This document shows positions 1 through 64,000 of a stretch of 64,000 nt of DNA, piece by piece. The translations under genes were made by a program, and so were the position numbers. Source of the DNA: a candidate division WOR-1 bacterium RIFOXYB2_FULL_46_45 (GTDB lineage: Bacteria > Margulisbacteria > WOR-1 > XYC2-FULL-46-14); assembly GCA_001771585.1 (NCBI GenBank), contig MEUE01000001.1:964040-1028039 (forward strand), read 5' to 3'. Below the pieces are notes generated by a model. It made no database searches and had not been told where the DNA came from. It was given only the letters and a program-made list of their open reading frames with translations. Position 1 is the stretch's first letter. Each line of letters begins with the position of its first letter.

Positions 1-78
1 CCAAAACTTGATTCGTCGCAAACGATTGTGGTCTGTTTGTCGGGAAGAGGAGACAAGGATGTCGAGGGAATAAAAGGC

Positions 79-897
79 TTATAAGGGAAGCAACCCCGCA
101 CAAGTATAGGTTGGAAGATCCTCTATTTCTTCTCCGAAAAATTCCAGTATTTTTTCTGCAGAGGGGGGGCTGCTCTCTCCCCAATACGCTGGCCTGCCCC
201 GGCCGTATTTAAAATCTCCAAAATCTAAGGAATGTGTTTCTAAGCTGCCGTGTACTTTCATGGAGTGTACTCCCTGAACTCTCCAGAAAACCATGCTGTC
301 GGAAGTGTTTTCTTTTCTTTCAAATGTCCACACTTCTTCCGCTTCTCTCTCGCTGGTAAAATAACTGCATTTTTGGCAGCCATAGCCAATAACTGAAAAT
401 CGAGGGTTCTGATATGCTCTGTAAAAACTCACCAAAGGGTTTTCTCCTTGAGTTGTGATAATTATACTTGACCAGACGTGCCGCCATATGACAGATAATT
501 CTTCAACCCAAGCATCTGCTTTTAAATCGACCCGGCATCTTCCCAGATAATCTGCTTCAGGAGGGGCTTGATCGGCAGTATCCGGCTCTTTTGCGAGTTC
601 TTTTTTTCTGAATGAATAAGCACCATTTATGATTTGGGTTATTCTGGTCGCTATGATACAGGCTTCTTTGTTTTCAATATATAAGTCAGGGTGATAAAAT
701 CCAATTAATTCCTTATATTGCTTTAATAAGCTCTTTAACCGGACTGCCAGAGAGCCCCTGGTGGGGAGAAATATTTCTCGGGGAGCCATTTTGGAGAACA
801 AGGTAAGCTTGTTTTCCAAAAAATCTATTTGTTCTCTGCTGGGCAGTTTTGCTCCGCTCCCAAAACCTCGCCCTGTAAATATTGTCATAACCAGCAT
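79..897 (-). CDS. Hypothetical protein, orphan with sigma-28-like promoter
   Basis: I do not recognise this 272-residue protein. It has no signal peptide or membrane segment. The N-terminal third looks helical and charged; the C-terminal half is rich in aromatic residues and carries a lone CQKC pair near residue 174. The ATG at 897 is supported by a GAGGT Shine-Dalgarno about 8 bases upstream. It is divergent from trpA with under 100 bases between the starts. The promoter-like element at 942-968 is one of a family shared with other orphan genes in the window, which suggests common control. That it is a real gene is likely from its length and ribosome binding site; its function is unknown. Confidence 0.6.
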   Translation of the reverse strand: MLVMTIFTGRGFGSGAKLPSREQIDFLENKLTLFSKMAPREIFLPTRGSLAVRLKSLLKQYKELIGFYHPDLYIENKEACIIATRITQIINGAYSFRKKELAKEPDTADQAPPEADYLGRCRVDLKADAWVEELSVIWRHVWSSIIITTQGENPLVSFYRAYQNPRFSVIGYGCQKCSYFTSEREAEEVWTFERKENTSDSMVFWRVQGVHSMKVHGSLETHSLDFGDFKYGRGRPAYWGESSPPSAEKILEFFGEEIEDLPTYTCAGLLPL

Positions 898-941
898 ATT
901 ATTTACCTCAACACGAATTATTTAGAAAGCCTGTTACATGT

Positions 942-968
942 TTATCTTTAATTTTTAGGGAAAATTTC
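942..968 (-). promoter_or_regulatory. Sigma-28-like promoter element of the 79-897 gene
   Basis: On the minus strand this reads GAAATTTT, an 11-base spacer, then AAAGATAA. It matches the element seen before about a dozen genes here (consensus GAAATTTY-N11-AACGATAW). The -35 half overlaps the divergent trpA promoter region. Confidence 0.45.
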
Positions 969-993
969 ACTTAATTTTGGTATACTTGGCATT

Positions 994-1728
994 ATGTCTA
1001 AATTATCCGAAGCTTTTAAAAACAAAAAAGCCTTAATTACCTATATCACCGCCGGGGATCCGAATTTGGGGACGACCGAGAAATTGGTCTATGCCCTCGA
1101 AAAAGCCGGAGCGGACATTGTCGAATTAGGGATCCCTTTTTCCGATTCGCTGGCCGACGGGCCGGTGATCCAGGCCTCTCATCTTCGGGCGTTAAAGACC
1201 TCGTTGAATGATGTTTTCAAACTGGTCAAAAAGCTTCGCAAAAGAACCCGGATTCCGATTGTCCTGATGCTGGCGGATAACCTCGTAGTTAAATACGGAT
1301 CAGAAAAATTTTATCTCGATGCGGAAAAGGTTGGCGTTGATGGGGTGATTATTCCGGACCTGCCACCGGACCAAGGCGTAGGCGCAGGCATAGGCGTAGA
1401 TAAAATCCTATTGATTGCTCCAACGACTACCGAGGAACGGATCAAAATGATTGCCGAGCAATCGAGCGGATTTATTTATCTGGTTTCTTTGGCCGGGATA
1501 ACGGGGAAACGCAAAAATTTGTCGGCCGGGCTTCCGGAGCTGGTCCAAAAAATAAGAAAATATACGGACAAGCCGATCGCGATCGGGTTTGGGATCTCGA
1601 ATCCGAAACAGGCAGCGGCCGCGGCAAAGATTGCCGACGGCGTGATCGTCGGCTCCGCGATAGTTGGACAACCCTTACCTAAAGTTGAAAAGTTCGTCAA
1701 ATCACTCCGTCATGCAATTGATAGATAG
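994..1728 (+). CDS. trpA: Tryptophan synthase alpha subunit
   Basis: TrpA cleaves indole-3-glycerol phosphate to indole and glyceraldehyde 3-phosphate and passes indole to TrpB. The protein has 244 residues, slightly shorter than the usual 260-270. The catalytic region reads ELGIPFSDSLADGP, with the catalytic Glu and Asp present (Ser replaces the common Pro of SDPLADG). VDGVIIPDLPPDQ and the phosphate-binding GFGIS...VIVGSAIV follow. After PPDQ the expected helix is replaced by a GVGAGIGV stretch encoded by a hexamer repeat (1375-1398). No trpB is in the window. A TATACT -10 box at 981-986 lies 7 bases before the ATG, so the mRNA may be leaderless. Confidence 0.93.
   Translation: MSKLSEAFKNKKALITYITAGDPNLGTTEKLVYALEKAGADIVELGIPFSDSLADGPVIQASHLRALKTSLNDVFKLVKKLRKRTRIPIVLMLADNLVVKYGSEKFYLDAEKVGVDGVIIPDLPPDQGVGAGIGVDKILLIAPTTTEERIKMIAEQSSGFIYLVSLAGITGKRKNLSAGLPELVQKIRKYTDKPIAIGFGISNPKQAAAAAKIADGVIVGSAIVGQPLPKVEKFVKSLRHAIDR
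1375..1398 (+). repeat. In-frame GGCRHA hexamer block in trpA
   Basis: Four consecutive hexamers (GGCGTA, GGCGCA, GGCATA, GGCGTA) are read as Gly-Val-Gly-Ala-Gly-Ile-Gly-Val. They occupy the place of the helix after the PDLPP motif. Related blocks occur in mnmG, nadC and the porin gene at 58566. Confidence 0.7.
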
Positions 1729-2254
1729 ATTTTTTTATCGCTTCCGGCAATTTCTCTTCGCGATGTCGGCAACAATGAACGAGACCGACTGGCATTTTGT
1801 TAAACGCTATCTGAATATCGAAGAGCTGGCCCTTTTTCAAAAGCTCCCCGATTTTGAGCAGAAACATTCGGTAACGGTCGCCCATAAAATCGAAGAACTG
1901 ATCCACGGGCGGCACGATGTCGACGAGCGGAAGGCAATTAAACTCGGCCTGCTCCACGATATCGGAAAAATTGACGGGCACCTTTTGCTTTTCCAGAAAA
2001 GCTTTTTGACGATTATCCGTTTTTTTCTTCATCCTCTCTATGATCTTCTGGCTTATCTGGGGGAGGATAAAAAAGCGCGCCGGATTTTCCGCAAATTTTA
2101 TATCCACAAGCACCATGGGGCGATTGGGGCGGAACTGTTGGAAAAACTAGGGGAAGACAGAGAGATCGTAATTTGCACCCGGCTCCACGATTTTCCCGAA
2201 AAATGTGATAATATATATATGGAGCTTTTAGGAAAGGCGGACTCAACCTACTGA
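1712..2254 (+). CDS. HD-domain phosphohydrolase
   Basis: An HD-superfamily metal-dependent phosphohydrolase of 180 residues if started at the ATG at 1712, which overlaps the end of trpA by 17 bases. The metal-binding signature is visible: LLHDIGK in the middle, then HKHHGAIGAELL and a late RLHD. A hydrophobic stretch (LTIIRFFLHPLYDLLAYL) follows the HD motif. It is translationally coupled to queF (TGATG overlap), so trpA, this gene and queF probably form one transcript. The substrate is unknown; nucleotides are typical for the family. Confidence 0.75.
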   Translation: MQLIDRFFYRFRQFLFAMSATMNETDWHFVKRYLNIEELALFQKLPDFEQKHSVTVAHKIEELIHGRHDVDERKAIKLGLLHDIGKIDGHLLLFQKSFLTIIRFFLHPLYDLLAYLGEDKKARRIFRKFYIHKHHGAIGAELLEKLGEDREIVICTRLHDFPEKCDNIYMELLGKADSTY

Positions 2255-2628
2255 TGAAAGAATACACCGATCAACACGCGAAAGCGGGACTTAAGGAAAA
2301 ACTTCCGGAAATTGACGTTTTTGAAAACAGTTTTAAGGATTACGAGATAACAATTGTCTTCCCGGAATTCACCTCGATCTGCCCCCGGACCGGGCTCCCC
2401 GATTTTGCCAAAATTACCATAAAATATGTTCCCCAAAAATACTGCTTAGAATTAAAATCGCTAAAAATGTACTTTCTTGCCTACCGCAACCTCGGGATTT
2501 TCAACGAAAACGTCGTCAACCGCATCTTGAAAGATATTGTCGCCGCCTGCAAGCCCAAGCGAGCGGAGGTTCTCGGCGAGTTTACCTCCCGCGGCGGGCT
2601 TTCTACTGAAATTTCCTCCCGATTCTAA
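2254..2628 (+). CDS. queF: NADPH-dependent 7-cyano-7-deazaguanine reductase
   Basis: QueF reduces preQ0 to preQ1 in queuosine biosynthesis. The 124-residue length fits the unimodular QueF type. The active-site Cys lies in FTSICPRTGLPDFA, and the family motif reads ELKSLKMYFLAYRNLG. The ATG overlaps the stop of the HD gene by one base. The last codons form the -35 part and spacer of a promoter element for the downstream gene (2608-2634). No other queuosine gene is in the window. Confidence 0.93.
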   Translation: MKEYTDQHAKAGLKEKLPEIDVFENSFKDYEITIVFPEFTSICPRTGLPDFAKITIKYVPQKYCLELKSLKMYFLAYRNLGIFNENVVNRILKDIVAACKPKRAEVLGEFTSRGGLSTEISSRF

Positions 2629-2634
2629 CGATAT
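2608..2634 (+). promoter_or_regulatory. Sigma-28-like promoter element of the 2676 gene
   Basis: GAAATTTC, 11 bases, then AACGATAT, continuing as an alternating TA run to 2640. The element sits in the end of queF. Predicted transcription would begin near 2641, giving a short leader with an AGAGGAGG ribosome binding site at 2659-2666. Confidence 0.5.
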
Positions 2635-2675
2635 ATATATAGAAAGGGACATTCCCCAAGAGGAGGATTTTATCT

Positions 2676-4376
2676 GTGTCAGCAATAGTTCAAAAACTAG
2701 GAGCGCGTCTGGCCGTTCCGGCTACCCGGACATTGGGTCGTGCCGCCAGGGCTATAACTACGATTAGGGGCTCTTATCCCGGGATAACCGGCCAGTTTTT
2801 AAGGCTGGCCGTTGGCAACACGGTTCTTCCTCATCCGGATTCTATTGCCAAAAGTGGAGCTATTTTATTTTCCGAATTGACCAGGGATATTACCGGGGCG
2901 GCCAACCAAACCGCCTGGTATATGGATACCAGGGCAAAACTCGAAAGAAAAGAAACCATTACAAGGGTAATTGTTAACTTTCCCCTGTGTGCAACAAATT
3001 CAAAATACGGCCATCCAGGAGGAGATGCTTTTCTTGCCGCTTTGTTTTCCGCGGTCGCTTCTTTTTTATCGTCCGAATATCCCGGACAACAAATAGGCGT
3101 TTACCGCCGGGGACCGAATTTTGAGATCGATATCCCTTCTTTTGTTGATGTGCGATCTTTTATGGCAAGACTCTACAAAAACCTTGACGGGCGCAGGATT
3201 GGTTTTGAATTCTCGAAAAAAGAAAACACCCCAAAAAAGAAAGGGTCGTCGGTTGTTTTTCCGAATATAGGGGCATGGCATTACGATCCAAAAGAACATT
3301 CCGGCCCCGCTTCGGTGGGAGAGCTTCGGACCGCCAGCGCGATTTGTTCCAGCCGCTTAAATCGACAGCCGGCAGAGCAAAGAGGTTCTTTTTCAGTTGA
3401 TGCCTATAATGAAGTCCTGGTCAAGAATTATTCCGCGGAATCGAGGGCTCCCGCCGAAAAGAAGGTCCGTTCACGCAGAATTATTGATACTCCGGAATGG
3501 AAGCCGTACCTGGATATTTTAAGAAAAAAGATAAGGGAGGCGCTTAGCTGGGCGGGGGTTAAAGGGGTATCTCAAGAATTGGTCAATGAGATTATCAGGT
3601 TAAAATATGTCGAACCGGACTCGGGTCTTCCAAATATCAACGCTTTTGATTTGATTGGTCCAGCGCTGGGAACAAGTTCCATCGGCTTTTTTGACGGGAA
3701 CAAGATCGGGGCGTTTGTCCGGTCTTTCGGCTTTTTGGGAGATTCGATGGTGGATATTATAATTTCACGAAGGATCTCTTCCGCGGCCGCCACCGTTTTG
3801 GCAAAAAGAGGGATTATTTTATTTCGGACCGGTCCGGGATCGGAAGAGTTTTGGGTGCTTGGAAAGGTGAAAAAAGAAGAGATGCTTGACGCGCTCGAAG
3901 AATTTACGGAGCAGGTTAACCGGCCCCTGCGTTTTAATATAAAGGTTTCCGAATTGAAGGCGGCCAAAGAGGGACAGGATTATCTTCGAAATAATTTTCC
4001 GGCCGACCTTACCGACGAAGATGAGGTAATAATCGACCTTTGCAAGATCAAAAGGCAGGAACGGTTTTCACAAATAACTTTCACGGGAGCGGCGCGTGAG
4101 ATGAATCCGCTTGCCGCGGAAGATGCCCGGCGCCATTTTTATTTTCACAAAAAGAGGGTAGAAGAGGCGGGGGAAAGAGCCAAAGAGGTCAATTTTGATA
4201 GAGTGGGATTTATTATGACGGTTGATCCGTACGGAGGATATAATTATCCTGGACACGAGGACTCTTTTTTGGTAAAAGCGGCCGAGGCACTCTCTTTTCT
4301 TTATACCTTTATTCCTCTTTCGGATATTTTGGGGCCGTTGTATCTTTGGTCCCTGAAACAGGCATCGCTAAAATAA
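2676..4376 (+). CDS. Putative protein with two degenerate GGDEF-like domains
   Basis: A 566-residue protein starting at GTG 2676 behind a strong AGAGGAGG site. Two segments resemble degenerate diguanylate-cyclase palms. The first has KYGHPGGDAFLAAL near residue 109 and RRGPNFEI near 143, where RxGGDEF would be expected. The second has SGLPNINAFD near 315 (like the TGLPNRRAF start of GGDEF domains), a lone Asp strand, FGFLGDSMVD, and RTGPGSEEFWVLG near 385 (GSEEF for GGDEF). The catalytic signature is altered in both, so a c-di-GMP or GTP binding or scaffold role is more likely than synthesis. The N-terminus is basic with no clear membrane helix. It is followed by the GAF-like gene. This is a motif-based inference. 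Confidence 0.5.
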   Translation: MSAIVQKLGARLAVPATRTLGRAARAITTIRGSYPGITGQFLRLAVGNTVLPHPDSIAKSGAILFSELTRDITGAANQTAWYMDTRAKLERKETITRVIVNFPLCATNSKYGHPGGDAFLAALFSAVASFLSSEYPGQQIGVYRRGPNFEIDIPSFVDVRSFMARLYKNLDGRRIGFEFSKKENTPKKKGSSVVFPNIGAWHYDPKEHSGPASVGELRTASAICSSRLNRQPAEQRGSFSVDAYNEVLVKNYSAESRAPAEKKVRSRRIIDTPEWKPYLDILRKKIREALSWAGVKGVSQELVNEIIRLKYVEPDSGLPNINAFDLIGPALGTSSIGFFDGNKIGAFVRSFGFLGDSMVDIIISRRISSAAATVLAKRGIILFRTGPGSEEFWVLGKVKKEEMLDALEEFTEQVNRPLRFNIKVSELKAAKEGQDYLRNNFPADLTDEDEVIIDLCKIKRQERFSQITFTGAAREMNPLAAEDARRHFYFHKKRVEEAGERAKEVNFDRVGFIMTVDPYGGYNYPGHEDSFLVKAAEALSFLYTFIPLSDILGPLYLWSLKQASLK

Positions 4377-4379
4377 CCT

Positions 4380-4406
4380 GAAATTTTATTATTGCTTTAC
4401 CGAAAT
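4380..4406 (+). promoter_or_regulatory. Possible sigma-28-like element before the GAF-like gene
   Basis: GAAATTTT, 11 bases, then ACCGAAAT. The -10 half is a weaker match than at other sites. It ends 6 bases before the ATG at 4413, so a transcript from here would be leaderless. Confidence 0.3.
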
Positions 4407-4412
4407 AAACTC

Positions 4413-5162
4413 ATGACAAAGATATGGACTAATCACAGGGGAAAACCTGTGGATTTGGCGGCGGTCTTTTCCAGCTTTTCGGGGTTTTCTCCCGGGAAAA
4501 AGGTCTTATCTGTTCCTTCAAGCGAACGGTTTTTCACTTTATTTAGAACTGGCGGAGAGGCGGGTTTTTTTGCCGGCGCGGCAAGAGAAGCGGCTTCCTG
4601 TTTTAGCGATGCCGCGGGGGTCTTTGTTTATGCCGCAAAGGAAGGATATTACCGGCTTGAGGCAAATTTCGGGAGCTTGCTCCCGGCGCGAATTAGCGCG
4701 GCTATGCTGCAGTCACCCGACAGTATCCTTTATGCCGCAGCGGAAATAGACGAAAGGAAAGCGCAGTATCCCATTTTTTTAGGAACGATTTATATTCCCA
4801 ACATAAGTACGGAGAAGATTTTTTTGGTTTTCGACAGAAATCGAACAAGTTTTCCTCCCGGGCTTTTAAGTTCCGATAACGATGTTTTAATAAAAAAATT
4901 TAATAATGCCAGGGAGTTTTCCGTGGTTGCTACGTTAGATTGTGGAAAAATGCGGCAAGCCCGGTTTATCCCTTCAATTGTTGTTGCTCCTCTTTTGGAT
5001 GGAGAGAGGAGAAAGGGAATTGGTTCAATTGTGATGGTCGGGAAAAGGGCCGGTTTTTTGGGAAGACATTCCGAAGAGGGACTCCATCTTAAAAGAGGGG
5101 TTGATTTTGCGCAAAATCTGTCCGAGGCATACCAAAGAATATTAAGGCAAAGCAGGTATTAA
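4413..5162 (+). CDS. Putative GAF-like domain protein
   Basis: A 249-residue protein from the ATG at 4413; an upstream in-frame TTG at 4392 has no better ribosome site. The C-terminal part ([18 protein letters not shown], then SIVMVGKR and a helix ending in NLSEAYQ) follows the pattern of the last strands and helix of a GAF sensory domain. An earlier [16 protein letters not shown] strand pair fits the GAF start. It lies 36 bases after the GGDEF-like gene and probably works with it in signalling. The 3' end overlaps the convergent mnmG stop by 4 bases. The ligand is unknown. Confidence 0.45.
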
Positions 5163-6928
5163 TCCCTTCCCGCCCTTGCGATCCAAACCGATAAGACCGC
5201 GATATCCGCAGGAGAAACCCCCGCGATCCTTCCCGCCTGACCAATCGTTAACGGCCGATGATAATCCAATTTATGTAGCGCTTCATTTGAAAGTTTTCCC
5301 CTAAGCTTTTTATAATCAAGCTTTGCCGGGATTTTTTTGTGTTCCATTCCGCGGAAGCGCTCAACCTGCTCCAATTGCCGGATAATATATCCGGCATATT
5401 TTTTTTGTACCTCAAGCTGTTCTTTGACCTCCGGAGAAATCGCTTTTTTTGCTTCAATCGCCGCCCGTTTTTTCTTGAACGCCCGGTATCTTTCCTTTGA
5501 AACCAGGCCGATCTGGTAGCCCTTTTCGGTCAATCTTAAGTCCGCATTGTCCTGGCGCAGGATCAGGCGGTATTCCGAGCGCGAAGTGAGCATCCGGTAC
5601 GGTTCGTTAATTTCTTTGGTAATCAAATCGTCAATTAATGTTCCTATGTACGATTCGTCCCTTCCCAAAATTAGCGGTTCTTTCTTTTTAACTTTCAGTG
5701 CGGCGTTTATCCCCGCGATAATTCCCTGCGCCGCCGCCTCTTCATATCCGGAAGTTCCATTAATCTGTCCGGCGCAGAAGAGTCCTTCAATCTTTTTAGT
5801 TTCAAGCGAATATTTTAGCTGCGAAGAGGGGACATAATCATATTCAACCGCGTAACCGGGGCGTAGGATCTCCACTTTTTCCAGCCCCGCCATGGTGCGC
5901 AAAAATTTTAATTGGACGTCTTCCGGAAGCGAAGTATTCAATCCCTGTGCGTAAATTTCTTCGGTCTCCCGTCCGCACGGCTCGATAAAACATTGGTGGC
6001 TATCTTTATCGGGAAAGCGGACGACCTTGTCTTCAATCGACGGACAGTATCTTGGCCCGATCCCTTTTATTTTTCCGGCATATAATGGGGAGCGGTCCAG
6101 GTTGGCCTTGATGATGCGATGGGTTTTTTTGTTGGTCCTGGTGAGATAGCAGGGAACTTGGGGGGAAGTATTAAGGATTAAGTGGTAAGTATTAAGTAGA
6201 GAATTATACTGCTTATATTCCCAAAGGAACGAGAAAAGCTTCGCGGGTTCGTCGCCCGGTTGAATCGTCATCTTTGAAAAATCGATTGAGCGGCGGTTTA
6301 GGCGTGGCGGTGTTCCGGTTTTCAGACGCCCAAGTTTCAAGCCGATTTTTTTCAAACTTTTCGAAAGCCCTTTTGACGGCGGCTCGCCCGCCCGTCCCGC
6401 TTCCTGGTGTTTCATTCCGGTGTGGATCACGCCGTTTAGGAATGTACCGGCGGTAATTACGATCGTTTTGGCTAAATAAGCCGTGTCAAGTATGGTCCTT
6501 ACTCCTTTTACCTTACCTGCGCCTATGCCTGTGCCTACGCCTTTCTCCACGAGAATTTCTTCAACGATGTCTTGCTTTAGATCTAAATTTTCCTGCTGTT
6601 CCAAGATTTGCTTCATCCTAATATGATATTGATCTCGGTCGGATTGGGCGCGGAGAGCGTGGACGGCGGGGCCTTTGGTCGTATTCAACGTTTTCATCTG
6701 GAGATAAGTGAGATCGGTTGTTATTCCCATCTGTCCGCCGAGGGCATCGACTTCGCGGACTAATTGACTTTTTGCCGGACCGCCGACAGAAGGGTTGCAC
6801 GACATTATACCAATCGTATCCAAGTTAATTGTTAGCAGTAAAGTTTTACATCCCAGCCGGGCGGAAGCAAGCGCCGCCTCAATTCCGGCATGCCCCGCGC
6901 CGATGACGATTACGTCGTATTTTTTCAT
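5159..6928 (-). CDS. mnmG: tRNA U34 5-carboxymethylaminomethyl modification enzyme
   Basis: MnmG (GidA) works with MnmE to modify U34 in tRNA anticodons, using FAD and methylene-THF. The FAD-binding motif [15 protein letters not shown] begins the protein when started at the ATG at 6928. [30 protein letters not shown], the TGTPPR motif and GYEEAAAQG are all present. Two insertions are unusual: [12 protein letters not shown] near residue 133, from a hexamer repeat, and a Leu/Asn/Thr-rich stretch before [11 protein letters not shown], from a TTAATACTT-type repeat. About 589 residues is near the usual 620. It is divergent from pyrH. The partner mnmE is not in the window. Confidence 0.95.
6165..6197 (-). 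repeat. In-frame TTAATACTT-type repeat in mnmG
   Basis: On the minus strand, short units of the form ACTTAATACTT, CACTTAATC, CTTAATACTT occur in tandem. They code for extra residues ([11 protein letters not shown]) just before the conserved [10 protein letters not shown] motif, where E. coli MnmG has a shorter linker. Confidence 0.55.
6518..6541 (-). repeat. In-frame GGCRHA hexamer block in mnmG
   Basis: Read on the minus strand: GGCGTA, GGCACA, GGCATA, GGCGCA, followed by GGTAAGG. It is translated as Gly-X-Gly-X and inserted between two strands of the FAD domain. Confidence 0.7.
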
Positions 6929-6950
6929 ACTATATTTTAGCATTATTTGC

Positions 6951-6956
6951 TATAAT
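6951..6956 (+). promoter_or_regulatory. TATAAT -10 box of pyrH
   Basis: A perfect TATAAT preceded by TGC, 9 bases before the pyrH ATG, so the transcript has almost no leader. No convincing -35 box is visible. Confidence 0.55.
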
Positions 6957-6965
6957 ATAATAAGC

Positions 6966-7691
6966 ATGCCCAAGGCAAAATATAAACGCATCCTCTTGAA
7001 GCTCTCCGGTGAAATCTTTGGCGGTAAACATAAATTCGGCATTGATCCGGAAATCATGAATTTGATCGCCGACGAAATTAAAAAAGTCCGCCGCCACAAT
7101 ACACAAATGGCAATCGTCATCGGTGGAGGGAATATCTTCCGCGGATTGAAAGGTTCGGAAAAAGGGATGGACCGCGCCACCGGCGATTATATGGGAATGC
7201 TTGCCACCGTCATCAACGCTCTTGCCCTGCAGGACGCGCTGGAACGCGAAGGGATACATTCCCGCGTCCAGACCGCCATCAACATGCAGTCGATTGCCGA
7301 ACCGTTTATCCGGAGAAGGGCGCTCCGCCATATGGAAAAGGGGAGGGTCGTCATTTTGGCCGCCGGGACCGGCAACCCTTATTTTTCAACCGATACCACC
7401 GCCGCGCTTCGCGCCGCGGAGCTTGACGCCGAGATCCTGATCAAAGCGACTAAAGTCGACGGGGTTTACGACAAAGATCCGGAACTGCACAAAGACGCCC
7501 GCAAATTCAAACGGCTTGGCTACATGCGGATTTTGAGGGGCTTGAAAGTTATGGATTCCACCGCCGCGTCGCTCTGCCGCGACAACAACATTCCGATCAT
7601 TGTCCTCAATCTTTTGAAACCGGGAAACGTCGAAAAGGCGGTGCTCGGTAAAAATGTCGGGACGCTGGTTACCGACGGAGGGAGGAAATAA
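6966..7691 (+). CDS. pyrH: UMP kinase
   Basis: PyrH phosphorylates UMP to UDP. The protein starts [16 protein letters not shown] with the amino-acid-kinase KLSGE motif. IGGGNIFRG, the [17 protein letters not shown] segment and [13 protein letters not shown] are typical. The 241 residues match the family. It heads the widespread pyrH-frr-uppS-cdsA cluster, with one base between its stop and frr. The ATG at 6966 was chosen over upstream in-frame ATGs because it fits the family N-terminus and lies next to the -10 box. Confidence 0.96.
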
Positions 7692-7692
7692 A

Positions 7693-8235
7693 ATGGACGA
7701 ATTCCAAAAGTCGGTTGAAGAGAGGATGCAAAAAGCGGTGGAGGCCTTAAAAAAGAAATTTTCCGGCATCCGCACCGGACGCGCTTCTCCCGCTCTTGTC
7801 GAACACTTGCAGGTGGAATATTACGGAACGGTCTGTCCTTTGCAACAGCTGGCCGGCATCTCCATTCCCGAAGCAAGAACGATTGCCATTCAGCCGTACG
7901 ACAAATCGGCGATAAAAGATATCGAAAAAGCGCTGCAGGCCTCAAATCTCGGGGTTACCCCCAAGAGTGAAGGGGGGAGGATTATTTTGAACCTCCCGTC
8001 TTTGACCGAAGAGCGAAGAAAAGAGCTGACCAAGGTCATCAAATCGGCCGCGGAAGAAGACCGCGTCTCGCTCCGCAATATCCGCCGCGACGCGATGGAT
8101 GAGCTGAAGGCAAAAAAGCTTCCGGAAGACGCTCAAAAGCTTCAGGAGGAAGAGATCCAAAAGCTGGTCGGAAAATACACAGCGCTAATTGACGCGGCGG
8201 CGGCGGCCAAGGAAAAAGAGATACTAGAAGTCTAA
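7693..8235 (+). CDS. frr: Ribosome recycling factor
   Basis: Frr splits post-termination ribosomes with EF-G. The 180-residue protein shows KKKFSGIRTGRASPALVEHL, the YYGTVCPLQQLA strand, ARTIAIQPYD, and the helical ERRKELTKVIKSAAEEDRVSLRNIRRDA hinge region (given here in outline). It starts at the ATG at 7693 with GGAGGGAGG upstream and abuts uppS directly. Confidence 0.96.
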   Translation: MDEFQKSVEERMQKAVEALKKKFSGIRTGRASPALVEHLQVEYYGTVCPLQQLAGISIPEARTIAIQPYDKSAIKDIEKALQASNLGVTPKSEGGRIILNLPSLTEERRKELTKVIKSAAEEDRVSLRNIRRDAMDELKAKKLPEDAQKLQEEEIQKLVGKYTALIDAAAAAKEKEILEV

Positions 8236-8934
8236 ATGCCAAAACAAATCCCTGCGCATATCGCGGTCATCATGGACGGCAACGGCCGTTGGGCGAAAAA
8301 AAGGGGACTCCCTCCGATTGCCGGCCACAAAAAAGGGGCCGACGCGCTCAAAGAAACGGTTAAGGCCTGCGCCGAAATCGGCGTTAAACACCTGACCGTC
8401 TACGCTTTTTCAACCGAAAACTGGGGAAGGCCCAAAGAAGAAGTCGGTTTTTTGATGGACCTTTTTATGCAGACGATGGAAAAAGAAGTCGAAGAGTTGA
8501 ACCGCAACAATGTCCGCCTCCGCTTTTTGGGACGGCTTGGGCAATTTTCAGAAAAACTCCAGGCAAAAATGAAAGAGAGCATGGAAAAACTTCAAAATAA
8601 CACCGGATTGAATTTAAATGTGATGGTGAATTACGGGGGGAGAGCCGAGATTGTGGACGCCTTACAGGAGTTACTGAATTCCCCACATTTAAATGTGGGG
8701 AATATATCCGAATCCGATATTTCAAATCATTTGTACACGGCGGGGATTCCCGATCCGGACTTGTTGATTAGAACCGCGAATGAAATGAGGATTTCCAACT
8801 TTCTCCTCTGGCAGCTGGCTTACGCCGAGATTTATGTGACGCCGGTTTTTTGGCCCGACTTTGGCAAGCCCCAGCTTTTGGAGGCAATTACCGATTTTAA
8901 CAAAAGGGAAAGAAGGTTTGGGTTAAGAAAATGA
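8236..8934 (+). CDS. uppS: Undecaprenyl diphosphate synthase
   Basis: UppS makes the C55 lipid carrier for peptidoglycan from FPP and IPP. HIAVIMDGNGRWA carries the catalytic Asp, and AFSTENWGRP, VNYGGRAEIVDA and RISNFLLWQLAYAE are present. Two oddities are seen. The nearly invariant IRTGGE is IRTANE here (near residue 181). A 26-base perfect palindrome (8678-8703) encodes SPHLNVGN, inserted in a helix region. The 232 residues are within range. It overlaps cdsA by 4 bases. Downstream uppP recycles the same carrier. Confidence 0.94.
   Translation: MPKQIPAHIAVIMDGNGRWAKKRGLPPIAGHKKGADALKETVKACAEIGVKHLTVYAFSTENWGRPKEEVGFLMDLFMQTMEKEVEELNRNNVRLRFLGRLGQFSEKLQAKMKESMEKLQNNTGLNLNVMVNYGGRAEIVDALQELLNSPHLNVGNISESDISNHLYTAGIPDPDLLIRTANEMRISNFLLWQLAYAEIYVTPVFWPDFGKPQLLEAITDFNKRERRFGLRK
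8678..8703. repeat. 26-base perfect palindrome inside uppS
   Basis: Each 13-base arm reads ATTCCCCACATTT, with no loop. It lies in frame in uppS. A second element of the same length and centre is in btuF at 37325-37350. Confidence 0.75.
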
Positions 8935-9731
8935 AAAACAGGGTACTAACCGCTTTGATCGGGGTTCCGGTTGTCTGGGCCTGCACCTATTACGGCGGGT
9001 TGCCGTTTTTGTTTCTGGTGTTGGGAATGGCACTTACCTCCATCAACGAGTTTTATTCCTTGATGATGAAAAAAAATTATTTTCCGGCTTTTTGGGTCGG
9101 CAACGTCATTACCGTCTTTTTTATTATTTTCGCCTATTACGCCCTCAAACAAAACTGGGAGCCTGCGCACTCCGCCATTTTTACCATCGCGGCGATCATC
9201 GCCCTGGTTTCGGGAATTTTTCTGAAGCGCGAAAAAGACACTATTGTCGATGTTTCGGTAACTTTGCTTGGCATGATTTATATCGGCTGGTTTTTTTCCT
9301 ACTTCCTTTTTATCCGCAACATGACCGAACATGGCGGCTATCTTTTCTTTTTGATGCTTACCATTTGGGCCAATGACGTGGTGGCTTATTTTATCGGGAC
9401 AAAATTCGGGAGAACCAAGCTGGCTCCCTCAATCTCTCCCCGCAAGACGGTTGAAGGGGCGGTAGCCGGTTTTATTGTTTGTCTGGTTGCTTCAGCGTTA
9501 TTCAGCTGGATCGCGGAGCTCAATTTGACCCACGCGCTTATTCTGGGAGGTTTGATCGGAGTGGTGGCGGTCTTTTCCGACCTGGTTGAATCGCTGATCA
9601 AACGCGACGCGGGAGTTAAAGATTCTTCCAATCTGGTCCCGGGGCATGGCGGGGTTTTGGATCGTATGGATTCTTTTATCCTGGCCGCGCCGGTGATGTA
9701 CTATTACTTGGTCTGGGTGGTATTGAGATAA
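8931..9731 (+). CDS. cdsA: Phosphatidate cytidylyltransferase
   Basis: CdsA makes CDP-diacylglycerol from phosphatidate and CTP in the inner membrane. The protein has 266 residues and about seven or eight hydrophobic helices. The C-terminal family signature is complete (SLIKRDAGVKDSS, then LVPGHGGVLDRMDS). It is coupled to uppS by a 4-base overlap and followed by nadC one base later. Confidence 0.95.
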   Translation: MKNRVLTALIGVPVVWACTYYGGLPFLFLVLGMALTSINEFYSLMMKKNYFPAFWVGNVITVFFIIFAYYALKQNWEPAHSAIFTIAAIIALVSGIFLKREKDTIVDVSVTLLGMIYIGWFFSYFLFIRNMTEHGGYLFFLMLTIWANDVVAYFIGTKFGRTKLAPSISPRKTVEGAVAGFIVCLVASALFSWIAELNLTHALILGGLIGVVAVFSDLVESLIKRDAGVKDSSNLVPGHGGVLDRMDSFILAAPVMYYYLVWVVLR

Positions 9732-9732
9732 A

Positions 9733-9762
9733 ATGACCAATGACAAATGTCAAATGACAAAT
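9733..9762 (+). repeat. TGACAAATG-type repeat forming the nadC start
   Basis: Units resembling ATGACAAATG/TC occur three times in 30 bases, and similar units lie upstream of the 43015 gene (42967-42996). The nadC start codon is inside the repeat. Confidence 0.55.
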
Positions 9763-10593
9763 AAATCGTTAAATCATTTAATAAAAAAAGCATTGGAAGA
9801 GGATGTTGGCAGTGGGGATATAACAACCAATGCGATTGTCCCGGAGAATAAAATTGCAAAAGCAAAAATAATTGCCAAAGAAGAGGGGATAATAGCCGGG
9901 CTTCCTTTGGCCAAATTGACTTATGAGGTCCTGGACAAAAAAGTTAGGTTTATTTCCAAGGTAAAAGACGGGTGCAGGGTGAAATCCGGCACAGTGATCG
10001 CGGAAATATCCGGTCCGGCGCGGGCGATTTTAACCGGAGAACGATTAGCCTTGAATTTTTTGCAGCATTTGTCCGGAATTGCGACGCTAACCAATAAGTT
10101 CAAAGCGCAAAGCTCAAAGTGCAAAAATAAGGTAGAAATATTAGACACCAGAAAGACGATGCCGTTGTGGAGAGGGGCGGAAAAGTACGCGGTGGCGTGC
10201 GGGGGAGGGACCAATCATCGGATGGGGTTGTATGATGCGATTTTAATTAAAGATAATCATATTGCGATCGCCGGCGGCATCGAAAAGGCAATATGCAAGG
10301 CGCAGGCACAGGCGCAGGCGAAGGTAAGGATAGAGGTTGAGGCAAAGAGAATCTCAGAAGTCAAAGAAGCAATTAAAATTGGGGTGGATCGGATTCTTTT
10401 GGACAATATGAATATTAAAACATTGAAGCAGGCGGTTGCCCTCTGCAAGAAGTCCAAGATTAAAACCGAAGCCTCGGGCGGGGTAAACTTAAAAAATGTC
10501 GCCGCGATCGCAAAGACCGGCGTCGATTATATTTCAATCGGGGCCCTGACCCATTCCGCGAAAGCGCTGGATATTAGTTTGATTATGTTATAA
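9733..10593 (+). CDS. nadC: Nicotinate-nucleotide pyrophosphorylase (carboxylating)
   Basis: NadC converts quinolinate and PRPP to nicotinate mononucleotide in NAD synthesis. EEDVGSGDITT, LNFLQHLSGIAT, ILDTRKTMP, CGGGTNHRMGLYDAILIKDNH, and the late SGGVNLKNV and GVDYISIGALTHS match the family. The gene is loaded with repeats. Its first codons are TGACAAATG units (the start could be 9733 or the ATG at 9757). A CAAAG-type repeat adds residues before ILDTRKT. A hexamer block encodes AQAQAQAK near residue 190. No nadA or nadB is in the window. Confidence 0.94.
   Translation: MTNDKCQMTNKSLNHLIKKALEEDVGSGDITTNAIVPENKIAKAKIIAKEEGIIAGLPLAKLTYEVLDKKVRFISKVKDGCRVKSGTVIAEISGPARAILTGERLALNFLQHLSGIATLTNKFKAQSSKCKNKVEILDTRKTMPLWRGAEKYAVACGGGTNHRMGLYDAILIKDNHIAIAGGIEKAICKAQAQAQAKVRIEVEAKRISEVKEAIKIGVDRILLDNMNIKTLKQAVALCKKSKIKTEASGGVNLKNVAAIAKTGVDYISIGALTHSAKALDISLIML
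10098..10129 (+). repeat. CAAAG-type short repeat in nadC
   Basis: Tandem units TTCAAAGCG, CAAAGCT, CAAAGTGC encode extra residues (FKAQSSKCKNK) between the HLSGIAT helix and ILDTRKT. Confidence 0.5.
10299..10329 (+). repeat. In-frame GGCRHA hexamer block in nadC
   Basis: GGCGCA, GGCACA, GGCGCA, GGCGAA, then GGTAAGG. It is read in a different frame from the trpA and mnmG copies, giving Ala-Gln repeats rather than Gly-X repeats. Confidence 0.7.
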
Positions 10594-10653
10594 TACAGAA
10601 AACGTCAACAGCTAACGATACGTCCTATCGTAAACGAAAACGAGGATAAACAA

Positions 10654-12678
10654 ATGCCCCAAGTATATAAAATAGAGCCCTCTTTTTCCCGTGAAGCGAA
10701 AAATTTCGCGATTGATTACGAAACGGAGCTAAATTCCGAACAGCTTCCGATCGTAAAAGCGGGGAAGGGGCCGATTTTAATTATTGCCGGAGCCGGTTCC
10801 GGCAAAACCCGCACCGCCACCTATCGCGTTGCTCATCTGGTTGAATCGGGGATCCCGTTGCAGAATATTCTGCTGGTCACCTTTACCAACAAAGCCAGCC
10901 GGGAGATGATTTATCGGGTGGAGGGACTGCTTAAACGTTCGCTTAACGGCCTTTGGGCCGGAACCTTCCACCATATCGGCAATTTGATCTTGAGAAAACA
11001 TGCCGACAAGCTTGGTTACTCAAAGAATTTTACGATCATGGACCGTGCCGATGCATCCGACCTGATCAGCCGCGCAATCAAAGAGGCCGGAATTAATCTT
11101 AAGGAGAAAAAATTTCCCAAAGCGGACGTGGTCCAGGATGTTTTTAGCTACATGGTCAACTCCCAGAAAGAACTGCACAAGGTGATAGAAGAAAAACATC
11201 CGCATCTTTTTGAAATGCAGGGGGAGATCAAGCGTGTCATCGATCTTTATGAGGAAACAAAGAAACAGCAAAGTTTAATGGACTTTGACGACCTCCTTTC
11301 AAAATGGCTGCAGCTTCTAACCGAACATCCGGAAGTGTTGGAAGAGTACTCCTCCCGCTTCCACTATATTTTAGTCGACGAATATCAAGACACCAATCTG
11401 GTCCAGGCGCAAGTTATCGATCTTTTGGCATCGAAGCATAGAAATCTGATGGTGGTCGGAGATGACTCACAGAGCATCTATTCCTTCCGCGCCGCCGAAT
11501 TCAAAAACATCATCGATTTTCCCAAAAAGTATACCGACTGCCGGATTTTTAAGATAGAGACCAATCATCGATCGACCCCGGAAATTCTGGCGTTAGCCAA
11601 TGACAGCATCCAAAACGCGGAGGAAAAATTTGACAAGACGCTCCGCCCGGTCAGAAATAAAGGGGTCAGTCCGGTCGTCGTCTCTTTCCGCGATGTCCAC
11701 CAGCAGGCCGCCTTTGTCGCCCAGCGGATTTTAGAGCAATATAATGAAGGGGCGAAGTTAAACGAAATCGCGATCATCTACCGTTCGCACTACCACTGTT
11801 TGGAATTGCAGATGGAATTAACCCGCCGCGGGGTTCCCTACGAGGTCCGCTCCGGCCTGCGCCTCTTTGAAGAAGCGCATATCAAAGATGTGATGAGTTA
11901 TCTGAAAGTTTTCCATAATCCTTTTGACGGCCTCTCCTGGTTCAGGATTTTGAAACTTTTGCAGAACGTGGGGCAGAAGACCGCCGAAAAGATTTGGCAC
12001 AAAATCCAAAAGACTAAAGAGCCGGTTGCCGAAATTATCAAACCGGAGATGGCCAACGAGGTCCCCAAATCGGGACAGGAAGGGTTTAAACAGCTTCAGC
12101 TCCTCTTAAAAGTTTTGGAGCGACAGCAAAGTTCTCCCTCCTCCATGATGGAGACAATTTTGGAGCACGGCTATCAAGAATATCTGCGGATGACCTATGC
12201 CAACCACTCCATGCGCCTGGAAGAACTGCAGGAGCTGGGAAATTATGCTTCGGAATACGAATCGCTCGAAAAATTTTTATCGGCGATGGCCTTGGTCGGC
12301 GGGACCAAGGCGGAAGAAATTTCAGCCGGCGGCTCATCCGAAAAGGAGGCGGTCGTTTTAACAACAGTCCATCAGGCGAAAGGGCTGGAGTGGAAGATTG
12401 TCTTTATTATCTGGCTGGCGGAGGGGCGTTTTCCGTCTTATCTTTCGTTCAACAACAAAAAGGATATTGAAGAAGAGCGCCGCCTCTTTTACGTCGCGGT
12501 GACCCGCTCAAAAGACCAGCTTTACCTGGCCTATCCGATCACTTACCAATCCCGTGAGGGGAATATTGTAATGAAGGCCTCGCGTTTTATCAAAGAAGTT
12601 TCGGAACACCGCTACCAAAAGTGGCTGATAGAAGACGAGCTGGGGCTGAATGAGGATGATGTGGAGGTTTGGGATTGA
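10654..12678 (+). CDS. UvrD/PcrA-type superfamily 1 DNA helicase
   Basis: A 3'-5' DNA helicase of repair and replication-restart type, 674 residues. SF1A motifs appear in order: the Q-motif-like LNSEQLPIV, Walker A AGAGSGKT, FTNKASREM, Walker B ILVDEYQDTN, GDDSQSIYSFRAA, ETNHRST, TTVHQAKGLEW and YVAVTRSKDQLYLAYP. The C-terminus is slightly shorter than in UvrD and lacks the long Tudor-like tail. The ATG at 10654 follows GAGGATAAACAA. The gene is downstream of nadC on the same strand with a 60-base gap. It could be called pcrA or uvrD; I leave the symbol open. Confidence 0.93.
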   Translation: MPQVYKIEPSFSREAKNFAIDYETELNSEQLPIVKAGKGPILIIAGAGSGKTRTATYRVAHLVESGIPLQNILLVTFTNKASREMIYRVEGLLKRSLNGLWAGTFHHIGNLILRKHADKLGYSKNFTIMDRADASDLISRAIKEAGINLKEKKFPKADVVQDVFSYMVNSQKELHKVIEEKHPHLFEMQGEIKRVIDLYEETKKQQSLMDFDDLLSKWLQLLTEHPEVLEEYSSRFHYILVDEYQDTNLVQAQVIDLLASKHRNLMVVGDDSQSIYSFRAAEFKNIIDFPKKYTDCRIFKIETNHRSTPEILALANDSIQNAEEKFDKTLRPVRNKGVSPVVVSFRDVHQQAAFVAQRILEQYNEGAKLNEIAIIYRSHYHCLELQMELTRRGVPYEVRSGLRLFEEAHIKDVMSYLKVFHNPFDGLSWFRILKLLQNVGQKTAEKIWHKIQKTKEPVAEIIKPEMANEVPKSGQEGFKQLQLLLKVLERQQSSPSSMMETILEHGYQEYLRMTYANHSMRLEELQELGNYASEYESLEKFLSAMALVGGTKAEEISAGGSSEKEAVVLTTVHQAKGLEWKIVFIIWLAEGRFPSYLSFNNKKDIEEERRLFYVAVTRSKDQLYLAYPITYQSREGNIVMKASRFIKEVSEHRYQKWLIEDELGLNEDDVEVWD

Positions 12679-12707
12679 AAACAGATCACGTCTTTGCTGT
12701 TCCGCAA

Positions 12708-13442
12708 CTACTGACCAAGTTCATATCCCGTTCTTATCATACTTTCCAAAAAGGTTGTTGCATCTTCTTCGGGCAATTTAAACATTACTCCGCTTAAGCG
12801 GTCGTGGAGCATTAATTGCCTAATATTTGAACAATTTATTTGCATTGCCCTATTATTGCGGACCATGTCCGGAGCATCATAATAAACAAACGGAGTATCA
12901 GGATGATCTTCTTGATTTAATGGGTTAATCCAATCTAACCTGCTTCCCTGATCACACACTAAAATCACTTGCCTATGCCAATCTCTTGGCAAATCTCGAT
13001 TCTGATTACCACGAAATAAATTGCTCCACATATATATCACAGAGAGTCCCGCCGAAATTATTCTTTCTGTCGCATTCAATACACTACGACTATCGGCTTT
13101 TTCAAGCGCACAATCACCAACGAGAAAATATCTGCAGCCGGATGAAATGACCGTGTCAAGGGGGTCCATTTGGCCAAACAGTGTGTTGGTTGGGAGAATG
13201 TTATAAGTTCCAATAGAGACAAAATCGCTCCCTTCCGCCATTCTTGCCATCCTATCAGCTAACACAGGGGGAGAAAAAATCACAAGGTGAGCGTTCTCTC
13301 TTTTTATTTTTTTTATATTTTTTTCGTCTAAAGCGAGAGACGAGGCCGATCGAACAATCGATTCGGCCGCAGGTTTCCCGATATTCCCGGGCATAACCGC
13401 GACCATTAACTTTATTCGTCCAATGTTTCCCACGGCTGACAT
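12708..13442 (-). CDS. Triosephosphate-isomerase-like protein lacking catalytic residues
   Basis: The 244-residue protein tracks the TIM sequence pattern. SPPVLADRMARMAEGSDFVSIG followed by TYNILPTNTLFGQMDPLDTV resembles the TIM segment ending AQN..GAFTGE. GCRYFLVGDCALEK stands where GHSERR should be, so the electrophilic His is Asp. LSVIYMW corresponds to the PILCVGE strand. No catalytic Lys near the N-terminus and no AYEPVWAIGTG loop are seen. It is therefore probably a TIM-fold relative without isomerase activity. AAAGGAGG precedes the ATG. It is divergent from ychF. The homology is my pattern reading and needs a profile search. Confidence 0.5.
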   Translation of the reverse strand: MSAVGNIGRIKLMVAVMPGNIGKPAAESIVRSASSLALDEKNIKKIKRENAHLVIFSPPVLADRMARMAEGSDFVSIGTYNILPTNTLFGQMDPLDTVISSGCRYFLVGDCALEKADSRSVLNATERIISAGLSVIYMWSNLFRGNQNRDLPRDWHRQVILVCDQGSRLDWINPLNQEDHPDTPFVYYDAPDMVRNNRAMQINCSNIRQLMLHDRLSGVMFKLPEEDATTFLESMIRTGYELGQ

Positions 13443-13462
13443 AATTTGCGAACCTCCTTTTA

Positions 13463-13489
13463 TGCTCGGTCTAACGTACTCGTGCTTTC
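13463..13489 (-). promoter_or_regulatory. Weak sigma-28-like element of the TIM-like gene
   Basis: Minus strand GAAAGCAC, 11 bases, ACCGAGCA. Only GAAA and CCGA match the window consensus, but the spacing is exact. Confidence 0.2.
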
Positions 13490-13536
13490 CCAGCCTAACC
13501 TATGCCCTCCCGATAAGTTATCTTCATTGTTTTTGG

Positions 13537-13564
13537 GAAATTTCAGGTTGTTTTGGGTTATAAT
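13537..13564 (+). promoter_or_regulatory. Promoter of ychF
   Basis: A perfect TATAAT (13559-13564) lies 5 bases before the ychF ATG, so the mRNA is predicted to be leaderless. A GAAATTTC lies at 13537-13544, the position used by the sigma-28-like set, but the -10 half here is the ordinary TATAAT type. Confidence 0.5.
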
Positions 13565-13569
13565 AAATC

Positions 13570-14571
13570 ATGAGCTTCTCATTCGGTATAATCGGCCTTC
13601 CCAATGTAGGCAAGTCGACTTTATTTAATGCTTTGTCTTCTGCCCATGCAGAAGCCTCCAATTATCCTTTTTGCACAATTGATCCAAATGTCGGAGTTGT
13701 CGAAGTCCCGGATGAACGTTTAGAAAAAATCCAAAAAGAGGCCGGTTCTGCAAAAGCGGTCCCTACTATTATAGAATTCCACGATATTGCCGGGCTGGTC
13801 AAGGGAGCGAGCAAGGGGGAGGGGTTGGGCAACCAGTTTTTGGGGCATATTAGGAATGTTGACGCCATAATCCATGTTGTCCGCTGTTTCCCCGATCCAA
13901 ATGTCATTCATGTTTCCGGCAAAGTTGATCCAAAAGCAGATATTGAAATAATTCAGGCCGAATTGGCATTGGCAGACCTTGCTACGGTTGAAAAACAGCT
14001 GGAAAGAGCCAAAACCGCCGCCAAGGGTGGAGATAAGAAGATTTTAAGAGAAGTCGAGGAGTTGGAAAAACTAAAAGATGGGTTGGAAAAGGGTATAGGG
14101 TATGGGGGTTGGGGGTTAGATTTATTAACGAGTAAGCCGGTTTTATATTTAGCCAATGTTGACGAATCGGGAAACAAGGATCAAGTTGCAATAATCGAAG
14201 AGATTGCCAAAAAAGAAAACACCAAGGTTGTTGCCGTTTGTGCAAAGCTGGAGGCGGAAGTTAAGGAGCTTTCTTCCGATGAAGCGAAAGAATTCCTAAA
14301 GGAAATAGGGAGTGCGGAATCCGGAGTGCGTAAGTTTATTAAAGCAAGTTATAAATTATTGGATTTAATCACATTCTTTACCGCGAATAAGAAAGAATGC
14401 CGCGCCTGGACGCTCAAAAGAGGATTGACCGCCTACGATGCCGCCGGCAAAGTGCACACCGACATGCAAAGGGGCTTCATTTCTGCCGAAGTAGCCGGAA
14501 ACCCGAAAACGGTCGGCCGGGACTATATTGTTCAGGATGGCGATTTACTTCTATTCAGATTTAATGTATAA
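13570..14571 (+). CDS. ychF: Ribosome-binding ATPase YchF
   Basis: YchF is an Obg-family P-loop ATPase that binds ribosomes. The protein has 333 residues against about 363 in E. coli. GLPNVGKSTLFNAL is the P-loop. The G2/G3 region has DIAGLVKGASKGEGLGNQFL. The YLANVDE motif replaces NKxD and marks ATP preference. The TGS domain is at the C-terminus (FTANKKECRAWTLKRG onward). A short GIGYGGWG stretch near residue 178 comes from a G-rich simple repeat. The start is at the first ATG after the -10 box. Confidence 0.95.
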   Translation: MSFSFGIIGLPNVGKSTLFNALSSAHAEASNYPFCTIDPNVGVVEVPDERLEKIQKEAGSAKAVPTIIEFHDIAGLVKGASKGEGLGNQFLGHIRNVDAIIHVVRCFPDPNVIHVSGKVDPKADIEIIQAELALADLATVEKQLERAKTAAKGGDKKILREVEELEKLKDGLEKGIGYGGWGLDLLTSKPVLYLANVDESGNKDQVAIIEEIAKKENTKVVAVCAKLEAEVKELSSDEAKEFLKEIGSAESGVRKFIKASYKLLDLITFFTANKKECRAWTLKRGLTAYDAAGKVHTDMQRGFISAEVAGNPKTVGRDYIVQDGDLLLFRFNV

Positions 14572-14599
14572 TTAAGGATAAGAATAGGAGGAAATTGCA

Positions 14600-14950
14600 T
14601 TGAAAGATTATGAAGCGCTCTGTATTTTGAACCCGACCCTGTCCGAAGAAAAAATTGACACTATCATCTCCCGCCTGGAGAAGCGGATCACCGACCACCA
14701 GGGAGAGATCGTAAAAGTTACCAAGCAAGGGGTAAAAAAACTTGCTTTCACTTTTTCCAGGTACAAAAAATTAAAAGACGGCTTTTTCCTGTTGGTTGAA
14801 TTTAAAGGCATCGGTACGACTCCTGAGGCGTTGATTTCCCTTTTGAGGATCCAGGAAGAAGTTTTGCGCCATATTGTGGTCGCGAAAGAAGCGGGAACGG
14901 AGCTTGAGGCCCAGATCGTTCCCGAGGAACCTGCCGGTGGCCAGCTTTAA
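14600..14950 (+). CDS. rpsF: Ribosomal protein S6
   Basis: S6 binds S18 and 16S rRNA in the 30S platform. The 116 residues show YEALCILNPTLSEEKID, VKKLAFTFSRYKK and EEVLRHIVV. The start is TTG at 14600, set by AGGAGGAA 5-12 bases upstream; no in-frame ATG is suitable. It is the first gene of an rpsF-ssb-ssb-rpsR-rplI run and its end overlaps the first ssb by 14 bases. Confidence 0.95.
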   Translation: MKDYEALCILNPTLSEEKIDTIISRLEKRITDHQGEIVKVTKQGVKKLAFTFSRYKKLKDGFFLLVEFKGIGTTPEALISLLRIQEEVLRHIVVAKEAGTELEAQIVPEEPAGGQL

Positions 14951-15320
14951 CCGTATTATATTGATAGGAGAGCTGGTCGGCAACCCCGAATCGCGTTCTT
15001 CAATGGAAGGTTCGGCTTTAACCAAATTTAAACTCTCGGTCACGCGGCCGGGAGGGGTCGGGAACGACTTGATCGACGTAGTAGCCTGGCGAGACCAGGC
15101 CGAAGCGGCCAGTCAGAACTTTAAGCAGGGGGACCTGGTCCTGGTTGAGGGAAAAATCCAGGTCCGCAGTTTTCAAAATCAGGCGGGGGAGAGGAACTGG
15201 GCGACCGAAGTGGTGGCCAATAAGGTCCAGTTGTTTGGAGGGAAAAAGGTTTCCGCTCCGGCCGCGGTAAGTTCCGGAACCGAAGTGGAAGAGCTCCCGG
15301 AGGACGACCTTCCGTTTTAA
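14937..15320 (+). CDS. ssb: Single-stranded DNA-binding protein, copy 1
   Basis: An OB-fold SSB of 127 residues. The GTG start at 14937 gives MASFNRIILIGELVGNPE, the family N-terminus; an upstream in-frame ATG at 14874 would add unrelated residues from inside rpsF. The acidic tip DDLPF for partner proteins is present. The DNA-binding core is slightly divergent (SVTRPGGVGNDLIDVVAWRDQAE). A second ssb starts 4 bases after its stop. Confidence 0.9.
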   Translation: MASFNRIILIGELVGNPESRSSMEGSALTKFKLSVTRPGGVGNDLIDVVAWRDQAEAASQNFKQGDLVLVEGKIQVRSFQNQAGERNWATEVVANKVQLFGGKKVSAPAAVSSGTEVEELPEDDLPF

Positions 15321-15324
15321 TTTT

Positions 15325-15705
15325 ATGTACAACAAAGTCTTTTTAATCGGCAATTTGGTTCGTGATCCCGAACTGCGTTACACCCCTTCGGGACTGCCGG
15401 TCTGCAAATTTGTTCTCGCGGTCAACCGCCAGAAGAAAAAAGACGGAGGGGAACAGGAGTGCGACTTTATCAATGTCGTTACCTGGAGGCGTTTGGCGGA
15501 GATCTGCGGAGAATATCTGAAGAAGGGGCGTCCGGCGGCGATTGAAGGATATTTACAAATAAGGCCGTATAAAGACAAGGCCGGCAAAGAGCGCACTTTT
15601 ACCGAAGTGGTTGCCGACAACATGCAAATGCTCGGAACCAGGCCAAAAGAAGGGACCGCTTCTTCCGGGACAGAAAAGAAGGCGGAAGAAGAGACCCCGT
15701 TTTAA
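15325..15705 (+). CDS. ssb: Single-stranded DNA-binding protein, copy 2
   Basis: The second SSB in tandem, 126 residues. MYNKVFLIGNLVRDPELRYTPSG and FINVVTWRRLAE are closer to canonical SSB than copy 1. The acidic tail ends EETPF. The two copies share perhaps a third of residues by eye, so the duplication is old and the roles may differ (for example one replicative, one stress or uptake related). Confidence 0.93.
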   Translation: MYNKVFLIGNLVRDPELRYTPSGLPVCKFVLAVNRQKKKDGGEQECDFINVVTWRRLAEICGEYLKKGRPAAIEGYLQIRPYKDKAGKERTFTEVVADNMQMLGTRPKEGTASSGTEKKAEEETPF

Positions 15706-15723
15706 CAAGGAGGAAACTAAGGG

Positions 15724-16008
15724 ATGGAGAGAAGAAAAAGAGACCGGGACAATAAACGGGACAATAAACGGGACAACAATCGGGAGAAAAAGCCGTTTGC
15801 CAAAAAGAGGAGAAAGAAACCTTGCTTGCTTTGCGAAGGGAAGACGGTTGAATACCGCGATCTTCCGGTGGTCCGGCGCTTTATTTCCGACCGCGGAAAG
15901 ATTTTGCCCCCCCGCAACACCGGCTGCTGCGCCAAGCACCAGCGGACAGTGACCAAAGTGATCAAAATGGCGCGCCAGGCGGGCTTGATCCCCTATACTG
16001 TCGACTAG
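15724..16008 (+). CDS. rpsR: Ribosomal protein S18
   Basis: S18 partners with S6. The core KPCLLCEGKTVEYRDLPVVRRF and GCCAKHQRTVTKVIKMAR are clear, with a four-Cys pattern typical of zinc-binding S18. The 94-residue length is larger than usual because the N-terminus carries KRDN repeats, encoded by a 12-base DNA repeat (GGGACAATAAAC-like, three copies). Confidence 0.94.
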   Translation: MERRKRDRDNKRDNKRDNNREKKPFAKKRRKKPCLLCEGKTVEYRDLPVVRRFISDRGKILPPRNTGCCAKHQRTVTKVIKMARQAGLIPYTVD

Positions 16009-16022
16009 AGAGGAGAATTTTG

Positions 16023-16448
16023 ATGAAAGTTATAATGTTTGAAGACGATACGGTAAAAGAAGTTAAAGACGGCTACGCCAGGAATTATTTACTGCCGCAG
16101 AAGCTGGCGGTTTTGGCAACGGAGCAGGCGATCAAGCGGATGGAAAAAAAGAAGATCGAAAAGGCGTCCCAAATAGCCGAAAACGAAGCCAAAGCGAAAG
16201 AACAGGCCGCGGTAATTTCGGCCTTGACCGTGACGCTCAAAGCCGATGCCGGTGAAAAAGACAAGCTCTTTGGCGCGATCGGGAGCAAGGAAATTGCCGA
16301 GGCGCTTAAAGGCCAGCACGGGATTGAAGTGGACAAGAGGAAAATCGTTCTAACTCAGCCGATAAAACTGTTGGGCGAATCCAAAGTTCAAATCAAGCTT
16401 TTTCCCAAAGTTTCCGCGCAACTCACGGTTGTGGTAAACCGCAAATAG
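16023..16448 (+). CDS. rplI: Ribosomal protein L9
   Basis: L9 connects its N-domain on 23S rRNA to a C-domain by a long helix. MKVIMFEDDTVKEVKDGYARNYLLPQKLA is the family start (listed in outline). The connecting helix is Lys/Glu rich, and the C-domain (FGAIGSKEIAEALK) is present. The ATG at 16023 was chosen over the TTG one codon before it because of the GAGAGGAG spacing. The 141 residues are normal. Confidence 0.95.
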   Translation: MKVIMFEDDTVKEVKDGYARNYLLPQKLAVLATEQAIKRMEKKKIEKASQIAENEAKAKEQAAVISALTVTLKADAGEKDKLFGAIGSKEIAEALKGQHGIEVDKRKIVLTQPIKLLGESKVQIKLFPKVSAQLTVVVNRK

Positions 16449-16456
16449 CCCTTAGC

Positions 16457-17689
16457 ATGCGCTTTCCGGACGCCCCCGGAGTTTACCTTTTCAAAGACAA
16501 AGCCGGAACGGTTATCTATGTCGGCAAGGCCAAATCGCTAAAGAAAAGGGTTGCTTCTTATTTTTCTAAACCGGCAATTGATCCCAAAGTCGCCCGCCTT
16601 TTGGAACAATATAAAACTATCGAATATCGGACGGCAAAAAACGAACTGGCCGCTTTTCTCTTGGAACGAGAATTGATCAAAAAACACGCTCCCCGCTTCA
16701 ACATTCAATATTCCGACGACAAGCAGTATCCCTACATCAAACTGACAATCAATGAAGAATGGCCGCGGCTTACGGTGGTCAGGAAAAAAGAGGACGACGG
16801 GGCGGAATATTTTGGGCCGTTTGAAGCACGGGCGGTTAAAGAGACCCTGCGGCAGGTAAAAAGGATCTTCCCGATCCGCTGGTGCAAAAAATTCAGGAAG
16901 AGGAAGCAGCCGTGTTTGTATTATCATCTGAAACAATGCCTCTCTCCGTGCACCGGAAAAATTAATCGCAGGGCCTATTTAAATTTATGCAAAGCGGTCT
17001 CCTCCTATCTGGGCGGAGACATCAATCGAACAATCTTGCGGCTTGAAGCGGAAATGCGGCGCGCCTCCGCCGAAAAAAACTTTGAATATGCGGCCAAAAT
17101 CAGGGACCGGATCAAAAACTTGAACCGTTTTATGCAGGGAGTAAAAAGGAACGAACTTACCGATCCGTATTTGGCGGTGACGGCACTTCAAGAAGCTTTA
17201 TCACTTGCTGTTCCTCCCGATCGGATTGAGGCCTTTGACATCTCAAATATCATGGGGGAAGCAATCGTCGCTTCGATGGTGGCTTTTGAACGCGGGATGC
17301 CCAAAAAATCGGACTATCGGCGCTTTAAAATACGAAGATTAAAGGGAAAGGCCAATGATGTTTTAGCCATTAACGAGGTCGTTTCACGCCGCTACACCGG
17401 AACACTAAAAGATAAGCTACCTAAACCGAATTTGGTTTTGATTGATGGCGGGATCGCGCAGGTCAACTCTGCCAAGTCGGCCTTGAATGCCGCCGGGCTT
17501 TCCGGCCTCCCCGTCATCGGGCTGGCAAAGAGGGAAGAAGAGCTCTTTTGGCCCGGTAAAAATGTCCCGTTGAAACTGAGAAAAGACTCTTCCGCGCTTC
17601 AGCTGCTCCAGCGCCTCCGCGACGAGGCGCACCGCTTCGCGGTGGGGTATCATCGAATTGTCAGAGGGAAAAAAGAAATTATTTTTTAA
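16457..17689 (+). CDS. uvrC: Compact UvrC, excinuclease ABC subunit C
   Basis: UvrC makes both incisions in nucleotide excision repair. At 410 residues it is about 200 shorter than typical UvrC. The GIY-YIG domain ([18 protein letters not shown]), the Cys cluster [15 protein letters not shown] and the UVR-like helix are present, followed closely by the RNase H-like nuclease domain ([25 protein letters not shown]). The linker between UVR and nuclease domains is nearly absent and there is no C-terminal helix-hairpin-helix. The reading frame is intact and the catalytic residues are kept, so this looks like a reduced but working enzyme. The end overlaps the convergent ilvC by 11 bases. Confidence 0.88.
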
Positions 17690-18671
17690 GCCAATGCATC
17701 ATTCCGCGAAGTTCCGCTCCAACTGTTTCAATCGCATGATTCTTGTCTTTTTCGCGCAGGGCGTTAAAATTGGCACAGCCGTTTTTATTCTCTTTCAGCC
17801 ATTCCCTGGCAAAAGCGCCGGACTGGATTCTCTTTAACGCTTTTTGCATGCTCTTTTTAACTTTCACGTCGATAATTTTTGGTCCAACCGTCAAATCGCC
17901 GTATTCCGCGGTGTTGCTGATCGCTTTTCTCATCCCCTGCAGGCCGTGTTTGTACATTAGATCGACAATCAGCTTTAATTCATGCATGCATTCAAAATAG
18001 GCCATCTCCGGCTGGTAGCCCGCTTCAACCAAAGTTTCAAAGCCGGCTTTGACCAAGGAGGTACAACCGCCGCAAAGGACCGTTTGCTCTCCAAAAAGGT
18101 CGGTCTCTACTTCTTCTTTGAAAGTGGTTTCAAAAACTCCGGCGCGTGTTCCGCCGATCCCTTTGGCGTAGGCCAAAGCGATCTCTTTGGCGTTTCCGGT
18201 CGCATCCTGGTAAACGGCGATCAGGGAGGGGACGCCGGCTCCTTCCGTATAGGTCTGCCTGACCATATGTCCCGGACCTTTTGGAGCGACCATGATGACA
18301 TTGACATCTTTGGCCGGTTTGATCGCCTTGAAGTGGATGTTAAACCCGTGGGAGAACATTAAGGTCTTCCCTTTTTTGGCGTATTTCTTAATTGACTCCT
18401 TGTAAACTTTCCCCTGCAGTTCATCCGGGATCAGGATTTGGATAATGTCTCCTTTTTTGGCCGCATCGGCGGCGGACATAACTTCAAATCCGGCCTCTTG
18501 GGCGTTTTTCCAATTGGGGGTTCCTTCGACTTCGGCAATGATTACGTTTAAACCGCTGTCTTTTAAATTTTGTCCCTGCGCCGCCCCCTGGTTCCCAAAT
18601 CCGATAATCGCGATCGTCTTATCCTTCAACAAATTGATATCCGCGTCTCCGTCGTAGTATACTTTTGCCAT
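17679..18671 (-). CDS. ilvC: Ketol-acid reductoisomerase, class I
   Basis: IlvC isomerises and reduces acetolactate in valine, leucine and isoleucine synthesis. [13 protein letters not shown] is the nucleotide-binding loop; MVAPKGPGH and [10 protein letters not shown] with the metal-binding Glu/Asp follow. The 330 residues are typical. The loop after beta-2 reads [14 protein letters not shown]. Its Glu residues replace the Arg/Ser that hold the NADPH phosphate in common KARIs (GLRPGS-type), which hints at NADH use; that is inference. Its ATG overlaps the ilvN stop (TAATG). Confidence 0.95.
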
Positions 18672-19153
18672 TATTTTGTTCCCCCTTTTTGTAATGCGAT
18701 TTTTCCTGTTCTAACCAGCTCCATTATACCAAATTTCTGGAGCATCTTTTCGAGGTTATTGACCTTCTCTTCCTCATCCGAGATCTCAATCACCATGCTC
18801 TTTTCGGAGAGGTCGGCGATTTTGGCCTTGAAGAGTTCGGCAATTTCAGTGATCTCTTTCCTGGTCTGATCGGTCATGCTTACTTTTATTAAAACCAGTT
18901 CTCTCTGGATCTCCCGGTCTTTTGGAATATCAAAGACCCGCAGGGTATCGATTAGCTTGTAAAGCTGTTTGATGATCTGTTCCAGGTCCTGCTCGTCCCC
19001 GTTGGCGACGATCGTCATGCGCGAAATATTCGGATCTTCGGTGGTGCCGACCGCCAAAGACTCGATATTAAACCCGCGGCGGGAGAAGAGCCCGGCGACT
19101 CGGGCTAAAACCCCCGGCTTATTTTCGACGATAACAGAAATGGTATGACGCAT
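18671..19153 (-). CDS. ilvN: Acetolactate synthase small (regulatory) subunit
   Basis: The ACT-domain regulatory subunit, 160 residues. [28 protein letters not shown] is the ACT start (in outline), followed by LAVGTTED and a C-terminal dimer domain. It probably gives valine feedback on IlvB. It is coupled to ilvC. The catalytic ilvB lies about 1.1 kb away on the same strand, separated by the oppositely oriented gene at 19246. Confidence 0.95.
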
Positions 19154-19168
19154 TTAATAAAATCTCCT

Positions 19169-19195
19169 GAAATTTCTTTAATTTCTTCCAGATAC
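19169..19195 (+). promoter_or_regulatory. Sigma-28-like element of the 19246 gene
   Basis: GAAATTTC, 11 bases, CCAGATAC. GATA falls at the conserved position; the preceding bases differ. It lies between divergent ilvN and the TIM-barrel gene. Confidence 0.3.
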
Positions 19196-19245
19196 TATTA
19201 TAGCTTAAATTAACAGGGCCCGTAAAGGCCCGTAATGGGGCAATT

Positions 19246-20259
19246 ATGAAAAAAGCAGAAGGATTATATAGGCCGGTGAAGCCCAAATTATATGGCTTTC
19301 CGGCAGTTGCTCCGATCAGATTGGGGATGCACTGTCGCGGACAGCACGACTTTAATTTTATCCGTGCGTCAAGAGCGCCGCTCTCTCTTGTGGAAATAAA
19401 GCCGGAAAAATTCCAGGGAAAACAAAAACTATTTTTCTTTCAAAATGGAGAATTTCGGCCGCATGTAGAAAACTTGGGGACATTAGTCGCACAGACAAGA
19501 GAGATGGCATTGGATGTGCAGTTTCATTTTCCGATTCAAGAGTTGGAAGGAATAGGGTTGAACCCGGGATTACGGGACGATCATTTGGCGATTGTATCCT
19601 TGTTTTTGGCGATCGCGGAAGCGAACGAACAATTTAACTTTCTTCCCAACGTAACAATCCATCCGCCGACGCTGATGTGGAGAGACAAACGGTTTATTCA
19701 TCCCCTGGATGCCGGCCGCGCGCTGGAAAACAATAGGCGGCTCCTGGAAAAATTGGGGAATACAGCCGGTGGAAGAAAAAAATGGCCAATTAGAATAGGG
19801 ATTGAAAACCAGGCCGACCCTACAATTGATTCCCATGGACTGGGCTATTTGCCGTTGCATATCAGGGGCTTACTTGTGGGAACCCCAAATTGGGTCCAGG
19901 CGACAGTTGATTCCGGGCACCGGAATTTATCCGGCCGGTTATCGGTGACGCAAATCGTAGAAATGCTGGCGGATATGGGCAAATGGATAATAAATTTTCA
20001 TTTTCATGAAAATGAAGGGCAGGTAACCCATACCGCCGATGACGATCTTCACAGGTTGCCATTGGGAGAACACATCCACGGATATTTAAACTACTTAAAC
20101 CGGGCAGTACAGGAGGGGATCCCGATTATTCTGGAGGTTAACACCAGAGATTATAATCCGGTTCAATTCATGGTTGTTTCGTGCGGGATCCGCTATCTGA
20201 TGGAGAAGATCAAGGAAGAGAATCTTGCGGCAATAAAAGCAGGAAAAAGTTATACCTAA
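19246..20259 (+). CDS. AP endonuclease/xylose isomerase-like TIM-barrel protein
   Basis: A 337-residue protein with the metal-site pattern of the AP endonuclease 2 / sugar isomerase barrel. [10 protein letters not shown] carries the strand Glu, VQATVDSGH the Asp-x-x-His, FHFHEN the strand His and [10 protein letters not shown] the late Glu. The N-terminus ([14 protein letters not shown]) is unusual for DNA-repair AP endonucleases, so a sugar or other isomerase or a diverged nuclease is possible. A single gene inserted between ilvN and ilvB on the opposite strand; the 3' end overlaps ilvB by 4 bases. The substrate is unknown. Confidence 0.6.
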
Positions 20260-21935
20260 TCCACCAACATTTCGTTTAGCGGCTTCCCTGCCAGCACAAA
20301 CGGAAAAACGTTCTCTTCTTTTTCAACGACAAAATCGACCAGGACCGGCCGGTCTTTTACCTTAAGCGCGTCTTTAATCGCCCGGTCAACCTCGGTTGGT
20401 TTTGTAACCCTAAAGGCCTCTGCCCCAAAAGCTTTGGCAATCTTTACCAGATCGGGATTGGCGCAAAGGTTGGTCGAAGAATATCTCCGATCATAAATGA
20501 TCTCCTGCCACTGCCGGACCATCCCCAAAAATGAATTGTTCAGCACAAAGATCTTGACCGGCAGTCGGTTGCAGACCGCAGTGGTCAATTCCTGGATGTT
20601 CATCTGGATTGAGCCGTCGCCGGCGATATCAATTACAATCGCGTCCGGACAGCCGACCTGCGCTCCGATCGCGGCCGGAAAGCCGTAGCCCATCGTCCCC
20701 AGCCCGCCGGAGGTGACCAGCGTCCGCGGTTTTTTGAAAGTAAAAAACTGCGCCGTCCACATCTGGTGCTGGCCGACTTCGGTCGCGATAATCACTTTTT
20801 TATCTTTGGTCAGCTCATAGGTCCTCTCAATAACATATTGCGGCTTGATCTTTTTCCCTTCTTTGTAAGAGAGTGGATACTTCTTTTTCCACTCCGCGAT
20901 CTGGGCCAGCCAGGCCTCGTGCCGGTCTTTGCAGGAGACTTTGGCAAGAAACTCTTTTAGAATATTTTTGGCGTCGCCGACGATCGGGACATCGATCCGG
21001 ATATTTTTTCCGATCTCGGCCGGGTCGACATCGATATGGATATGTTTGGCGTTTGGCGCGAAGCTGGGAAGATGGCCGGTGACCCGGTCGTCAAAGCGGG
21101 CGCCGACGGCGATTAAAAGATCGGCATCCTGCACCGCGTAATTGGCGTAGGCGGTCCCGTGCATCCCGAGCATTCCAAGATATAATTTTGAATCCCCCGG
21201 GAAGGCCCCTTTTCCCATCAGGGTAACGGTAACCGGAATATTATTCTTCTCCGCAAATTCTTTTAATTCTTTATATGCCGAAGCGGCAATTACCCCGCCG
21301 CCGACGTAGAGGAGCGGTTTTTGTGCCGCTTCGATCAGCTTTACCGCGGCGTTAATCTGTTTCGGGTGTCCGACCAGGGTCGGTTTATAACTCGGGATGT
21401 CAACCGTCTCCGGATATTTAAAATTCTTAAGCGTTTTCATCTGCGCGTCTTTGGCGATGTCGACAACGACCGGTCCGGGGCGTCCGGTCCGGGCGATGTG
21501 GAACGCTTCTTTGATGACCCTGGGGATCTCTTCCGGATCTTTTATCAAATAATTATGTTTGGTGATCGGCATGGTGATCCCGGTGATATCCGCTTCCTGA
21601 AAAGAATCTTTTCCCAGAAGCGGGGTGCCGACCTGTCCGGTGATCGCGACCATCGGGATTGAATCCATGTTGGCGTTGGCGATTCCGGTGATCAAATTGG
21701 TCGCTCCGGGACCCGAAGTTGCCAGGCAGACCCCGACTTTGCCGGTTGCGCGGGCATAGCCGTCGGCGGCGTGTGCTGCCCCTTGTTCATGGCGGGTTAA
21801 GATATGCCGCAGTTTCTTTTCATTATATAAAACATCGTAAATCGGCAAAACCGTTCCGCCCGGGTAGCCAAAAACTACATCTACCCCTTCTTTTTTTAGG
21901 CATTCGATTAACGCCTGCGCGCCGGTGAGTTCCAT
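20256..21935 (-). CDS. ilvB: Acetolactate synthase large (catalytic) subunit
   Basis: A ThDP-dependent acetolactate synthase of 559 residues. The N-terminal [18 protein letters not shown] with the catalytic Glu in [16 protein letters not shown], the FAD-binding middle domain and the C-terminal ThDP motif [15 protein letters not shown] are all present. It supplies acetolactate for IlvC. The start at 21935 gives [13 protein letters not shown], the usual beginning. Confidence 0.96.
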
Positions 21936-21963
21936 AATAAGAATTATAACAAATTTTAGGAAG

Positions 21964-22788
21964 TTAGGACAGCTCCGAGATCCTATCCAACTTCATATCG
22001 GACAAATCAATTGTTACATAAGTAAATTCGTCAAGCTGGCCGGGCTGAACGCAGATCGTCTCCCCAAGTTTTACCTGCCACTGTCCGGAAACTTTTGGGG
22101 ACTCGTGGATATGGCCGTGGAGAGAGAGCTTCGGCTGATTTTTTAGCAAAAAGTTATAAATCGCCTTTGAGCCTACTTCCGCGCCGTGGCCGCATTTGTC
22201 CAGGCCGATCCCATAGGGTGGCATATGGATTACATACACGCTTTTTTCCATATCCCTGGGACGGACCAATCGATTCAGTTCGTCCTCTATTGTAGGAAGT
22301 GTCCTGGCGTAGGCGGGCCAGTCGGAGATCTCTTTGAAGCCGTTTGGCGTAGATAATAATCCGGTCCCAAATTGCGCCTGGAAGACATAATTCTTGGTAT
22401 CCATCCTGCACCGGTCCTTGAGACGAAAAGGATAATCAACTACCCAATTCATGCCGATAAATTCGAAGCCGCCAATTTCAACTTTTCGTTGGGCAAGGGG
22501 GATAATGAAGGGGTACTTTTTACAAACTTCAAGAAACAATTCATCAAAAGTCATAAGATCGTCGTTTCCCGGAGAGCAGAGATAATAAATGCCGGCGGAA
22601 TTGAACCGCGCGAAATATTTGTCCAGGTAGTTTTTGATGAATTTTTCTTGCGCAAAGAGGTCTTCGCTCTTTGGGAACAGATCGCCGCCGTTGATGACAA
22701 TTTCCGCTCCCAATTCTTTTGCCGCTTCAAATAACCGCTCGTATTTCCACTCGCAACCGTGCAGATCGGTGACGAATAACGCTTTCAT
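21964..22788 (-). CDS. Metallophosphoesterase
   Basis: A calcineurin-like phosphoesterase of 274 residues from the ATG at 22788 ([11 protein letters not shown]). The metal motifs are in order: DLHG, NGGDLFP, GNDD, IHMPPYG and [16 protein letters not shown] box lies about 8 bases before the ATG, so the transcript should be nearly leaderless. It follows ilvB at 28 bases but is upstream of it on the same strand and could be co-transcribed. The substrate is not evident. Confidence 0.85.
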
Positions 22789-22976
22789 ATTATGTATTAT
22801 ACGATGGAAGAGTGCGTTCTGTCGTCCCGCTATTTGCAGAAGCGGCCAATTTGGCATTAATAATAACCATATTTACGATTAAAATGGTGGTATGATTTAC
22901 AAGAGAAGATTGGCAATATCCACGTCGTTCCCGCGCCGCAGTTTACTAAACTATTAGCTCAGGGCGAAATAATTTA

Positions 22977-23024
22977 TTAATTAAGCCCCGTTCCTGTATT
23001 CGCAGAGGTGACAAATCTAGCATA
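22977..23024 (-). pseudogene. Fragment of an ilvD 3' end
   Basis: The minus strand reads YARFVTSANTGTGLN-stop. The real IlvD ends [16 protein letters not shown]-stop. About 11 of 15 residues match, and the DNA matches over about 45 bases with mostly third-position changes. Nothing upstream continues the similarity. It is a remnant of a second, diverged ilvD copy or the far junction of an insertion into ilvD's 3' end. Confidence 0.65.
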
Positions 23025-23171
23025 ATATACTATTACCTCCCACATTAAACTACCCTGCAAAACCGTCATTTGTCCCAAAATAAAATACCCAAAGAAACGA
23101 TAAGAAGCATGGGGTTCCGCCCCTAGCTGGTTAAGCGACAGGAACTGGAAGCATTGGTTCTCTTTACCCCG

Positions 23172-23211
23172 GTCCATTTTCTTTTTGTTTGCGTGCAAAA
23201 AGAAAATGGAC
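23172..23211. repeat. 16-base-pair perfect hairpin
   Basis: Arms GTCCATTTTCTTTTTG (23172-23187) and its exact complement (23196-23211) surround an 8-base loop. It lies inside the inverted-repeat element. Confidence 0.75.
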
Positions 23212-23378
23212 GAAAAGAAAAACACGCTTTTTCGCAAGCAAACACCACAACCCTTCCCCTTCTCCACCACAACCCCTGCCAGCTCCGGCGGCCAGCCTCG
23301 ACTAGCTCGGCTAGGCGGTGTGCGCCGTCGCTATGCCCCTTCCCCTCCCTTGGTGCTTGCGGAGTTACCAGAAAAAAA

Positions 23379-23491
23379 CTCCTCTGGCCCCGATTTTATC
23401 GGGATAAAAAGATTTGGTTTAATTGTTCTTCATAAGAAATCCGGCACTAAATCTTTTTATGTTCCGACATAAAGTCGGAACGCCAGAGGAG
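23379..23491 (+). ncRNA. Putative structured RNA with a perfect four-way junction
   Basis: The closing stem pairs CTCCTCTGGC (23379-23388) with 23482-23491. Inside it three helices follow with no unpaired base between them: CCCGAT/ATCGGG (23389-23403), ATAAAAAGATTT/AAATCTTTTTAT (23404-23460, with a small TTCTT-CAT-AAGAA hairpin inside) and GTTCCGAC/GTCGGAAC (23461-23481). An A-run precedes and a T-run follows the closing stem, as in intrinsic terminators on both strands. The strand is chosen by the T-run after 23491. It could be an RNA, a strong bidirectional terminator, or a DNA cruciform of nested palindromes. All base pairs were checked by eye. Confidence 0.5.
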
Positions 23492-23682
23492 CTTTTTTGA
23501 TCTCTTCCCTTTCTTGACTACACCTTCCAAAAAATTGTTTTTTCTTGTTTTGCGGGGCAGGTTAATTTAGGAAATTTAGGGTAAAATAATGTGGGAGGCG
23601 ACAATATACTTATTAAAGAACTCAGTCAAAGTGGCGAAGAGTTCTACTTTTGTACGGCATAGAAAAAACCAATTGTCTGCCA

Positions 23683-23709
23683 CAAGTTTTAATCAAAATA
23701 TTACGATAA
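23683..23709 (+). promoter_or_regulatory. Sigma-28-like element of the lipoprotein gene
   Basis: CAAGTTTT, 11 bases, TACGATAA. The -10 half is a strong match, the -35 half differs at two positions. Confidence 0.35.
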
Positions 23710-23742
23710 TATATATGAAAACAAGATCAGGAGGATAAAACA

Positions 23743-24759
23743 ATTAATAAAATAAGAAACGGACTCTTTATCTTTTTAATTTTTCTTCTAATGCTATTAT
23801 CATTTGGCTGTGGAAAAACACAAAATATAGAAAATGCCACAGACGACAATGAAGAAACAAAAAGCGTATCAATCTCTCCAGAGATAATAATTCCAACTGC
23901 GGAATACATCAAAGCAAAACTCACAAACACGGTTTCCCGTGACGCAAGAGTAGAACTGGAGGTTTATACAACAGCCTTTAATGCTGTTAGTCCGGAAACC
24001 TTTGCAGCAGACCTTATCACTAAGTATGGAGAAACCAAAGCATTTTTACTGGTATCCTATATTGACAAGACTATAACCGACCTAAAAGACATAGAAAACA
24101 AACTAAAGAACACCTATGGTGTAAATATTTTCTTTCCAAAAGTAGTCTTTATGGTCGATAAAACCTTTAATGGGATTGCAACTTATGACCGTCTAAAAAT
24201 CATACTATCTGCTCCGTCGGCAGAAGAAGAAAATGAACTACTAAAACCGATCCTGGCACATGAATACGGACATTTTCTGTCCTTCCATAATCCGGATGGA
24301 ACGGTAGCAATTACCAGTGCACAAAACGCTTTTAATATTGATATGAACGAAATGTCAACAAAAGGAGTTGTAGACAGATATCACCTTAAAAATATCTATT
24401 TTAAGCCATATTTATCTAAACCGTTGACAGAACTAGAATATTGGGGAATGGTAGAAATAATGGCTCAAAAAGTTATGGCGGAGCTTTCCGATTATAAAGA
24501 TGAGAGAGCCCTATTGAAGTGGATTGTAAATAGTTACAGCATTAAAAGCAAGAACCTTCCTCCCGGATCCCCACCAATAGAATCAGCATATCTATACGCC
24601 TTGTTTTTTTCAGAAAAATACAATTTACCTAAATATCAAACAATATTTAATAATAGACTACTGAACAGTAAAACTATCAGTGGGCAGGCGCAGATAGACG
24701 CAAGCATAAAAAAACTAAAATATTTCTATAATAATATAACCATTAGCTCAACCCCATAA
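23743..24759 (+). CDS. Secreted lipoprotein with an HExxH metalloprotease-like motif
   Basis: From an ATT codon at 23743 the protein begins NKIRNGLFIFLIFLLMLL then SFGCGK, a complete lipoprotein signal with the lipobox Cys. AGGAGG lies 8 bases before that ATT, whereas the first ATG (23791) has no ribosome site and falls inside the signal peptide. A non-canonical ATT start is therefore proposed. The mature part contains ILAHEYGHFLSFHN, a zincin HExxH motif, and later a Glu-rich helix (YWGMVEIMAQKVM) that could give the third ligand. The gene is visibly richer in A and T than its neighbours and sits beside the mobile-looking island, so it may be acquired. A surface or periplasmic peptidase is plausible; the family is not recognised. 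Confidence 0.6.
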   Translation: MNKIRNGLFIFLIFLLMLLSFGCGKTQNIENATDDNEETKSVSISPEIIIPTAEYIKAKLTNTVSRDARVELEVYTTAFNAVSPETFAADLITKYGETKAFLLVSYIDKTITDLKDIENKLKNTYGVNIFFPKVVFMVDKTFNGIATYDRLKIILSAPSAEEENELLKPILAHEYGHFLSFHNPDGTVAITSAQNAFNIDMNEMSTKGVVDRYHLKNIYFKPYLSKPLTELEYWGMVEIMAQKVMAELSDYKDERALLKWIVNSYSIKSKNLPPGSPPIESAYLYALFFSEKYNLPKYQTIFNNRLLNSKTISGQAQIDASIKKLKYFYNNITISSTP

Positions 24760-24809
24760 ACTTAAGACGTATTCAAATGCAATGTATGCGTCGGGATAGG
24801 CAAACTTGA

Positions 24810-26465
24810 TTAGGCATTAAGCACCGCTCCCGTGTTTGCCGAGGTGACCAACTTAGCATAACGCGCCAGCCAGCCGTGGCTGATCTTTGGTTTAGGGGCG
24901 CGCCAGCCGCGCAGCCGCTTTTTTATTTCATTCTTGGATACTTTTAAATCAATGGTTCGGTTCGGAATGTCAATCGCGATCTCGTCCCCCTCTTTTACCG
25001 CCGCGATCGATCCCCCCTCCGCCGCTTCGGGAGAGATGTGGCCGATGCATGGTCCTTTGGTCCCGCCGGAAAATCTTCCGTCGGTAATTAAGGCGACCGA
25101 TTCGGACAAACCCATCCCCGCGATCGCCGCGGTGGGGGAGAGCATCTCTCTCATTCCCGGGCCGCCCTTCGGTCCTTCGTAGCGGATAACGACCACGTCA
25201 CCCGATTTTATCTTTTTATCCATGATTGCTTTCATCGCCGCTTCTTCGGAGTCAAAAACCCTGGCGCGGCCGGTAAACTTCATCATGTTTTTTGATACCG
25301 CCGCCTGTTTGACGACCGATCCGTTGGGAGCGAGCGATCCCTTCAACACGGCAATGCCCCCTTCTTGACTGAAGGGATTGTCAAGCGGACGAATAATGTT
25401 GGAATTTGATACTTTTCCATTTTCCGCCAGTTTTTTAATATCAATTCCGGCGACCGTCTCCGAACTTTCGATTTTGCTTCTTATAACATTTAACGCGGCC
25501 ATCACGCCTCCCGCGGCGTCAAAATCTTCCATAAAATCTTCCCCGCCGGGGAGAAGATTGGTGATGCGCGGGATCTCGCGGCTGATCTTGTCAAAAAGTT
25601 CGAGCGGAATTTCAATCCCGACCTCGTGCGCGATCGCCGGGATATGCAAAGCGGTGTTGGTCGATCCGCCCAGAGCCATATCCAATCGGATAGCATTTCT
25701 AAAGGCCGCTTTGGTCATGATTTTTCGCGGCGTTATGTTCTCTTTGATCAAAGTCAAAATGGTTTTTCCGCTCCGGTAGGCGATCTCTTTGGTCTCCTCG
25801 GACAGTGCCAGAGTCGAGGCGCAGCCGGGAAGCGACATCCCCAGGGTTTCGGTTATGCAGTTCATCGTATTGGCGGTATAAAGCCCCTGGCATGATCCCG
25901 CTCCGGGGCAGGCCAGGCACTCGAGCGAATCCAATTCCGCCCTTGTTATTTTTCCGGCGCGGTGGGAGGCCAGCGCTTCAAAAGTGTCTTTTACCAGCGA
26001 AAGCCGCCGCCCTTTGTGTTCTCCCGATTTCATCGGACCGACCGTTACAACTATGCACGGGATATTTAATCTTCCCGCCGCCATCAGCATGCCGGGGGTG
26101 ATTTTGTCGCAGGCGGTCAAAAGGACCAATCCGTCCAGAGCGTGCGCTTCGGCGATCGATTCAATCTCATCGGCGATCAATTCGCGGGAGGGGAGGGAGT
26201 AGTGCATGCCGATGTGTCCCATGGCGATCCCGTCGCAGATGGCGGGGACGCCAAAGATAAAAGGATAGCCGCCGGCTTCGGTAATCCCTTTTGAAATTAA
26301 CGGTTCAAGATCGCGCATGGAGATATGGCCGGGGACTAAATTGGTGAAAGAAGATGCGATGCCGATAAACGGCTTTTCAAAATCTCCCTTTTTTAATCCG
26401 GTGGCATAGAGCAGTGCTCTTGCTCCGACTCTCTCCAATCCTTTTTTAATTCGATCAGACCGCAT
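24810..26465 (-). CDS. ilvD: Dihydroxy-acid dehydratase
   Basis: IlvD dehydrates dihydroxy acids to the keto acids of valine and isoleucine synthesis with an Fe-S cluster. [13 protein letters not shown] and [16 protein letters not shown] carry cluster Cys residues, and [20 protein letters not shown] closes the active site. The ATG at 26465 ([12 protein letters not shown]) is the family start and gives 551 residues; upstream in-frame ATGs add unrelated residues. The C-terminus is partly duplicated at 22977-23024. A TATAAT box precedes the start closely. Confidence 0.96.
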
Positions 26466-26515
26466 GGACACATTATAACACAATTTGCAAAGCCCGATCC
26501 CCAAAAAAAACCGGT

Positions 26516-26542
26516 GAAATTTTATCCAAAAGCGAACGATAA
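26516..26542 (+). promoter_or_regulatory. Sigma-28-like promoter of the FHA gene
   Basis: GAAATTTT, 11 bases, AACGATAA: a full match to the consensus. Transcription would begin near 26549, followed by an AAGGAG site and the ATG at 26570. Confidence 0.5.
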
Positions 26543-26569
26543 ACAGATAAGGAATAAGGAGAAATTAAA

Positions 26570-27898
26570 ATGGCATGGTATCACGTGTCCTGGAATCCGT
26601 TCAGACCCATAATCGGCTATCGATGCAGGGCGGCTTCTTTGGCGGGATCCTTGGGAAGCAAGCTTAGGGCGGTCCCCAAAAAGGGTTTTGACCAAAAACA
26701 GCCGGACTCACTGGCCTTTCTGCGAGTGGGAGACACCAGTTTTTTTCTTAATGAAAACGCTTGCGCGTTTATCGGGAACAAGAGCGGCTGCGCGTTGAGG
26801 ATTTTTGACGAGAGCATTGCCGGGGAGCATGCTTTGGTTGAGCACGAAGCGGGGGAGGTTGCCACGGAAACAGCCGGCCTGGAGGAAAAGGCGATTAGTT
26901 TTACAATTCAAGCCCGGTCTTTTGGCCGGCGCGTTATTATTAAATCTTTATCCGAAAAAAAACCGATAGTTTTAGATACCGAAACGGAGCCTTACGGGTT
27001 AAGGAATGGAGACCGTATTTTTCTGGAAACGACAAAACACGATCCGCGAACGGGAGAGATAGAGTTGGTTGAACTGGAATATATAACGATTCAAAGGAGA
27101 ATTAACGGGGATCAGCCGCAAGCTTTATCGCCATTGCGGTCATTGGAAACAAGTAAATTGGTCGAATTATCCAAAAGATCTTTTCCCGAGCCGTGTGATA
27201 ATGAAGCCGTGGTCAGAGAGCTTGTTTTTCGCGCCCAAAAAGGAGACAAAACTGCTCTTGATTGCTTATCTAAAAAATGGAAAATAGGACGGGATTATCC
27301 TTGCAATGAGATTAATCGTTTATATGCTTTTAATCTTTTGCCGGATTTGCTTACAGTCGTGCCTTTGGACAATCCGTGCTGGAAACGTTTCGCGGCTTGG
27401 GGAACCCCGGAGATTAAGCAATGGATCACCCGGAATTGTACGCTTAGGTTAAAAGAAATAATTGAAAGCGCTTTCGGCGGCGAGTTGCGAGATCAAACCT
27501 GGTTGCGGCAGCATTTTTTGTCCCAGAATATCAGGGACCTCGATAAAGAGACGATGAAAAAAATGGCTTCATTTTTTAGCGCTTATAATTTAGTGCGTCT
27601 GGAGAAGGACTTTCCCAAGTTTCTTGATGTTGCGCGAGAAAGGTTGTTGTCGCTGGCCGTGGAAGGAGATATTGAGGCGGAAAAAGCGATCGCGAAACGG
27701 CTTGCGGCTTGGGAGGCCGGAGAGGTGCTGGCTTTGTTTGAAAGAGGCATTTTGGAAAAAATCCTTGATCGAGCGGAGCTTCATGTTTGTATTAAGTGCA
27801 AGACAAAGCTTTTTAACGCCCGACAACTTGACGAGAACGCGCGGCTAGACGGTCCATTGGATGTGATTGTTGAAGAAATAGCTAAAAAAACGGAGTGA
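26570..27898 (+). CDS. FHA-domain protein with C-terminal CxxC
   Basis: A 442-residue protein. Residues about 50-175 follow the forkhead-associated fold: FLRVGDTSFFLNENACAFIG, then SIAGEHALVEHE (the S-x-x-H of phosphothreonine recognition), VIIKSLSEKKP and LRNGDRIFLE. The rest is helical and may be repeat-like (RLLSLAVEGDIEAEKAIAKRL), ending with CIKCKTKLFN, possibly half a zinc site. FHA domains bind phosphothreonine peptides, so a signalling adaptor role is likely. A hairpin with a T-run at 27914-27940 follows. Confidence 0.6.
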   Translation: MAWYHVSWNPFRPIIGYRCRAASLAGSLGSKLRAVPKKGFDQKQPDSLAFLRVGDTSFFLNENACAFIGNKSGCALRIFDESIAGEHALVEHEAGEVATETAGLEEKAISFTIQARSFGRRVIIKSLSEKKPIVLDTETEPYGLRNGDRIFLETTKHDPRTGEIELVELEYITIQRRINGDQPQALSPLRSLETSKLVELSKRSFPEPCDNEAVVRELVFRAQKGDKTALDCLSKKWKIGRDYPCNEINRLYAFNLLPDLLTVVPLDNPCWKRFAAWGTPEIKQWITRNCTLRLKEIIESAFGGELRDQTWLRQHFLSQNIRDLDKETMKKMASFFSAYNLVRLEKDFPKFLDVARERLLSLAVEGDIEAEKAIAKRLAAWEAGEVLALFERGILEKILDRAELHVCIKCKTKLFNARQLDENARLDGPLDVIVEEIAKKTE

Positions 27899-27913
27899 AG
27901 GGATTGGGACCCA

Positions 27914-27940
27914 TTGTGGGATTGAAAACCCCACAAATTT
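27914..27940 (+). terminator. Intrinsic terminator after the FHA gene
   Basis: Stem TTGTGGG/CCCACAA with a 9-base loop, followed by ATTTT. It overlaps the -35 box of the secD promoter. Confidence 0.5.
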
Positions 27941-27949
27941 TGCTATAAT
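27922..27949 (+). promoter_or_regulatory. Sigma-70-type promoter of secD
   Basis: TTGAAA (27922-27927), a 16-base spacer, TATAAT (27944-27949) with an extended TGC before it. Confidence 0.7.
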
Positions 27950-27954
27950 CATTG

Positions 27955-27990
27955 ATAGGTAAGGAACGAAACTTTTCGTTCCTTACCTAT
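27955..27990 (+). promoter_or_regulatory. 5'-terminal hairpin in the secD leader
   Basis: The 17-base arm ATAGGTAAGGAACGAAA (27955-27971) is followed after two bases by its exact complement (27974-27990). The predicted transcription start is at the base of the stem, and the secD ATG comes 4 bases after it. There is no Shine-Dalgarno, so the hairpin is essentially the whole leader. Confidence 0.65.
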
Positions 27991-27994
27991 ACCA

Positions 27995-29323
27995 ATGAAA
28001 AATATTAATCAATTGCGGCTTTTGCTTTTTATCGCGATTATTGCCGTTTCAATTTTTGTTCTGATACAGTTTCCTCTCACCCTCGGGTTGGACCTGCAGG
28101 GCGGGGCGCGGCTGGTTTTTCAGGGGAAAGAGACCGGGAAAATTAAAATTTCAGACGACGCGATGGCCGGTGTTGTCGCCGTTATCCGCAACCGGATCGA
28201 CCAGCTGGGAGTGACCGAACCGAACATCCAGCGCAAAGGGCGCAACCAGGTGATTGTGGAACTGCCGGGAGAAAAAGATCCCAACCGCGCCATTAAACTT
28301 ATCGGCGATACCGCCCAGCTCGAATTTATCGAAGCGGAGTGGGCGCCGGTCGGAGCGGAAAACCTAACTTCCGCCAAAGTGGAAGAATTCTACGGCAAGG
28401 GATCCCGCCTGATAACTTTTTCAACCGAACGGGGAGAGGCCAAATCGAGCCAGTCCATTATATTGAAAGGGTCGGGGCTGACCGGAGCGGACCTTAAAGC
28501 GGTTTATCCGCAGATCGACGAATACGGCAACCCGTGCATCGGCTTTGAGCTTTCGCCGCAAGGCTCCAAGGTTTTTGCGGAGATGACTTCCCGCCATATC
28601 GAAAAACCGATCGCGATTATTCTGGACGGAAAGGTCCTTTCCGCCCCCAATGTCAAGACCCCGATTACCGAAGGGAAAGGGGTTATCACCGGCAATTTTT
28701 CGGCGGAAGAGGTTCGGGACATGGTCATAAAATTGAAGGCGGGAGCGCTGCCGATTCCGGTGGAGCTGATTGAGACCCGCATTGTCGGCCCGACTTTAGG
28801 AAAAGACTCGGTTGACCGGAGCCTGGTTGCGGGAATGATCGGCTTTTTCATTATTATAGCGTTTATGATTTTCTATTATCGCCTCCCCGGCTTTATGGCC
28901 GACATCGCGCTTACAATCTATGTATTGATGACCTTGGCCTGCCTGGCGCTTCTCCATGCGACGCTCACGCTTCCCGGCATTGCCGGATTTCTTCTTTCAA
29001 TCGGAATGGCGGTTGACGCCAACATTATTATATTCGAGCGGCTGAAAGAAGAATTGAGGGCGGGGAAAGCCATCCGCGCGGCGGTGACGGCCGCTTTTGA
29101 GCGGGCCTTAACTTCAATTTTGGATTCGAATGTCACCACGATCATCGCGGCGGCGACGATCTTTTTTGTCGGGACCGGGACGATCAAAGGATTCGCGATA
29201 ACTTTGACGGTTGGTATTTTGGTGTCGATGTTTACGGCGATAATCTTGACCCGGATGCTGATCGATATGCTTTTGGACGGGAAGGTTTTAACTTCCGCGG
29301 ACTCGAAAATGGTGTATAAATGA
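27995..29323 (+). CDS. secD: Protein translocase subunit SecD
   Basis: SecD works with SecF and SecYEG to pull secreted proteins across the membrane using proton motive force. LGLDLQGGARLVF is the N-terminal signature, followed by the periplasmic P1 region and six membrane helices (IRNRIDQLGVTEP and GMAVDANIIIFERLKEEL are family motifs). The 442 residues correspond to the short SecD type. secF starts 4 bases before its stop. Confidence 0.96.
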   Translation: MKNINQLRLLLFIAIIAVSIFVLIQFPLTLGLDLQGGARLVFQGKETGKIKISDDAMAGVVAVIRNRIDQLGVTEPNIQRKGRNQVIVELPGEKDPNRAIKLIGDTAQLEFIEAEWAPVGAENLTSAKVEEFYGKGSRLITFSTERGEAKSSQSIILKGSGLTGADLKAVYPQIDEYGNPCIGFELSPQGSKVFAEMTSRHIEKPIAIILDGKVLSAPNVKTPITEGKGVITGNFSAEEVRDMVIKLKAGALPIPVELIETRIVGPTLGKDSVDRSLVAGMIGFFIIIAFMIFYYRLPGFMADIALTIYVLMTLACLALLHATLTLPGIAGFLLSIGMAVDANIIIFERLKEELRAGKAIRAAVTAAFERALTSILDSNVTTIIAAATIFFVGTGTIKGFAITLTVGILVSMFTAIILTRMLIDMLLDGKVLTSADSKMVYK

Positions 29324-30189
29324 AAATAATTGAAAAGACCAAATTATGGTTTTTAATCTCCCTGATTATGATCGCGGTTTCAATCTTTACTTTGGCCTCA
29401 AACGGCTTTACCCGCGGATCGGTCTTAAATTTCGGGATCGATTTTACCGGCGGGACGCTGATCAACCTCCGTTTCCCGGAGCCGGTCTCAACTTCGCAGG
29501 TCAGGGATATTTTGGGTAAATTTAAGCTTGAGAAAAGCATCATCCAAAATTCGGCGGAGAACAAAAACGATATTTTTATCCGTACCAGTCCGGTTGATAC
29601 CGAAACCAGGGTAAAGTTGGTTGACGCCTTTTCCGAAAAATACGGCAATGTGGAGCTTTTGGAAGTTGATACGGTTGGTCCCGTGATTGGGAACGAACTT
29701 AGGTGGCAGGCTCTTTGGGCCCTGCTTTTGGCATCGGCGGGGATTATAATTTATGTTAGCTTCCGTTTTGAATTTGTCTACGCGATGGCGGCTCTTTTTG
29801 CTTTGTTTCATGACGTGATTATCGCTACCGGCGTCATGGCCTTGTTGTGGAGAGATATTGAGCTCCCCTTTGTCGCAGCGATTTTAACAATTATGGGCTA
29901 TTCGATCAACGATACGATCATCATCTTTGACCGGATCAGGGAGAATTTGCACAAGCCGGGAAAGCATAATTTTACGGAATTGGTCAACCGCAGTATCGCG
30001 GAGACCTTTCCCCGTTCGATCAATACGGTCTTAACCGTTATTACCGTAGTTCTTTGCCTGCTTTTCTTCGGCGGCAAGACGCTTAAGGATTTCAGTTTGG
30101 TTCTTTTGGTCGGTTTCTCGATCGGGATGTACTCTTCAATCTACATCGCGAGCCCGCTGGTTGTAATGTGGAAGAAGAATAAGAAATGA
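29320..30189 (+). CDS. secF: Protein translocase subunit SecF
   Basis: SecF partner of SecD, 289 residues. FGIDFTGGTLINLRF, the IVGPVIG-like TVGPVIGNELR, and YSINDTIIIFDRIRENL match the family, with six membrane helices. Overlaps secD by 4 bases and uppP by 4, so the three are translated from one mRNA. Confidence 0.96.
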   Translation: MKIIEKTKLWFLISLIMIAVSIFTLASNGFTRGSVLNFGIDFTGGTLINLRFPEPVSTSQVRDILGKFKLEKSIIQNSAENKNDIFIRTSPVDTETRVKLVDAFSEKYGNVELLEVDTVGPVIGNELRWQALWALLLASAGIIIYVSFRFEFVYAMAALFALFHDVIIATGVMALLWRDIELPFVAAILTIMGYSINDTIIIFDRIRENLHKPGKHNFTELVNRSIAETFPRSINTVLTVITVVLCLLFFGGKTLKDFSLVLLVGFSIGMYSSIYIASPLVVMWKKNKK

Positions 30190-31007
30190 AACATCTGATA
30201 CTTGGAATAATACAAGGCCTAACCGAGTTTTTACCGGTTTCTTCGTCGGGACATCTGGTAATATTTACAAAACTATTTGGTTTGGAGACCGACCTCTTTT
30301 TTGACGCGCTGGTTCACGTCGCGACGCTTTTGGCGGTCGTCATCTATTTTTGGAAAGATATTTTCGCCATGGCAGCCGGTTTCATCTCCGGTTCCTGGCA
30401 GGTTTTAATAACGCGCAATTTCAGGAAGGTTTACAACGAATCGATCCAATTCAAGCTGGCCTGTCTGATTATGGTTGCCACTTTCGCGACCGGAGTGATC
30501 GGTGTTTCTTTTCAGGATTATTTTGAAGGGTGGTTTGATTCAATTTCGGCGGTCGGCTGGTTTTTGCTTCTAACCGGAGCGCTGTTGTTTTTGGCCGACC
30601 GGTTTGGGCAGGGGAATAGAAAAGAAAATGATTTTACCCGGATGGATGCTTTGGTGATCGGAGCGGCGCAGGGGGCGGCGATCGCGCCCGGCTTTTCCCG
30701 TTCCGGCGCGACGATTTCGATGGCGCTGTTGCGGGACTTGGACAAGAATCTGGCGGCCCGTTTCTCCTTTATCCTTTCGATCCCCGCTATTTTAGGGGCG
30801 GTGATTTTGCAGGGAAAAGATTTGGCGGGAGGGACGGCTTTTTCCTTTTCCTACCTGCTCGGCTTTATCGCCGCTTTTATAACCGGCTACCTGGCAATTA
30901 AAATTTTTATCGACCTTCTCCAAAAGGCGAAACTTCGCTATTTTGCCTACTATTGTTTTGTAGTGGGTTTGCTGGTTTTGGGCTGGGCGTTTTTTGCTGT
31001 TGGGTAG
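30186..31007 (+). CDS. uppP: Undecaprenyl-diphosphatase
   Basis: UppP (BacA) dephosphorylates undecaprenyl diphosphate so that the lipid carrier can be re-used. GIIQGLTEFLPVSSSGHLVI carries the catalytic Glu/Ser region and GFSRSGATIS the second motif. It has 273 residues with about eight membrane helices. It acts on the product line of UppS at 8236. Confidence 0.96.
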   Translation: MKHLILGIIQGLTEFLPVSSSGHLVIFTKLFGLETDLFFDALVHVATLLAVVIYFWKDIFAMAAGFISGSWQVLITRNFRKVYNESIQFKLACLIMVATFATGVIGVSFQDYFEGWFDSISAVGWFLLLTGALLFLADRFGQGNRKENDFTRMDALVIGAAQGAAIAPGFSRSGATISMALLRDLDKNLAARFSFILSIPAILGAVILQGKDLAGGTAFSFSYLLGFIAAFITGYLAIKIFIDLLQKAKLRYFAYYCFVVGLLVLGWAFFAVG

Positions 31008-31114
31008 TCTCAAATTTTTATCACGAATCAACAGTCTCAAATGCAAACCGAATAAACGGGTCTCGAAACTACTTCTCATATCCTCGAATTTACTCTCGAA
31101 TTTATAAATCGCCT

Positions 31115-31141
31115 GCAATTTTCTTCCGATTTTAACGATAA
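31115..31141 (+). promoter_or_regulatory. Sigma-28-like promoter of the TPR orphan
   Basis: GCAATTTT, 11 bases, AACGATAA, then ATATATAGA. The spacer resembles that of the 2608 site (both contain TTCCGAT or TCCCGAT), which suggests relatedness beyond the promoter boxes. Confidence 0.5.
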
Positions 31142-31201
31142 ATATATAGAAGACGTAAGTTTGGTCGAGATTGGTGCGATTATTCCCATATAGGAGGGAG
31201 A

Positions 31202-32812
31202 ATGACGGCTTATTTAGGAAGAATCTATCGTTTACCTGCCAGGATATTGAGTCGAGTGGTTATGTCTGCTGCAAATATTGCCCTATTATCACCACCGATC
31301 ATCCATCATCAACCGCCGGCCACCCAGGTTGGCGCGAAGGGATGGAATCCGGCTAAAGAGGATTACTTGGTTTTAGGATCGGCAAAGATAATGGCAAGAG
31401 TTGATCGAGCCGGAAGTCTTTCTCTTGAAATCGCCGAGAGCATTGTGAGAGCAAATAGACAAAAGTCTGAGCCGGTTTTGTATACAGGAGCAGGCACCTA
31501 TGAGAGCAAAGATTTTTTGGCGACAGGAGCAAAGAGGGCTGTTTTTGTTGATAAGGGTGATTACATACCAGAAATCAGAGAACGAATAGTTAGAGGTCTT
31601 TGGGAAAGCCTACAGGAATTTGGGGCCGCAGATTTTACTCTGGTTCATAACGGCAAAGAAAGGTTTGTCTTTCGGTTTAAATTCTACGGAGAAGAAAAAG
31701 AAATAGCTTGTTATTCGGGAGATCTTGATAGCTTATTTTACTCTTTTTCCCCGATAGAACTTGAAGGTGGAATTTCTCATTTAATCTCATTACATCGTCC
31801 TTGTAATCCATCTCATATTTCTCCAAACTTGCTTGCCAAAGTAGTGATTGGCGGTCATGTTGAAGGGATGTTGGGATTAGATTCTCATCTTTTGGAAAAC
31901 CTGCTTGGGCTCCAGTTACTACATGGCAAACCGAGCACCGCAGGGTATAACAAGTATAGAAAGTTAAAACATGTAGATTTTACTCGTGGGGCAGTCCCTT
32001 GTTTTGTCGATAATGCAAGTGAAATTGTTATAAGAATAGATTGTTTGCTAGAAAGAAAACCCTATAAAGTGGAGGATCCTAATTATTCTTTGGACAAGTT
32101 GGAAAGAAAGGGCTTTAAGGTTTTGCCGGGACAGGATCCAATAGAAGTTGAACTTGAATATGACCTTTTTAGATTGGTTAAAGGTTTTAATGGTCTTAGG
32201 AAAAATTTTGATGAGATGAATGAAGGGGAGAGGAGTATTGCACTTTCATATTTTAAAACAAGGCTTTTTAGTGCCGGGGTGTATCGGGAGAGGATAGACA
32301 GGGGATTGCTGCTTTATTTCCCTGAACTTTTTGAAGAAGAAGAGGCCAACACCCTTGCCGATGCTTACAAGGAAGCTTGTGTCTTGAGGAAAACAAGAGA
32401 CCGTCTCGCAGGCGGCCAGAATGATTTTGATGGGGTTACATTGGGGGAAGCGGAGAGGTATTTTTTTAGAATCGCTTCTCTTGTTGACAACCCAAGATTA
32501 TCAGAAGATGGCCAGGGTAGAGTTCGTGCGCTGTTGTGGGCAACAATTAAAGACAGGCCAAGATTTAAGAGTAGGCTTTTTGATTTATTTATCGAAAATG
32601 AAAAGTACGAAGAATTAGGGCTATTGATTAAATTATCATTTGAAGAAGAGCCTAATAATCCCCAAAACCGTTATATTCTTGCCGCTTGCCTTTTCAATCT
32701 GGGAAGATTTCAAGAAGCTTTAGATCAAATAAACAGGGCGCTTGAAATCGAACCGGATAATCCAACTTTTAAAGAAACAAGAGCCGAAATTTTACAAAGC
32801 ATTCTTGCTTAA
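31202..32812 (+). CDS. Hypothetical protein with C-terminal TPR
   Basis: A 536-residue protein with an AGGAGGG site before the ATG. The C-terminal 45 residues form at least one TPR (RYILAACLFNLGRFQEALDQ then a Pro-containing INRALEIEPDNP end). Residues about 95-115 read VLYTGAGTYES and GAKRAVFVDKG, loosely like the glycine loop and acidic strand of a Rossmann methyltransferase. That is a weak similarity and the following segments are not recognised. The N-terminal 45 residues are basic and Pro-rich, a feature also seen in other genes of the sigma-28-like set. The role is unknown. Confidence 0.5.
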   Translation: MTAYLGRIYRLPARILSRVVMSAANIALLSPPIIHHQPPATQVGAKGWNPAKEDYLVLGSAKIMARVDRAGSLSLEIAESIVRANRQKSEPVLYTGAGTYESKDFLATGAKRAVFVDKGDYIPEIRERIVRGLWESLQEFGAADFTLVHNGKERFVFRFKFYGEEKEIACYSGDLDSLFYSFSPIELEGGISHLISLHRPCNPSHISPNLLAKVVIGGHVEGMLGLDSHLLENLLGLQLLHGKPSTAGYNKYRKLKHVDFTRGAVPCFVDNASEIVIRIDCLLERKPYKVEDPNYSLDKLERKGFKVLPGQDPIEVELEYDLFRLVKGFNGLRKNFDEMNEGERSIALSYFKTRLFSAGVYRERIDRGLLLYFPELFEEEEANTLADAYKEACVLRKTRDRLAGGQNDFDGVTLGEAERYFFRIASLVDNPRLSEDGQGRVRALLWATIKDRPRFKSRLFDLFIENEKYEELGLLIKLSFEEEPNNPQNRYILAACLFNLGRFQEALDQINRALEIEPDNPTFKETRAEILQSILA

Positions 32813-32875
32813 CATATCCCCCCAATCCCTCTTTTATGCTAAAATGTAACCTTGTTTAGGCAGAATACTCCCGGC

Positions 32876-32917
32876 ATTCCCGGTGTCTTGACATTCTACC
32901 GGGATTCCCGGTATAAT
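32876..32917 (+). promoter_or_regulatory. Sigma-70 promoter with operator-like repeats
   Basis: TTGACA (32888-32893), an 18-base spacer, TATAAT (32912-32917). An inverted repeat TACCGGGA/TCCCGGTA fills the spacer (32897-32913), and ATTCCCGGT occurs directly repeated at 32876-32884 and 32904-32912, so a repressor or activator site is likely. Confidence 0.6.
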
Positions 32918-32928
32918 ATTAGAATAAC

Positions 32929-33888
32929 ATGAAGGTACATATACCAAATAGCGCCTTTTTGGGGAATATTGACCCGTTTTTGAGGGGAATTGACCCAAAT
33001 GATCCGGAACGCCTCATTATTACAGCCAATAAAAAATGGATATCCATCCATCCGATGGCCCTGTCAATGATCGCGTCGATGGGGCTTACAATTGACGCTT
33101 CAAAAATTGAGTGTGAAAAACTTGAAGCCAGATCCAAGCATTATTTAGAAAGGATGGGACTGTTTAAATTTTTAGGAGTAGATTCCGGCATAAAAATAAC
33201 CGAGCATGAGCCGGCCGGAAGATTTGTTCCCCTAACCCAGATTAAGGATTCGGATGCTTTGACAAAGTTTATTACGGAAGTGACTCCCCTGCTGCATTTG
33301 GAACCCAAGCATGCCGAACCGATCCGCTACATAATGAGCGAATTAATCAGGAATGTGCTTGAGCATTCTTTATCCGTCCATGGCGCGATTGTTTCCGCGC
33401 AGTATCATCCCAAAAGCAATACCATAAGAATCGGAATCGCGGATACCGGGGTTGGCATCTGGAAGACCATAAATCAATCTTATAATCCTAAAGACGACCT
33501 TGAGGCTATACAATTGTCTTTGATGCCCGGGGTTACCGGCACCACCAGGAAAGAGGGGGGGACGGAATTTAACGCGGGGGCGGGGTTGTTTTTTATTAAA
33601 TCGATCGCCACGGTGAACAGCGATTTTTTTGTCCTTTATTCCGGCCGAGGGATGTATAAACTTTTAAAAAGAAAAAGCGAAAGGATAAAATTACACGCGG
33701 ATCCGTTTATGGACCGGCATTCCAAGAAAAACGATCTTCCTTCCTGGCAGGGGACCGTTGTCGGGATCGACTTTTCCCTAAACGCGACGAAAGAATTTTC
33801 TTCGCTTTTGGACATGATCAGAAAGACCTACACGGAGGCGGTAAAAGAAAGGAAACAGGCGCGATACAGGAGGCCGAAATTCATATGA
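32929..33888 (+). CDS. GHKL-type ATP-binding protein, possible anti-sigma-like kinase
   Basis: A 319-residue protein. The ATPase boxes of the HATPase_c fold are clear: N box SELIRNVLEHS, G1 box IADTGVGI, and G2-like GAGLFFIKSI. There is no His-phosphorylation domain or membrane helix, so it is not a classical sensor kinase. The N-terminal 100 residues are not assigned. The partner 4 bases downstream is a STAS-like protein; together they have the make-up of an anti-sigma kinase with its antagonist, but other HATPase/STAS-like pairs exist with unknown roles. Confidence 0.7.
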   Translation: MKVHIPNSAFLGNIDPFLRGIDPNDPERLIITANKKWISIHPMALSMIASMGLTIDASKIECEKLEARSKHYLERMGLFKFLGVDSGIKITEHEPAGRFVPLTQIKDSDALTKFITEVTPLLHLEPKHAEPIRYIMSELIRNVLEHSLSVHGAIVSAQYHPKSNTIRIGIADTGVGIWKTINQSYNPKDDLEAIQLSLMPGVTGTTRKEGGTEFNAGAGLFFIKSIATVNSDFFVLYSGRGMYKLLKRKSERIKLHADPFMDRHSKKNDLPSWQGTVVGIDFSLNATKEFSSLLDMIRKTYTEAVKERKQARYRRPKFI

Positions 33889-34175
33889 CGACGATTAAAC
33901 TGTTTCCCCTGGTTGGGGCGTTTGCCGAAAACAAGGATCTGGCAAGAGAGATCAGGTTAAACAACCTTGTTCCCGCGCTGGAAAAGGGGGAGGAAGTGAC
34001 TTTGGATTTTGAGGGGGTTGACTCCGCAACCCAGTCGTTTATCCACGCGCTTATAAGCGACCTGATAAGAAAGTACGGAGATGAGGCAATAGATAAAATC
34101 AGCTTTAAATCATGCAGTGAGACCGTGCAAAAAATTATAACGATTGTCATAGACTATATGCAGGAGAGCAGGTAA
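33885..34175 (+). CDS. STAS-like domain protein (DUF4325 type)
   Basis: 96 residues. The central strand-turn VTLDFEGVDSATQSFIHALISDLI (in outline) matches the STAS-like DUF4325 pattern, with Ser/Thr residues at the turn where anti-anti-sigma factors are phosphorylated. It is translationally coupled to the HATPase gene. It probably interacts with that protein. Confidence 0.7.
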   Translation: MTTIKLFPLVGAFAENKDLAREIRLNNLVPALEKGEEVTLDFEGVDSATQSFIHALISDLIRKYGDEAIDKISFKSCSETVQKIITIVIDYMQESR

Positions 34176-34192
34176 CCGGGACGCAGTTTTTA

Positions 34193-34201
34193 TGCTAAAA
34201 T
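34193..34201 (+). promoter_or_regulatory. Extended -10 promoter of ftsK
   Basis: TGCTAAAAT preceded by TTTTA, 9 bases before the ATG. The same TTTTATGCTAAAAT string also occurs at about 32832-32845. Confidence 0.4.
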
Positions 34202-34210
34202 ACCTATAAC

Positions 34211-36487
34211 ATGGCTCGCAAAAGAAGTGTTGTTCAAGAGAGAATCCCCTCCCCGCACCGGCAGGATATTGCCGGGATACTTTTAATCGCGGTCGCGATC
34301 TTTGTTCTGGTCTCCAACCTCACTTCCGCCACCGGAGCGGTCGGACTTTACGTCGTAAAAATAGCGCTTCGCTCGATCCTCGGAGTCGGGGTATACCTTT
34401 TGCCTTTTTTTATCGCCGCTTACGGAATTATCCTTTTGCTCCGCCACGAAGTGAAAGAGCTGGCGGTCCGTCTCTCCGGACTTTCACTTCTCTTTATAAC
34501 CTTTATTGTTTTTTCCCAGTTCCGCGCGCCGGCTTATTTTGCCGCCCACACCAAGCAGGTGGTGGTCCAGGGGGCGGGGGGCTTTATCGGCTATGTTTTT
34601 AATATCGCCTTAACCCGCACGATCGGGTTGGTCGGTTCCTATATTCTTTTGACCGCCTTTGCTTTTATTTCGCTCTTGATGATCGGCAATATCACAGTGG
34701 TCGGACTTTTGGCTCTTTTAAGAAGATATTTTGTTCCGGTCCCGATTGAACCGGAAAAGAAAACCCGTAAGCAGGTGCTTGCGACCGAAGAGAACAGCAA
34801 AACAGTTTCGGAACTTAGGGCAATGCAGTCCCAGCTTCCGTTGAACAAGAAGCCGGAGTCCGAACCGGAGTCGGAACCGGAGCCGGAAAGGAAGGTCATA
34901 AGTATTCCTATTCCCCAACATCTCGATTTTGATTCGGACGGAGAAAAGAATTCTCCGTTGCCGGTCTCTTTGAAAGAAGACCTTGACGATACCGATTCAA
35001 AGCGGCAAATTTTTGATACCAGTAAACTTTACAAGGATTATAAACTCCCTCCCATAACCCTTTTGGACGATGCCGGCAAAAAAGAAAAAGACCGCGAGAA
35101 GCGGTTGATGGAGACGACCGAACTGCGGAAAAAATTATTGGAAGAGACCCTTGCGAGCTTTGGCGTCGGCGCGACGGTTGTTTCCGTCAACCAGGGGCCG
35201 GCGGTAACCAGATATGAATTACAGCCCCATCCGGGAGTTAAAGTTTCAAGGATAGCCAACCTGGCCGACGATATCGCGCTTAACCTGGCTTCCGGCGGAG
35301 TGAGGATTGAAGCGCCGGTCCCGGGGAAATCGGTCGTTGGAATTGAAGTCCCCAACACCGCCATCACTCCGGTCCGCCTGAAAGCGATCGTCGAAACCGA
35401 CGAATTCGAGCGCCATCCTTCAAAATTATTTGTGGCGTTGGGGAAAGATTTGTCCGGAGCCCCGATTTACGGAGATCTGGCGAAAATGCCGCACCTTCTG
35501 ATTGCCGGAACCACCGGTTCCGGAAAAAGTGTCTGCATCAACAGCTTGATTGTCAGTATTTTATTGCGGGCGCGGCCGGATGAAGTTAAATTCATTATGA
35601 TCGATCCGAAGATGGTCGAGCTTTCAACCTACGATGGGATCCCGCACCTTTTGGCTCCGGTTGTAACCGATGCCAAAAAGGCGGCGGTCACTTTGAAAGA
35701 GTGGGTGATGCGCGAGATGGAACGGCGCTACAAATTATTTTTTGAAGAAGGGGCGCGTAACCTGGTTGCCTTTAACCGCAAAGTTGACGAGGGGAGAAAG
35801 CTCCCCGAAATTGTCGTGATCGTCGATGAGCTGGCCGATATGATGATGATCGCGGCGGCGGAAGTGGAAACGACGATCTGCCGTTTGGCGCAGATGTCGC
35901 GCGCCACCGGCATACATCTGGTCATTGCCACCCAGCGCCCGTCGGTTGATGTTATTACAGGGCTTATCAAAGCCAATATCCCGTCCCGTATTGCTTTTGC
36001 GGTGGCGACACAAATCGATTCCCGCGTCATTCTCGACTCTTCCGGAGCGGAGAAACTGCTTGGCAGAGGCGATATGCTTTATAACCCGATCGGGGCGATG
36101 AAACCGACCCGCCTGCAGGGTTCTTTTGTGACCGACAAAGAGACCGAGAAGATTGTCAAATATGTCAAAGACCAGGCCGACGCGAATTACCTGGAAGAGA
36201 TCGTGAATCTGGAAGTGAAACTGGAGACCAAGGGAGCGGAGGGAGGAGAGGGGATGGGAGGGAGCGGCAGGGATGCTTTATTTGAGCAGGCGGTCAGGTT
36301 GATCCTTGAAACCGGGACCCCTTCCACCTCATATCTTCAGAGAAAAATGCGGATCGGCTACAACCGCGCCGCGAGATTGATGGATGAAGTCGAAGCTGCC
36401 GGCATTGTCTCCGCGCCGGAAGGGGAACAGAAGACCAGAAGAATTTTGGCTACCCCGGAAATATTGGCAAACCTTAACCAGAAATGA
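34211..36487 (+). CDS. ftsK: DNA translocase FtsK/SpoIIIE
   Basis: FtsK pumps chromosomal DNA through the septum and aids dimer resolution. It has 758 residues: four N-terminal membrane helices to about residue 170, a linker with [10 protein letters not shown] repeats, the RecA-like motor with Walker [10 protein letters not shown] and Walker [12 protein letters not shown], then the gamma winged-helix domain ([20 protein letters not shown]) that reads KOPS sites. The linker is shorter than in E. coli. It overlaps the next gene by 4 bases. Confidence 0.96.
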
Positions 36488-37317
36488 AAGCCTTCCTCGA
36501 GTGTGTCCCGTGCATATTAAACCAAGTTATTAAGATTCTGCAGAAGAAGGTTAAGAACCAAAAGAAACGGGATAAAATTATGCAGGCTGTGCTTGCGCGT
36601 TTGAGCAAAGTTTCCCCATCTTCCATGACCCCTCCCGATTTAACGTATGTTGCCCACCAGGCCCTAAAAGAAGTTTTGGGAGATATCGATTATTACAAAG
36701 AAGAAAAAAAAGAATCGAACCGGGAAGCGTTAAAGCTCCTGCCGAAATTGCCGGACTCTCTCCATGACGCGCTCCTTTTGGCGATTGCCGGTAACATTAT
36801 TGATTATGGTCCGGAGCATGAATTTGACATCAAACAAACATTAAAGGATATTTTACACAAGAAGTTATCCAAAAAACACATTACGGCATTGCAAGAGAAG
36901 TTAAAACAGGCCAAAAATTTATTATATATTTGCGACAACGCGGGAGAGATTGTTTTTGATCGCCTCCTGATCGAATATTTGAAAAAAAATTACAATTTAA
37001 ATATAACCGTTGCGGTAAAAAGCCGGCCGGTCTTAAACGACGCGTTGTTAAGCGACGCAAAAATTGCCGGGATGGATAAGGTTGCAGCGGTTATCGAAAG
37101 CGGATCGGTTACCGCCGGGACCAATCTTGAATCGACCGACAAAAATTTCAGGAAAATTTACGACCGGGCCGATATTATTATCGCCAAAGGGCAGGGGAAC
37201 TTCGAGACCCTGCCGCACAATCAAAAAACGTTCTTTCTTTTGATGATAAAATGCCGGCATCTGGCGCTGGCGACCGGACTCAAATATGGGGAAGTGGTGT
37301 TATGGAAAAAAAGTTAA
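36484..37317 (+). CDS. DUF89/ARMT1-type damage-control phosphatase
   Basis: 277 residues. The N-terminal [20 protein letters not shown] and [12 protein letters not shown] motifs match the DUF89 metal-dependent phosphatase family, which removes phosphate from damaged sugar phosphates or nucleotide-like side products. The Asp/Asn of DNAGE is a metal ligand in known members. It overlaps ftsK and btuF. The substrate is unknown. Confidence 0.85.
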
Positions 37318-38168
37318 ACGGGAGATACCCCATATTTAAATATGGGGTATTGGCAATACTGTCTTTTGTGCTTTTTTCAATGGTTTGCTTCGCCAACCTC
37401 GAAACAACTCTTGAAACCCCCAAGCGCTATATCTCCTGCATGCCCTCAATCACCGAAATTCTTTACGGACTGGGGCTGGAAGAACAAATAGTTGGTGTTA
37501 CCACTGCCTGCAATTTTCCTCCCGAAGCGGCCAAAAAAGAAAAAGTCGGCGGAGTCACCATGAATCTTGAGAGGATCATCGCTTTGAAGCCGGACCTGGT
37601 TTTTTTACTCGAAGACGCCCAGAAGCGGGACATCGAAAAGATGAAAAAATTCAAATTGCCTCTCTTTGTGATCAATCCGCATTCGGTTGATGACGTGAAG
37701 CAGTCGGTTTTGGATTTGGGGAAAGTTACCGGGCAGGAAAAGGTCGCGGAGTATATGGTCAAAACGATGAATGACCGGATCGCGAAAGTTGAACGGAAAA
37801 TTAGAGGAAAAGAAAAGAAGAAAGTTTTTTTAATTGTCGGGCACCGGCCGCTTACAACGGTCGGGCGGAACAATTTTATCAACGATATAATTGATCTGGC
37901 CGGCGGGATAAATTTGGGGGGAACCTCCCGGAGCCCTTATCCGCAGTTCAGCTTTGAACAGCTGGTCAAATACGATCCCGAAGCGCTGATAATTTTGGAG
38001 GGAGTGATTTCGAAAAGGGAACTGGAAAACGATTCCCGCTTCAAATCCCTTAGTGCCATGCGTAATAATATGGTATTATTTATCAATCCGGACCTGCTCT
38101 GCCGGCCGACCCCTCGGCTGGTGGGGGCGATCGAAGAGATCGCGTTATTTTTACACAATGAAAAATAA
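37302..38168 (+). CDS. btuF: Cobalamin/metal-chelate ABC transporter substrate-binding protein
   Basis: A periplasmic binding protein of the helical-backbone type, 288 residues. ATG 37302 gives a signal peptide (VLAILSFVLFSMVCFA), then RYISCMPSITEILYGLGLEEQIVG, the BtuF/FhuD start, and a late TPRLVGAIEEIA. A 26-base palindrome (37325-37350) codes for RYPIFKYG at the very N-terminus. It is coupled with btuC and btuD. Vitamin B12 is the best guess, but heme or siderophore cannot be excluded. No cobalamin riboswitch is visible. Confidence 0.8.
   Translation: MEKKLNGRYPIFKYGVLAILSFVLFSMVCFANLETTLETPKRYISCMPSITEILYGLGLEEQIVGVTTACNFPPEAAKKEKVGGVTMNLERIIALKPDLVFLLEDAQKRDIEKMKKFKLPLFVINPHSVDDVKQSVLDLGKVTGQEKVAEYMVKTMNDRIAKVERKIRGKEKKKVFLIVGHRPLTTVGRNNFINDIIDLAGGINLGGTSRSPYPQFSFEQLVKYDPEALIILEGVISKRELENDSRFKSLSAMRNNMVLFINPDLLCRPTPRLVGAIEEIALFLHNEK
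37325..37350. repeat. 26-base perfect palindrome at the btuF start
   Basis: Each 13-base arm reads ATACCCCATATTT, with no loop; the length and TTTAAA centre are as in the uppS palindrome. It lies 24 bases after the btuF start codon. Confidence 0.75.
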
Positions 38169-39117
38169 GAAGAAAACACTAATATATCTGATCGGCATCC
38201 TGGCCTTGGTCAGCTTAATCTCACTTTTTGTCGGTTCCGTCTGGGTTGCCCCGACCGAGTTGAGCGGCAACACGATCATCTGGCAGATTCGTTTACCAAG
38301 AGTTGTTTTATCCGCTCTCTGCGGAGTGCTGCTGGCGACTTCCGGCGTGATTTTACAGGGGATCCTGCGCAACCCGCTGGCCGATCCTTACATCCTGGGC
38401 GTTTCATCCGGCGCCGGGATCGGAGCGGCGATTGCCCTTTCGCTCCCTTTCAGCATGGTCATTTTAGGCATCTCTTCCATTCCGCTTTTTGCTTTTGTCT
38501 TTGCCCTGGCTTCTGTTTTTGTCGTCTACCGCCTTTCATATGTAAAAGGACGTTCGGCTCCGGAAACCCTGATTCTGGCCGGGGTGGCGGTCGCTTCCTT
38601 TGCCTCCGCGATTTTATCGCTGATAATTATTGTTTCGGGAAGATTGCAGGCGATCTATTTTTGGCTTTTGGGTTCTTTTTCTCTTTCTTCCTGGGGCGAT
38701 GTTTGGAACCTGCTGCCGTACGGGCTGGTGGGGATTGTGATCTCTTATTTTTATTCCAAAGAATTGAACGCCCTCCTTTTGGGAGAAGAAATTGCTTTGA
38801 CGCTTGGGGTTGAAGTTGAAAAGATCAGGGTTCGGCTGATTCTGGTCGCGTCGCTCATGACGGCGGCGGCGGTTTCGGTCTCCGGACTGATCGGTTTTGT
38901 CGGCCTGATCATCCCGCACTTTGTCCGGCTGTTGATCGGTCCCAATCATCGGATGCTGATCCCTTATTCCGCTTTAGGCGGCGCGATTCTTTTGGTCGCG
39001 GCGGATACTTTGGCAAGAACCCTTTTCTCTCCGATGGAAGTCCCGATCGGAGTGATCATGTCATTGGTCGGCGCCCCGTTTTTCCTCTACATCCTGCGCA
39101 CGAGGGCCGGCAAATGA
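38158..39117 (+). CDS. btuC: Cobalamin/metal-chelate ABC transporter permease
   Basis: A FecCD-family permease with 319 residues from the ATG at 38158, overlapping btuF by 11 bases. GNTIIWQIRLPRVVLSALCG, QGILRNPLADPYILGVSSGAG and GLIGFVGLIIPHFVRLLIGPNHR are diagnostic. About nine or ten membrane helices. Confidence 0.92.
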   Translation: MKNKKKTLIYLIGILALVSLISLFVGSVWVAPTELSGNTIIWQIRLPRVVLSALCGVLLATSGVILQGILRNPLADPYILGVSSGAGIGAAIALSLPFSMVILGISSIPLFAFVFALASVFVVYRLSYVKGRSAPETLILAGVAVASFASAILSLIIIVSGRLQAIYFWLLGSFSLSSWGDVWNLLPYGLVGIVISYFYSKELNALLLGEEIALTLGVEVEKIRVRLILVASLMTAAAVSVSGLIGFVGLIIPHFVRLLIGPNHRMLIPYSALGGAILLVAADTLARTLFSPMEVPIGVIMSLVGAPFFLYILRTRAGK

Positions 39118-39893
39118 GCGGAGAAGAAGCTTTAGTCGTCAAAGACCTCTGCTGCGGCTATGACGGGACGATTGTTATCCGCGGAATTTCTTTTCAGGTG
39201 GAGCGGGGTGAATTTGTCGGGATTGTCGGCCCCAACGGCTGCGGTAAAACCACTCTTTTGAAGGCGTTGATCGGCCTGATTGTTCCGACCCACGGGTCAA
39301 TCGATGTTTACGGAAAAAAATTAAAAGAGCTACCGCGCAAAGATATTTCCCGGATGATCGCGCTGGTCCCGCAGATGATGGAGCCGGTCAAAGGGTTCAC
39401 CGTTTCGGAGATGATCCTTTTGGGCCGCACCCCTTATTTTGAAAGATTTTCTTTTGAGACCGAAGACGACCACGCCGTCAAGCGCTGGGTGATCGCCGAA
39501 TTAAAGATGGAAGAGATGGCGGATACTCCGGTTTCAAATTTATCCGGCGGAGAATTCCAAAGGGTCGCGATCGCGCGGGCGCTCGCGCAGGAGCCGCGGC
39601 TGATGCTGCTGGATGAACCGATCTCGCATCTTGATATCCGCTATCAGGTTAAAATTTTAAAACTTTTGAGAAAGATCCGGCAGAGCCGGACGGTGATCGC
39701 CACTTTCCACGACCTGAACATGGCGTCGCGCTTTTGCCAGCGGTTGATCTTGATGAAGAACGGAGAGGTTATCGCTTCCGGGCGGCCGGACGAGGTCTTA
39801 TCCCGTGAAAATATCTGGAAGGCCTATCGGATCAAGGCCGAAGTCAAGACCAATCCCAAGACGAAACATGCCCGGCTGGTGCTGCTGCCGTAG
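39114..39893 (+). CDS. btuD: Cobalamin/metal-chelate ABC transporter ATP-binding protein
   Basis: An ABC ATPase of 259 residues: Walker A GPNGCGKTT, Q-loop VPQ, signature LSGGEFQR, Walker B LMLLDEP, and the switch His in ATFHDLN. Last gene of the btuFCD set; a 22-base palindrome starts in its stop codon. Confidence 0.93.
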   Translation: MSGEEALVVKDLCCGYDGTIVIRGISFQVERGEFVGIVGPNGCGKTTLLKALIGLIVPTHGSIDVYGKKLKELPRKDISRMIALVPQMMEPVKGFTVSEMILLGRTPYFERFSFETEDDHAVKRWVIAELKMEEMADTPVSNLSGGEFQRVAIARALAQEPRLMLLDEPISHLDIRYQVKILKLLRKIRQSRTVIATFHDLNMASRFCQRLILMKNGEVIASGRPDEVLSRENIWKAYRIKAEVKTNPKTKHARLVLLP

Positions 39894-39914
39894 GCTGGAA
39901 TATATATTCCAGCC
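39893..39914. terminator. Palindrome between convergent btuD and NIF3-like genes
   Basis: A 22-base perfect palindrome with 11-base arm GGCTGGAATAT. It lies exactly between the btuD stop and the convergent gene's stop at 39916, so it may end transcription from both sides, although no T-run follows. Confidence 0.45.
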
Positions 39915-39915
39915 T

Positions 39916-40227
39916 TCATACGAGTTTATAAACTTCATACGCTACTTCTTCGTAAGGATGCGCTTTTTTCATAGCGGCAAGAACTTTCTTGAGGTCTTTT
40001 TTCAGGACAATTGTTTCGAGGCGCGCTTCGCCGACCCGCTCCAATCTTCCAACTTTTCCGATCCTTGGCTTTGCCCCTTTCAGCGGCCGAAAGGTTCCAA
40101 CCCCCGGAGACATAAAGGTGCAGTTGTCGTAATTCCCCAGTTTTCCCGCCCCGGCGTTGCAAATCGCGATACGTACTTTCTCCAGATCGGTTTGCGGAAC
40201 AAAAACGACTAACTTATACTTTTGCAT
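39916..40227 (-). CDS. Stand-alone NIF3-insert (YqfO/CutA-like) domain protein
   Basis: 103 residues matching the PII/CutA-like domain found inserted in NIF3/YqfO proteins: KLVVFVPQTDLEKVRIAICN, GKLGNYDNCTF, GTFRPL and HPYEEVAYEVYKL are typical. Here it exists alone. It overlaps the pabC end by 19 bases. The function of the lone domain is unknown. Confidence 0.8.
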   Translation of the reverse strand: MQKYKLVVFVPQTDLEKVRIAICNAGAGKLGNYDNCTFMSPGVGTFRPLKGAKPRIGKVGRLERVGEARLETIVLKKDLKKVLAAMKKAHPYEEVAYEVYKLV

Positions 40228-40961
40228 CGTATAACCCCCTGCCCGGACGAAGTGATGAAGCAGGAATCGGCCTCCAAAAGTTCTTTCAATTTAAAGAGCC
40301 GCTCCTCAACTTTTTTTCCGTCCGCTTTTGCCTGTCTGATGACATAATCCCTGGTCACTCCGGCTAAGATAGGCGCGCTGACCGGCGCGGTAATCAAAGT
40401 GTCGTTTTTAACGATAAAAATATTGGAAGTGGTCCCTTCCAGAATATTTCCTTTTTCATCGGTAAAGATCGCTTCGTCGGCCCCTTTCTCTTCGGCATAC
40501 ATCCTGGCAAAAATATGCTCCAGGTAATTTAAACTCTTGATCCTGGTCCCGATCCAGTTTGACCGGGGGAGAGGGTAGATTGTAATTTTACAGGCTTTGG
40601 CCTGTTTATTTAATTTTTCGGTGGTAACAATCAAAAGCGGGTTCCCTTTTGTTTTTTTAATGCTTAAGCCGTGTCCCTTCGCCTCCCCGCGGGTGACAAA
40701 GATCTTTATATACGCTTCTTTTAACTTATTGCGCCGCATTAGCTTTTGGATTATTCTTTGAATCCCGGATTCAGACAAAGAGATTTTTATTCTCAACAAT
40801 TTGCAGGCATTTAATAAGCGCGCAAGGTGTTCCGACAACAAAAAGGGCTTGCCGCCATAGGTGCGCAACGACTCAAAGACCCCGTCGCCGTACATGAAGC
40901 CGCGGTCAAAAATCGAGACTTTCGGTTCTTTTATATATTTGCCGTTGATGAAGCTGTACAT
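40209..40961 (-). CDS. pabC: Aminodeoxychorismate lyase or class IV aminotransferase
   Basis: A fold-type IV PLP enzyme of 250 residues. DRGFMYGDGVFESLRTYGG is the family start, the Schiff-base Lys is in RIKSLNYLEH, and ILEGTTSNIFIV with ITSSGQGV complete the site. The C-terminus stops soon after SGQGV, about 25 residues earlier than usual. Its position directly after pabB supports a role in p-aminobenzoate (folate) synthesis; a branched-chain aminotransferase is the alternative. Confidence 0.8.
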   Translation of the reverse strand: MYSFINGKYIKEPKVSIFDRGFMYGDGVFESLRTYGGKPFLLSEHLARLLNACKLLRIKISLSESGIQRIIQKLMRRNKLKEAYIKIFVTRGEAKGHGLSIKKTKGNPLLIVTTEKLNKQAKACKITIYPLPRSNWIGTRIKSLNYLEHIFARMYAEEKGADEAIFTDEKGNILEGTTSNIFIVKNDTLITAPVSAPILAGVTRDYVIRQAKADGKKVEERLFKLKELLEADSCFITSSGQGVIRCKSIS

Positions 40962-42181
40962 GAATTAATCCTTAATGCTTCGAACATCGCTTGTGCTTTG
41001 TGCAAAGTTTCCTCGTATTCTCGTTCGGGAATCGAATCCGCGACGATCCCCGCTCCGGTCTGGATGTAGGCGGTCCCGTTTTTGACCACGATTGTCCGGA
41101 TCGCGATATTAAAATCCATCCGTTCCGGCATGATATAGCCGATTGAGCCGGTATAAACGCCTCTTTGGACCGGTTCCAGTTCCTCGATTATTTCCATTGA
41201 TCGTATCTTTGGACAACCGGTGATCGTCCCCCCCGGGAACATCGCTTTTATCAGATCAAATTTGTCTTTATCTTCCCGCAGGCGGCCGCAGACGTTGGAA
41301 ACAATGTGGATTACGTGCGAATACTTTTCGATCTTCATCATTTCGTTTACCACAACCGATCCGTATTTGCAGGCCCGTCCCAGGTCGTTCCTTTCAAGGT
41401 CAATTAACATCAGATGTTCGGCCCGCTCTTTGGCATCGAGTAAAAGTTCTTTGGGAGAAGCGGTTACCGGTTTGGTTCCGGCAATCGGGCGGGTTTGGGC
41501 AAGGTCCCCTTCCAGTTTTATCAGTCTTTCCGGGGAGGAGCTGACCAGATGGAAGTCCCCGAAATCAAAATAGGAGGCAAAAGGGGAGGGGTTGATTGCG
41601 CGCAATTTTTGATAGATCCCGAAAGGGTGCTCGGCGATCGGGGTTGAAAAGCGCTGGGAGAGATTAACCTGGTAAATATCGCCGGCGGCGATATATTCTT
41701 TGGCTTTGGCGACCATTTTTAAGAAATCGTCCCGATGGAGATAGGGGGCCATTTTCCCATGCGGCCTAAATTCCGGCCGCCACTTTGCAAAAAGCGGGTT
41801 TTCTCCGCCTCTTTCAAGCCGCGCCCGAATCTCTGCCGTGTTTTCGGCTTTTATGCGGATTGATTTTTTTTCGTGGTCAAAAACAATCAATGTTTCAGGG
41901 ACCACAAAGAAAACCCTTGGGGTTTTGAGGTCGTCCTCCGCCAGGCCGGGGATGTTTTCGATTTCTCTTGCGAAATCGTATGAAAGAAACCCGAAAGCGC
42001 CGTGGTTGAGGTTAGCTTTTTGCAGTTCCGAAAAGGAATGGATGATCTTTTTTGGTCCGCTGCCGATAAAAGAAAAACGCCCCAGCCCGGGCGGGCTTTC
42101 CAGAAGAAATGACCCGTAACCGGAGTAGAGTTTCTCGAATATTTCAACCGGAGTCAGGCGGTTGGCAGGGAGTGTGAGCAT
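40931..42181 (-). CDS. pabB: Aminodeoxychorismate synthase component I
   Basis: A chorismate-binding enzyme of 416 residues from ATG 42181 (MLTLPANRLTPVEIF). GDIYQVNLSQRF, SSSPERLI, RPIAGT, FPGGTITGCPK and GAGIVADSIPEREYEET are conserved. The PIAGT motif has Ala where E. coli PabB has Lys, as in TrpE and many Gram-positive PabB proteins, so anthranilate synthase activity is possible; the neighbouring pabC argues for PabB. The 31-base overlap with pabC implies coupling. Confidence 0.85.
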   Translation of the reverse strand: MLTLPANRLTPVEIFEKLYSGYGSFLLESPPGLGRFSFIGSGPKKIIHSFSELQKANLNHGAFGFLSYDFAREIENIPGLAEDDLKTPRVFFVVPETLIVFDHEKKSIRIKAENTAEIRARLERGGENPLFAKWRPEFRPHGKMAPYLHRDDFLKMVAKAKEYIAAGDIYQVNLSQRFSTPIAEHPFGIYQKLRAINPSPFASYFDFGDFHLVSSSPERLIKLEGDLAQTRPIAGTKPVTASPKELLLDAKERAEHLMLIDLERNDLGRACKYGSVVVNEMMKIEKYSHVIHIVSNVCGRLREDKDKFDLIKAMFPGGTITGCPKIRSMEIIEELEPVQRGVYTGSIGYIMPERMDFNIAIRTIVVKNGTAYIQTGAGIVADSIPEREYEETLHKAQAMFEALRINSCTASSTANI

Positions 42182-42211
42182 GGTTATATTATAGCAGGGA
42201 AGAGGGGGACA

Positions 42212-42301
42212 GTGTGAGTTCCAGTGTGAGTAATGAGTCTTGAGTATCCACCTTAATGCCACCAATGCTCAATGCTCAAGACTCAAACTATTGCTCAAGA
42301 C
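42212..42301 (+). repeat. Palindromic GTGTGAGTTCC repeat, copy 1
   Basis: About 90 bases beginning GTGTGAGTTCCAGTGTGAGT. It contains the inverted pair GAGTCTTGAG/CTCAAGACTC and a trailing ACTATTGCTCAAGAC. It lies just beyond the stop codon end of the four-helix-bundle gene. Confidence 0.8.
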
Positions 42302-42308
42302 GCTAATA

Positions 42309-42656
42309 TCATCGCAGTGAACTTATCAATCCAAACAACATCTTTGAAATCTCTTCTAAATTATTGTAAATAATCTTGTGTTCTTCTGCGCTTATGACCT
42401 TATCCTCAAAAAGAAGATCTGCGATTGCCGCGGTTTCGTATGTGGAGCCTCTTGCGATTGTAAAAAAGTTCCTTTTGTCGGCATTGGATGATTTGCCGGT
42501 TCCCTCCGCAATATTGAGTATTATACCCAAGAGCGATCGTCTTATTTGGTCTGCGATACTTCTGTCCACATTTTTCTTGTTAAATAAAGCACGGTTGATA
42601 ATGGTTCGAATTGCTTTGCTTTTTTGGTAAACGGTCAATTTTTCAAAGTCGAACAT
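42309..42656 (-). CDS. Four-helix-bundle protein (23S rRNA intervening-sequence type)
   Basis: 115 residues from ATG 42656. FEKLTVYQKSKAI, IRRSLLGIILNIAEGTGK and STYETAAIADLLFE match the S23/IVP four-helix-bundle family. Members are found inside 23S rRNA intervening sequences and as free genes; Avd of diversity-generating retroelements has the same fold. Here the gene is bracketed by direct copies of a palindromic repeat (42212-42301, 42708-42783) beside tRNA-Val. No reverse transcriptase is near. The role of free members is unknown. Confidence 0.85.
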   Translation of the reverse strand: MFDFEKLTVYQKSKAIRTIINRALFNKKNVDRSIADQIRRSLLGIILNIAEGTGKSSNADKRNFFTIARGSTYETAAIADLLFEDKVISAEEHKIIYNNLEEISKMLFGLISSLR

Positions 42657-42707
42657 AATGATGTTTACCAGCAATTTTGCCGCCAGAATTTAAAAGAGGA
42701 AGAAACA

Positions 42708-42783
42708 GTGTGAGTTCCAGTGTGAGTAGTGGGTCTTGAGTATTCACCTTAATGCCACCAATGCTCAATACTCAAGACTCACA
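42708..42783 (+). repeat. Palindromic GTGTGAGTTCC repeat, copy 2
   Basis: About 76 bases, a near-identical direct copy of copy 1 lacking the ACTATTGCTCAAGAC tail. It ends exactly at the 3' end of tRNA-Val(TAC), so the tRNA trailer on the minus strand starts TGTGAGTCTTGAG. Confidence 0.8.
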
Positions 42784-42857
42784 TGGGCGCGAGAGGACTC
42801 GAACCTCTGACCTCCTCGGTGTAAACGAGGCATTCTAACCAGCTGAACTACGCGCCC
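42784..42857 (-). tRNA. tRNA-Val (anticodon TAC)
   Basis: The 74-base cloverleaf has acceptor GGGCGCG/CGCGCCC, anticodon stem CCTCG around loop TTTACAC (anticodon TAC), and T-arm GGTTCGAGTCC. CCA is not encoded. The 3' flank is the palindromic repeat. Confidence 0.95.
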
Positions 42858-42871
42858 GTGTCAAAAAAAGA

Positions 42872-42943
42872 TGGGCCCACTAGGATTCGAACCTAGAACC
42901 TGTCGATTATGAGTCGATTGCTCCACCATTGAGCTATGGGCCC
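42872..42943 (-). tRNA. tRNA with CAT anticodon (Ile2 or Met)
   Basis: 72 bases, acceptor GGGCCCA/TGGGCCC and anticodon loop CTCATAA. The anticodon arm TCGACTCATAATCGA resembles the Ile2 tRNA whose C34 is converted to lysidine, but elongator Met shares the loop. CCA is not encoded. A run of T follows on the minus strand. It is 14 bases upstream of tRNA-Val and probably co-transcribed. Confidence 0.92.
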
Positions 42944-42966
42944 CCCCTTACGATTATATTATAGGG

Positions 42967-42996
42967 AATGACAAATGACAAATTACAAATATCAAA
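42967..42996 (+). repeat. TGACAAATG-type repeat before the DHS-like gene
   Basis: Units AATGACAAATGACAAAT and ACAAATATC, related to the repeat at the nadC start (9733-9762). Confidence 0.5.
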
Positions 42997-43002
42997 AAAT
43001 GT

Positions 43003-43008
43003 TATAAT
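43003..43008 (+). promoter_or_regulatory. TATAAT -10 box of the DHS-like gene
   Basis: A perfect TATAAT 6 bases before the ATG at 43015; the transcript is predicted to be leaderless. Confidence 0.5.
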
Positions 43009-43014
43009 TATATT

Positions 43015-44079
43015 ATGAAAAATGATATTGGTCTTTATAAGTTCAAATTAAAAGGAAAAAAGGAACTCGCTGAAAAGAAACGGTTTTTGTCCGATCCGGT
43101 CAACCAAATCGACCTTGAGAAAGAGAAATCGATCGTAGATTTGGTTGACGCTTTCAAAGGGGCCTCGATCCAGGCCAGAAATATCGGCGCGGCGGCGGAA
43201 GTGTTTGAAAATATGTTAACCGACAAGGCGCGCCCCACCATTTTTCTCGGTTTGGCCGGTCCTTTGATCGCCGCCGGACTGCGCAAAGTCATCCGTGATA
43301 TGATCGAATATAATCTGGTTGACGTAATCGTCTCAACCGGCGCGATTTTATATCAGGATTATTACCAGGCGCTCGGGAATAATCATTATAAAGGCGATCC
43401 GGACCAGGATGACGCCAAACTGCGCGATTTATATATCGACCGCATTTACGACACTTATGTCGACGAAGAAAAATTCGCCGAAACCGATTCCAGGATCGGA
43501 AAATTTGCCGGAACGCTTAAGCCGGGCAATTATTCCAGCCGGGAATTTATCTCTCTTCTGTCGGAAACCATCAAAGATAAAAATTCCATTCTGGTTACCG
43601 CCAAAAAACATGGGATTCCCGTCTTTTGTCCGGCCTTAAACGACAGCTCAATCGGGATTGGCTTAACCGAGCATTATTATTGGAAGATGAAGAACAAGAA
43701 ACCGGGGGTGGTGATCGATTCCATTAAAGACAATTATGAAATCACCCAGCTTATCATAAAATCAAAACAAACCGCCGCTTTTTACGTTGCCGGCGGGGTG
43801 CCGAAAAACTATATCAATGACGCGGTGGTAATGGGCTACATTTTTGGCCACGATACCGGAGGGCATAAGTACGCCCTGCAATTGACGACCGATGTTCCGC
43901 ATTGGGGCGGGTTGTCGGGTTCTACCTTAAAAGAAGCGACTTCATGGGGAAAGATTAACCGGAAGGCCAGCCGGGCAATGGCCTTTGTCGAACCTTCCGT
44001 TTCTCTTCCTTTGATAGTTGGCTACGCCTTGCAAAAGGGATTGGGAAAAAAGCGTCCTCGTTTGGCCTTGGGCAGTTAG
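43015..44079 (+). CDS. Deoxyhypusine-synthase-like protein
   Basis: 354 residues of the deoxyhypusine synthase family. The active-site Lys is in EATSWGKINRKASRA, and HDTGGHKYALQLTTD and LNDSSIGIGL match NAD/spermidine-site motifs. Bacteria lack eIF5A, so bacterial members are thought to make homospermidine or related polyamines; which one is not evident here. The last 10 bases are also the first 10 of the tRNA-Val(CAC) gene. Confidence 0.9.
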   Translation: MKNDIGLYKFKLKGKKELAEKKRFLSDPVNQIDLEKEKSIVDLVDAFKGASIQARNIGAAAEVFENMLTDKARPTIFLGLAGPLIAAGLRKVIRDMIEYNLVDVIVSTGAILYQDYYQALGNNHYKGDPDQDDAKLRDLYIDRIYDTYVDEEKFAETDSRIGKFAGTLKPGNYSSREFISLLSETIKDKNSILVTAKKHGIPVFCPALNDSSIGIGLTEHYYWKMKNKKPGVVIDSIKDNYEITQLIIKSKQTAAFYVAGGVPKNYINDAVVMGYIFGHDTGGHKYALQLTTDVPHWGGLSGSTLKEATSWGKINRKASRAMAFVEPSVSLPLIVGYALQKGLGKKRPRLALGS

Positions 44080-44141
44080 TTCAGTGGTAGAATGCCTGCT
44101 TCACACGCAGGAGGTCGCTGGTTCGATCCCAGCACTGCCCA
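44070..44141 (+). tRNA. tRNA-Val (anticodon CAC)
   Basis: 72 bases, acceptor GGGCAGT/ACTGCCC, anticodon stem CCTGC around TTCACAC (anticodon CAC), T-arm GGTTCGATCCC. CCA is not encoded. The 5' end overlaps the coding end of the DHS-like gene by 10 bases. The 3' end is followed at once by TGTGAGTCTTGAG, as for the other tRNA-Val. Confidence 0.95.
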
Positions 44142-44236
44142 TGTGAGTCTTGAGCAATAGTTTGAGTCTTGAGTATTGAGCTAGGCAGCCATTAAGGAAA
44201 AGACTCAAGACTCACTACTCACACTGGAACTCACAC
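44142..44236 (-). repeat. Palindromic GTGTGAGTTCC repeat, copy 3 (inverted)
   Basis: About 95 bases, the reverse complement of copy 1 including its ACTATTGCTCAAGAC end. It starts directly at the 3' end of tRNA-Val(CAC). The central 15 bases differ from the other copies. Confidence 0.8.
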
Positions 44237-44374
44237 TTGTATTGTTTATTCTTCACCTTGTTCCTATCCCTTCCCCCTCCTCCACATAAAAATTGCGAGC
44301 GCCGAATATTATAGTTTATTTATGGATAGCTCGAGTAAAAAACTGGTTAAGAGTATTCTTTCTAGAAGAAGAAA

Positions 44375-44394
44375 CCCCACCACTTGCGGTGGGG
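44375..44394. repeat. REP-like hairpin
   Basis: CCCCACC, a 6-base loop, GGTGGGG, followed by AGTTAGG. Such hairpins resemble the ends of IS200/IS605-type or REP elements, but no transposase is present. The rest of the 44237-44447 gap shows nothing else I can name. Confidence 0.4.
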
Positions 44395-44447
44395 AGTTAG
44401 GTCTTTGGGTGTTGCAAAGCGGAAGCCAGGAGAGTGTTTTGTAGATG

Positions 44448-45251
44448 CTATCTAGTTACTTCAATTCTATTCGCAACGTCGGGATTTGAGGAATAGGCCA
44501 TATATAAAACTAATCCAAACTCAACACAAACTTGTTTTGTAAACGCCATAAGTTCGACAAGAGAACGTCTGCCAAAGAGATATTCCCGTTCTAACTTATC
44601 TATCGTTCTTTCCATTGCTTCCTGATTTAATCTTGGAGTAGCTGTTGTTTTTAAAACAAGCATTGTCGTTTGCTGCCACGCCACCATCATAAATACTTGT
44701 TCTTCATCACCGATAAATGTTTTGAAGTCACGCCCACTAAAATGTAAACCCGCAGTTTCTGACCCAGGATGGGTATGAACAAAACCACTCCTTTTGTAAG
44801 CATTTAGAAACGTACTGGGGAAACTCCATGAAAGTTTGACTGAAGTTTCTGTTCCTCTAGTGATCTCATTTGAAGCAATTAGCTTGCTCTCCAATGTGCT
44901 TACAAGAAACGTCCTGGCATGCTCTAAACCACTCCCCCTGGTAAGATCACTTAGTCTTCTTGTGATTTGACTAAGAAATCCAATCTTAATAGTATCGGGC
45001 CTCGTTCTTGCTTCTAAGTAGCTGCCATAAGTAGACATAGAGATAACTCTTTCTCTAAAAGCTGCAAAGTCCCATTTTGGAATAAAATGGTTTCTGTCAG
45101 AAGCCCGTGCCGTTCCACCAATAGGAGATTGCCTCGGAGTAGTATAAGCATATGGAATTCCAGCGCCTCTGTTTGAAGGGGCAGTATGTGGGGAACTAGT
45201 CGCCGGTACTCCAAAAACCGAATAAAGACTACCGTATGGACCGCTTTTCAT
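44448..45251 (-). CDS. JAMM/MPN+ metalloprotease-like protein
   Basis: 267 residues. SGFVHTHPGSETAGLHFSGRD near residue 155 fits the JAMM zinc motif: HxHP, nine residues, SxxD (given in outline). An upstream Glu in LIASNEITRGTE could be the catalytic acid, and EEQVFMMVAW fits the next strand. JAMM enzymes cut isopeptide or peptide bonds, often after ubiquitin-like tails. The N-terminal 50 residues are Ser/Pro/Gly rich and probably disordered. It has the sigma-28-like promoter. No ubiquitin-like partner is seen next to it. Confidence 0.6.
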   Translation of the reverse strand: MKSGPYGSLYSVFGVPATSSPHTAPSNRGAGIPYAYTTPRQSPIGGTARASDRNHFIPKWDFAAFRERVISMSTYGSYLEARTRPDTIKIGFLSQITRRLSDLTRGSGLEHARTFLVSTLESKLIASNEITRGTETSVKLSWSFPSTFLNAYKRSGFVHTHPGSETAGLHFSGRDFKTFIGDEEQVFMMVAWQQTTMLVLKTTATPRLNQEAMERTIDKLEREYLFGRRSLVELMAFTKQVCVEFGLVLYMAYSSNPDVANRIEVTR

Positions 45252-45287
45252 TTTTTACCTCTCAGTTTATTATATTGATCTATATAT

Positions 45288-45314
45288 ATATCGTCAAATT
45301 TCAATGGAAATTTC
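45288..45314 (-). promoter_or_regulatory. Sigma-28-like promoter of the JAMM gene
   Basis: Minus strand GAAATTTC, 11 bases, GACGATAT, then a TA run ending ATATAGA, nearly identical to the 2608 site. Confidence 0.5.
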
Positions 45315-45444
45315 ATTTTAAAACCGCCGCTCTTCGCGGGCTTGCACCGAGCGTAGTCGAGGTGGTGTGGTTAAGCGGATATCCGCAAATAGTGCTTGCT
45401 TGCCGATAGGCGGATTAGGTATAATTAACCCGGAGGCGATAAAA

Positions 45445-45606
45445 ATGACCGACCAAAGACCGACCGCGAGCGAACTTTTGAACCAGGTGGCCGAATTTGA
45501 AAATACTCTTTCAACCCTCCAGAAAAATGTCAGCGAGCTGAAGAACCGCCTGATGCGCAACCGCGATCAGCATGGCGACGACGTCTCTCAGTGGCCGAAC
45601 TTATAA
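45445..45606 (+). CDS. Small coiled-coil protein
   Basis: A 53-residue protein starting at ATG 45445 with GGAGG 9 bases upstream and a TATAAT box at 45420-45425. The centre (LLNQVAEFENTLSTLQKNVS then ELKNRLM) has heptad spacing of hydrophobic residues, so a short coiled coil is likely. No signal peptide. Its end overlaps the convergent gene by 6 bases. The function is unknown. Confidence 0.6.
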   Translation: MTDQRPTASELLNQVAEFENTLSTLQKNVSELKNRLMRNRDQHGDDVSQWPNL

Positions 45607-46230
45607 TACCAATACTTCTTTTTCTGTTTTCACGGCGCCGGTATTACCCGCGAGTGTCCTTCTTTTTGCCATCTCATCCTCGACAATCTCAAGCCTTTGC
45701 CCAAGGTCGTTATAAATTAGAAGCGTTCTTTTTGTATGTTGAGCCGACGGCAAGTCATACTTGACAGCAAAATCGAAAGAGTCCTGAGTTCGCCGGAAGG
45801 TTTTTTCCATAATTTTCCCCCAAAAACGGACCACGCATTTTTCTCCGGGCAATCCCCACAAAGAAAATCTGGCTAGCCCCAAAATTGCGCCGATTGCCGA
45901 AGAAAAACTGGAATCAAAAAGTTCCAGTTCAAGCTTGTGTAGGAGCATTGCGGCCGGATCAATATCGTCAAACCTATACAAGGTTTGTTCCAGGATGTTT
46001 TCCGGTGCAACGGCAAAAACCCTGGTATAATTAAGAATTATTTCTTTTGGTGTCCCTCTGGTTAAAGTTGCCGCTCCGCCAAAGGTTTCCGGAAGATGTT
46101 TTGAGGCCGGAATTATTACCAACGGGTCCAGTCCTTGTGCCTTCTGGCGGCCTATCATTGCAAGCATCGGATCCCAGGACGGCGAATGCGGATAACACGG
46201 AAAAGTCGGGGTAACGTGTACAAATCTCAT
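45601..46230 (-). CDS. Hypothetical protein, possibly GT4-like N-terminus
   Basis: 209 residues, family not recognised. The start MRFVHVTPTFPCYPHS and MIGRQKAQGLDPLVIIPAS loosely recall the first strand and helix of GT-B glycosyltransferases, but the nucleotide-binding half is missing, so this is not a full enzyme of that kind. The predicted promoter ends 7 bases before the ATG and there is no Shine-Dalgarno, so the mRNA is probably leaderless. Confidence 0.5.
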   Translation of the reverse strand: MRFVHVTPTFPCYPHSPSWDPMLAMIGRQKAQGLDPLVIIPASKHLPETFGGAATLTRGTPKEIILNYTRVFAVAPENILEQTLYRFDDIDPAAMLLHKLELELFDSSFSSAIGAILGLARFSLWGLPGEKCVVRFWGKIMEKTFRRTQDSFDFAVKYDLPSAQHTKRTLLIYNDLGQRLEIVEDEMAKRRTLAGNTGAVKTEKEVLVL

Positions 46231-46237
46231 TTGTTTT

Positions 46238-46264
46238 ATTTCATCCCGTTTTTTAAAAAATTTC
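46238..46264 (-). promoter_or_regulatory. Sigma-28-like element of the 45601-46230 gene
   Basis: Minus strand GAAATTTT, 11 bases, GATGAAAT. The -35 overlaps the stop of the preceding gene. Confidence 0.35.
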
Positions 46265-46628
46265 AGGTTATTTTGCGCGATGCCCGATGGATGAAATTTG
46301 CCGCTTCTTCGACACAGCCGAGGCAGGGAAGCTGTCTTTTTGCCCGGATCTCTTTGCAGGACAAAGACGAAGCTTTTTCTTTGAAGTATTTTTCAAATTC
46401 TTCCGACTTTTCCGGACAGCAATATTTTTCAATAATCGCTTTCCCCGACCAATAGGCCCCGCAAACCCCCTCCGGAGCGCCCCCTCCGCCGTAGCCCTGT
46501 GCCAGAGAGATCAGATTCTCATCAATTCTCATCTCATTTTTAAAAGCGGAGAGGACTGCCTGTGCGCAGTTTTGTCTCTTTTCTCCGTCTTTCCCCAGGA
46601 AGATGTTTTTGGCCTTTTCTTTTGTCAT
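46263..46628 (-). CDS. C_GCAxxG_C_C family redox protein
   Basis: 121 residues with the Cys spacing of this family: NCAQAVL near the N-terminus, GGAPEGVCGAYW, and C-terminal LSCKEI and LPCLGCVEEA. Members are thought to bind a metal or cluster; the exact role is unknown. One base separates it from the MFS gene upstream, so the two are probably co-transcribed. Confidence 0.8.
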   Translation of the reverse strand: MTKEKAKNIFLGKDGEKRQNCAQAVLSAFKNEMRIDENLISLAQGYGGGGAPEGVCGAYWSGKAIIEKYCCPEKSEEFEKYFKEKASSLSCKEIRAKRQLPCLGCVEEAANFIHRASRKIT

Positions 46629-46629
46629 C

Positions 46630-47883
46630 CTAAACTCCTTCCTCCATTAAAATTCCCAGCTTTTTATAGATTGTTTTTATTTCCACGGCCAGTTTTGGCA
46701 ACGATAAAAAAAAGACTGCGCTTCCGACCAGACAGATTAGGCCGCTGGCGAAAAAAGTGACCGGAACCCCAAAGCGCCCGGCGATCAAACCGGCCAAAAG
46801 GCTCCCCAGCGGTGCCGTTCCCATAAAAGCGGTGATAAATAAACTCATGATCCTTCCCCGTTTGTCTTCGTCAACGATCATCTGTAAAATAGTGTTTCCC
46901 GATGACATTAGCACCATCATCGCAAACCCGATTAAGACAATTAAAACGGAAGATAAGAGCAGGGTCTTTGCGAATGCGAGAAAAAATAACCCGATCCCCA
47001 TACCAACAGCGGCCAAACCGATGATCCTATCAAGCCCGACCGCCGATTTTCGGGAGGCCAGATAGATCGATCCAATTACGGCTCCCAATCCGGTTATTCC
47101 CATCAAAAAACCGAGCAGCTGCGGACCGCCGCGCAAAACCTCTTTGGCAAAAACCGGCATAATAATGGTGTAAGACATGCCGATGGTGCTCATTAGAGCC
47201 ATAAACAACAGAAGAGACCGGATCGGATGCGATCGGGCGGCATAAGCGAGTCCTTCTTTTAATTCCAGAAGGAGATTGGCGGAAGGTTTTTTCTTTTTTG
47301 GAATAATTCGCATCATCAAAAGAGAAAAGAGGACCGCCAGGTAGCTTACGGCATTTATTAAAAAGCAAAAACCCTCTCCCCAGGCGGCGATAATGATCCC
47401 GGCAAGCGACGGCCCAATCAGGCGGGCCACATGCACCAGGGAAGAATTAAGCGCGATGGCGTTACCAAGATCGTGTTTGTTTTCGACGATCTCGCTGACA
47501 AAGGCTTGCCGCGCGGTCATATCAAAGGCGTTTATTAATCCCAAAAAAGCGCTTAGGAAAATTATCAGTTGGATTGATAGTGTCCCGGAAAAAAAGAGCA
47601 AAGCCAGAAGTATAGCCTGCAGCATGGAGAGAACTTGGGTGAGCAGGATAATTTTATGTTTATTGGAGCGGTCAATAACCACTCCGGCAAAAGGGGAGAT
47701 AATTGAAAGGGGAATTTGTCCGGCAAAGCCGACGATTCCCAAAAGGAGCGCGGAGCCGGTCAGCCGGTAGACCAGCCAGGAAAGGGCGATGTTCTGCATC
47801 CAGGTACCGGTTATCGAAAGGGTCTGTCCAAAAAATAGCAGGCGGAAATTCTTGTTCGCCAGGCTTCTCACAATTTTTCGCAT
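46630..47883 (-). CDS. MFS transporter, enterobactin-exporter-like
   Basis: 417 residues with twelve predicted membrane helices. NKNFRLLFFGQTLSITGTWMQNIALSWLVYRLT is the typical start of the MFS_3/EntS-like group (in outline), with PFAGVVIDRSNKHKI as the loop 2-3 motif. A drug or small-molecule exporter is likely; the substrate is not known. Confidence 0.85.
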   Translation of the reverse strand: MRKIVRSLANKNFRLLFFGQTLSITGTWMQNIALSWLVYRLTGSALLLGIVGFAGQIPLSIISPFAGVVIDRSNKHKIILLTQVLSMLQAILLALLFFSGTLSIQLIIFLSAFLGLINAFDMTARQAFVSEIVENKHDLGNAIALNSSLVHVARLIGPSLAGIIIAAWGEGFCFLINAVSYLAVLFSLLMMRIIPKKKKPSANLLLELKEGLAYAARSHPIRSLLLFMALMSTIGMSYTIIMPVFAKEVLRGGPQLLGFLMGITGLGAVIGSIYLASRKSAVGLDRIIGLAAVGMGIGLFFLAFAKTLLLSSVLIVLIGFAMMVLMSSGNTILQMIVDEDKRGRIMSLFITAFMGTAPLGSLLAGLIAGRFGVPVTFFASGLICLVGSAVFFLSLPKLAVEIKTIYKKLGILMEEGV

Positions 47884-47913
47884 GGGGTGATTTTATTATA
47901 TAACAATTCGGAA

Positions 47914-48891
47914 CTATAAAGAACTTACGATTCTTTGTATAAGATGTCGGGTCTCTTGTTGCTGATTTGGGACCAAAAAGTAACTTGGGCTGGTGGCGAT
48001 TGTTATAAAGTCCGCCTGCCTGGCTATCTCGATTATTCTTTCAATATCTGCTTCCTTGTTATACTTTGGATCTTCAGGATGATTATAATGGGGACAAAAG
48101 AAATCAAGATCAAGATCCAAAACGACCGGCTTTCCTTCCCTTCTGCTTTTATCAATTGCTTCCCGGTATTTTTCCAGTGAAAGTTCGGTCAGGTCAAGGC
48201 AGCTTGAAGTATAGTTGTTGTCCGAATCGGAATAAAATTTTTTAGTTTCAATTCCCCGGCCGTTAAAAAAAGGATGGATAAAATAAAATAGTGCATGAGG
48301 GTCAATCGCCCCAATTCTTTGGCCAAAATCGATAAAATTGCAAATTTCTACCTCTTCCCAAGTTATACTTGCTATTTCTTTCAGAGATAAAGGGAATCCT
48401 TTTAAGCCACGACTTGATGCTCGGCAGGGATCATGATCGGGATGAGAATCGATATGGATTAAAACGGCGTTTTCTCCAATTATCCCTGTTTCCTTGGCCA
48501 AAGCCCAGGCAAAGGCCGCATGGGTATGGTCGTCACTGACAAAAACCAGTTTTCCTGTTTTTGTTGGAATTAGCAGGTATTCTTTCAGGTAAGGCATTGA
48601 TATTTCGGAATCGGCATTTTCCGGTTTGCCTCTTACTTGATAAAAACTTAAATCTTGATGGTGGCCGATAACGATCGGGCTTACTCTTTGTTCCGGAAAT
48701 ACGTGTTTTCTTCCAAAACCAACCGCTCTTATATTGTTATAATATGTGCAGGATATTCCAGAACAGCTGGGAGAAAAATGCCGAAGCAGTTTGTCGGCGT
48801 AAAAACCGGAGTACAGCTTTCCCAAAATTGCTGTTCCAATTACACCTCGATATCGTGCGGCTACGGCTCTGGCGGCCTCTATTCTGCTCAT
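47914..48891 (-). CDS. UPF0489-type (arginase-like fold) protein
   Basis: 325 residues. DDHTHAAFAWALA, VLIHIDSHPDHDP, CNFIDFG and VVLDLDLDFFCP match the UPF0489 pattern; the HxDxHxD and DxDLDFF motifs look like binuclear metal sites of the arginase/deacetylase fold. The activity of this family is not established to my knowledge. The promoter element at 48898-48924 ends 6 bases before the ATG, implying a leaderless mRNA. Confidence 0.7.
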   Translation of the reverse strand: MSRIEAARAVAARYRGVIGTAILGKLYSGFYADKLLRHFSPSCSGISCTYYNNIRAVGFGRKHVFPEQRVSPIVIGHHQDLSFYQVRGKPENADSEISMPYLKEYLLIPTKTGKLVFVSDDHTHAAFAWALAKETGIIGENAVLIHIDSHPDHDPCRASSRGLKGFPLSLKEIASITWEEVEICNFIDFGQRIGAIDPHALFYFIHPFFNGRGIETKKFYSDSDNNYTSSCLDLTELSLEKYREAIDKSRREGKPVVLDLDLDFFCPHYNHPEDPKYNKEADIERIIEIARQADFITIATSPSYFLVPNQQQETRHLIQRIVSSL

Positions 48892-48897
48892 GTCTAT

Positions 48898-48924
48898 TTA
48901 TCATTCAAAAATGGCGGAAATTTC
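48898..48924 (-). promoter_or_regulatory. Sigma-28-like promoter of the UPF0489 gene
   Basis: Minus strand GAAATTTC, 11 bases, AATGATAA: one mismatch to the core consensus. Confidence 0.45.
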
Positions 48925-48990
48925 AACTTATCTTGAAAAAATACCTCAATTCTGATATTCTGGTATTTGGATGTTCTGATAATCTGATAC

Positions 48991-49062
48991 GGCCCCATCG
49001 TCTAGGGGTTAGGACACCAGCTTTTCAAGCTGAGAACCGGGGTTCGATTCCCCGTGGGGCTA
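48991..49062 (+). tRNA. tRNA-Glu (anticodon TTC)
   Basis: 72 bases with acceptor GGCCCCA/TGGGGCT, D-arm TCGTCTAGGGGTTAGGACACC, anticodon loop TTTTCAA (TTC) and T-arm GGTTCGATTCC. CCA is not encoded. A TTGAAA-N17-TATTCT promoter is possible just upstream. mtnP begins 15 bases after it. Confidence 0.95.
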
Positions 49063-49077
49063 CTCAAAAGGAATAAT

Positions 49078-49809
49078 ATGCCAATCGGTATTATCGGCGG
49101 TTCGGGACTTGATGATCCGCAATTGCTAAAAGAGGTAAAAGATAAAGAGATCGAGACCCCGTACGGCGAACCCTCTTCCAAACTGACTTTTGGAAAGTTC
49201 GAAGGGAAAGAGGTCGTAATTCTGGCCCGCCACTCCAAAGACCACTCCATCTACCCGACCGGAGTGAATTTCCGCGCCAACATCTGGGCGCTCAAAGAGG
49301 CCGGCTGTAAAATAATTTTAGCCACCACCGCGGTTGGATCGCTTAAAGAAGAGATCAAACCGGGAGACCTGGTCTTCCCCGACCAGTTTATCGACTTTAC
49401 CAAACTGCGCCATCTCACTTTTTTCCACGATAAAGTCATCCATACCGCCATGGCCGATCCCTTCGATAAAGATTTACGTGAACTGTTGATCGGTTGTGCC
49501 AAGAAACTCGGGTTCTCTTTTCATTCAAAAGGGACGGTTGTCACAATCGAAGGCCCGCGCTTCTCTACCCGGGCCGAATCGCACATGTTCCGCCAGTGGG
49601 GAGCGGACATCATCAATATGTCTTCTGTTCCCGAAGTTGTTTTGGCCAATGAACTGGGGATGAAATACCAGGCGATCGCCATGTCGACCGATTACGACTG
49701 CTGGAGAGTGGGGGAGGAGCCGGTGACCTTTGAAATGGTCATGAAGGTAATGAAGGAAAACGCCGAAAAGGTCAAAAAATTATTATTGGAGGCGATTGTA
49801 CATCTATGA
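49078..49809 (+). CDS. mtnP: S-methyl-5'-thioadenosine phosphorylase
   Basis: MtnP cleaves methylthioadenosine to adenine and methylthioribose 1-phosphate. 243 residues from ATG 49078: GIIGGSGLDD, ARHSKDHSIYP, TIEGPRFSTRAES and NMSSVPEVVLANE. STDYDCW carries the Asp that selects 6-aminopurines, supporting MTA over guanosine. It overlaps apt, which salvages the adenine product. Confidence 0.94.
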   Translation: MPIGIIGGSGLDDPQLLKEVKDKEIETPYGEPSSKLTFGKFEGKEVVILARHSKDHSIYPTGVNFRANIWALKEAGCKIILATTAVGSLKEEIKPGDLVFPDQFIDFTKLRHLTFFHDKVIHTAMADPFDKDLRELLIGCAKKLGFSFHSKGTVVTIEGPRFSTRAESHMFRQWGADIINMSSVPEVVLANELGMKYQAIAMSTDYDCWRVGEEPVTFEMVMKVMKENAEKVKKLLLEAIVHL

Positions 49810-50330
49810 AATTAGAAAAACATATAAGAACCGTCCCGCATTTTCCCAAAGAGGGGATCATGTTCAAGGATATTACGACCTTATTAAAACATAAAGACGC
49901 TTTCCGATTCGCGATCAAGGAATTTACAGAGAGATATAGGGATTCCGGCATCACCAAAGTAGTCGGAGCCGAATCGCGCGGGTTTATCTTCGGCGCGGTC
50001 TTGGCGCACGAGCTCAATTGCGGCTTTGTCCCCGCCCGCAAAAAAGGGAAACTCCCCGCCAAATCGATTTCGGAAGAATACGAACTGGAGTACGGAACCG
50101 ATTCTTTGCATATGCATGAAGACGCGATTGAAAAAGGGGACAAGGTTTTGGTGGTGGATGATTTAATCGCCACTGGCGGTACAGTTAAAGCGGTTTGCGA
50201 TATGGTCAAAAAACTCGGCGGCACCGTTGTCGAATGCTCCTTCTTAATCGAGCTGACCTTCCTAAAAGGAAGGGAGAAGCTCGGTAATATCCCGGCCTTC
50301 TCCCTTATAACCTACGATTCGGAGGAGTGA
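49806..50330 (+). CDS. apt: Adenine phosphoribosyltransferase
   Basis: Apt converts adenine and PRPP to AMP. 174 residues: RTVPHFPKEGIMFKDITTLL start, ESRGFIFGAVLAHEL, and the PRPP-binding VLVVDDLIATGGT. It is coupled to mtnP by a 4-base overlap, forming an MTA-adenine-AMP salvage pair. Convergent with rpoD, 4 bases between stops. Confidence 0.96.
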   Translation: MKLEKHIRTVPHFPKEGIMFKDITTLLKHKDAFRFAIKEFTERYRDSGITKVVGAESRGFIFGAVLAHELNCGFVPARKKGKLPAKSISEEYELEYGTDSLHMHEDAIEKGDKVLVVDDLIATGGTVKAVCDMVKKLGGTVVECSFLIELTFLKGREKLGNIPAFSLITYDSEE

Positions 50331-50334
50331 CTTC

Positions 50335-51378
50335 CTACTGCAAATATTCCCTTAACTTTCTCGCTCGCGTAGGGTGCTTTAACTTCCGCAAAGCTTTCGC
50401 TTCAATTTGACGAATGCGTTCGCGGGTGACGCGGAATTCGCGTCCAACCTCTTCCAAAGTTCGCGGGTGCCCGTCATCCAATCCAAAGCGCATCTTAAGG
50501 ACCATCTTTTCCCGTTCGGTTAATGCCTTCATCACTTCTTCCAGATCGTCGCGCAAAAGCCCCTGGGTCACAATCTCTTCCGGTGCCTGCAGTCCGGCAT
50601 CTTCCACAAAATCTCCCAGCCTTGATGAATCTTCGTCTCCGACCGGCATCTCAAGAGAGAGTGGAACCTGCGAAACTTTGATGATTTCGCGAACTTTGTC
50701 GATTGAGACGCGCGCCCGCTTGGCGATCTCGCGTTCGGTCGGTTTGCGTCCGAGCTTTTGCAAAAGCTGGCGTGAAATTTTCCTCATCCGGTTGATCGTC
50801 TCAACCATGTGCACCGGAATGCGGATGGTGCGTGCCTGGTCGGCAATCGCGCGGGTGATCGCCTGCCTGATCCACCAGGTGGCGTAAGTAGAAAATTTGT
50901 AGCCCTTGCGGTGATCGAATTTTTCAACCGCGCGGATCAAGCCGAGGTTCCCTTCCTGGACCAAATCCAAAAAGAGCATCCCGCGGCCGGTATATTTTTT
51001 GGCGATCGAGACCACCAGGCGCAAATTGGAATTAACCAGCTTGTGTTTGGCGCGTTCTTCGTTCCGCTTGACCCTTTTGGCAAGGGAAACTTCTTCCTCT
51101 CCGGTTAGAAGCGGATAGCGGCCGATCTCCCGAAGGTACATCCTGACGGTATCGTCGATCCCGAAACCTTTGACCGATTCGATGTCCGCTTTGTTTTTCG
51201 GGACAAAGAAATTGGCATCGGCCGGTTTCTTTCCCTTTGATTCCGAGATCTCAACCCCGGTATCAAGCAGGGCCTCGATCTCGTCAAGGTTTTTTTCCGG
51301 TTCGGGATACATCTTCAGGATTTCATCCGGAGTGATGTAGCTTTTTCCGCCGACTCTTGGACTCTCAATCATTTTCAT
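50335..51378 (-). CDS. rpoD: Primary RNA polymerase sigma factor
   Basis: A group 1/2 sigma-70 factor of 347 residues. Region 1.2 ([18 protein letters not shown]), region 2 ([27 protein letters not shown] in outline, then [19 protein letters not shown]), region 3 and region 4 ([24 protein letters not shown]) are complete. The N-terminal region 1.1 is short. It follows dnaG as in many bacteria. The intergenic promoter at 51396-51423 is of the sigma-28-like type, so another sigma factor may help to express it. Confidence 0.95.
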
Positions 51379-51395
51379 CTGTCCCTCCTATATTT

Positions 51396-51423
51396 ATATC
51401 GTCTATAGGGATCTGGAAATTTC
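51396..51423 (-). promoter_or_regulatory. Sigma-28-like promoter of rpoD
   Basis: Minus strand GAAATTTC, a 12-base spacer (one more than elsewhere), GACGATAT, then AAATATAGG. The -35 lies in the last codons of dnaG. Confidence 0.4.
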
Positions 51424-53133
51424 ACTCAATTTTGAGAAGCGTTCCTGAAGTCCTTTTAGCCTTTCCGGATCGTTTTCGGCTTCTTTTTTTGACAGTTCAA
51501 TCCTAAGTTCCGCCAGGTCGGCCTTGATTTTCTCTTTCTTCAAAGTATTGATACAGTCAAAAATCATCTGCGGACGGTTTTCGGTGTCGTCCGGCTTTAA
51601 GAGAATTTGCCTCACCGCGCTTTTTTCCTCGTCCGCGGCCAGATCGTCGATCCCTGAAAAATTGGCGGAAAGGGTGGTCGCGATTATTCTCCGGTACAAC
51701 GGATTAAAAAACAGTTCCGAATCGACCTGTTCCTTCATCTTTTCCCTCAAGTCGGCGTTTTCGAAAGCCAGGCGGACCAGGCACTTCTCCGCCTCTTCCG
51801 TTTTTGAGTTCGGTTTTTGAACCCCCCCTTTAGCCCCCCCTTTTCGGGATTGATAAAAACTTTTCTTGCGCGTCTCGGCCAGCAAAGTGTCAAAATCAAT
51901 CCCCAAGGTCTTGGCGGTCGATTTTAAATATTCCTTCCGTACAATCTCATTTTTTTCAACCGCCAAAATTGCCGCTGCCGCCTCCGCCGCTTTAGCTCTT
52001 CCTTCAATCTGGGAGAGATTGAATTTTTTAAACGTCCGGTCGATCCGGTAGGCTAGGGCGGAGCGCGAATTTTTCAGCAATTCAAAAAATTTTTCCGATC
52101 CGTTCTCTTTCAAAAAATCGGCCGGGTCTTTGGACTTTTCCATTGTCGCGATTTTAACTTCCACCTCCGCCTCTTTTAGGATCGCTTCGGCCTTTTCGGC
52201 GGCCAGCTCTCCCGCCGTGTCGGAATCAAAGGCGATCACCACCTGGTCGGTCAATCTTTTCAAGAGCTTTGCCTGAAAATGGGTGAAAGCGGTGCCGAGC
52301 GGAGCCACCGTATTTAAAAACCCGTGCCGGTGGCACATCATTAAATCGACATTTCCTTCAACCAGGATCGCGTATTTTTTCTTTTTTATCTCGTCGCGCG
52401 CGAAATTAAGCCCGAACAAATTTTCTCCCTTCTGAAAAATCGGAGAATCGGGAGAATTGAGATACTTCGGCTCAAATTCTCCAAAGGCCCTCCCCGAAAA
52501 GCCGACCGTGCGCCCCCGCTGGTCAAAGATCGGAAAGATAATCCGGTTCCTGAAACGGTCAAAATATTCTCTCCGTCCCTCTTTCGGTATGATCAGTCCG
52601 GCGGTTTCAAGATCTTTCGGATCAAAACCTTTTTTAATAAAGAAATTTAAAAGATTGTCCCAGCCATCAAGGGCAAAACCGATTCTAAAAGAAGAAACGG
52701 TTTTCTTTTCAAGTCCTCTCTTTTCAAAATAGCCGACGATCTTGTTATCGAGATTACCTTCAAAAAACTTGCAGGCCGCTTCCATCAGATCAAACAACCT
52801 TTGCTTTTTGTCTTTGGCGGCCGGGTCCAATCCGGACAAGTTTACTTCGATTCCCAGCTTCTCCCCGAGGATTTTTAGCGCCTCGACAAAATCGACTTTC
52901 TCAATCTTCATCACAAAATCGATGACTCTGCCTCCCTCTCCGCAGCCGAAGCAGTGGAACAATCCTTTCTCTTCCGAGACGGTGAAAGAAGCGGTCTTTT
53001 CGGAGTGGAAAGGGCAGAGGCCGAGATAATTTTTTCCGCGTTTTTTGAGCTGGACGTAGCCGGACACCACCTCCAGTATATTGGCGCGGTTTTTAATCTC
53101 TTCGGTAATTTCTTTTAAATTTATTTGTGCCAT
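51403..53133 (-). CDS. dnaG: DNA primase
   Basis: DnaG primes DNA replication. 576 residues: the CHC2 zinc finger ([28 protein letters not shown]), the TOPRIM domain with [14 protein letters not shown] and [11 protein letters not shown], then a helical helicase-interacting C-terminus. A G-rich simple repeat encodes [11 protein letters not shown] near residue 430, at the domain boundary. Co-directional with dgt upstream and rpoD downstream. Confidence 0.95.
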
Positions 53134-54110
53134 TCTTTTGGGACAAACAGTTCTTCAAACTTTTCCGACGCGTAGCGGTCGCTCATGCCGCTGATAAAAT
53201 CGGTGGTGAGCCGCAGAATTTCTTTCTGTTCCATCTTTCTTTTGTAGCCCGGGAGCTCTTTTGGATGATAGAGATAGTGCCTGAAGAGGAGGCGGAGCAG
53301 GGCGGGGAGCTTGGTCTCTTCCGCTTTGGCGGTGGCGTTGGTATAGACCCGTTTGTAGAGAAAGTTGTACATGTTTTGCACCGCGGCACCGACTTTTTTT
53401 CCCATTTTGACATACGGTTTTCCGCGGCTGGTTTTTATAATATCAAAAAGGATCGTATCAAGCATGTGGACCTTCAAGACATCCATCGCTTTTCTTGGGA
53501 GGGATCCCTTCTTGAGTATCCCCGCGTTGATGGCGTCTTCCGTATCGTGGCGGATGTAGGCGATCCGGTCGGCTAGGCGGACCGCGGTCGCTTCCAGGGT
53601 CTTTGGCCACTCGGCGGTGTGGGTGTGGAGAGCAATCCCTTCAATCACCTCTTTGCAAAGATTCAATTTGTCGAGCACCGTGACTACCCGTACACTCTGT
53701 TCGCTGTGGTGGAAATGTCCGCCGAATTCTTTTAAAATCTGGTTGAGCACCGCTTCTCCGGCGTGTCCGAACGGGGTGTGTCCCAAGTCGTGTCCCAGCG
53801 CGATCGCTTCGGTCAAATCCTCGTTTAACCGCAAGGCGCGGGCGATCGTCCGCGCGATCTGCGCCACCTCCAGCGTATGAGTCAGGCGTGTCCGATAGTG
53901 GTCCCCAATGGGTGAGATAAAAACCTGGGTCTTGTGTTTTAATCTCCTGAAGCTTTTTGAATGAATGATCTTGTCGCGGTCGCGCTGGAAGGCGGTTCGC
54001 AAATTACATTCTTTCTCCGGCTTTGCGCGTCCGGCAGTTTTTGAGGCGAAACACGCGTAGGGAGACAGAAGTTTTTTTTCTCTCTCTTCTATCTCCCTGC
54101 GTATTATCAT
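53121..54110 (-). CDS. dgt: Deoxyguanosine triphosphate triphosphohydrolase-like protein
   Basis: An HD-domain dNTPase of 329 residues: [61 protein letters not shown] and [11 protein letters not shown] are family motifs. It hydrolyses dGTP or other dNTPs. It overlaps dnaG by 13 bases, and a dgt-dnaG-rpoD order is common. Confidence 0.93.
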
Positions 54111-54114
54111 CCTA

Positions 54115-56790
54115 TTATTTTAGCTCCGCTTGCGCCGCCGCCAGTCTGGCGATCGGAACGCGGTAGGGTGAACAGCTGACATAGTTCATCCCGGCCTTCA
54201 CGCAGAATTCAACCGAGCTCGCTTCTCCGCCGTGTTCGCCGCAGATTCCGACTTTGAGCTTTTTGTTGGTTCCCCGCCCGAGCTTGATTCCCATCTGTAC
54301 CAGTTTGCCAACCCCCTGTTGGTCCAAGACCTGGAACGGATCATCCGGCAAAATCCCCTTCTCGACATACATCGGAAGAAAGGTTCCGGCATCGTCCCTG
54401 GAATAACCGAAGGTCATTTGGGTCAAGTCGTTGGTACCGAAAGAGAAGAACTCCGCCTCTTTCGCGATTTCATCCGCCAAAAGGGCCGCGCGCGGGATCT
54501 CGATCATTGTCCCGATCATGTACTGCACCTTTGCTCCGCTTTTTTTGATGATCTCGTCGGCGACTCTTTTTATGATATCGCGCTGGTTCTTGAATTCGTT
54601 TAACGAGCCGATCAAGGGGATCATTATTTCCGGTTTTACCTTGATCCCTTTCTTGCTCAATTCACAGGCGGCCTGGATAATCGCGGTCGCCTGCATCTCG
54701 GTAATTTCCGGATACGAAATTCCCAAACGGCAGCCGCGGTGTCCGAGCATCGGGTTGAATTCGTGGAGAGAAGCGACCTTCGCCTTTATTTTTTCAAGAG
54801 AAGTTCCCAGGTCATTTGCCAGCGCTTGCTGCGCCTCTTCCTCGTGCGGGACAAATTCATGCAAAGGAGGATCAAGCAGGCGGATTGTTACCGGTAAGCC
54901 GTCCATCGCTTCGAAAATTCCGACAAAGTCCCCCTTTTGCATCGGCAAAAGTTTGGCCAGCGCTTTCTTGCGCCCTTCCAGATCGTCGGCCAGGATCATT
55001 TCTCGGACCGCTTTGATCCGGTCCCCTTCAAAGAACATATGTTCGGTGCGGCAGAGTCCGATCCCTTCGGCGCCAAATTCCCGGGCGACCTTCGCGTCGT
55101 TGGGAGTGTCGCCGTTGGTGCGGACATTGATCTTGCGGAAAGTATCGGCCCAGCCCATCAAGGTTCCGAAATCCCCGGTCAGCTTCGGCTGCATCGTTTG
55201 GACCTGTCCTTCCATCACTTCTCCGCTTGATCCGTCGAGTGAGATCCAGTCACCCGCTTTGACAACCTTTCCTCTGACCGCCATCTGCTGTTTCTCGTAA
55301 TCGATTTCCAGATCCCCGCAGCCGGCAACGCAGCATTTCCCCATTCCTCTTGCCACCACCGCGGCATGGGAGGTCATTCCCCCTTTTGCGGTTAAAATTC
55401 CCTGTGCCACGTTCATCCCGCCGATATCTTCGGGAGAGGTTTCGATCCTGACCAAAATAACTTTCTTCCCGTCTTTGGCCTGTTCTTCCGCGTCGTCGGC
55501 GTGGAAGACGACCTGTCCGGAGGCGGCGCCGGGCGAGGCCGGCAATCCTTTGGCCAAAACGACTTTTTTTGCTTTCGGATCAAAGGTGGGGTGGAGGAGC
55601 TGGTCGAGTTGCGAAGGGGAAATTCTCATGACCGCCTCTTTTTTGGTGATCATCTTCTCTTTTACCATGTCGACCGCGATTTTAAAGGCGGCGGCGGCGG
55701 TCCTTTTCCCGTTTCTGGTCTGCAGCATCCACAGTTTCCCTTTTTGGATGGTAAATTCGATATCCTGCATGTCGCGGTAGTGTTTTTCCAGCTTTTTGTA
55801 AATTCCTTCCAGTGTCTTATACGCTTTGGGCATAACTTCTTCAAGAGTTTTTTGGCTCGCTTCGGTCTTGGTTTTGTGGTTGACCGGTTCCGGAGTTCTG
55901 GTTCCGGCAACGACATCTTCTCCCTGCGCGTTGATCAAATATTCCCCGTAAAAAATTCTCTCTCCGGTAGCCGGATTGCGGGTGAAGGCGACTCCGGTCG
56001 CCGAATCGTCTCCCATATTTCCGTAAACCATCGCCTGGACGTTGACGGCGGTCCCCCAATCTCCGGGGATGTTATTAATCTTTCTGTATTTAATCGCTCT
56101 CTCTCCCATCCATGATCCGAAGACCGCGTTGACGGCGCCCCACATCTGTTCTTTCGGATCTTCGGGGAAATTCTTCCCTGTCCGCTCTTTGATCTTCGCT
56201 TTGAATTTCAGGACCAGCTCTTTCAAATCCGCGACGGTTAGGTCGGTGTCGACTTTGATCCCGCGTTCTTGCTTCTTCGCTTTAATAATTACTTCAAACG
56301 GGTCTTCTTCGGTCTTGGTCTGCGGCTTCATGCCAAGCACCACATCTCCGTACATCTGCACGAAGCGGCGGTAAGAGTCCCAGGCAAACCGTTCGTTTTT
56401 CGACTGCTTGATCAAGCCCTGCACGGTTACATCGTTTAATCCAAGATTCAAAACCGTATCCATCATTCCGGGCATCGAGACCCTTGCTCCGGAGCGGACC
56501 GAGACCAATAGGGGGTTTTCGCTGTCGCCAAAGACCGCTCCCATTACCTTTTCGACTTTTTTCATCGCCAGGTCAATTTGCGCACCCAATTCTTTCGGGT
56601 ATTTGCGATCCATTTTATAATAGATCGTGCACATTTCGGTTGTTATGGTAAAGCCTGCCGGGACCGGAATCCCCAAGTTTGCCATCTCCGCCAAATTTGC
56701 ACCCTTCCCCCCCAACAAATTCTTCATCCCCGCCTTGCCGTCTGCCTTTCCTCCGCCAAACGAATAAACCAACTTTTTCCCTTTTGCCAT
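54115..56790 (-). CDS. ppdK: Pyruvate, phosphate dikinase
   Basis: PpdK interconverts pyruvate, ATP and phosphate with PEP, AMP and PPi; in such lineages it serves glycolysis or gluconeogenesis. 891 residues: the N-terminal ATP-grasp domain ([27 protein letters not shown] in outline), the phosphohistidine domain [19 protein letters not shown], and the C-terminal TIM barrel with [21 protein letters not shown] precedes the ATG. Confidence 0.97.
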
Positions 56791-56853
56791 TTTTACCTTC
56801 CTCCTTCTTATCCTTCATTCTTCTTCTTAAATTTTGCGTACAGCAAAATTTAC

Positions 56854-56926
56854 TGGAGCCGAGGGGGATCGAACCCCTGACCTCTTGACTGCCAGTCAAG
56901 CGCTCTCCCAGCTGAGCTACGGCCCC
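56854..56926 (-). tRNA. tRNA-Ala (anticodon GGC)
   Basis: 73 bases with acceptor GGGGCCG/CGGCTCC, D-arm TAGCTCAGCTGGGAGAGC, anticodon stem CTTGA around CTGGCAG (GGC), T-arm GGTTCGATCCC. CCA is not encoded. An AT-rich inverted repeat (AAATTTTGC...GCAAAATTT) follows its 3' end before ppdK and may stop transcription. Confidence 0.95.
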
Positions 56927-56960
56927 GTGTCAATAAGTTATTATAACAAGATTTGAAGCT

Positions 56961-57932
56961 TCATTGTCGAAAATATTTGCTAACCGCTTCTTGCACTTCG
57001 GAGTCGACCGGCTGGAGGTAGAAAACCCCGTCCATCGATATCGGGTTGCCCCGCAGAGAATCCATGTCAATTTGTCCCAGCTCGTAGATTTTCTTCATCG
57101 ACAGGACAAAGCCGAGGACCTCTTTGGTGTTCAGGTTGGTCTGCAGATAGGATAAGAACTTCAGCATCAGCTTGGGATAGGAAAAGAAGGTTCCTCCCTG
57201 CATCATTTTCTTGGTCAGCGCCCCGACAAATTTTTGCTGGCGGGTTATTCTGCCGAAATCCCCTTCGCGGTCGTGCCGGTATCTTAAATAGGATAGAGAA
57301 TCGCGGCCGTTTAAGGTCTGCATCCCGGGTTTTAAATCGACATAAAGGTTCTGCGCGTAGTCGACATAAAACATCCTTTTTTCAACGTCGATCCGCACTC
57401 CGCCAATTTCATCGATCATCTTTTCGAGCCCGGAGATGTCGATGGTCACATAATATGGGATCTTAATTTTTAGGAAATTTTCGACGGTTTGCCGAGTCAA
57501 CTCCGCGCCGCCGTAGGCAAAAGAGTGGTTGATCTTGTCGAGCCCCCGCCCGGGGACGGCAACCAGGGTGTCGCGCGGAACAGATAAAATGTTGGCCTTG
57601 TTCCCCTGCGGATCCAGATGGACAACCAGGATGCTGTCGGAGCGGTGAATCTCAACCCCTTTATCCAGTCCGAGGATCAAGATGTTGGTTTTTGGAATCA
57701 GCTTCTCTCCCGGCAAAAGGGCCAGGACCGTTTCAAAGAGCATAAAGCGGCTTAGGATGGCGATCGCGAAGCCAAAGAAGACCGCCAGAATGATCGCGAA
57801 GGCAACCAAAATAATTTTTCCCCACGGTTTTTTGGGAGAAGAAGAATTTGGGGGGGGTGTTTTTGGCGATGGATTTCCCTTTCCAACCGATTCGTAAATA
57901 TTTTTTATAAAATCGTAGTTAATGTCGCCCAT
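56961..57932 (-). CDS. LytR-CpsA-Psr family protein
   Basis: 323 residues: a cytoplasmic Pro/Ser-rich tail, one membrane helix (IILVAFAIILAVFFGFAIAI), then the LCP domain with NILILGLDKG, HRSDSILVVHLD, SVPRDTLV and the Arg-rich YLRYRHDREGDFGRITRQQ. LCP proteins transfer glycopolymers from undecaprenyl carriers to peptidoglycan. The gene overlaps yqeK by 14 bases, a pairing seen in other bacteria. Confidence 0.9.
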   Translation of the reverse strand: MGDINYDFIKNIYESVGKGNPSPKTPPPNSSSPKKPWGKIILVAFAIILAVFFGFAIAILSRFMLFETVLALLPGEKLIPKTNILILGLDKGVEIHRSDSILVVHLDPQGNKANILSVPRDTLVAVPGRGLDKINHSFAYGGAELTRQTVENFLKIKIPYYVTIDISGLEKMIDEIGGVRIDVEKRMFYVDYAQNLYVDLKPGMQTLNGRDSLSYLRYRHDREGDFGRITRQQKFVGALTKKMMQGGTFFSYPKLMLKFLSYLQTNLNTKEVLGFVLSMKKIYELGQIDMDSLRGNPISMDGVFYLQPVDSEVQEAVSKYFRQ

Positions 57933-58464
57933 TTTTTTGTTTCAACAGGGAATCCCTTGTTTTGATTGTCTGCCGATAGATCGGCAGTCCTTCCGCCCTT
58001 ATAAATTCTATCATGGAATTTAAAGATTCAATAACCGCCAGGTCCAAATTTTTAAAAGCCAGCTTCCTGATCTTTGCGACTCCCCGAAAATCCCTTTTCG
58101 GTTCGATATGGTCGGCCAGGTAAACGATCTTGTCAAGCTTTGACATCCGGCCGCTTCCAACCGTGTGCGACCTGATCGCGGACAAAATTTCAGGGTCGGT
58201 TATGCCAAACAGTTCTTTTGCGAAATGCGCGCTCAAATCGGCATGGAGAAGTTTCGGGTTTTTTCTCTGGACTTTGTCAATTTTCCATTCCAGCTCTTTT
58301 GCCTTTTTCAGCATCTCGTCGGGAGTGAGGAACCGGGAACAATCGTGCAAAAGGGCGGCAATTTCGGCCTTTTTAGCGTCCGCACGGTAATGTTTGGCCA
58401 AAGCCCGGGCGACTTTGGCCACCCTCAACGAATGCCTATATCGCGTTTCGCGGGCGTGATTCAT
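57919..58464 (-). CDS. yqeK: YqeK-type HD-domain hydrolase
   Basis: A predicted symmetrical Ap4A hydrolase of 181 residues. ATG 58464 follows GGAGGTC; farther upstream in-frame starts add an unrelated basic segment. The HD motifs are RYRHSLRVAKVA, ALLHDCSR (usually HDCAK), LLHADLSA, RSHTVGSG and YLADHIEPKRDF. Confidence 0.88.
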   Translation of the reverse strand: MNHARETRYRHSLRVAKVARALAKHYRADAKKAEIAALLHDCSRFLTPDEMLKKAKELEWKIDKVQRKNPKLLHADLSAHFAKELFGITDPEILSAIRSHTVGSGRMSKLDKIVYLADHIEPKRDFRGVAKIRKLAFKNLDLAVIESLNSMIEFIRAEGLPIYRQTIKTRDSLLKQKNGRH

Positions 58465-58507
58465 TGACCTCCTGCCTTGGCGATAGTATAGCAAGAAAAA
58501 AAAGTGG

Positions 58508-58536
58508 TTGCAAATGGTTTTGGAATTTGGTATAAA
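58508..58536 (+). promoter_or_regulatory. Sigma-70-type promoter of the porin-like gene
   Basis: TTGCAA (58508-58513), a 17-base spacer, TATAAA (58531-58536). The leader is about 25 bases and has no Shine-Dalgarno. Confidence 0.65.
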
Positions 58537-58565
58537 TAACGCACGCGTACCTATAAATAAATAAA

Positions 58566-59945
58566 ATGAAAAAGCTATTCGTAATAGCGGCAGTTTTTTT
58601 GCTGTTGAGCGGCGTGTTGTTGGCGGCAACCAAGATCGCGGACGATCCGGTCCGGCTTGGGGTCGGCGCCCGTCCGCTCGGTTTGGGTAAGGCATATATC
58701 GGCTTGGCGGACGATGTCAACGCGATCTTTATGAACCCGGCGGGATTGGCACAGCTCAAACAATGGCAGATCACCTCTCTTCAAGGAAAATTTGTCAACG
58801 AAGTTAATTATCTGACGGTCGGCTTGGCTGTTCCGGTTCAACAAGGTGTTTTTGGTATCGGCTACTTGGGGAGCAATCTTGGATACACCACTTCTTCCAC
58901 TTCAATAGAAGGGGGAAGAGTGGTTTCCGACGGCAGTACGGTCAGCTATGCCGACTACGACCATGTCATGCTTTTTTCATATGCGTTTCCGTTAAACCCG
59001 ATGTTGTCGGGAGGCGCAACCCTCAAGATGTTTTCGAAGAATTTGAGCGGGACGAGCCAGGGGGGAGCGAGCGCGTCCGGGTATGATGTTGATTTGGGCT
59101 TGATGTTTAAACCGAGCAAGCCGTTGAATCTGGGTTTGGCGCTGACAAATATTTTACCGGCCAGTTTTGGAGGGCGAATCGTTTGGAACACGGGAGTGAT
59201 AGAAACCTTCCCGGCGACATTGAAGGGAGGTCTTTCTTTAAAAGTGTGGGGGAAAGAGGGGTTGAGGAAGATGGGGAACCAGAAGCTGACCTTTAATCTT
59301 GACGGCGAATATTATCCGACGCAGACTTATTTACCGTCGCTCTTTCATGTGGGTGTGGAGTGGCAGCCGATTAAATTTCTAGCGATTAGGGGTGGTATCG
59401 ATCAGGAGTGGATCGGGACGGGGAACAGCGGTCTGGGAGTGAGTAACAATTTGACCGGCGGTATCGGATTATTTTATCGTGAATTCAGGTTTGATTACGC
59501 GTATCATCAATTCAACGCGACGCCGGGAGTCGACAATCATTTCTTTGCCCTGTCCTATGGGATACCATTGGACAAAGACGATGACGAACCATCCATTATA
59601 ATGCCTGTCGGCAAGGCGCAGGCAAAGGCGCAGGCGCAGGTAAGGACAGAGGCAAAGGTAAAAAAGACAGAAATAAAACCGGTCAAGAAACCAATCAAGA
59701 AACCGGTGGTTATTAAAAAGAAACCAATTGTCAAGAAACCGATTGCAATCAAGAAGAAACCAATTATCAAGAAACCGGTAAAGACAATTGTCCTTGCGCA
59801 AACCTTAACCCCGGAAGCGAAGCAAAAGATCGCGGTGAAACAGGTTGAGAACGAATTGATCTGGCTGCTTGTCAAGGCGGGCTTGTTCACCGCCGCGGCG
59901 GTGGTTGGGATCGGATCACTCTTGAGGTTTATCAGGAGAAAATGA
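58566..59945 (+). CDS. PorV/UPF0164-type beta-barrel with basic linker and C-terminal membrane helix
   Basis: 459 residues. The signal peptide (FVIAAVFLLLSGVLLAA) is followed by the PorV/PorQ-like start: LGVGARPLGLGKAYIGLADD, AIFMNPAGLA. About 310 residues of amphipathic strands follow, as in an outer-membrane barrel. Then come an AKAQAQ hexamer-repeat stretch near residue 350 and Lys-Pro-Ile repeats (KKPIKKPVV, KKKPIVKKP). The C-terminus is a single membrane helix (LIWLLVKAGLFTAAAVVGIG) with a basic end. A barrel joined to an inner-membrane-like helix is unusual and could bridge the envelope. Overlaps the next gene by 4 bases. Confidence 0.75.
   Translation: MKKLFVIAAVFLLLSGVLLAATKIADDPVRLGVGARPLGLGKAYIGLADDVNAIFMNPAGLAQLKQWQITSLQGKFVNEVNYLTVGLAVPVQQGVFGIGYLGSNLGYTTSSTSIEGGRVVSDGSTVSYADYDHVMLFSYAFPLNPMLSGGATLKMFSKNLSGTSQGGASASGYDVDLGLMFKPSKPLNLGLALTNILPASFGGRIVWNTGVIETFPATLKGGLSLKVWGKEGLRKMGNQKLTFNLDGEYYPTQTYLPSLFHVGVEWQPIKFLAIRGGIDQEWIGTGNSGLGVSNNLTGGIGLFYREFRFDYAYHQFNATPGVDNHFFALSYGIPLDKDDDEPSIIMPVGKAQAKAQAQVRTEAKVKKTEIKPVKKPIKKPVVIKKKPIVKKPIAIKKKPIIKKPVKTIVLAQTLTPEAKQKIAVKQVENELIWLLVKAGLFTAAAVVGIGSLLRFIRRK
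59615..59645 (+). repeat. In-frame GGCRHA hexamer block in the porin-like gene
   Basis: GGCGCA, GGCAAA, GGCGCA, GGCGCA, then GGTAAGG; read as Ala-Gln/Lys repeats, the same frame as in nadC. It lies at the boundary between the barrel and the basic linker. Confidence 0.7.
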
Positions 59946-62900
59946 AAAAACTTCTTTTTATTCTGTTGCTGATTGCCGGAAGCTGGTTGTCGATAGCCGG
60001 TCAATCAGGAGCGGCTACCTACACCGTAACCAACTGCGCCGATACCACCGATCCCGGAACATTGAGGACGGCGATAACGGATGCTGTGGCAAATCCGGGT
60101 GGAGACGAAATTGCGTTTAATATTCCCCGAACGGATGCCAATTATGTAACGGTTGAAGGGGTAAGTTATTGGATAATAAAAGTCGCTTCGGCGCTCCCTG
60201 TTTTTGAGGCTCCTTTCGGCGGCGAGACGGTTATTGACGGCAATACACAGACGGACAATGTCGGAGACGACAATCCCCTGGGGCCTGAAATTATGATCAG
60301 CGCGGAAGCGGGATCCAGTTTTGACGGATTTGATTTTCCAACATCCAACACGATAAAAAGCCTGATAATTAACGGTTTTTCGGGTGGGGGAAGGTACGCG
60401 ATTAATATTTCCAGCAACGCGAATACGATTTGGGGCTGTTATATCGGTACTACCGCGACCGCCTCTTCGGCGGCAGCCAATCCGAACGATGGCGGAATTT
60501 ATATAAATAATGGACCTAATAATTATATTGGAAGCATCGAAGCGGGCAATCGGAATATTATTTCCGGCAACGGCGCGAACGGGGTTGATATCAATGGAGG
60601 AGTTTCCACCGGCAATTATATTTTGGGCAACTATATCGGAACAGATAGATTGGGGGAAGCTTCTGTTCCCAACACCGGGGCAGGAATTCAAATAATGAAT
60701 AGCGCCGATAGTAATTATGTCGGCAATGGATCGGCCGCTGGCAGGAATATAATATCCGGGAACGGCGGAGTCGGAGTCAATGTTTTTAGCGCCACCAACA
60801 ATATTATTGTAGGGAATTATGTCGGCCTTAACGCGGCCGGGGATGCCGCGGTTGGGAACAATGACGTTGGAGTACAATTTGACAACAGTTCAAGCGGCAA
60901 CTATGCCGGAGACGGAACCGCCGGCGGAAGAAATATTATTTCCGGAAACAGCGGAGGGGGATCTGATGGGGTTAGAATAAGAGGGGGATCAAGCGGAAAT
61001 TATGTTTTAGGGAATTATATCGGGACAAATCCTTCCGGCGATACTGCTATCGCGAATAACCGGCACGGGATAAGGATAAACGACAATTCTTCAAACAATT
61101 TCATAGGGGACGGTACTTCCGGGGGTAGGAATATTATATCGGGGAATACACAGCACGGGATTGATATTATTGACAGCGGTTCTTCAAGCAATACGATTAA
61201 AGGGAATTATATCGGGACGGACGTAAACGGGACGGCGGACTTGGGGAACGGGCAGCGGGGGATAAACATGGAAGGCGAGGCGAATTCGAATACGATTGGG
61301 GGAGTCAATGCCGGAGACAGAAATATAATTTCCGGCAATGTATGGCAGGGGATTTATACCAACACAAACAGCAATACGATATTGAATAATTATATAGGGG
61401 TGAACGCGAGCGGGACCGGGGTGGTGGCGAACGATTCACATGGGATAATGATAGACACGGGAGCGACCGGGAATAATGTTGGGAACGGCGCGGCCACGGG
61501 AAGGAATGTGGTCTCTTCAAACGGAGGGAGCGGGATATTTCTTTCGGGAAGCACGCTTAACACAATTGACGATAATTATATCGGGATAGGGTCCGATGGG
61601 ACGACCAAGAACAAGAATAGCGAGTGGGGAATTAGTTTTCTGTCGGGAGCGGACAGCAATACGGTTGAATCCTGCGTAATTGTCTGGAACAATTCCGGGG
61701 GAATTGCGCTTGAAGATGCGGATCAGAACAAGATCCTTGCCAATTATATTGGGATAGGAGGGGACGGTACGACCGCGATGGGGCATAACGGACCGGGTAT
61801 TTTAATGTTTGGAGGGGCAAATAACAATCAGGTAGGGAACGGAGCGGCGAGCGGTAGGAATATTATTTCAAACAATACAACCAACGGTATCAGTATAGAT
61901 GATGCCGGGTCGGATTCGAATATTATAAACAATAACTACATTGGAACCGAAGCGGATGGGACCACCATGGCAAGCAATACGGATAACGCGGTTAACGTTA
62001 ACGGGAGCAGCGGGACAGAGGTAAAAAATTCGCGCATTTATGCGGACGGGGTAAGGGGTATAAATTTGGCGGGTGGAGCCGGGACCTATGAAATATCAAG
62101 TAACGTTGTGGTTGGGACAAACGCGCAAAACGGGTTGCAGGTTGGAGATGACGGAGACGCCGTTAACGGTGGGACCATATCGAGCAACGAGGTCAGGGCC
62201 TTTGAAAGAGGAGCTTCGGTGTATTTGGCGGTTGGCGAAACCTTGACCTTTAATCATAATACTTTGGCAAAAAACGACAACAATGTTGATTTGGCTACCG
62301 GAATTATTGTTAATTCGGGTACCGTTGACATCGAAAATTGTATAATTACAACCGCTCCTACCAACACCTCTGTTCCGGATTACAGCTTTGGCGTTTTAGT
62401 TGACGGGACAGGAGGAGATCCTTCAATTGCGAACGTCAGTTATTCGGACGCTTACGGTAATAATGAAAACTGGTTTAATAATAGCGGGACGTTGAATCTA
62501 CAGACGGGGACAATCTCTGCGACCGCGAAATTTACGGATGCGGATGGCGATGATTTTACTTTGGCATTAAATTCGCCTTGTATCCACACGGCGACTCCCG
62601 CTACCTCTGATATGGGGGCGTACCAGTACGATATGTCGGCCGGAGGGGTCCCTGCGGTGAGAGTGATTTCTCCAAACGGCAGCGAGAGCTGGGAGGCAAA
62701 TTCGGCACAAACAATAACCTGGCAGGCTTCGCAGGACGCTGACGGCATTAATGCGGTCAATCTTTCTTATTCGACTAATAGCGGCACAAGCTACACTTTG
62801 ATTGAGGCAGGATTAAGCAACACCGGCAGTTATTCTTGGACAGTTCCGATCCTTGCGGCTACCAGCGCTACCTGCAGGATCAGTGTTGAGGCAATAAGCG

Positions 62901-64000
62901 GGGCAACTGTGCATGGGACCGACGAATCGGATGCCGATTTTACGATCTATCGCACCGATACAACTGGTCCGGTGATAACGATTGAATCTCCCGCGACAGG
63001 AAATACCTGGCAGGGAGCAAGCACGCATAATATTACTTTTCAGGCGACTGATTCTAAAGGGATAAAAGCTGATTCAATGAATTTATATTATTCAACCGAT
63101 GAGGGAACCAGCTATCCTTTTACAATCGAAACCGGTGTTGCAACGACCTCTCCTTACAGCTGGATATTGCCCACAGGGCTTAGTACTACCGAAGTAAAAG
63201 TTAAGATAGAGATGCAGGATGATTACAATGCCTATGGGACGGGGGAGTCGGGGACCTTTATTATCGATTCGACCGCGCCGACCGCGCCGGCACTGCTGAC
63301 CCCGACCAATAATTCGAATACCAATGATGCGACGCCGCTTTTTACCTGGAGCGCGGCGACAGATCCTATCTCCGGTATTGCAAGCTATGAGGTTCGGTTG
63401 TCTGGAACAATAGTGGCAACGACAGCGGCATTAACATATACTTCCACAACTTTGACCGATGCCAGCTACACTTGGGATGTCCGTGCAAAAGATAATGCGG
63501 GTAATTACGGGGCTTATAGCACTGCCTGGACCTTCGTTTTGGATACCTCGCAAATAGATCCGTCACAGATTAGTCTTAATATCCCGACAACCGATGTTCC
63601 GGTTGATTCGGATATTGAAATAACCTTTCCGGTTACAATGGATACGGAGAGCGTTGAAAATGCTTTTGGCCTGGATGACGGAGCCGGAAGCAGTTCAATC
63701 CGAGCAAAAGCGGCAGTAACGGGAACCTTCAGCTGGAACAGTGCGAATACGACGATGACCTTTACACCGACGAACCAGTTAAGCGGCGGGACCAGCTATA
63801 CTTTGTCAATCAGCACTGCGGCCAAGGATCAGTACGGGAATCCGTTGAGTTCGGCCTATAGCCAGAGCTTTACGACCAAGGGTGGAGATGCCAACCCGCC
63901 GACAATCACGATGAAGATAAAAGACACCGCGATCCGCAGTGATGATTATATTTCTGCGCGGCCGACCTTCAGTATAACGGCGATAGACGATGTGGCAATT
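59942..64000 (+). CDS. Giant secreted beta-helix protein, 3' end beyond the window
   Basis: Open for 1353 codons to the window edge with no stop. A signal peptide (LLFILLLIAGSWLSIAG) is followed by a right-handed parallel beta-helix: about nine units of 60-66 residues, each with N-x-I-x-GNYIGT, D/N-G-T, N..GI.I and GRNIISGN motifs (residues about 160-680), then irregular coils to about 890. After DMGAYQYD come Ig/FN3-like modules (PNGSESWEANSAQTITW, TWSAATDPISGIASYEVRL, DASYTWDVRAKDNAGN) and a Big_5/SbsA-like module (FTPTNQLSGGTSYTLSIS). It overlaps the porin-like gene. A cell-surface adhesin or polysaccharide-binding protein is likely; with the missing end a sorting signal cannot be judged. 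Confidence 0.85.
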   Translation, partial: MKKLLFILLLIAGSWLSIAGQSGAATYTVTNCADTTDPGTLRTAITDAVANPGGDEIAFNIPRTDANYVTVEGVSYWIIKVASALPVFEAPFGGETVIDGNTQTDNVGDDNPLGPEIMISAEAGSSFDGFDFPTSNTIKSLIINGFSGGGRYAINISSNANTIWGCYIGTTATASSAAANPNDGGIYINNGPNNYIGSIEAGNRNIISGNGANGVDINGGVSTGNYILGNYIGTDRLGEASVPNTGAGIQIMNSADSNYVGNGSAAGRNIISGNGGVGVNVFSATNNIIVGNYVGLNAAGDAAVGNNDVGVQFDNSSSGNYAGDGTAGGRNIISGNSGGGSDGVRIRGGSSGNYVLGNYIGTNPSGDTAIANNRHGIRINDNSSNNFIGDGTSGGRNIISGNTQHGIDIIDSGSSSNTIKGNYIGTDVNGTADLGNGQRGINMEGEANSNTIGGVNAGDRNIISGNVWQGIYTNTNSNTILNNYIGVNASGTGVVANDSHGIMIDTGATGNNVGNGAATGRNVVSSNGGSGIFLSGSTLNTIDDNYIGIGSDGTTKNKNSEWGISFLSGADSNTVESCVIVWNNSGGIALEDADQNKILANYIGIGGDGTTAMGHNGPGILMFGGANNNQVGNGAASGRNIISNNTTNGISIDDAGSDSNIINNNYIGTEADGTTMASNTDNAVNVNGSSGTEVKNSRIYADGVRGINLAGGAGTYEISSNVVVGTNAQNGLQVGDDGDAVNGGTISSNEVRAFERGASVYLAVGETLTFNHNTLAKNDNNVDLATGIIVNSGTVDIENCIITTAPTNTSVPDYSFGVLVDGTGGDPSIANVSYSDAYGNNENWFNNSGTLNLQTGTISATAKFTDADGDDFTLALNSPCIHTATPATSDMGAYQYDMSAGGVPAVRVISPNGSESWEANSAQTITWQASQDADGINAVNLSYSTNSGTSYTLIEAGLSNTGSYSWTVPILAATSATCRISVEAISGATVHGTDESDADFTIYRTDTTGPVITIESPATGNTWQGASTHNITFQATDSKGIKADSMNLYYSTDEGTSYPFTIETGVATTSPYSWILPTGLSTTEVKVKIEMQDDYNAYGTGESGTFIIDSTAPTAPALLTPTNNSNTNDATPLFTWSAATDPISGIASYEVRLSGTIVATTAALTYTSTTLTDASYTWDVRAKDNAGNYGAYSTAWTFVLDTSQIDPSQISLNIPTTDVPVDSDIEITFPVTMDTESVENAFGLDDGAGSSSIRAKAAVTGTFSWNSANTTMTFTPTNQLSGGTSYTLSISTAAKDQYGNPLSSAYSQSFTTKGGDANPPTITMKIKDTAIRSDDYISARPTFSITAIDDVAI

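Follow-up and report, generated by a model that had tools for sequence, protein, structure and literature searches.

The class 3 regulon of FliA/SigD (sigma28) in E. coli and B. subtilis has much in common with the promoters and genes described here, which belong to a member of Candidatus Saganbacteria/WOR-1: the register of the promoters (TAAAGTTT-N11-GCCGATAA), the presence of a FliA-family gene among flagellar genes, and a late gene set. However, the -35 box of the promoters that we call class A is GAAATTT, not TAAAGTTT, their targets are orphan genes and rpoD, and no flagellin or stator genes were found in Saganbacteria. WhiG, of the non-flagellated Streptomyces, is not known to have flagellar genes as neighbours and controls sporulation. 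The likeness lies in a FliA-family factor outside motility, and one of two such factors encoded here (sigma1) matches the WhiG chain of known structure (7lq4) as well as the FliA_WhiG model.

In Lysobacter, functional export genes have been kept after the loss of flagellin, FlgK/L, FliD and MotAB, and protein secretion has been reported. Saganbacteria resemble it in having export genes with no flagellin or stator found; but in Lysobacter the rod and C-ring genes have also been lost, whereas Saganbacteria keep, class-wide, the rod, the rings, FliM/N and two sigma factors, together with a new co-regulated cluster of conserved genes. Finally, in the attack-phase regulon of FliA in Bdellovibrio bacteriovorus, a FliA-type motif stands before most promoters, and the regulon is large, mostly non-flagellar and uncharacterised, and includes small RNAs (PMC3627812). 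Saganbacteria likewise have such a motif before many genes, most of them uncharacterised and not flagellar (compare PMC3627812), but Bdellovibrio is a fast swimmer with the motif TTAAG-N16-CCGATA, unlike Saganbacteria, in which there are two classes of motif and a pair of FliA-family factors, and flagellin was not found. The literature searched held nothing on flagella in Saganbacteria, and flagella go unmentioned in the main genome paper.

Class A promoters in the window and the genome

In the window (the whole stretch of 64,000 nucleotides that was analysed) there are four exact matches to GAAATTTY-N11-NAYGATAW (2608+, 26516+, 45288- and 48898-), against 0.01 expected from shuffles, and 15 matches with two mismatches, against 3.15 expected. 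Across the genome (1.70 Mb) the exact pattern occurs 31 times and the reversed-pattern control not at all. The corresponding matrix (consensus TGAAATTT-N14-CGATAW), in which the information is concentrated in TGAAATTT and CGATA at a fixed spacing, gave 69 sites in a scan of 624 kb (control, 1), and at 59 of the 69 a gene in the same direction starts no more than 150 nt downstream (random, 8%; p=3e-54). A chance origin is ruled out by the shuffles, by the reversed controls and by tests of position. All the promoter sites listed in a preliminary description of this DNA were recovered at or beside the positions given for them, and the matrix scan that it had proposed showed strong enrichment before gene starts and none before ordinary genes. 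Matrix scores were strong at 942, 2608, 26516, 31115, 45288 and 48898, and weaker at 4380, 13518, 19169 and 46238. The sites and their genes are as follows.

942..968, -, class A promoter of the orphan gene 79-897(-): GAAATTTTCCCTAAAAATTAAAGATAA; matrix 39.3; 44 nt upstream of the start
79..897, -, orphan target protein, 272 aa; no Pfam match
2608..2634, +, class A promoter, exact: GAAATTTCCTCCCGATTCTAACGATAT; matrix 47.5
2676..4376, +, orphan target protein, 566 aa; possible degenerate GGDEF, unconfirmed; no Pfam match
4380..4406, +, class A variant promoter with -10 CCGAAAT (CGAAAT box); matrix 27.9; ATG 6 nt downstream, probably leaderless
4413..5162, +, orphan target protein, 249 aa; no Pfam match
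13518..13544, -, weak class A promoter of 12708-13442(-); matrix 24.6; 75 nt upstream
19169..19195, +, weak class A-like site before 19246-20259(+); matrix 23.2; lacks the CGATA core
23682..23708, +, class B promoter (see below) before a lipoprotein gene at about 23743-24759: ACAAGTTTTAATCAAAATATTACGATA
26516..26542, +, class A promoter, exact; matrix 35.0
26570..27898, +, orphan target protein, 442 aa; FHA-like stretch by eye only; no Pfam match
31115..31141, +, class A promoter: GCAATTTTCTTCCGATTTTAACGATAA; matrix 43.7
31202..32812, +, target protein, 536 aa, with C-terminal TPR repeats (PF14559, 5.4e-7)
45288..45314, -, class A promoter, exact; matrix 43.1
44448..45251, -, orphan target protein, 267 aa; JAMM-like HTHP..S..D by eye; long S/T/P-rich N-terminus; no Pfam match
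46238..46264, -, class A variant promoter of 45601-46230(-), with -10 GATGAAAT; matrix 22.5
48898..48924, -, class A promoter, exact, with ATGATAA; matrix 35.4; ATG 6 nt downstream, probably leaderless
47914..48891, -, UPF0489-domain target protein, 325 aa (PF12640, 5.1e-8)
51396..51423, -, class A promoter of rpoD, overlapping the dnaG 3' end; 12-base spacer; in 22/22 class genomes examined
50335..51378, -, rpoD, housekeeping sigma factor (TIGR02393, 8e-116, above its cut-off)

Start codons peak exactly 6 nt past the -10 box (15 sites), and probably about one-fifth of class A transcripts would be leaderless, beginning at the ATG itself. The layout, a bipartite 8-11-8 arrangement with a CGATA -10 box, is that of sigma28 promoters, and the reading of class A as a putative sigma28/FliA-type promoter, common to mostly uncharacterised genes, is well supported.

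Conservation across the class, and a second promoter class

In related genomes, where the preliminary description had proposed to look for it, the motif recurs: class A is found in 30 of the 31 genomes of the class, with up to 76 sites in each (controls about 0), and stands directly before genes in G044 and G047 too. One genome, G045, has sigma1, yet no exact class A match. Turnover of class A targets between genomes is high, and the rpoD site is in the same place in all 22 class genomes examined. The 12-base spacer that had been remarked on for rpoD is a true feature of the focal genome, being one base longer than usual, but the site has the normal spacer in the 21 other class genomes. The -35 box of this site overlaps dnaG codons, but coding conservation of dnaG was rejected as its cause: the spacing of the -10 box is kept in seven genomes where the box is clearly noncoding, dnaG having already ended.

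A second class of promoter, class B (TGCAAGTTTT-N13-CGATA), has the -10 box and register of class A and a different -35 box (CAAGTTTT, against GAAATTT in class A); it was present in 31/31 genomes (control, 0). The supposedly partial site before gene 23743 does exist (ACAAGTTTTAATCAAAATATTACGATAA at 23682), but it is of class B, not class A. In most genomes examined, class B precedes the flagellar operon fliK-flgD-flgE-fliM-flhA, and it is class B, not class A, that stands before flagellar structural operons. It also precedes a conserved cluster of small secreted-looking proteins. The small class B proteins had no match among Pfam needle families, and a conserved 524-aa protein of the cluster gave a helical modelled structure with no significant fold match.

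The export apparatus and its possible cargo

What kind of organelle do these operons encode? A profile search found FlhA in 30 of the 31 genomes; FliM/N was found in 27, and rod genes are also kept. With FlhB, FliP, FliQ, FliR, FliI and FliH, which were assigned by gene order, sequence and G000-G064 homology rather than by profile, the export apparatus is represented. Flagellin (Flagellin_N) and MotB (MotB_plug) were each found in 0/31 class genomes, and FliG is truncated to FliG_N and FliG_M, so that the filament, stator and full-length FliG of a motile flagellum were not found. Nor were the marks of an injectisome of the virulence type (NF-T3SS) found, which are a separate SctV and needle/translocon families: G000 has a single FlhA/SctV gene. 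Since neither flagellin nor MotB was found in the 31 genomes, the class A late set is not the one that an ordinary flagellum for swimming would have. The usual content of a sigma28 flagellar regulon, with its flagellin, motor and hook-associated genes, is not among the targets, and no FlgM was recognised when the small targets were inspected by eye.

Of 30 class A targets, 22 had no Pfam match at E<=1e-4. The TPR and UPF0489 labels given earlier to two of the products were borne out by Pfam matches, but FHA, GGDEF, GAF and JAMM had none at E<=0.05; a predicted structure for the 44448-45251 protein (mean pLDDT, 37) was too poor to use. The N-termini of class A products are rich in S, T, N, Q, G and P and poor in acidic residues, with few signal peptides (Sec-like N-termini in at least 5 of 71 targets), and in this they resemble type III export signals, the resemblance being a compositional trend only; that the products are exported is our hypothesis.

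It is a real possibility, if somewhat short of an even chance, that the class A products act instead inside the cell, in a developmental or surface-attached state, and that their N-terminal composition is that of young, lineage-specific genes; this would bear on export only, leaving the promoter assignment as it is. Among the targets are a kinase, a protein resembling a response regulator, a TPR protein, an ADP-ribosylglycohydrolase and rpoD, which would suit such a role, as would their high turnover between genomes and the precedent of FliA as a global regulator in Bdellovibrio (PMC3627812). The metabolic or regulatory nature of some (the kinase, the ADP-ribosylglycohydrolase and rpoD) and the Sec-like N-termini of others count against export. 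The compositional shift, however, is limited to the first 30 residues and is gone at residues 120-150, it survives the removal of Sec-like proteins, and it is stronger in class B targets, all of which tells against this alternative.

Two FliA-family sigma factors and their probable promoters

A genome with RpoD-type sigma factors only would have told against the preliminary description, but this one also encodes members of the sigma28 family, which that description had named as support, and there are two of them. FliA_WhiG (TIGR02479) is the best family for both sigma1 (6e-40) and sigma2 (2e-20), although both (137 and 74 bits) fall below the curated NCBIfam FliA cut-off of 190 bits. They occur in 30 and 29, respectively, of the 31 class genomes; the sigma1 gene lies inside a flg/fli operon, and that of sigma2 adjoins flhA in most relatives. 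The -35 recognition helix in region 4.2 of sigma1 (S[KR]PKVCRL) has diverged from ESRVSQ and is nearly invariant among the aligned class members, whereas that of sigma2 (SESQVSRI) fits the canonical form. From gene neighbourhood and the divergence of these helices, sigma1 is likely to be the reader of class A, and we infer that sigma2 may read class B. Outside the class, G011, G015 and G024 have CR-type helices without exact class A matches, so the link between helix and motif is imperfect.

The common -10 box and register, and intermediate sites such as GCAATTTT at 31115 and CAATTTTT in L099, could mean that a single FliA-family factor, the canonical sigma2, reads both classes, with the -35 difference only tuning promoter strength. 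We think this unlikely, given that the two -35 boxes are clearly distinct, with class-wide conservation of each, that two class-wide factors carry two conserved but differing recognition helices, and that the two classes have different targets (the apparatus and small proteins in class B, orphans and rpoD in class A). GAAATT also resembles the GGAAC-like -35 box of ECF promoters, and the genome encodes one RpoE-like ECF factor (at C3:172296); but the class A site is absent upstream of the ECF operon itself, where autoregulation would be expected, and the CGATA -10 box is common to class B, found before flagellar operons, so that this factor was rejected as the class A reader and the idea seems very improbable. 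That these are merely weak sigma70 promoters of poorly expressed genes (TGAAA-N17-GATAAA, a hexamer spacing that fits under relaxed reading) is scarcely credible when the matrix information lies in TGAAATTT and an exactly spaced CGATA with 0-1 control matches, and when, in keeping with the contrast drawn earlier with housekeeping genes, 89 of 115 other promoter-bearing genes have a TATAAT-like box (shuffled, 54%) but class A genes show no enrichment of it (15/30; shuffled, 65%).

We return to a reading that we hold with fair confidence: class A would be the regulon of a FliA-family sigma factor (sigma1 is the probable one) that has been rewired to a lineage-specific set of more than 100 genes (a number extrapolated from the 69 sites in 624 kb), whose products are possibly export cargo. 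In such a scheme sigma2 would read class B, leading to the building of the apparatus and the production of sigma1; sigma1 would then read class A and switch on the late gene set, whose products may be the cargo of a non-motile flagellar-type export machine. The early/late logic of sigma28, in its classic form, would thus have been reused for secretion. More tentatively, and with doubts that outweigh our confidence, we suggest that Saganbacteria as a whole may have a non-motile secretion organelle derived from the flagellar basal body, in which the canonical FliA is responsible for the apparatus and for a new axial cluster, and its paralogue, with re-tuned -35 specificity, releases a large, fast-evolving exported set and raises rpoD.

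In an uncultured sister lineage of the cyanobacteria, more than 100 otherwise unreadable genes would in this way be tied to one promoter and to a named sigma family. If two FliA-type factors have separable promoter codes, they would illustrate in nature how regulons diverge after duplication. The results also point to a flagellar export machine that the class has kept with neither flagellin nor stator detectable, which bears on the conversion between flagellum and secretion system.

A promoter class in front of orphan genes and rpoD

The preliminary description proposed a sigma-28-like promoter shared by mostly uncharacterised genes, and every site that it named was confirmed when gene upstream regions were read across the window. 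The exact pattern GAAATTTY-N11-NAYGATAW (class A) occurs four times in the 64-kb window (0.01 expected), and the 1.70-Mb genome (G000) has 31 copies and none of the reversed pattern; a co-directional ORF, nearly always long, starts within 300 nt downstream at 29 of the first 30 genomic sites. A matrix built from sites that lie outside the 464 kb scanned gave 51 matches above 8 bits (control 0), and a refined matrix incorporating sites from the scanned sample itself gave 69 above 15 bits in 624 kb (control 1); the class A consensus is TaaagTGAAATTTTttnnnnATTTTnACGATATATATATAg. The expected enrichment before gene starts was borne out: 59 of the 69 matches have a gene start on the same strand no more than 150 nt downstream, compared with 8% for random positions. 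Extrapolation suggests a genome-wide total of 100 to 190 sites, a rough figure because part of the 624 kb was picked for sites already known.

In the refined set, an ATG lies exactly 6 nt after GATAW at 15 sites (at 7 nt once and 8 nt once); as the scoring rule gave equal preference to 5–8 nt, this peak is not its product. Most simply, transcription at the 6-nt sites would begin at the A of the ATG, giving leaderless messages. One strong class A promoter (C3:375328; L029:1501-1606) is followed by only c. 75 nt and then a terminator-like hairpin with a T-run (folding z -2.5); the transcript may be a FliA-dependent small RNA, or may carry an 8-codon ORF.

The slightly relaxed exact motif was found in 30 of the 31 genomes of the class (Candidatus Saganbacteria/WOR-1) in the searched set; the nearest relative has 76 sites, and controls have 0 or 1. 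In two distant members (G044 and G047) the sites again stand directly before genes. No single case of conservation is stronger than rpoD: TGAAATT[TC] and CGATA occur just upstream, at the same spacing, in 20 of 20 further genomes, besides the window and G047. The -35 box there overlaps the last dnaG codons, so its conservation could be due to coding constraint; in seven genomes the dnaG stop lies clearly ahead of the -10 box, and the spacing between boxes is unchanged. The motif also precedes orphan genes in three members of the phylum (Margulisiibacteriota) outside the class (G004, G012 and G013; L190-L208), and thus this type of regulon may be older than Saganbacteria.

Two FliA-family factors and two promoter codes

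Four sigma70-family genes were found in the genome. One encodes RpoD and lies in the window, and another encodes an RpoE-like ECF factor; the remaining two have FliA_WhiG as their best NCBIfam family, so the organism does encode factors of the sigma-28 family:

C3:15602-16270, sigma1, in the operon fliJ-I-H-G-F-E-flgC-flgB-sigma1-flgJ-like-flgI-H-A-G-F (contig order; names assigned by sequence and homology)
C3:139905-140513, sigma2, best NCBIfam family FliA_WhiG

FliA orthologues from named genomes fall in Candidatus Saganbacteria/candidate division WOR-1, Margulisiibacteriota. Sigma1 is present in 30 of the 31 genomes and sigma2 in 29, adjoining flhA in many (0.25 kb away in the complete genome G064). 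In its recognition helix, GLSESQVSRIC, sigma2 agrees with FliA proteins of known structure. The sigma1 helix, S[KR]PKVCRL, departs from them and hardly varies across the aligned members. Paralogues in G004, G012 and G013 bear a related helix, S[KR]SKVCRI, as do some outside-class paralogues from genomes with no exact motif matches. A GAF-sigma54 activator (G000:C3:283442-284932; L144) suggests that sigma54 also operates in G000.

Scanning revealed a second motif, TGCAAGTTTT-N13-CGATA (class B), with the same -10 box as class A, in all 31 genomes (control 0). It is tied to the flagellar apparatus: the fliK-flgD-flgE-fliM...flhA operon has an exact site upstream in G047 and G046, sites scoring 13 to 33 with the matrix in seven other genomes (G044, G048, G050, G064, G066, G068 and G070) and a weak site (5 bits) in G000, and the flg operon has a strong site in one genome (G048). 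Class B promoters also stand upstream of a conserved Saganbacteria cluster, which has counterparts in G050 and G064:

G000:C1:163484-177060 (L102)
L257:68-9580
L269:712-15475

Its products include several S/N/G-rich proteins of 70–110 aa, proteins of c. 520 and c. 700 aa, a giant protein and a glycosyltransferase-like protein; those scanned gave no convincing Pfam match, and the cluster possibly determines an extracellular part in place of a filament. A protein of at least 4355 aa lies behind another class B promoter (G000:C1:560003-573067; L089). Three genomes have class B-like matches within dnaG (window 52772, minus strand; L248; L249), which probably reflect conservation of the coding sequence and not promoter function.

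A probable export apparatus and its possible substrates

FlhA and rod proteins were each found in 30 of the 31 genomes (the short FlgE of G000 was missed by the rod-protein profile at E 1e-3), and FliM/FliN in 27, 26 of them over the cut-off. Flagellin_N and MotB_plug profiles, both positive in four flagellated control genomes, matched in none of the 31, negatives that hold at profile sensitivity, below which highly diverged forms could fall. FliG, of 156-165 aa, comprises only FliG_N and FliG_M, the torque-generating C-terminal domain being missing in two distant genomes (G000:C3:12548-13045; L260:5420-5890). From these kept and missing parts, the apparatus resembles an export machine that has neither propeller nor torque. 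Our literature search, which covered few subscription journals, found nothing on flagella in Saganbacteria.

Pfam matches at E<=1e-4 were obtained for eight of 30 class A targets scanned and for ten of ten random other genes. Among the target matches are TPR, UPF0489, protein kinase, peptidoglycan-binding domain, ADP-ribosylglycohydrolase and PEP-utilising enzyme, and weak ones to M23 peptidase and a response regulator domain. Target turnover is high, since few targets (a kinase family, a secreted protein and rpoD) are common to G000 and the two relatives examined. Over their first 30 residues, class A products have more S/T/N/Q/G/P, more P, more R and less D/E than the products of other genes; their interiors do not differ in composition. 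Sec-like N-termini are rarer (5/71 versus 109/492), and the trends remain when Sec-like proteins are taken out and reappear in relatives (more weakly for P alone). The S/T/N/Q/G/P enrichment is strongest in class B products. In composition, such N-termini are as would be expected of type III export signals.

A global FliA regulon with many uncharacterised genes is known from Bdellovibrio (PMC3627812), and the flagellar export system of Lysobacter enzymogenes still works without flagellin or stator (PMC9927559). As far as we could find, neither is known to combine a large FliA-type orphan regulon with a flagellin-less export apparatus, as Saganbacteria appear to do, and for neither did we find a report of two FliA-family factors with two promoter codes. 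We infer that sigma2 would read class B and sigma1 class A, perhaps in an early/late cascade like that of flagella, and we suggest that the flagellar export gate may be the route by which class A products reach the outside.
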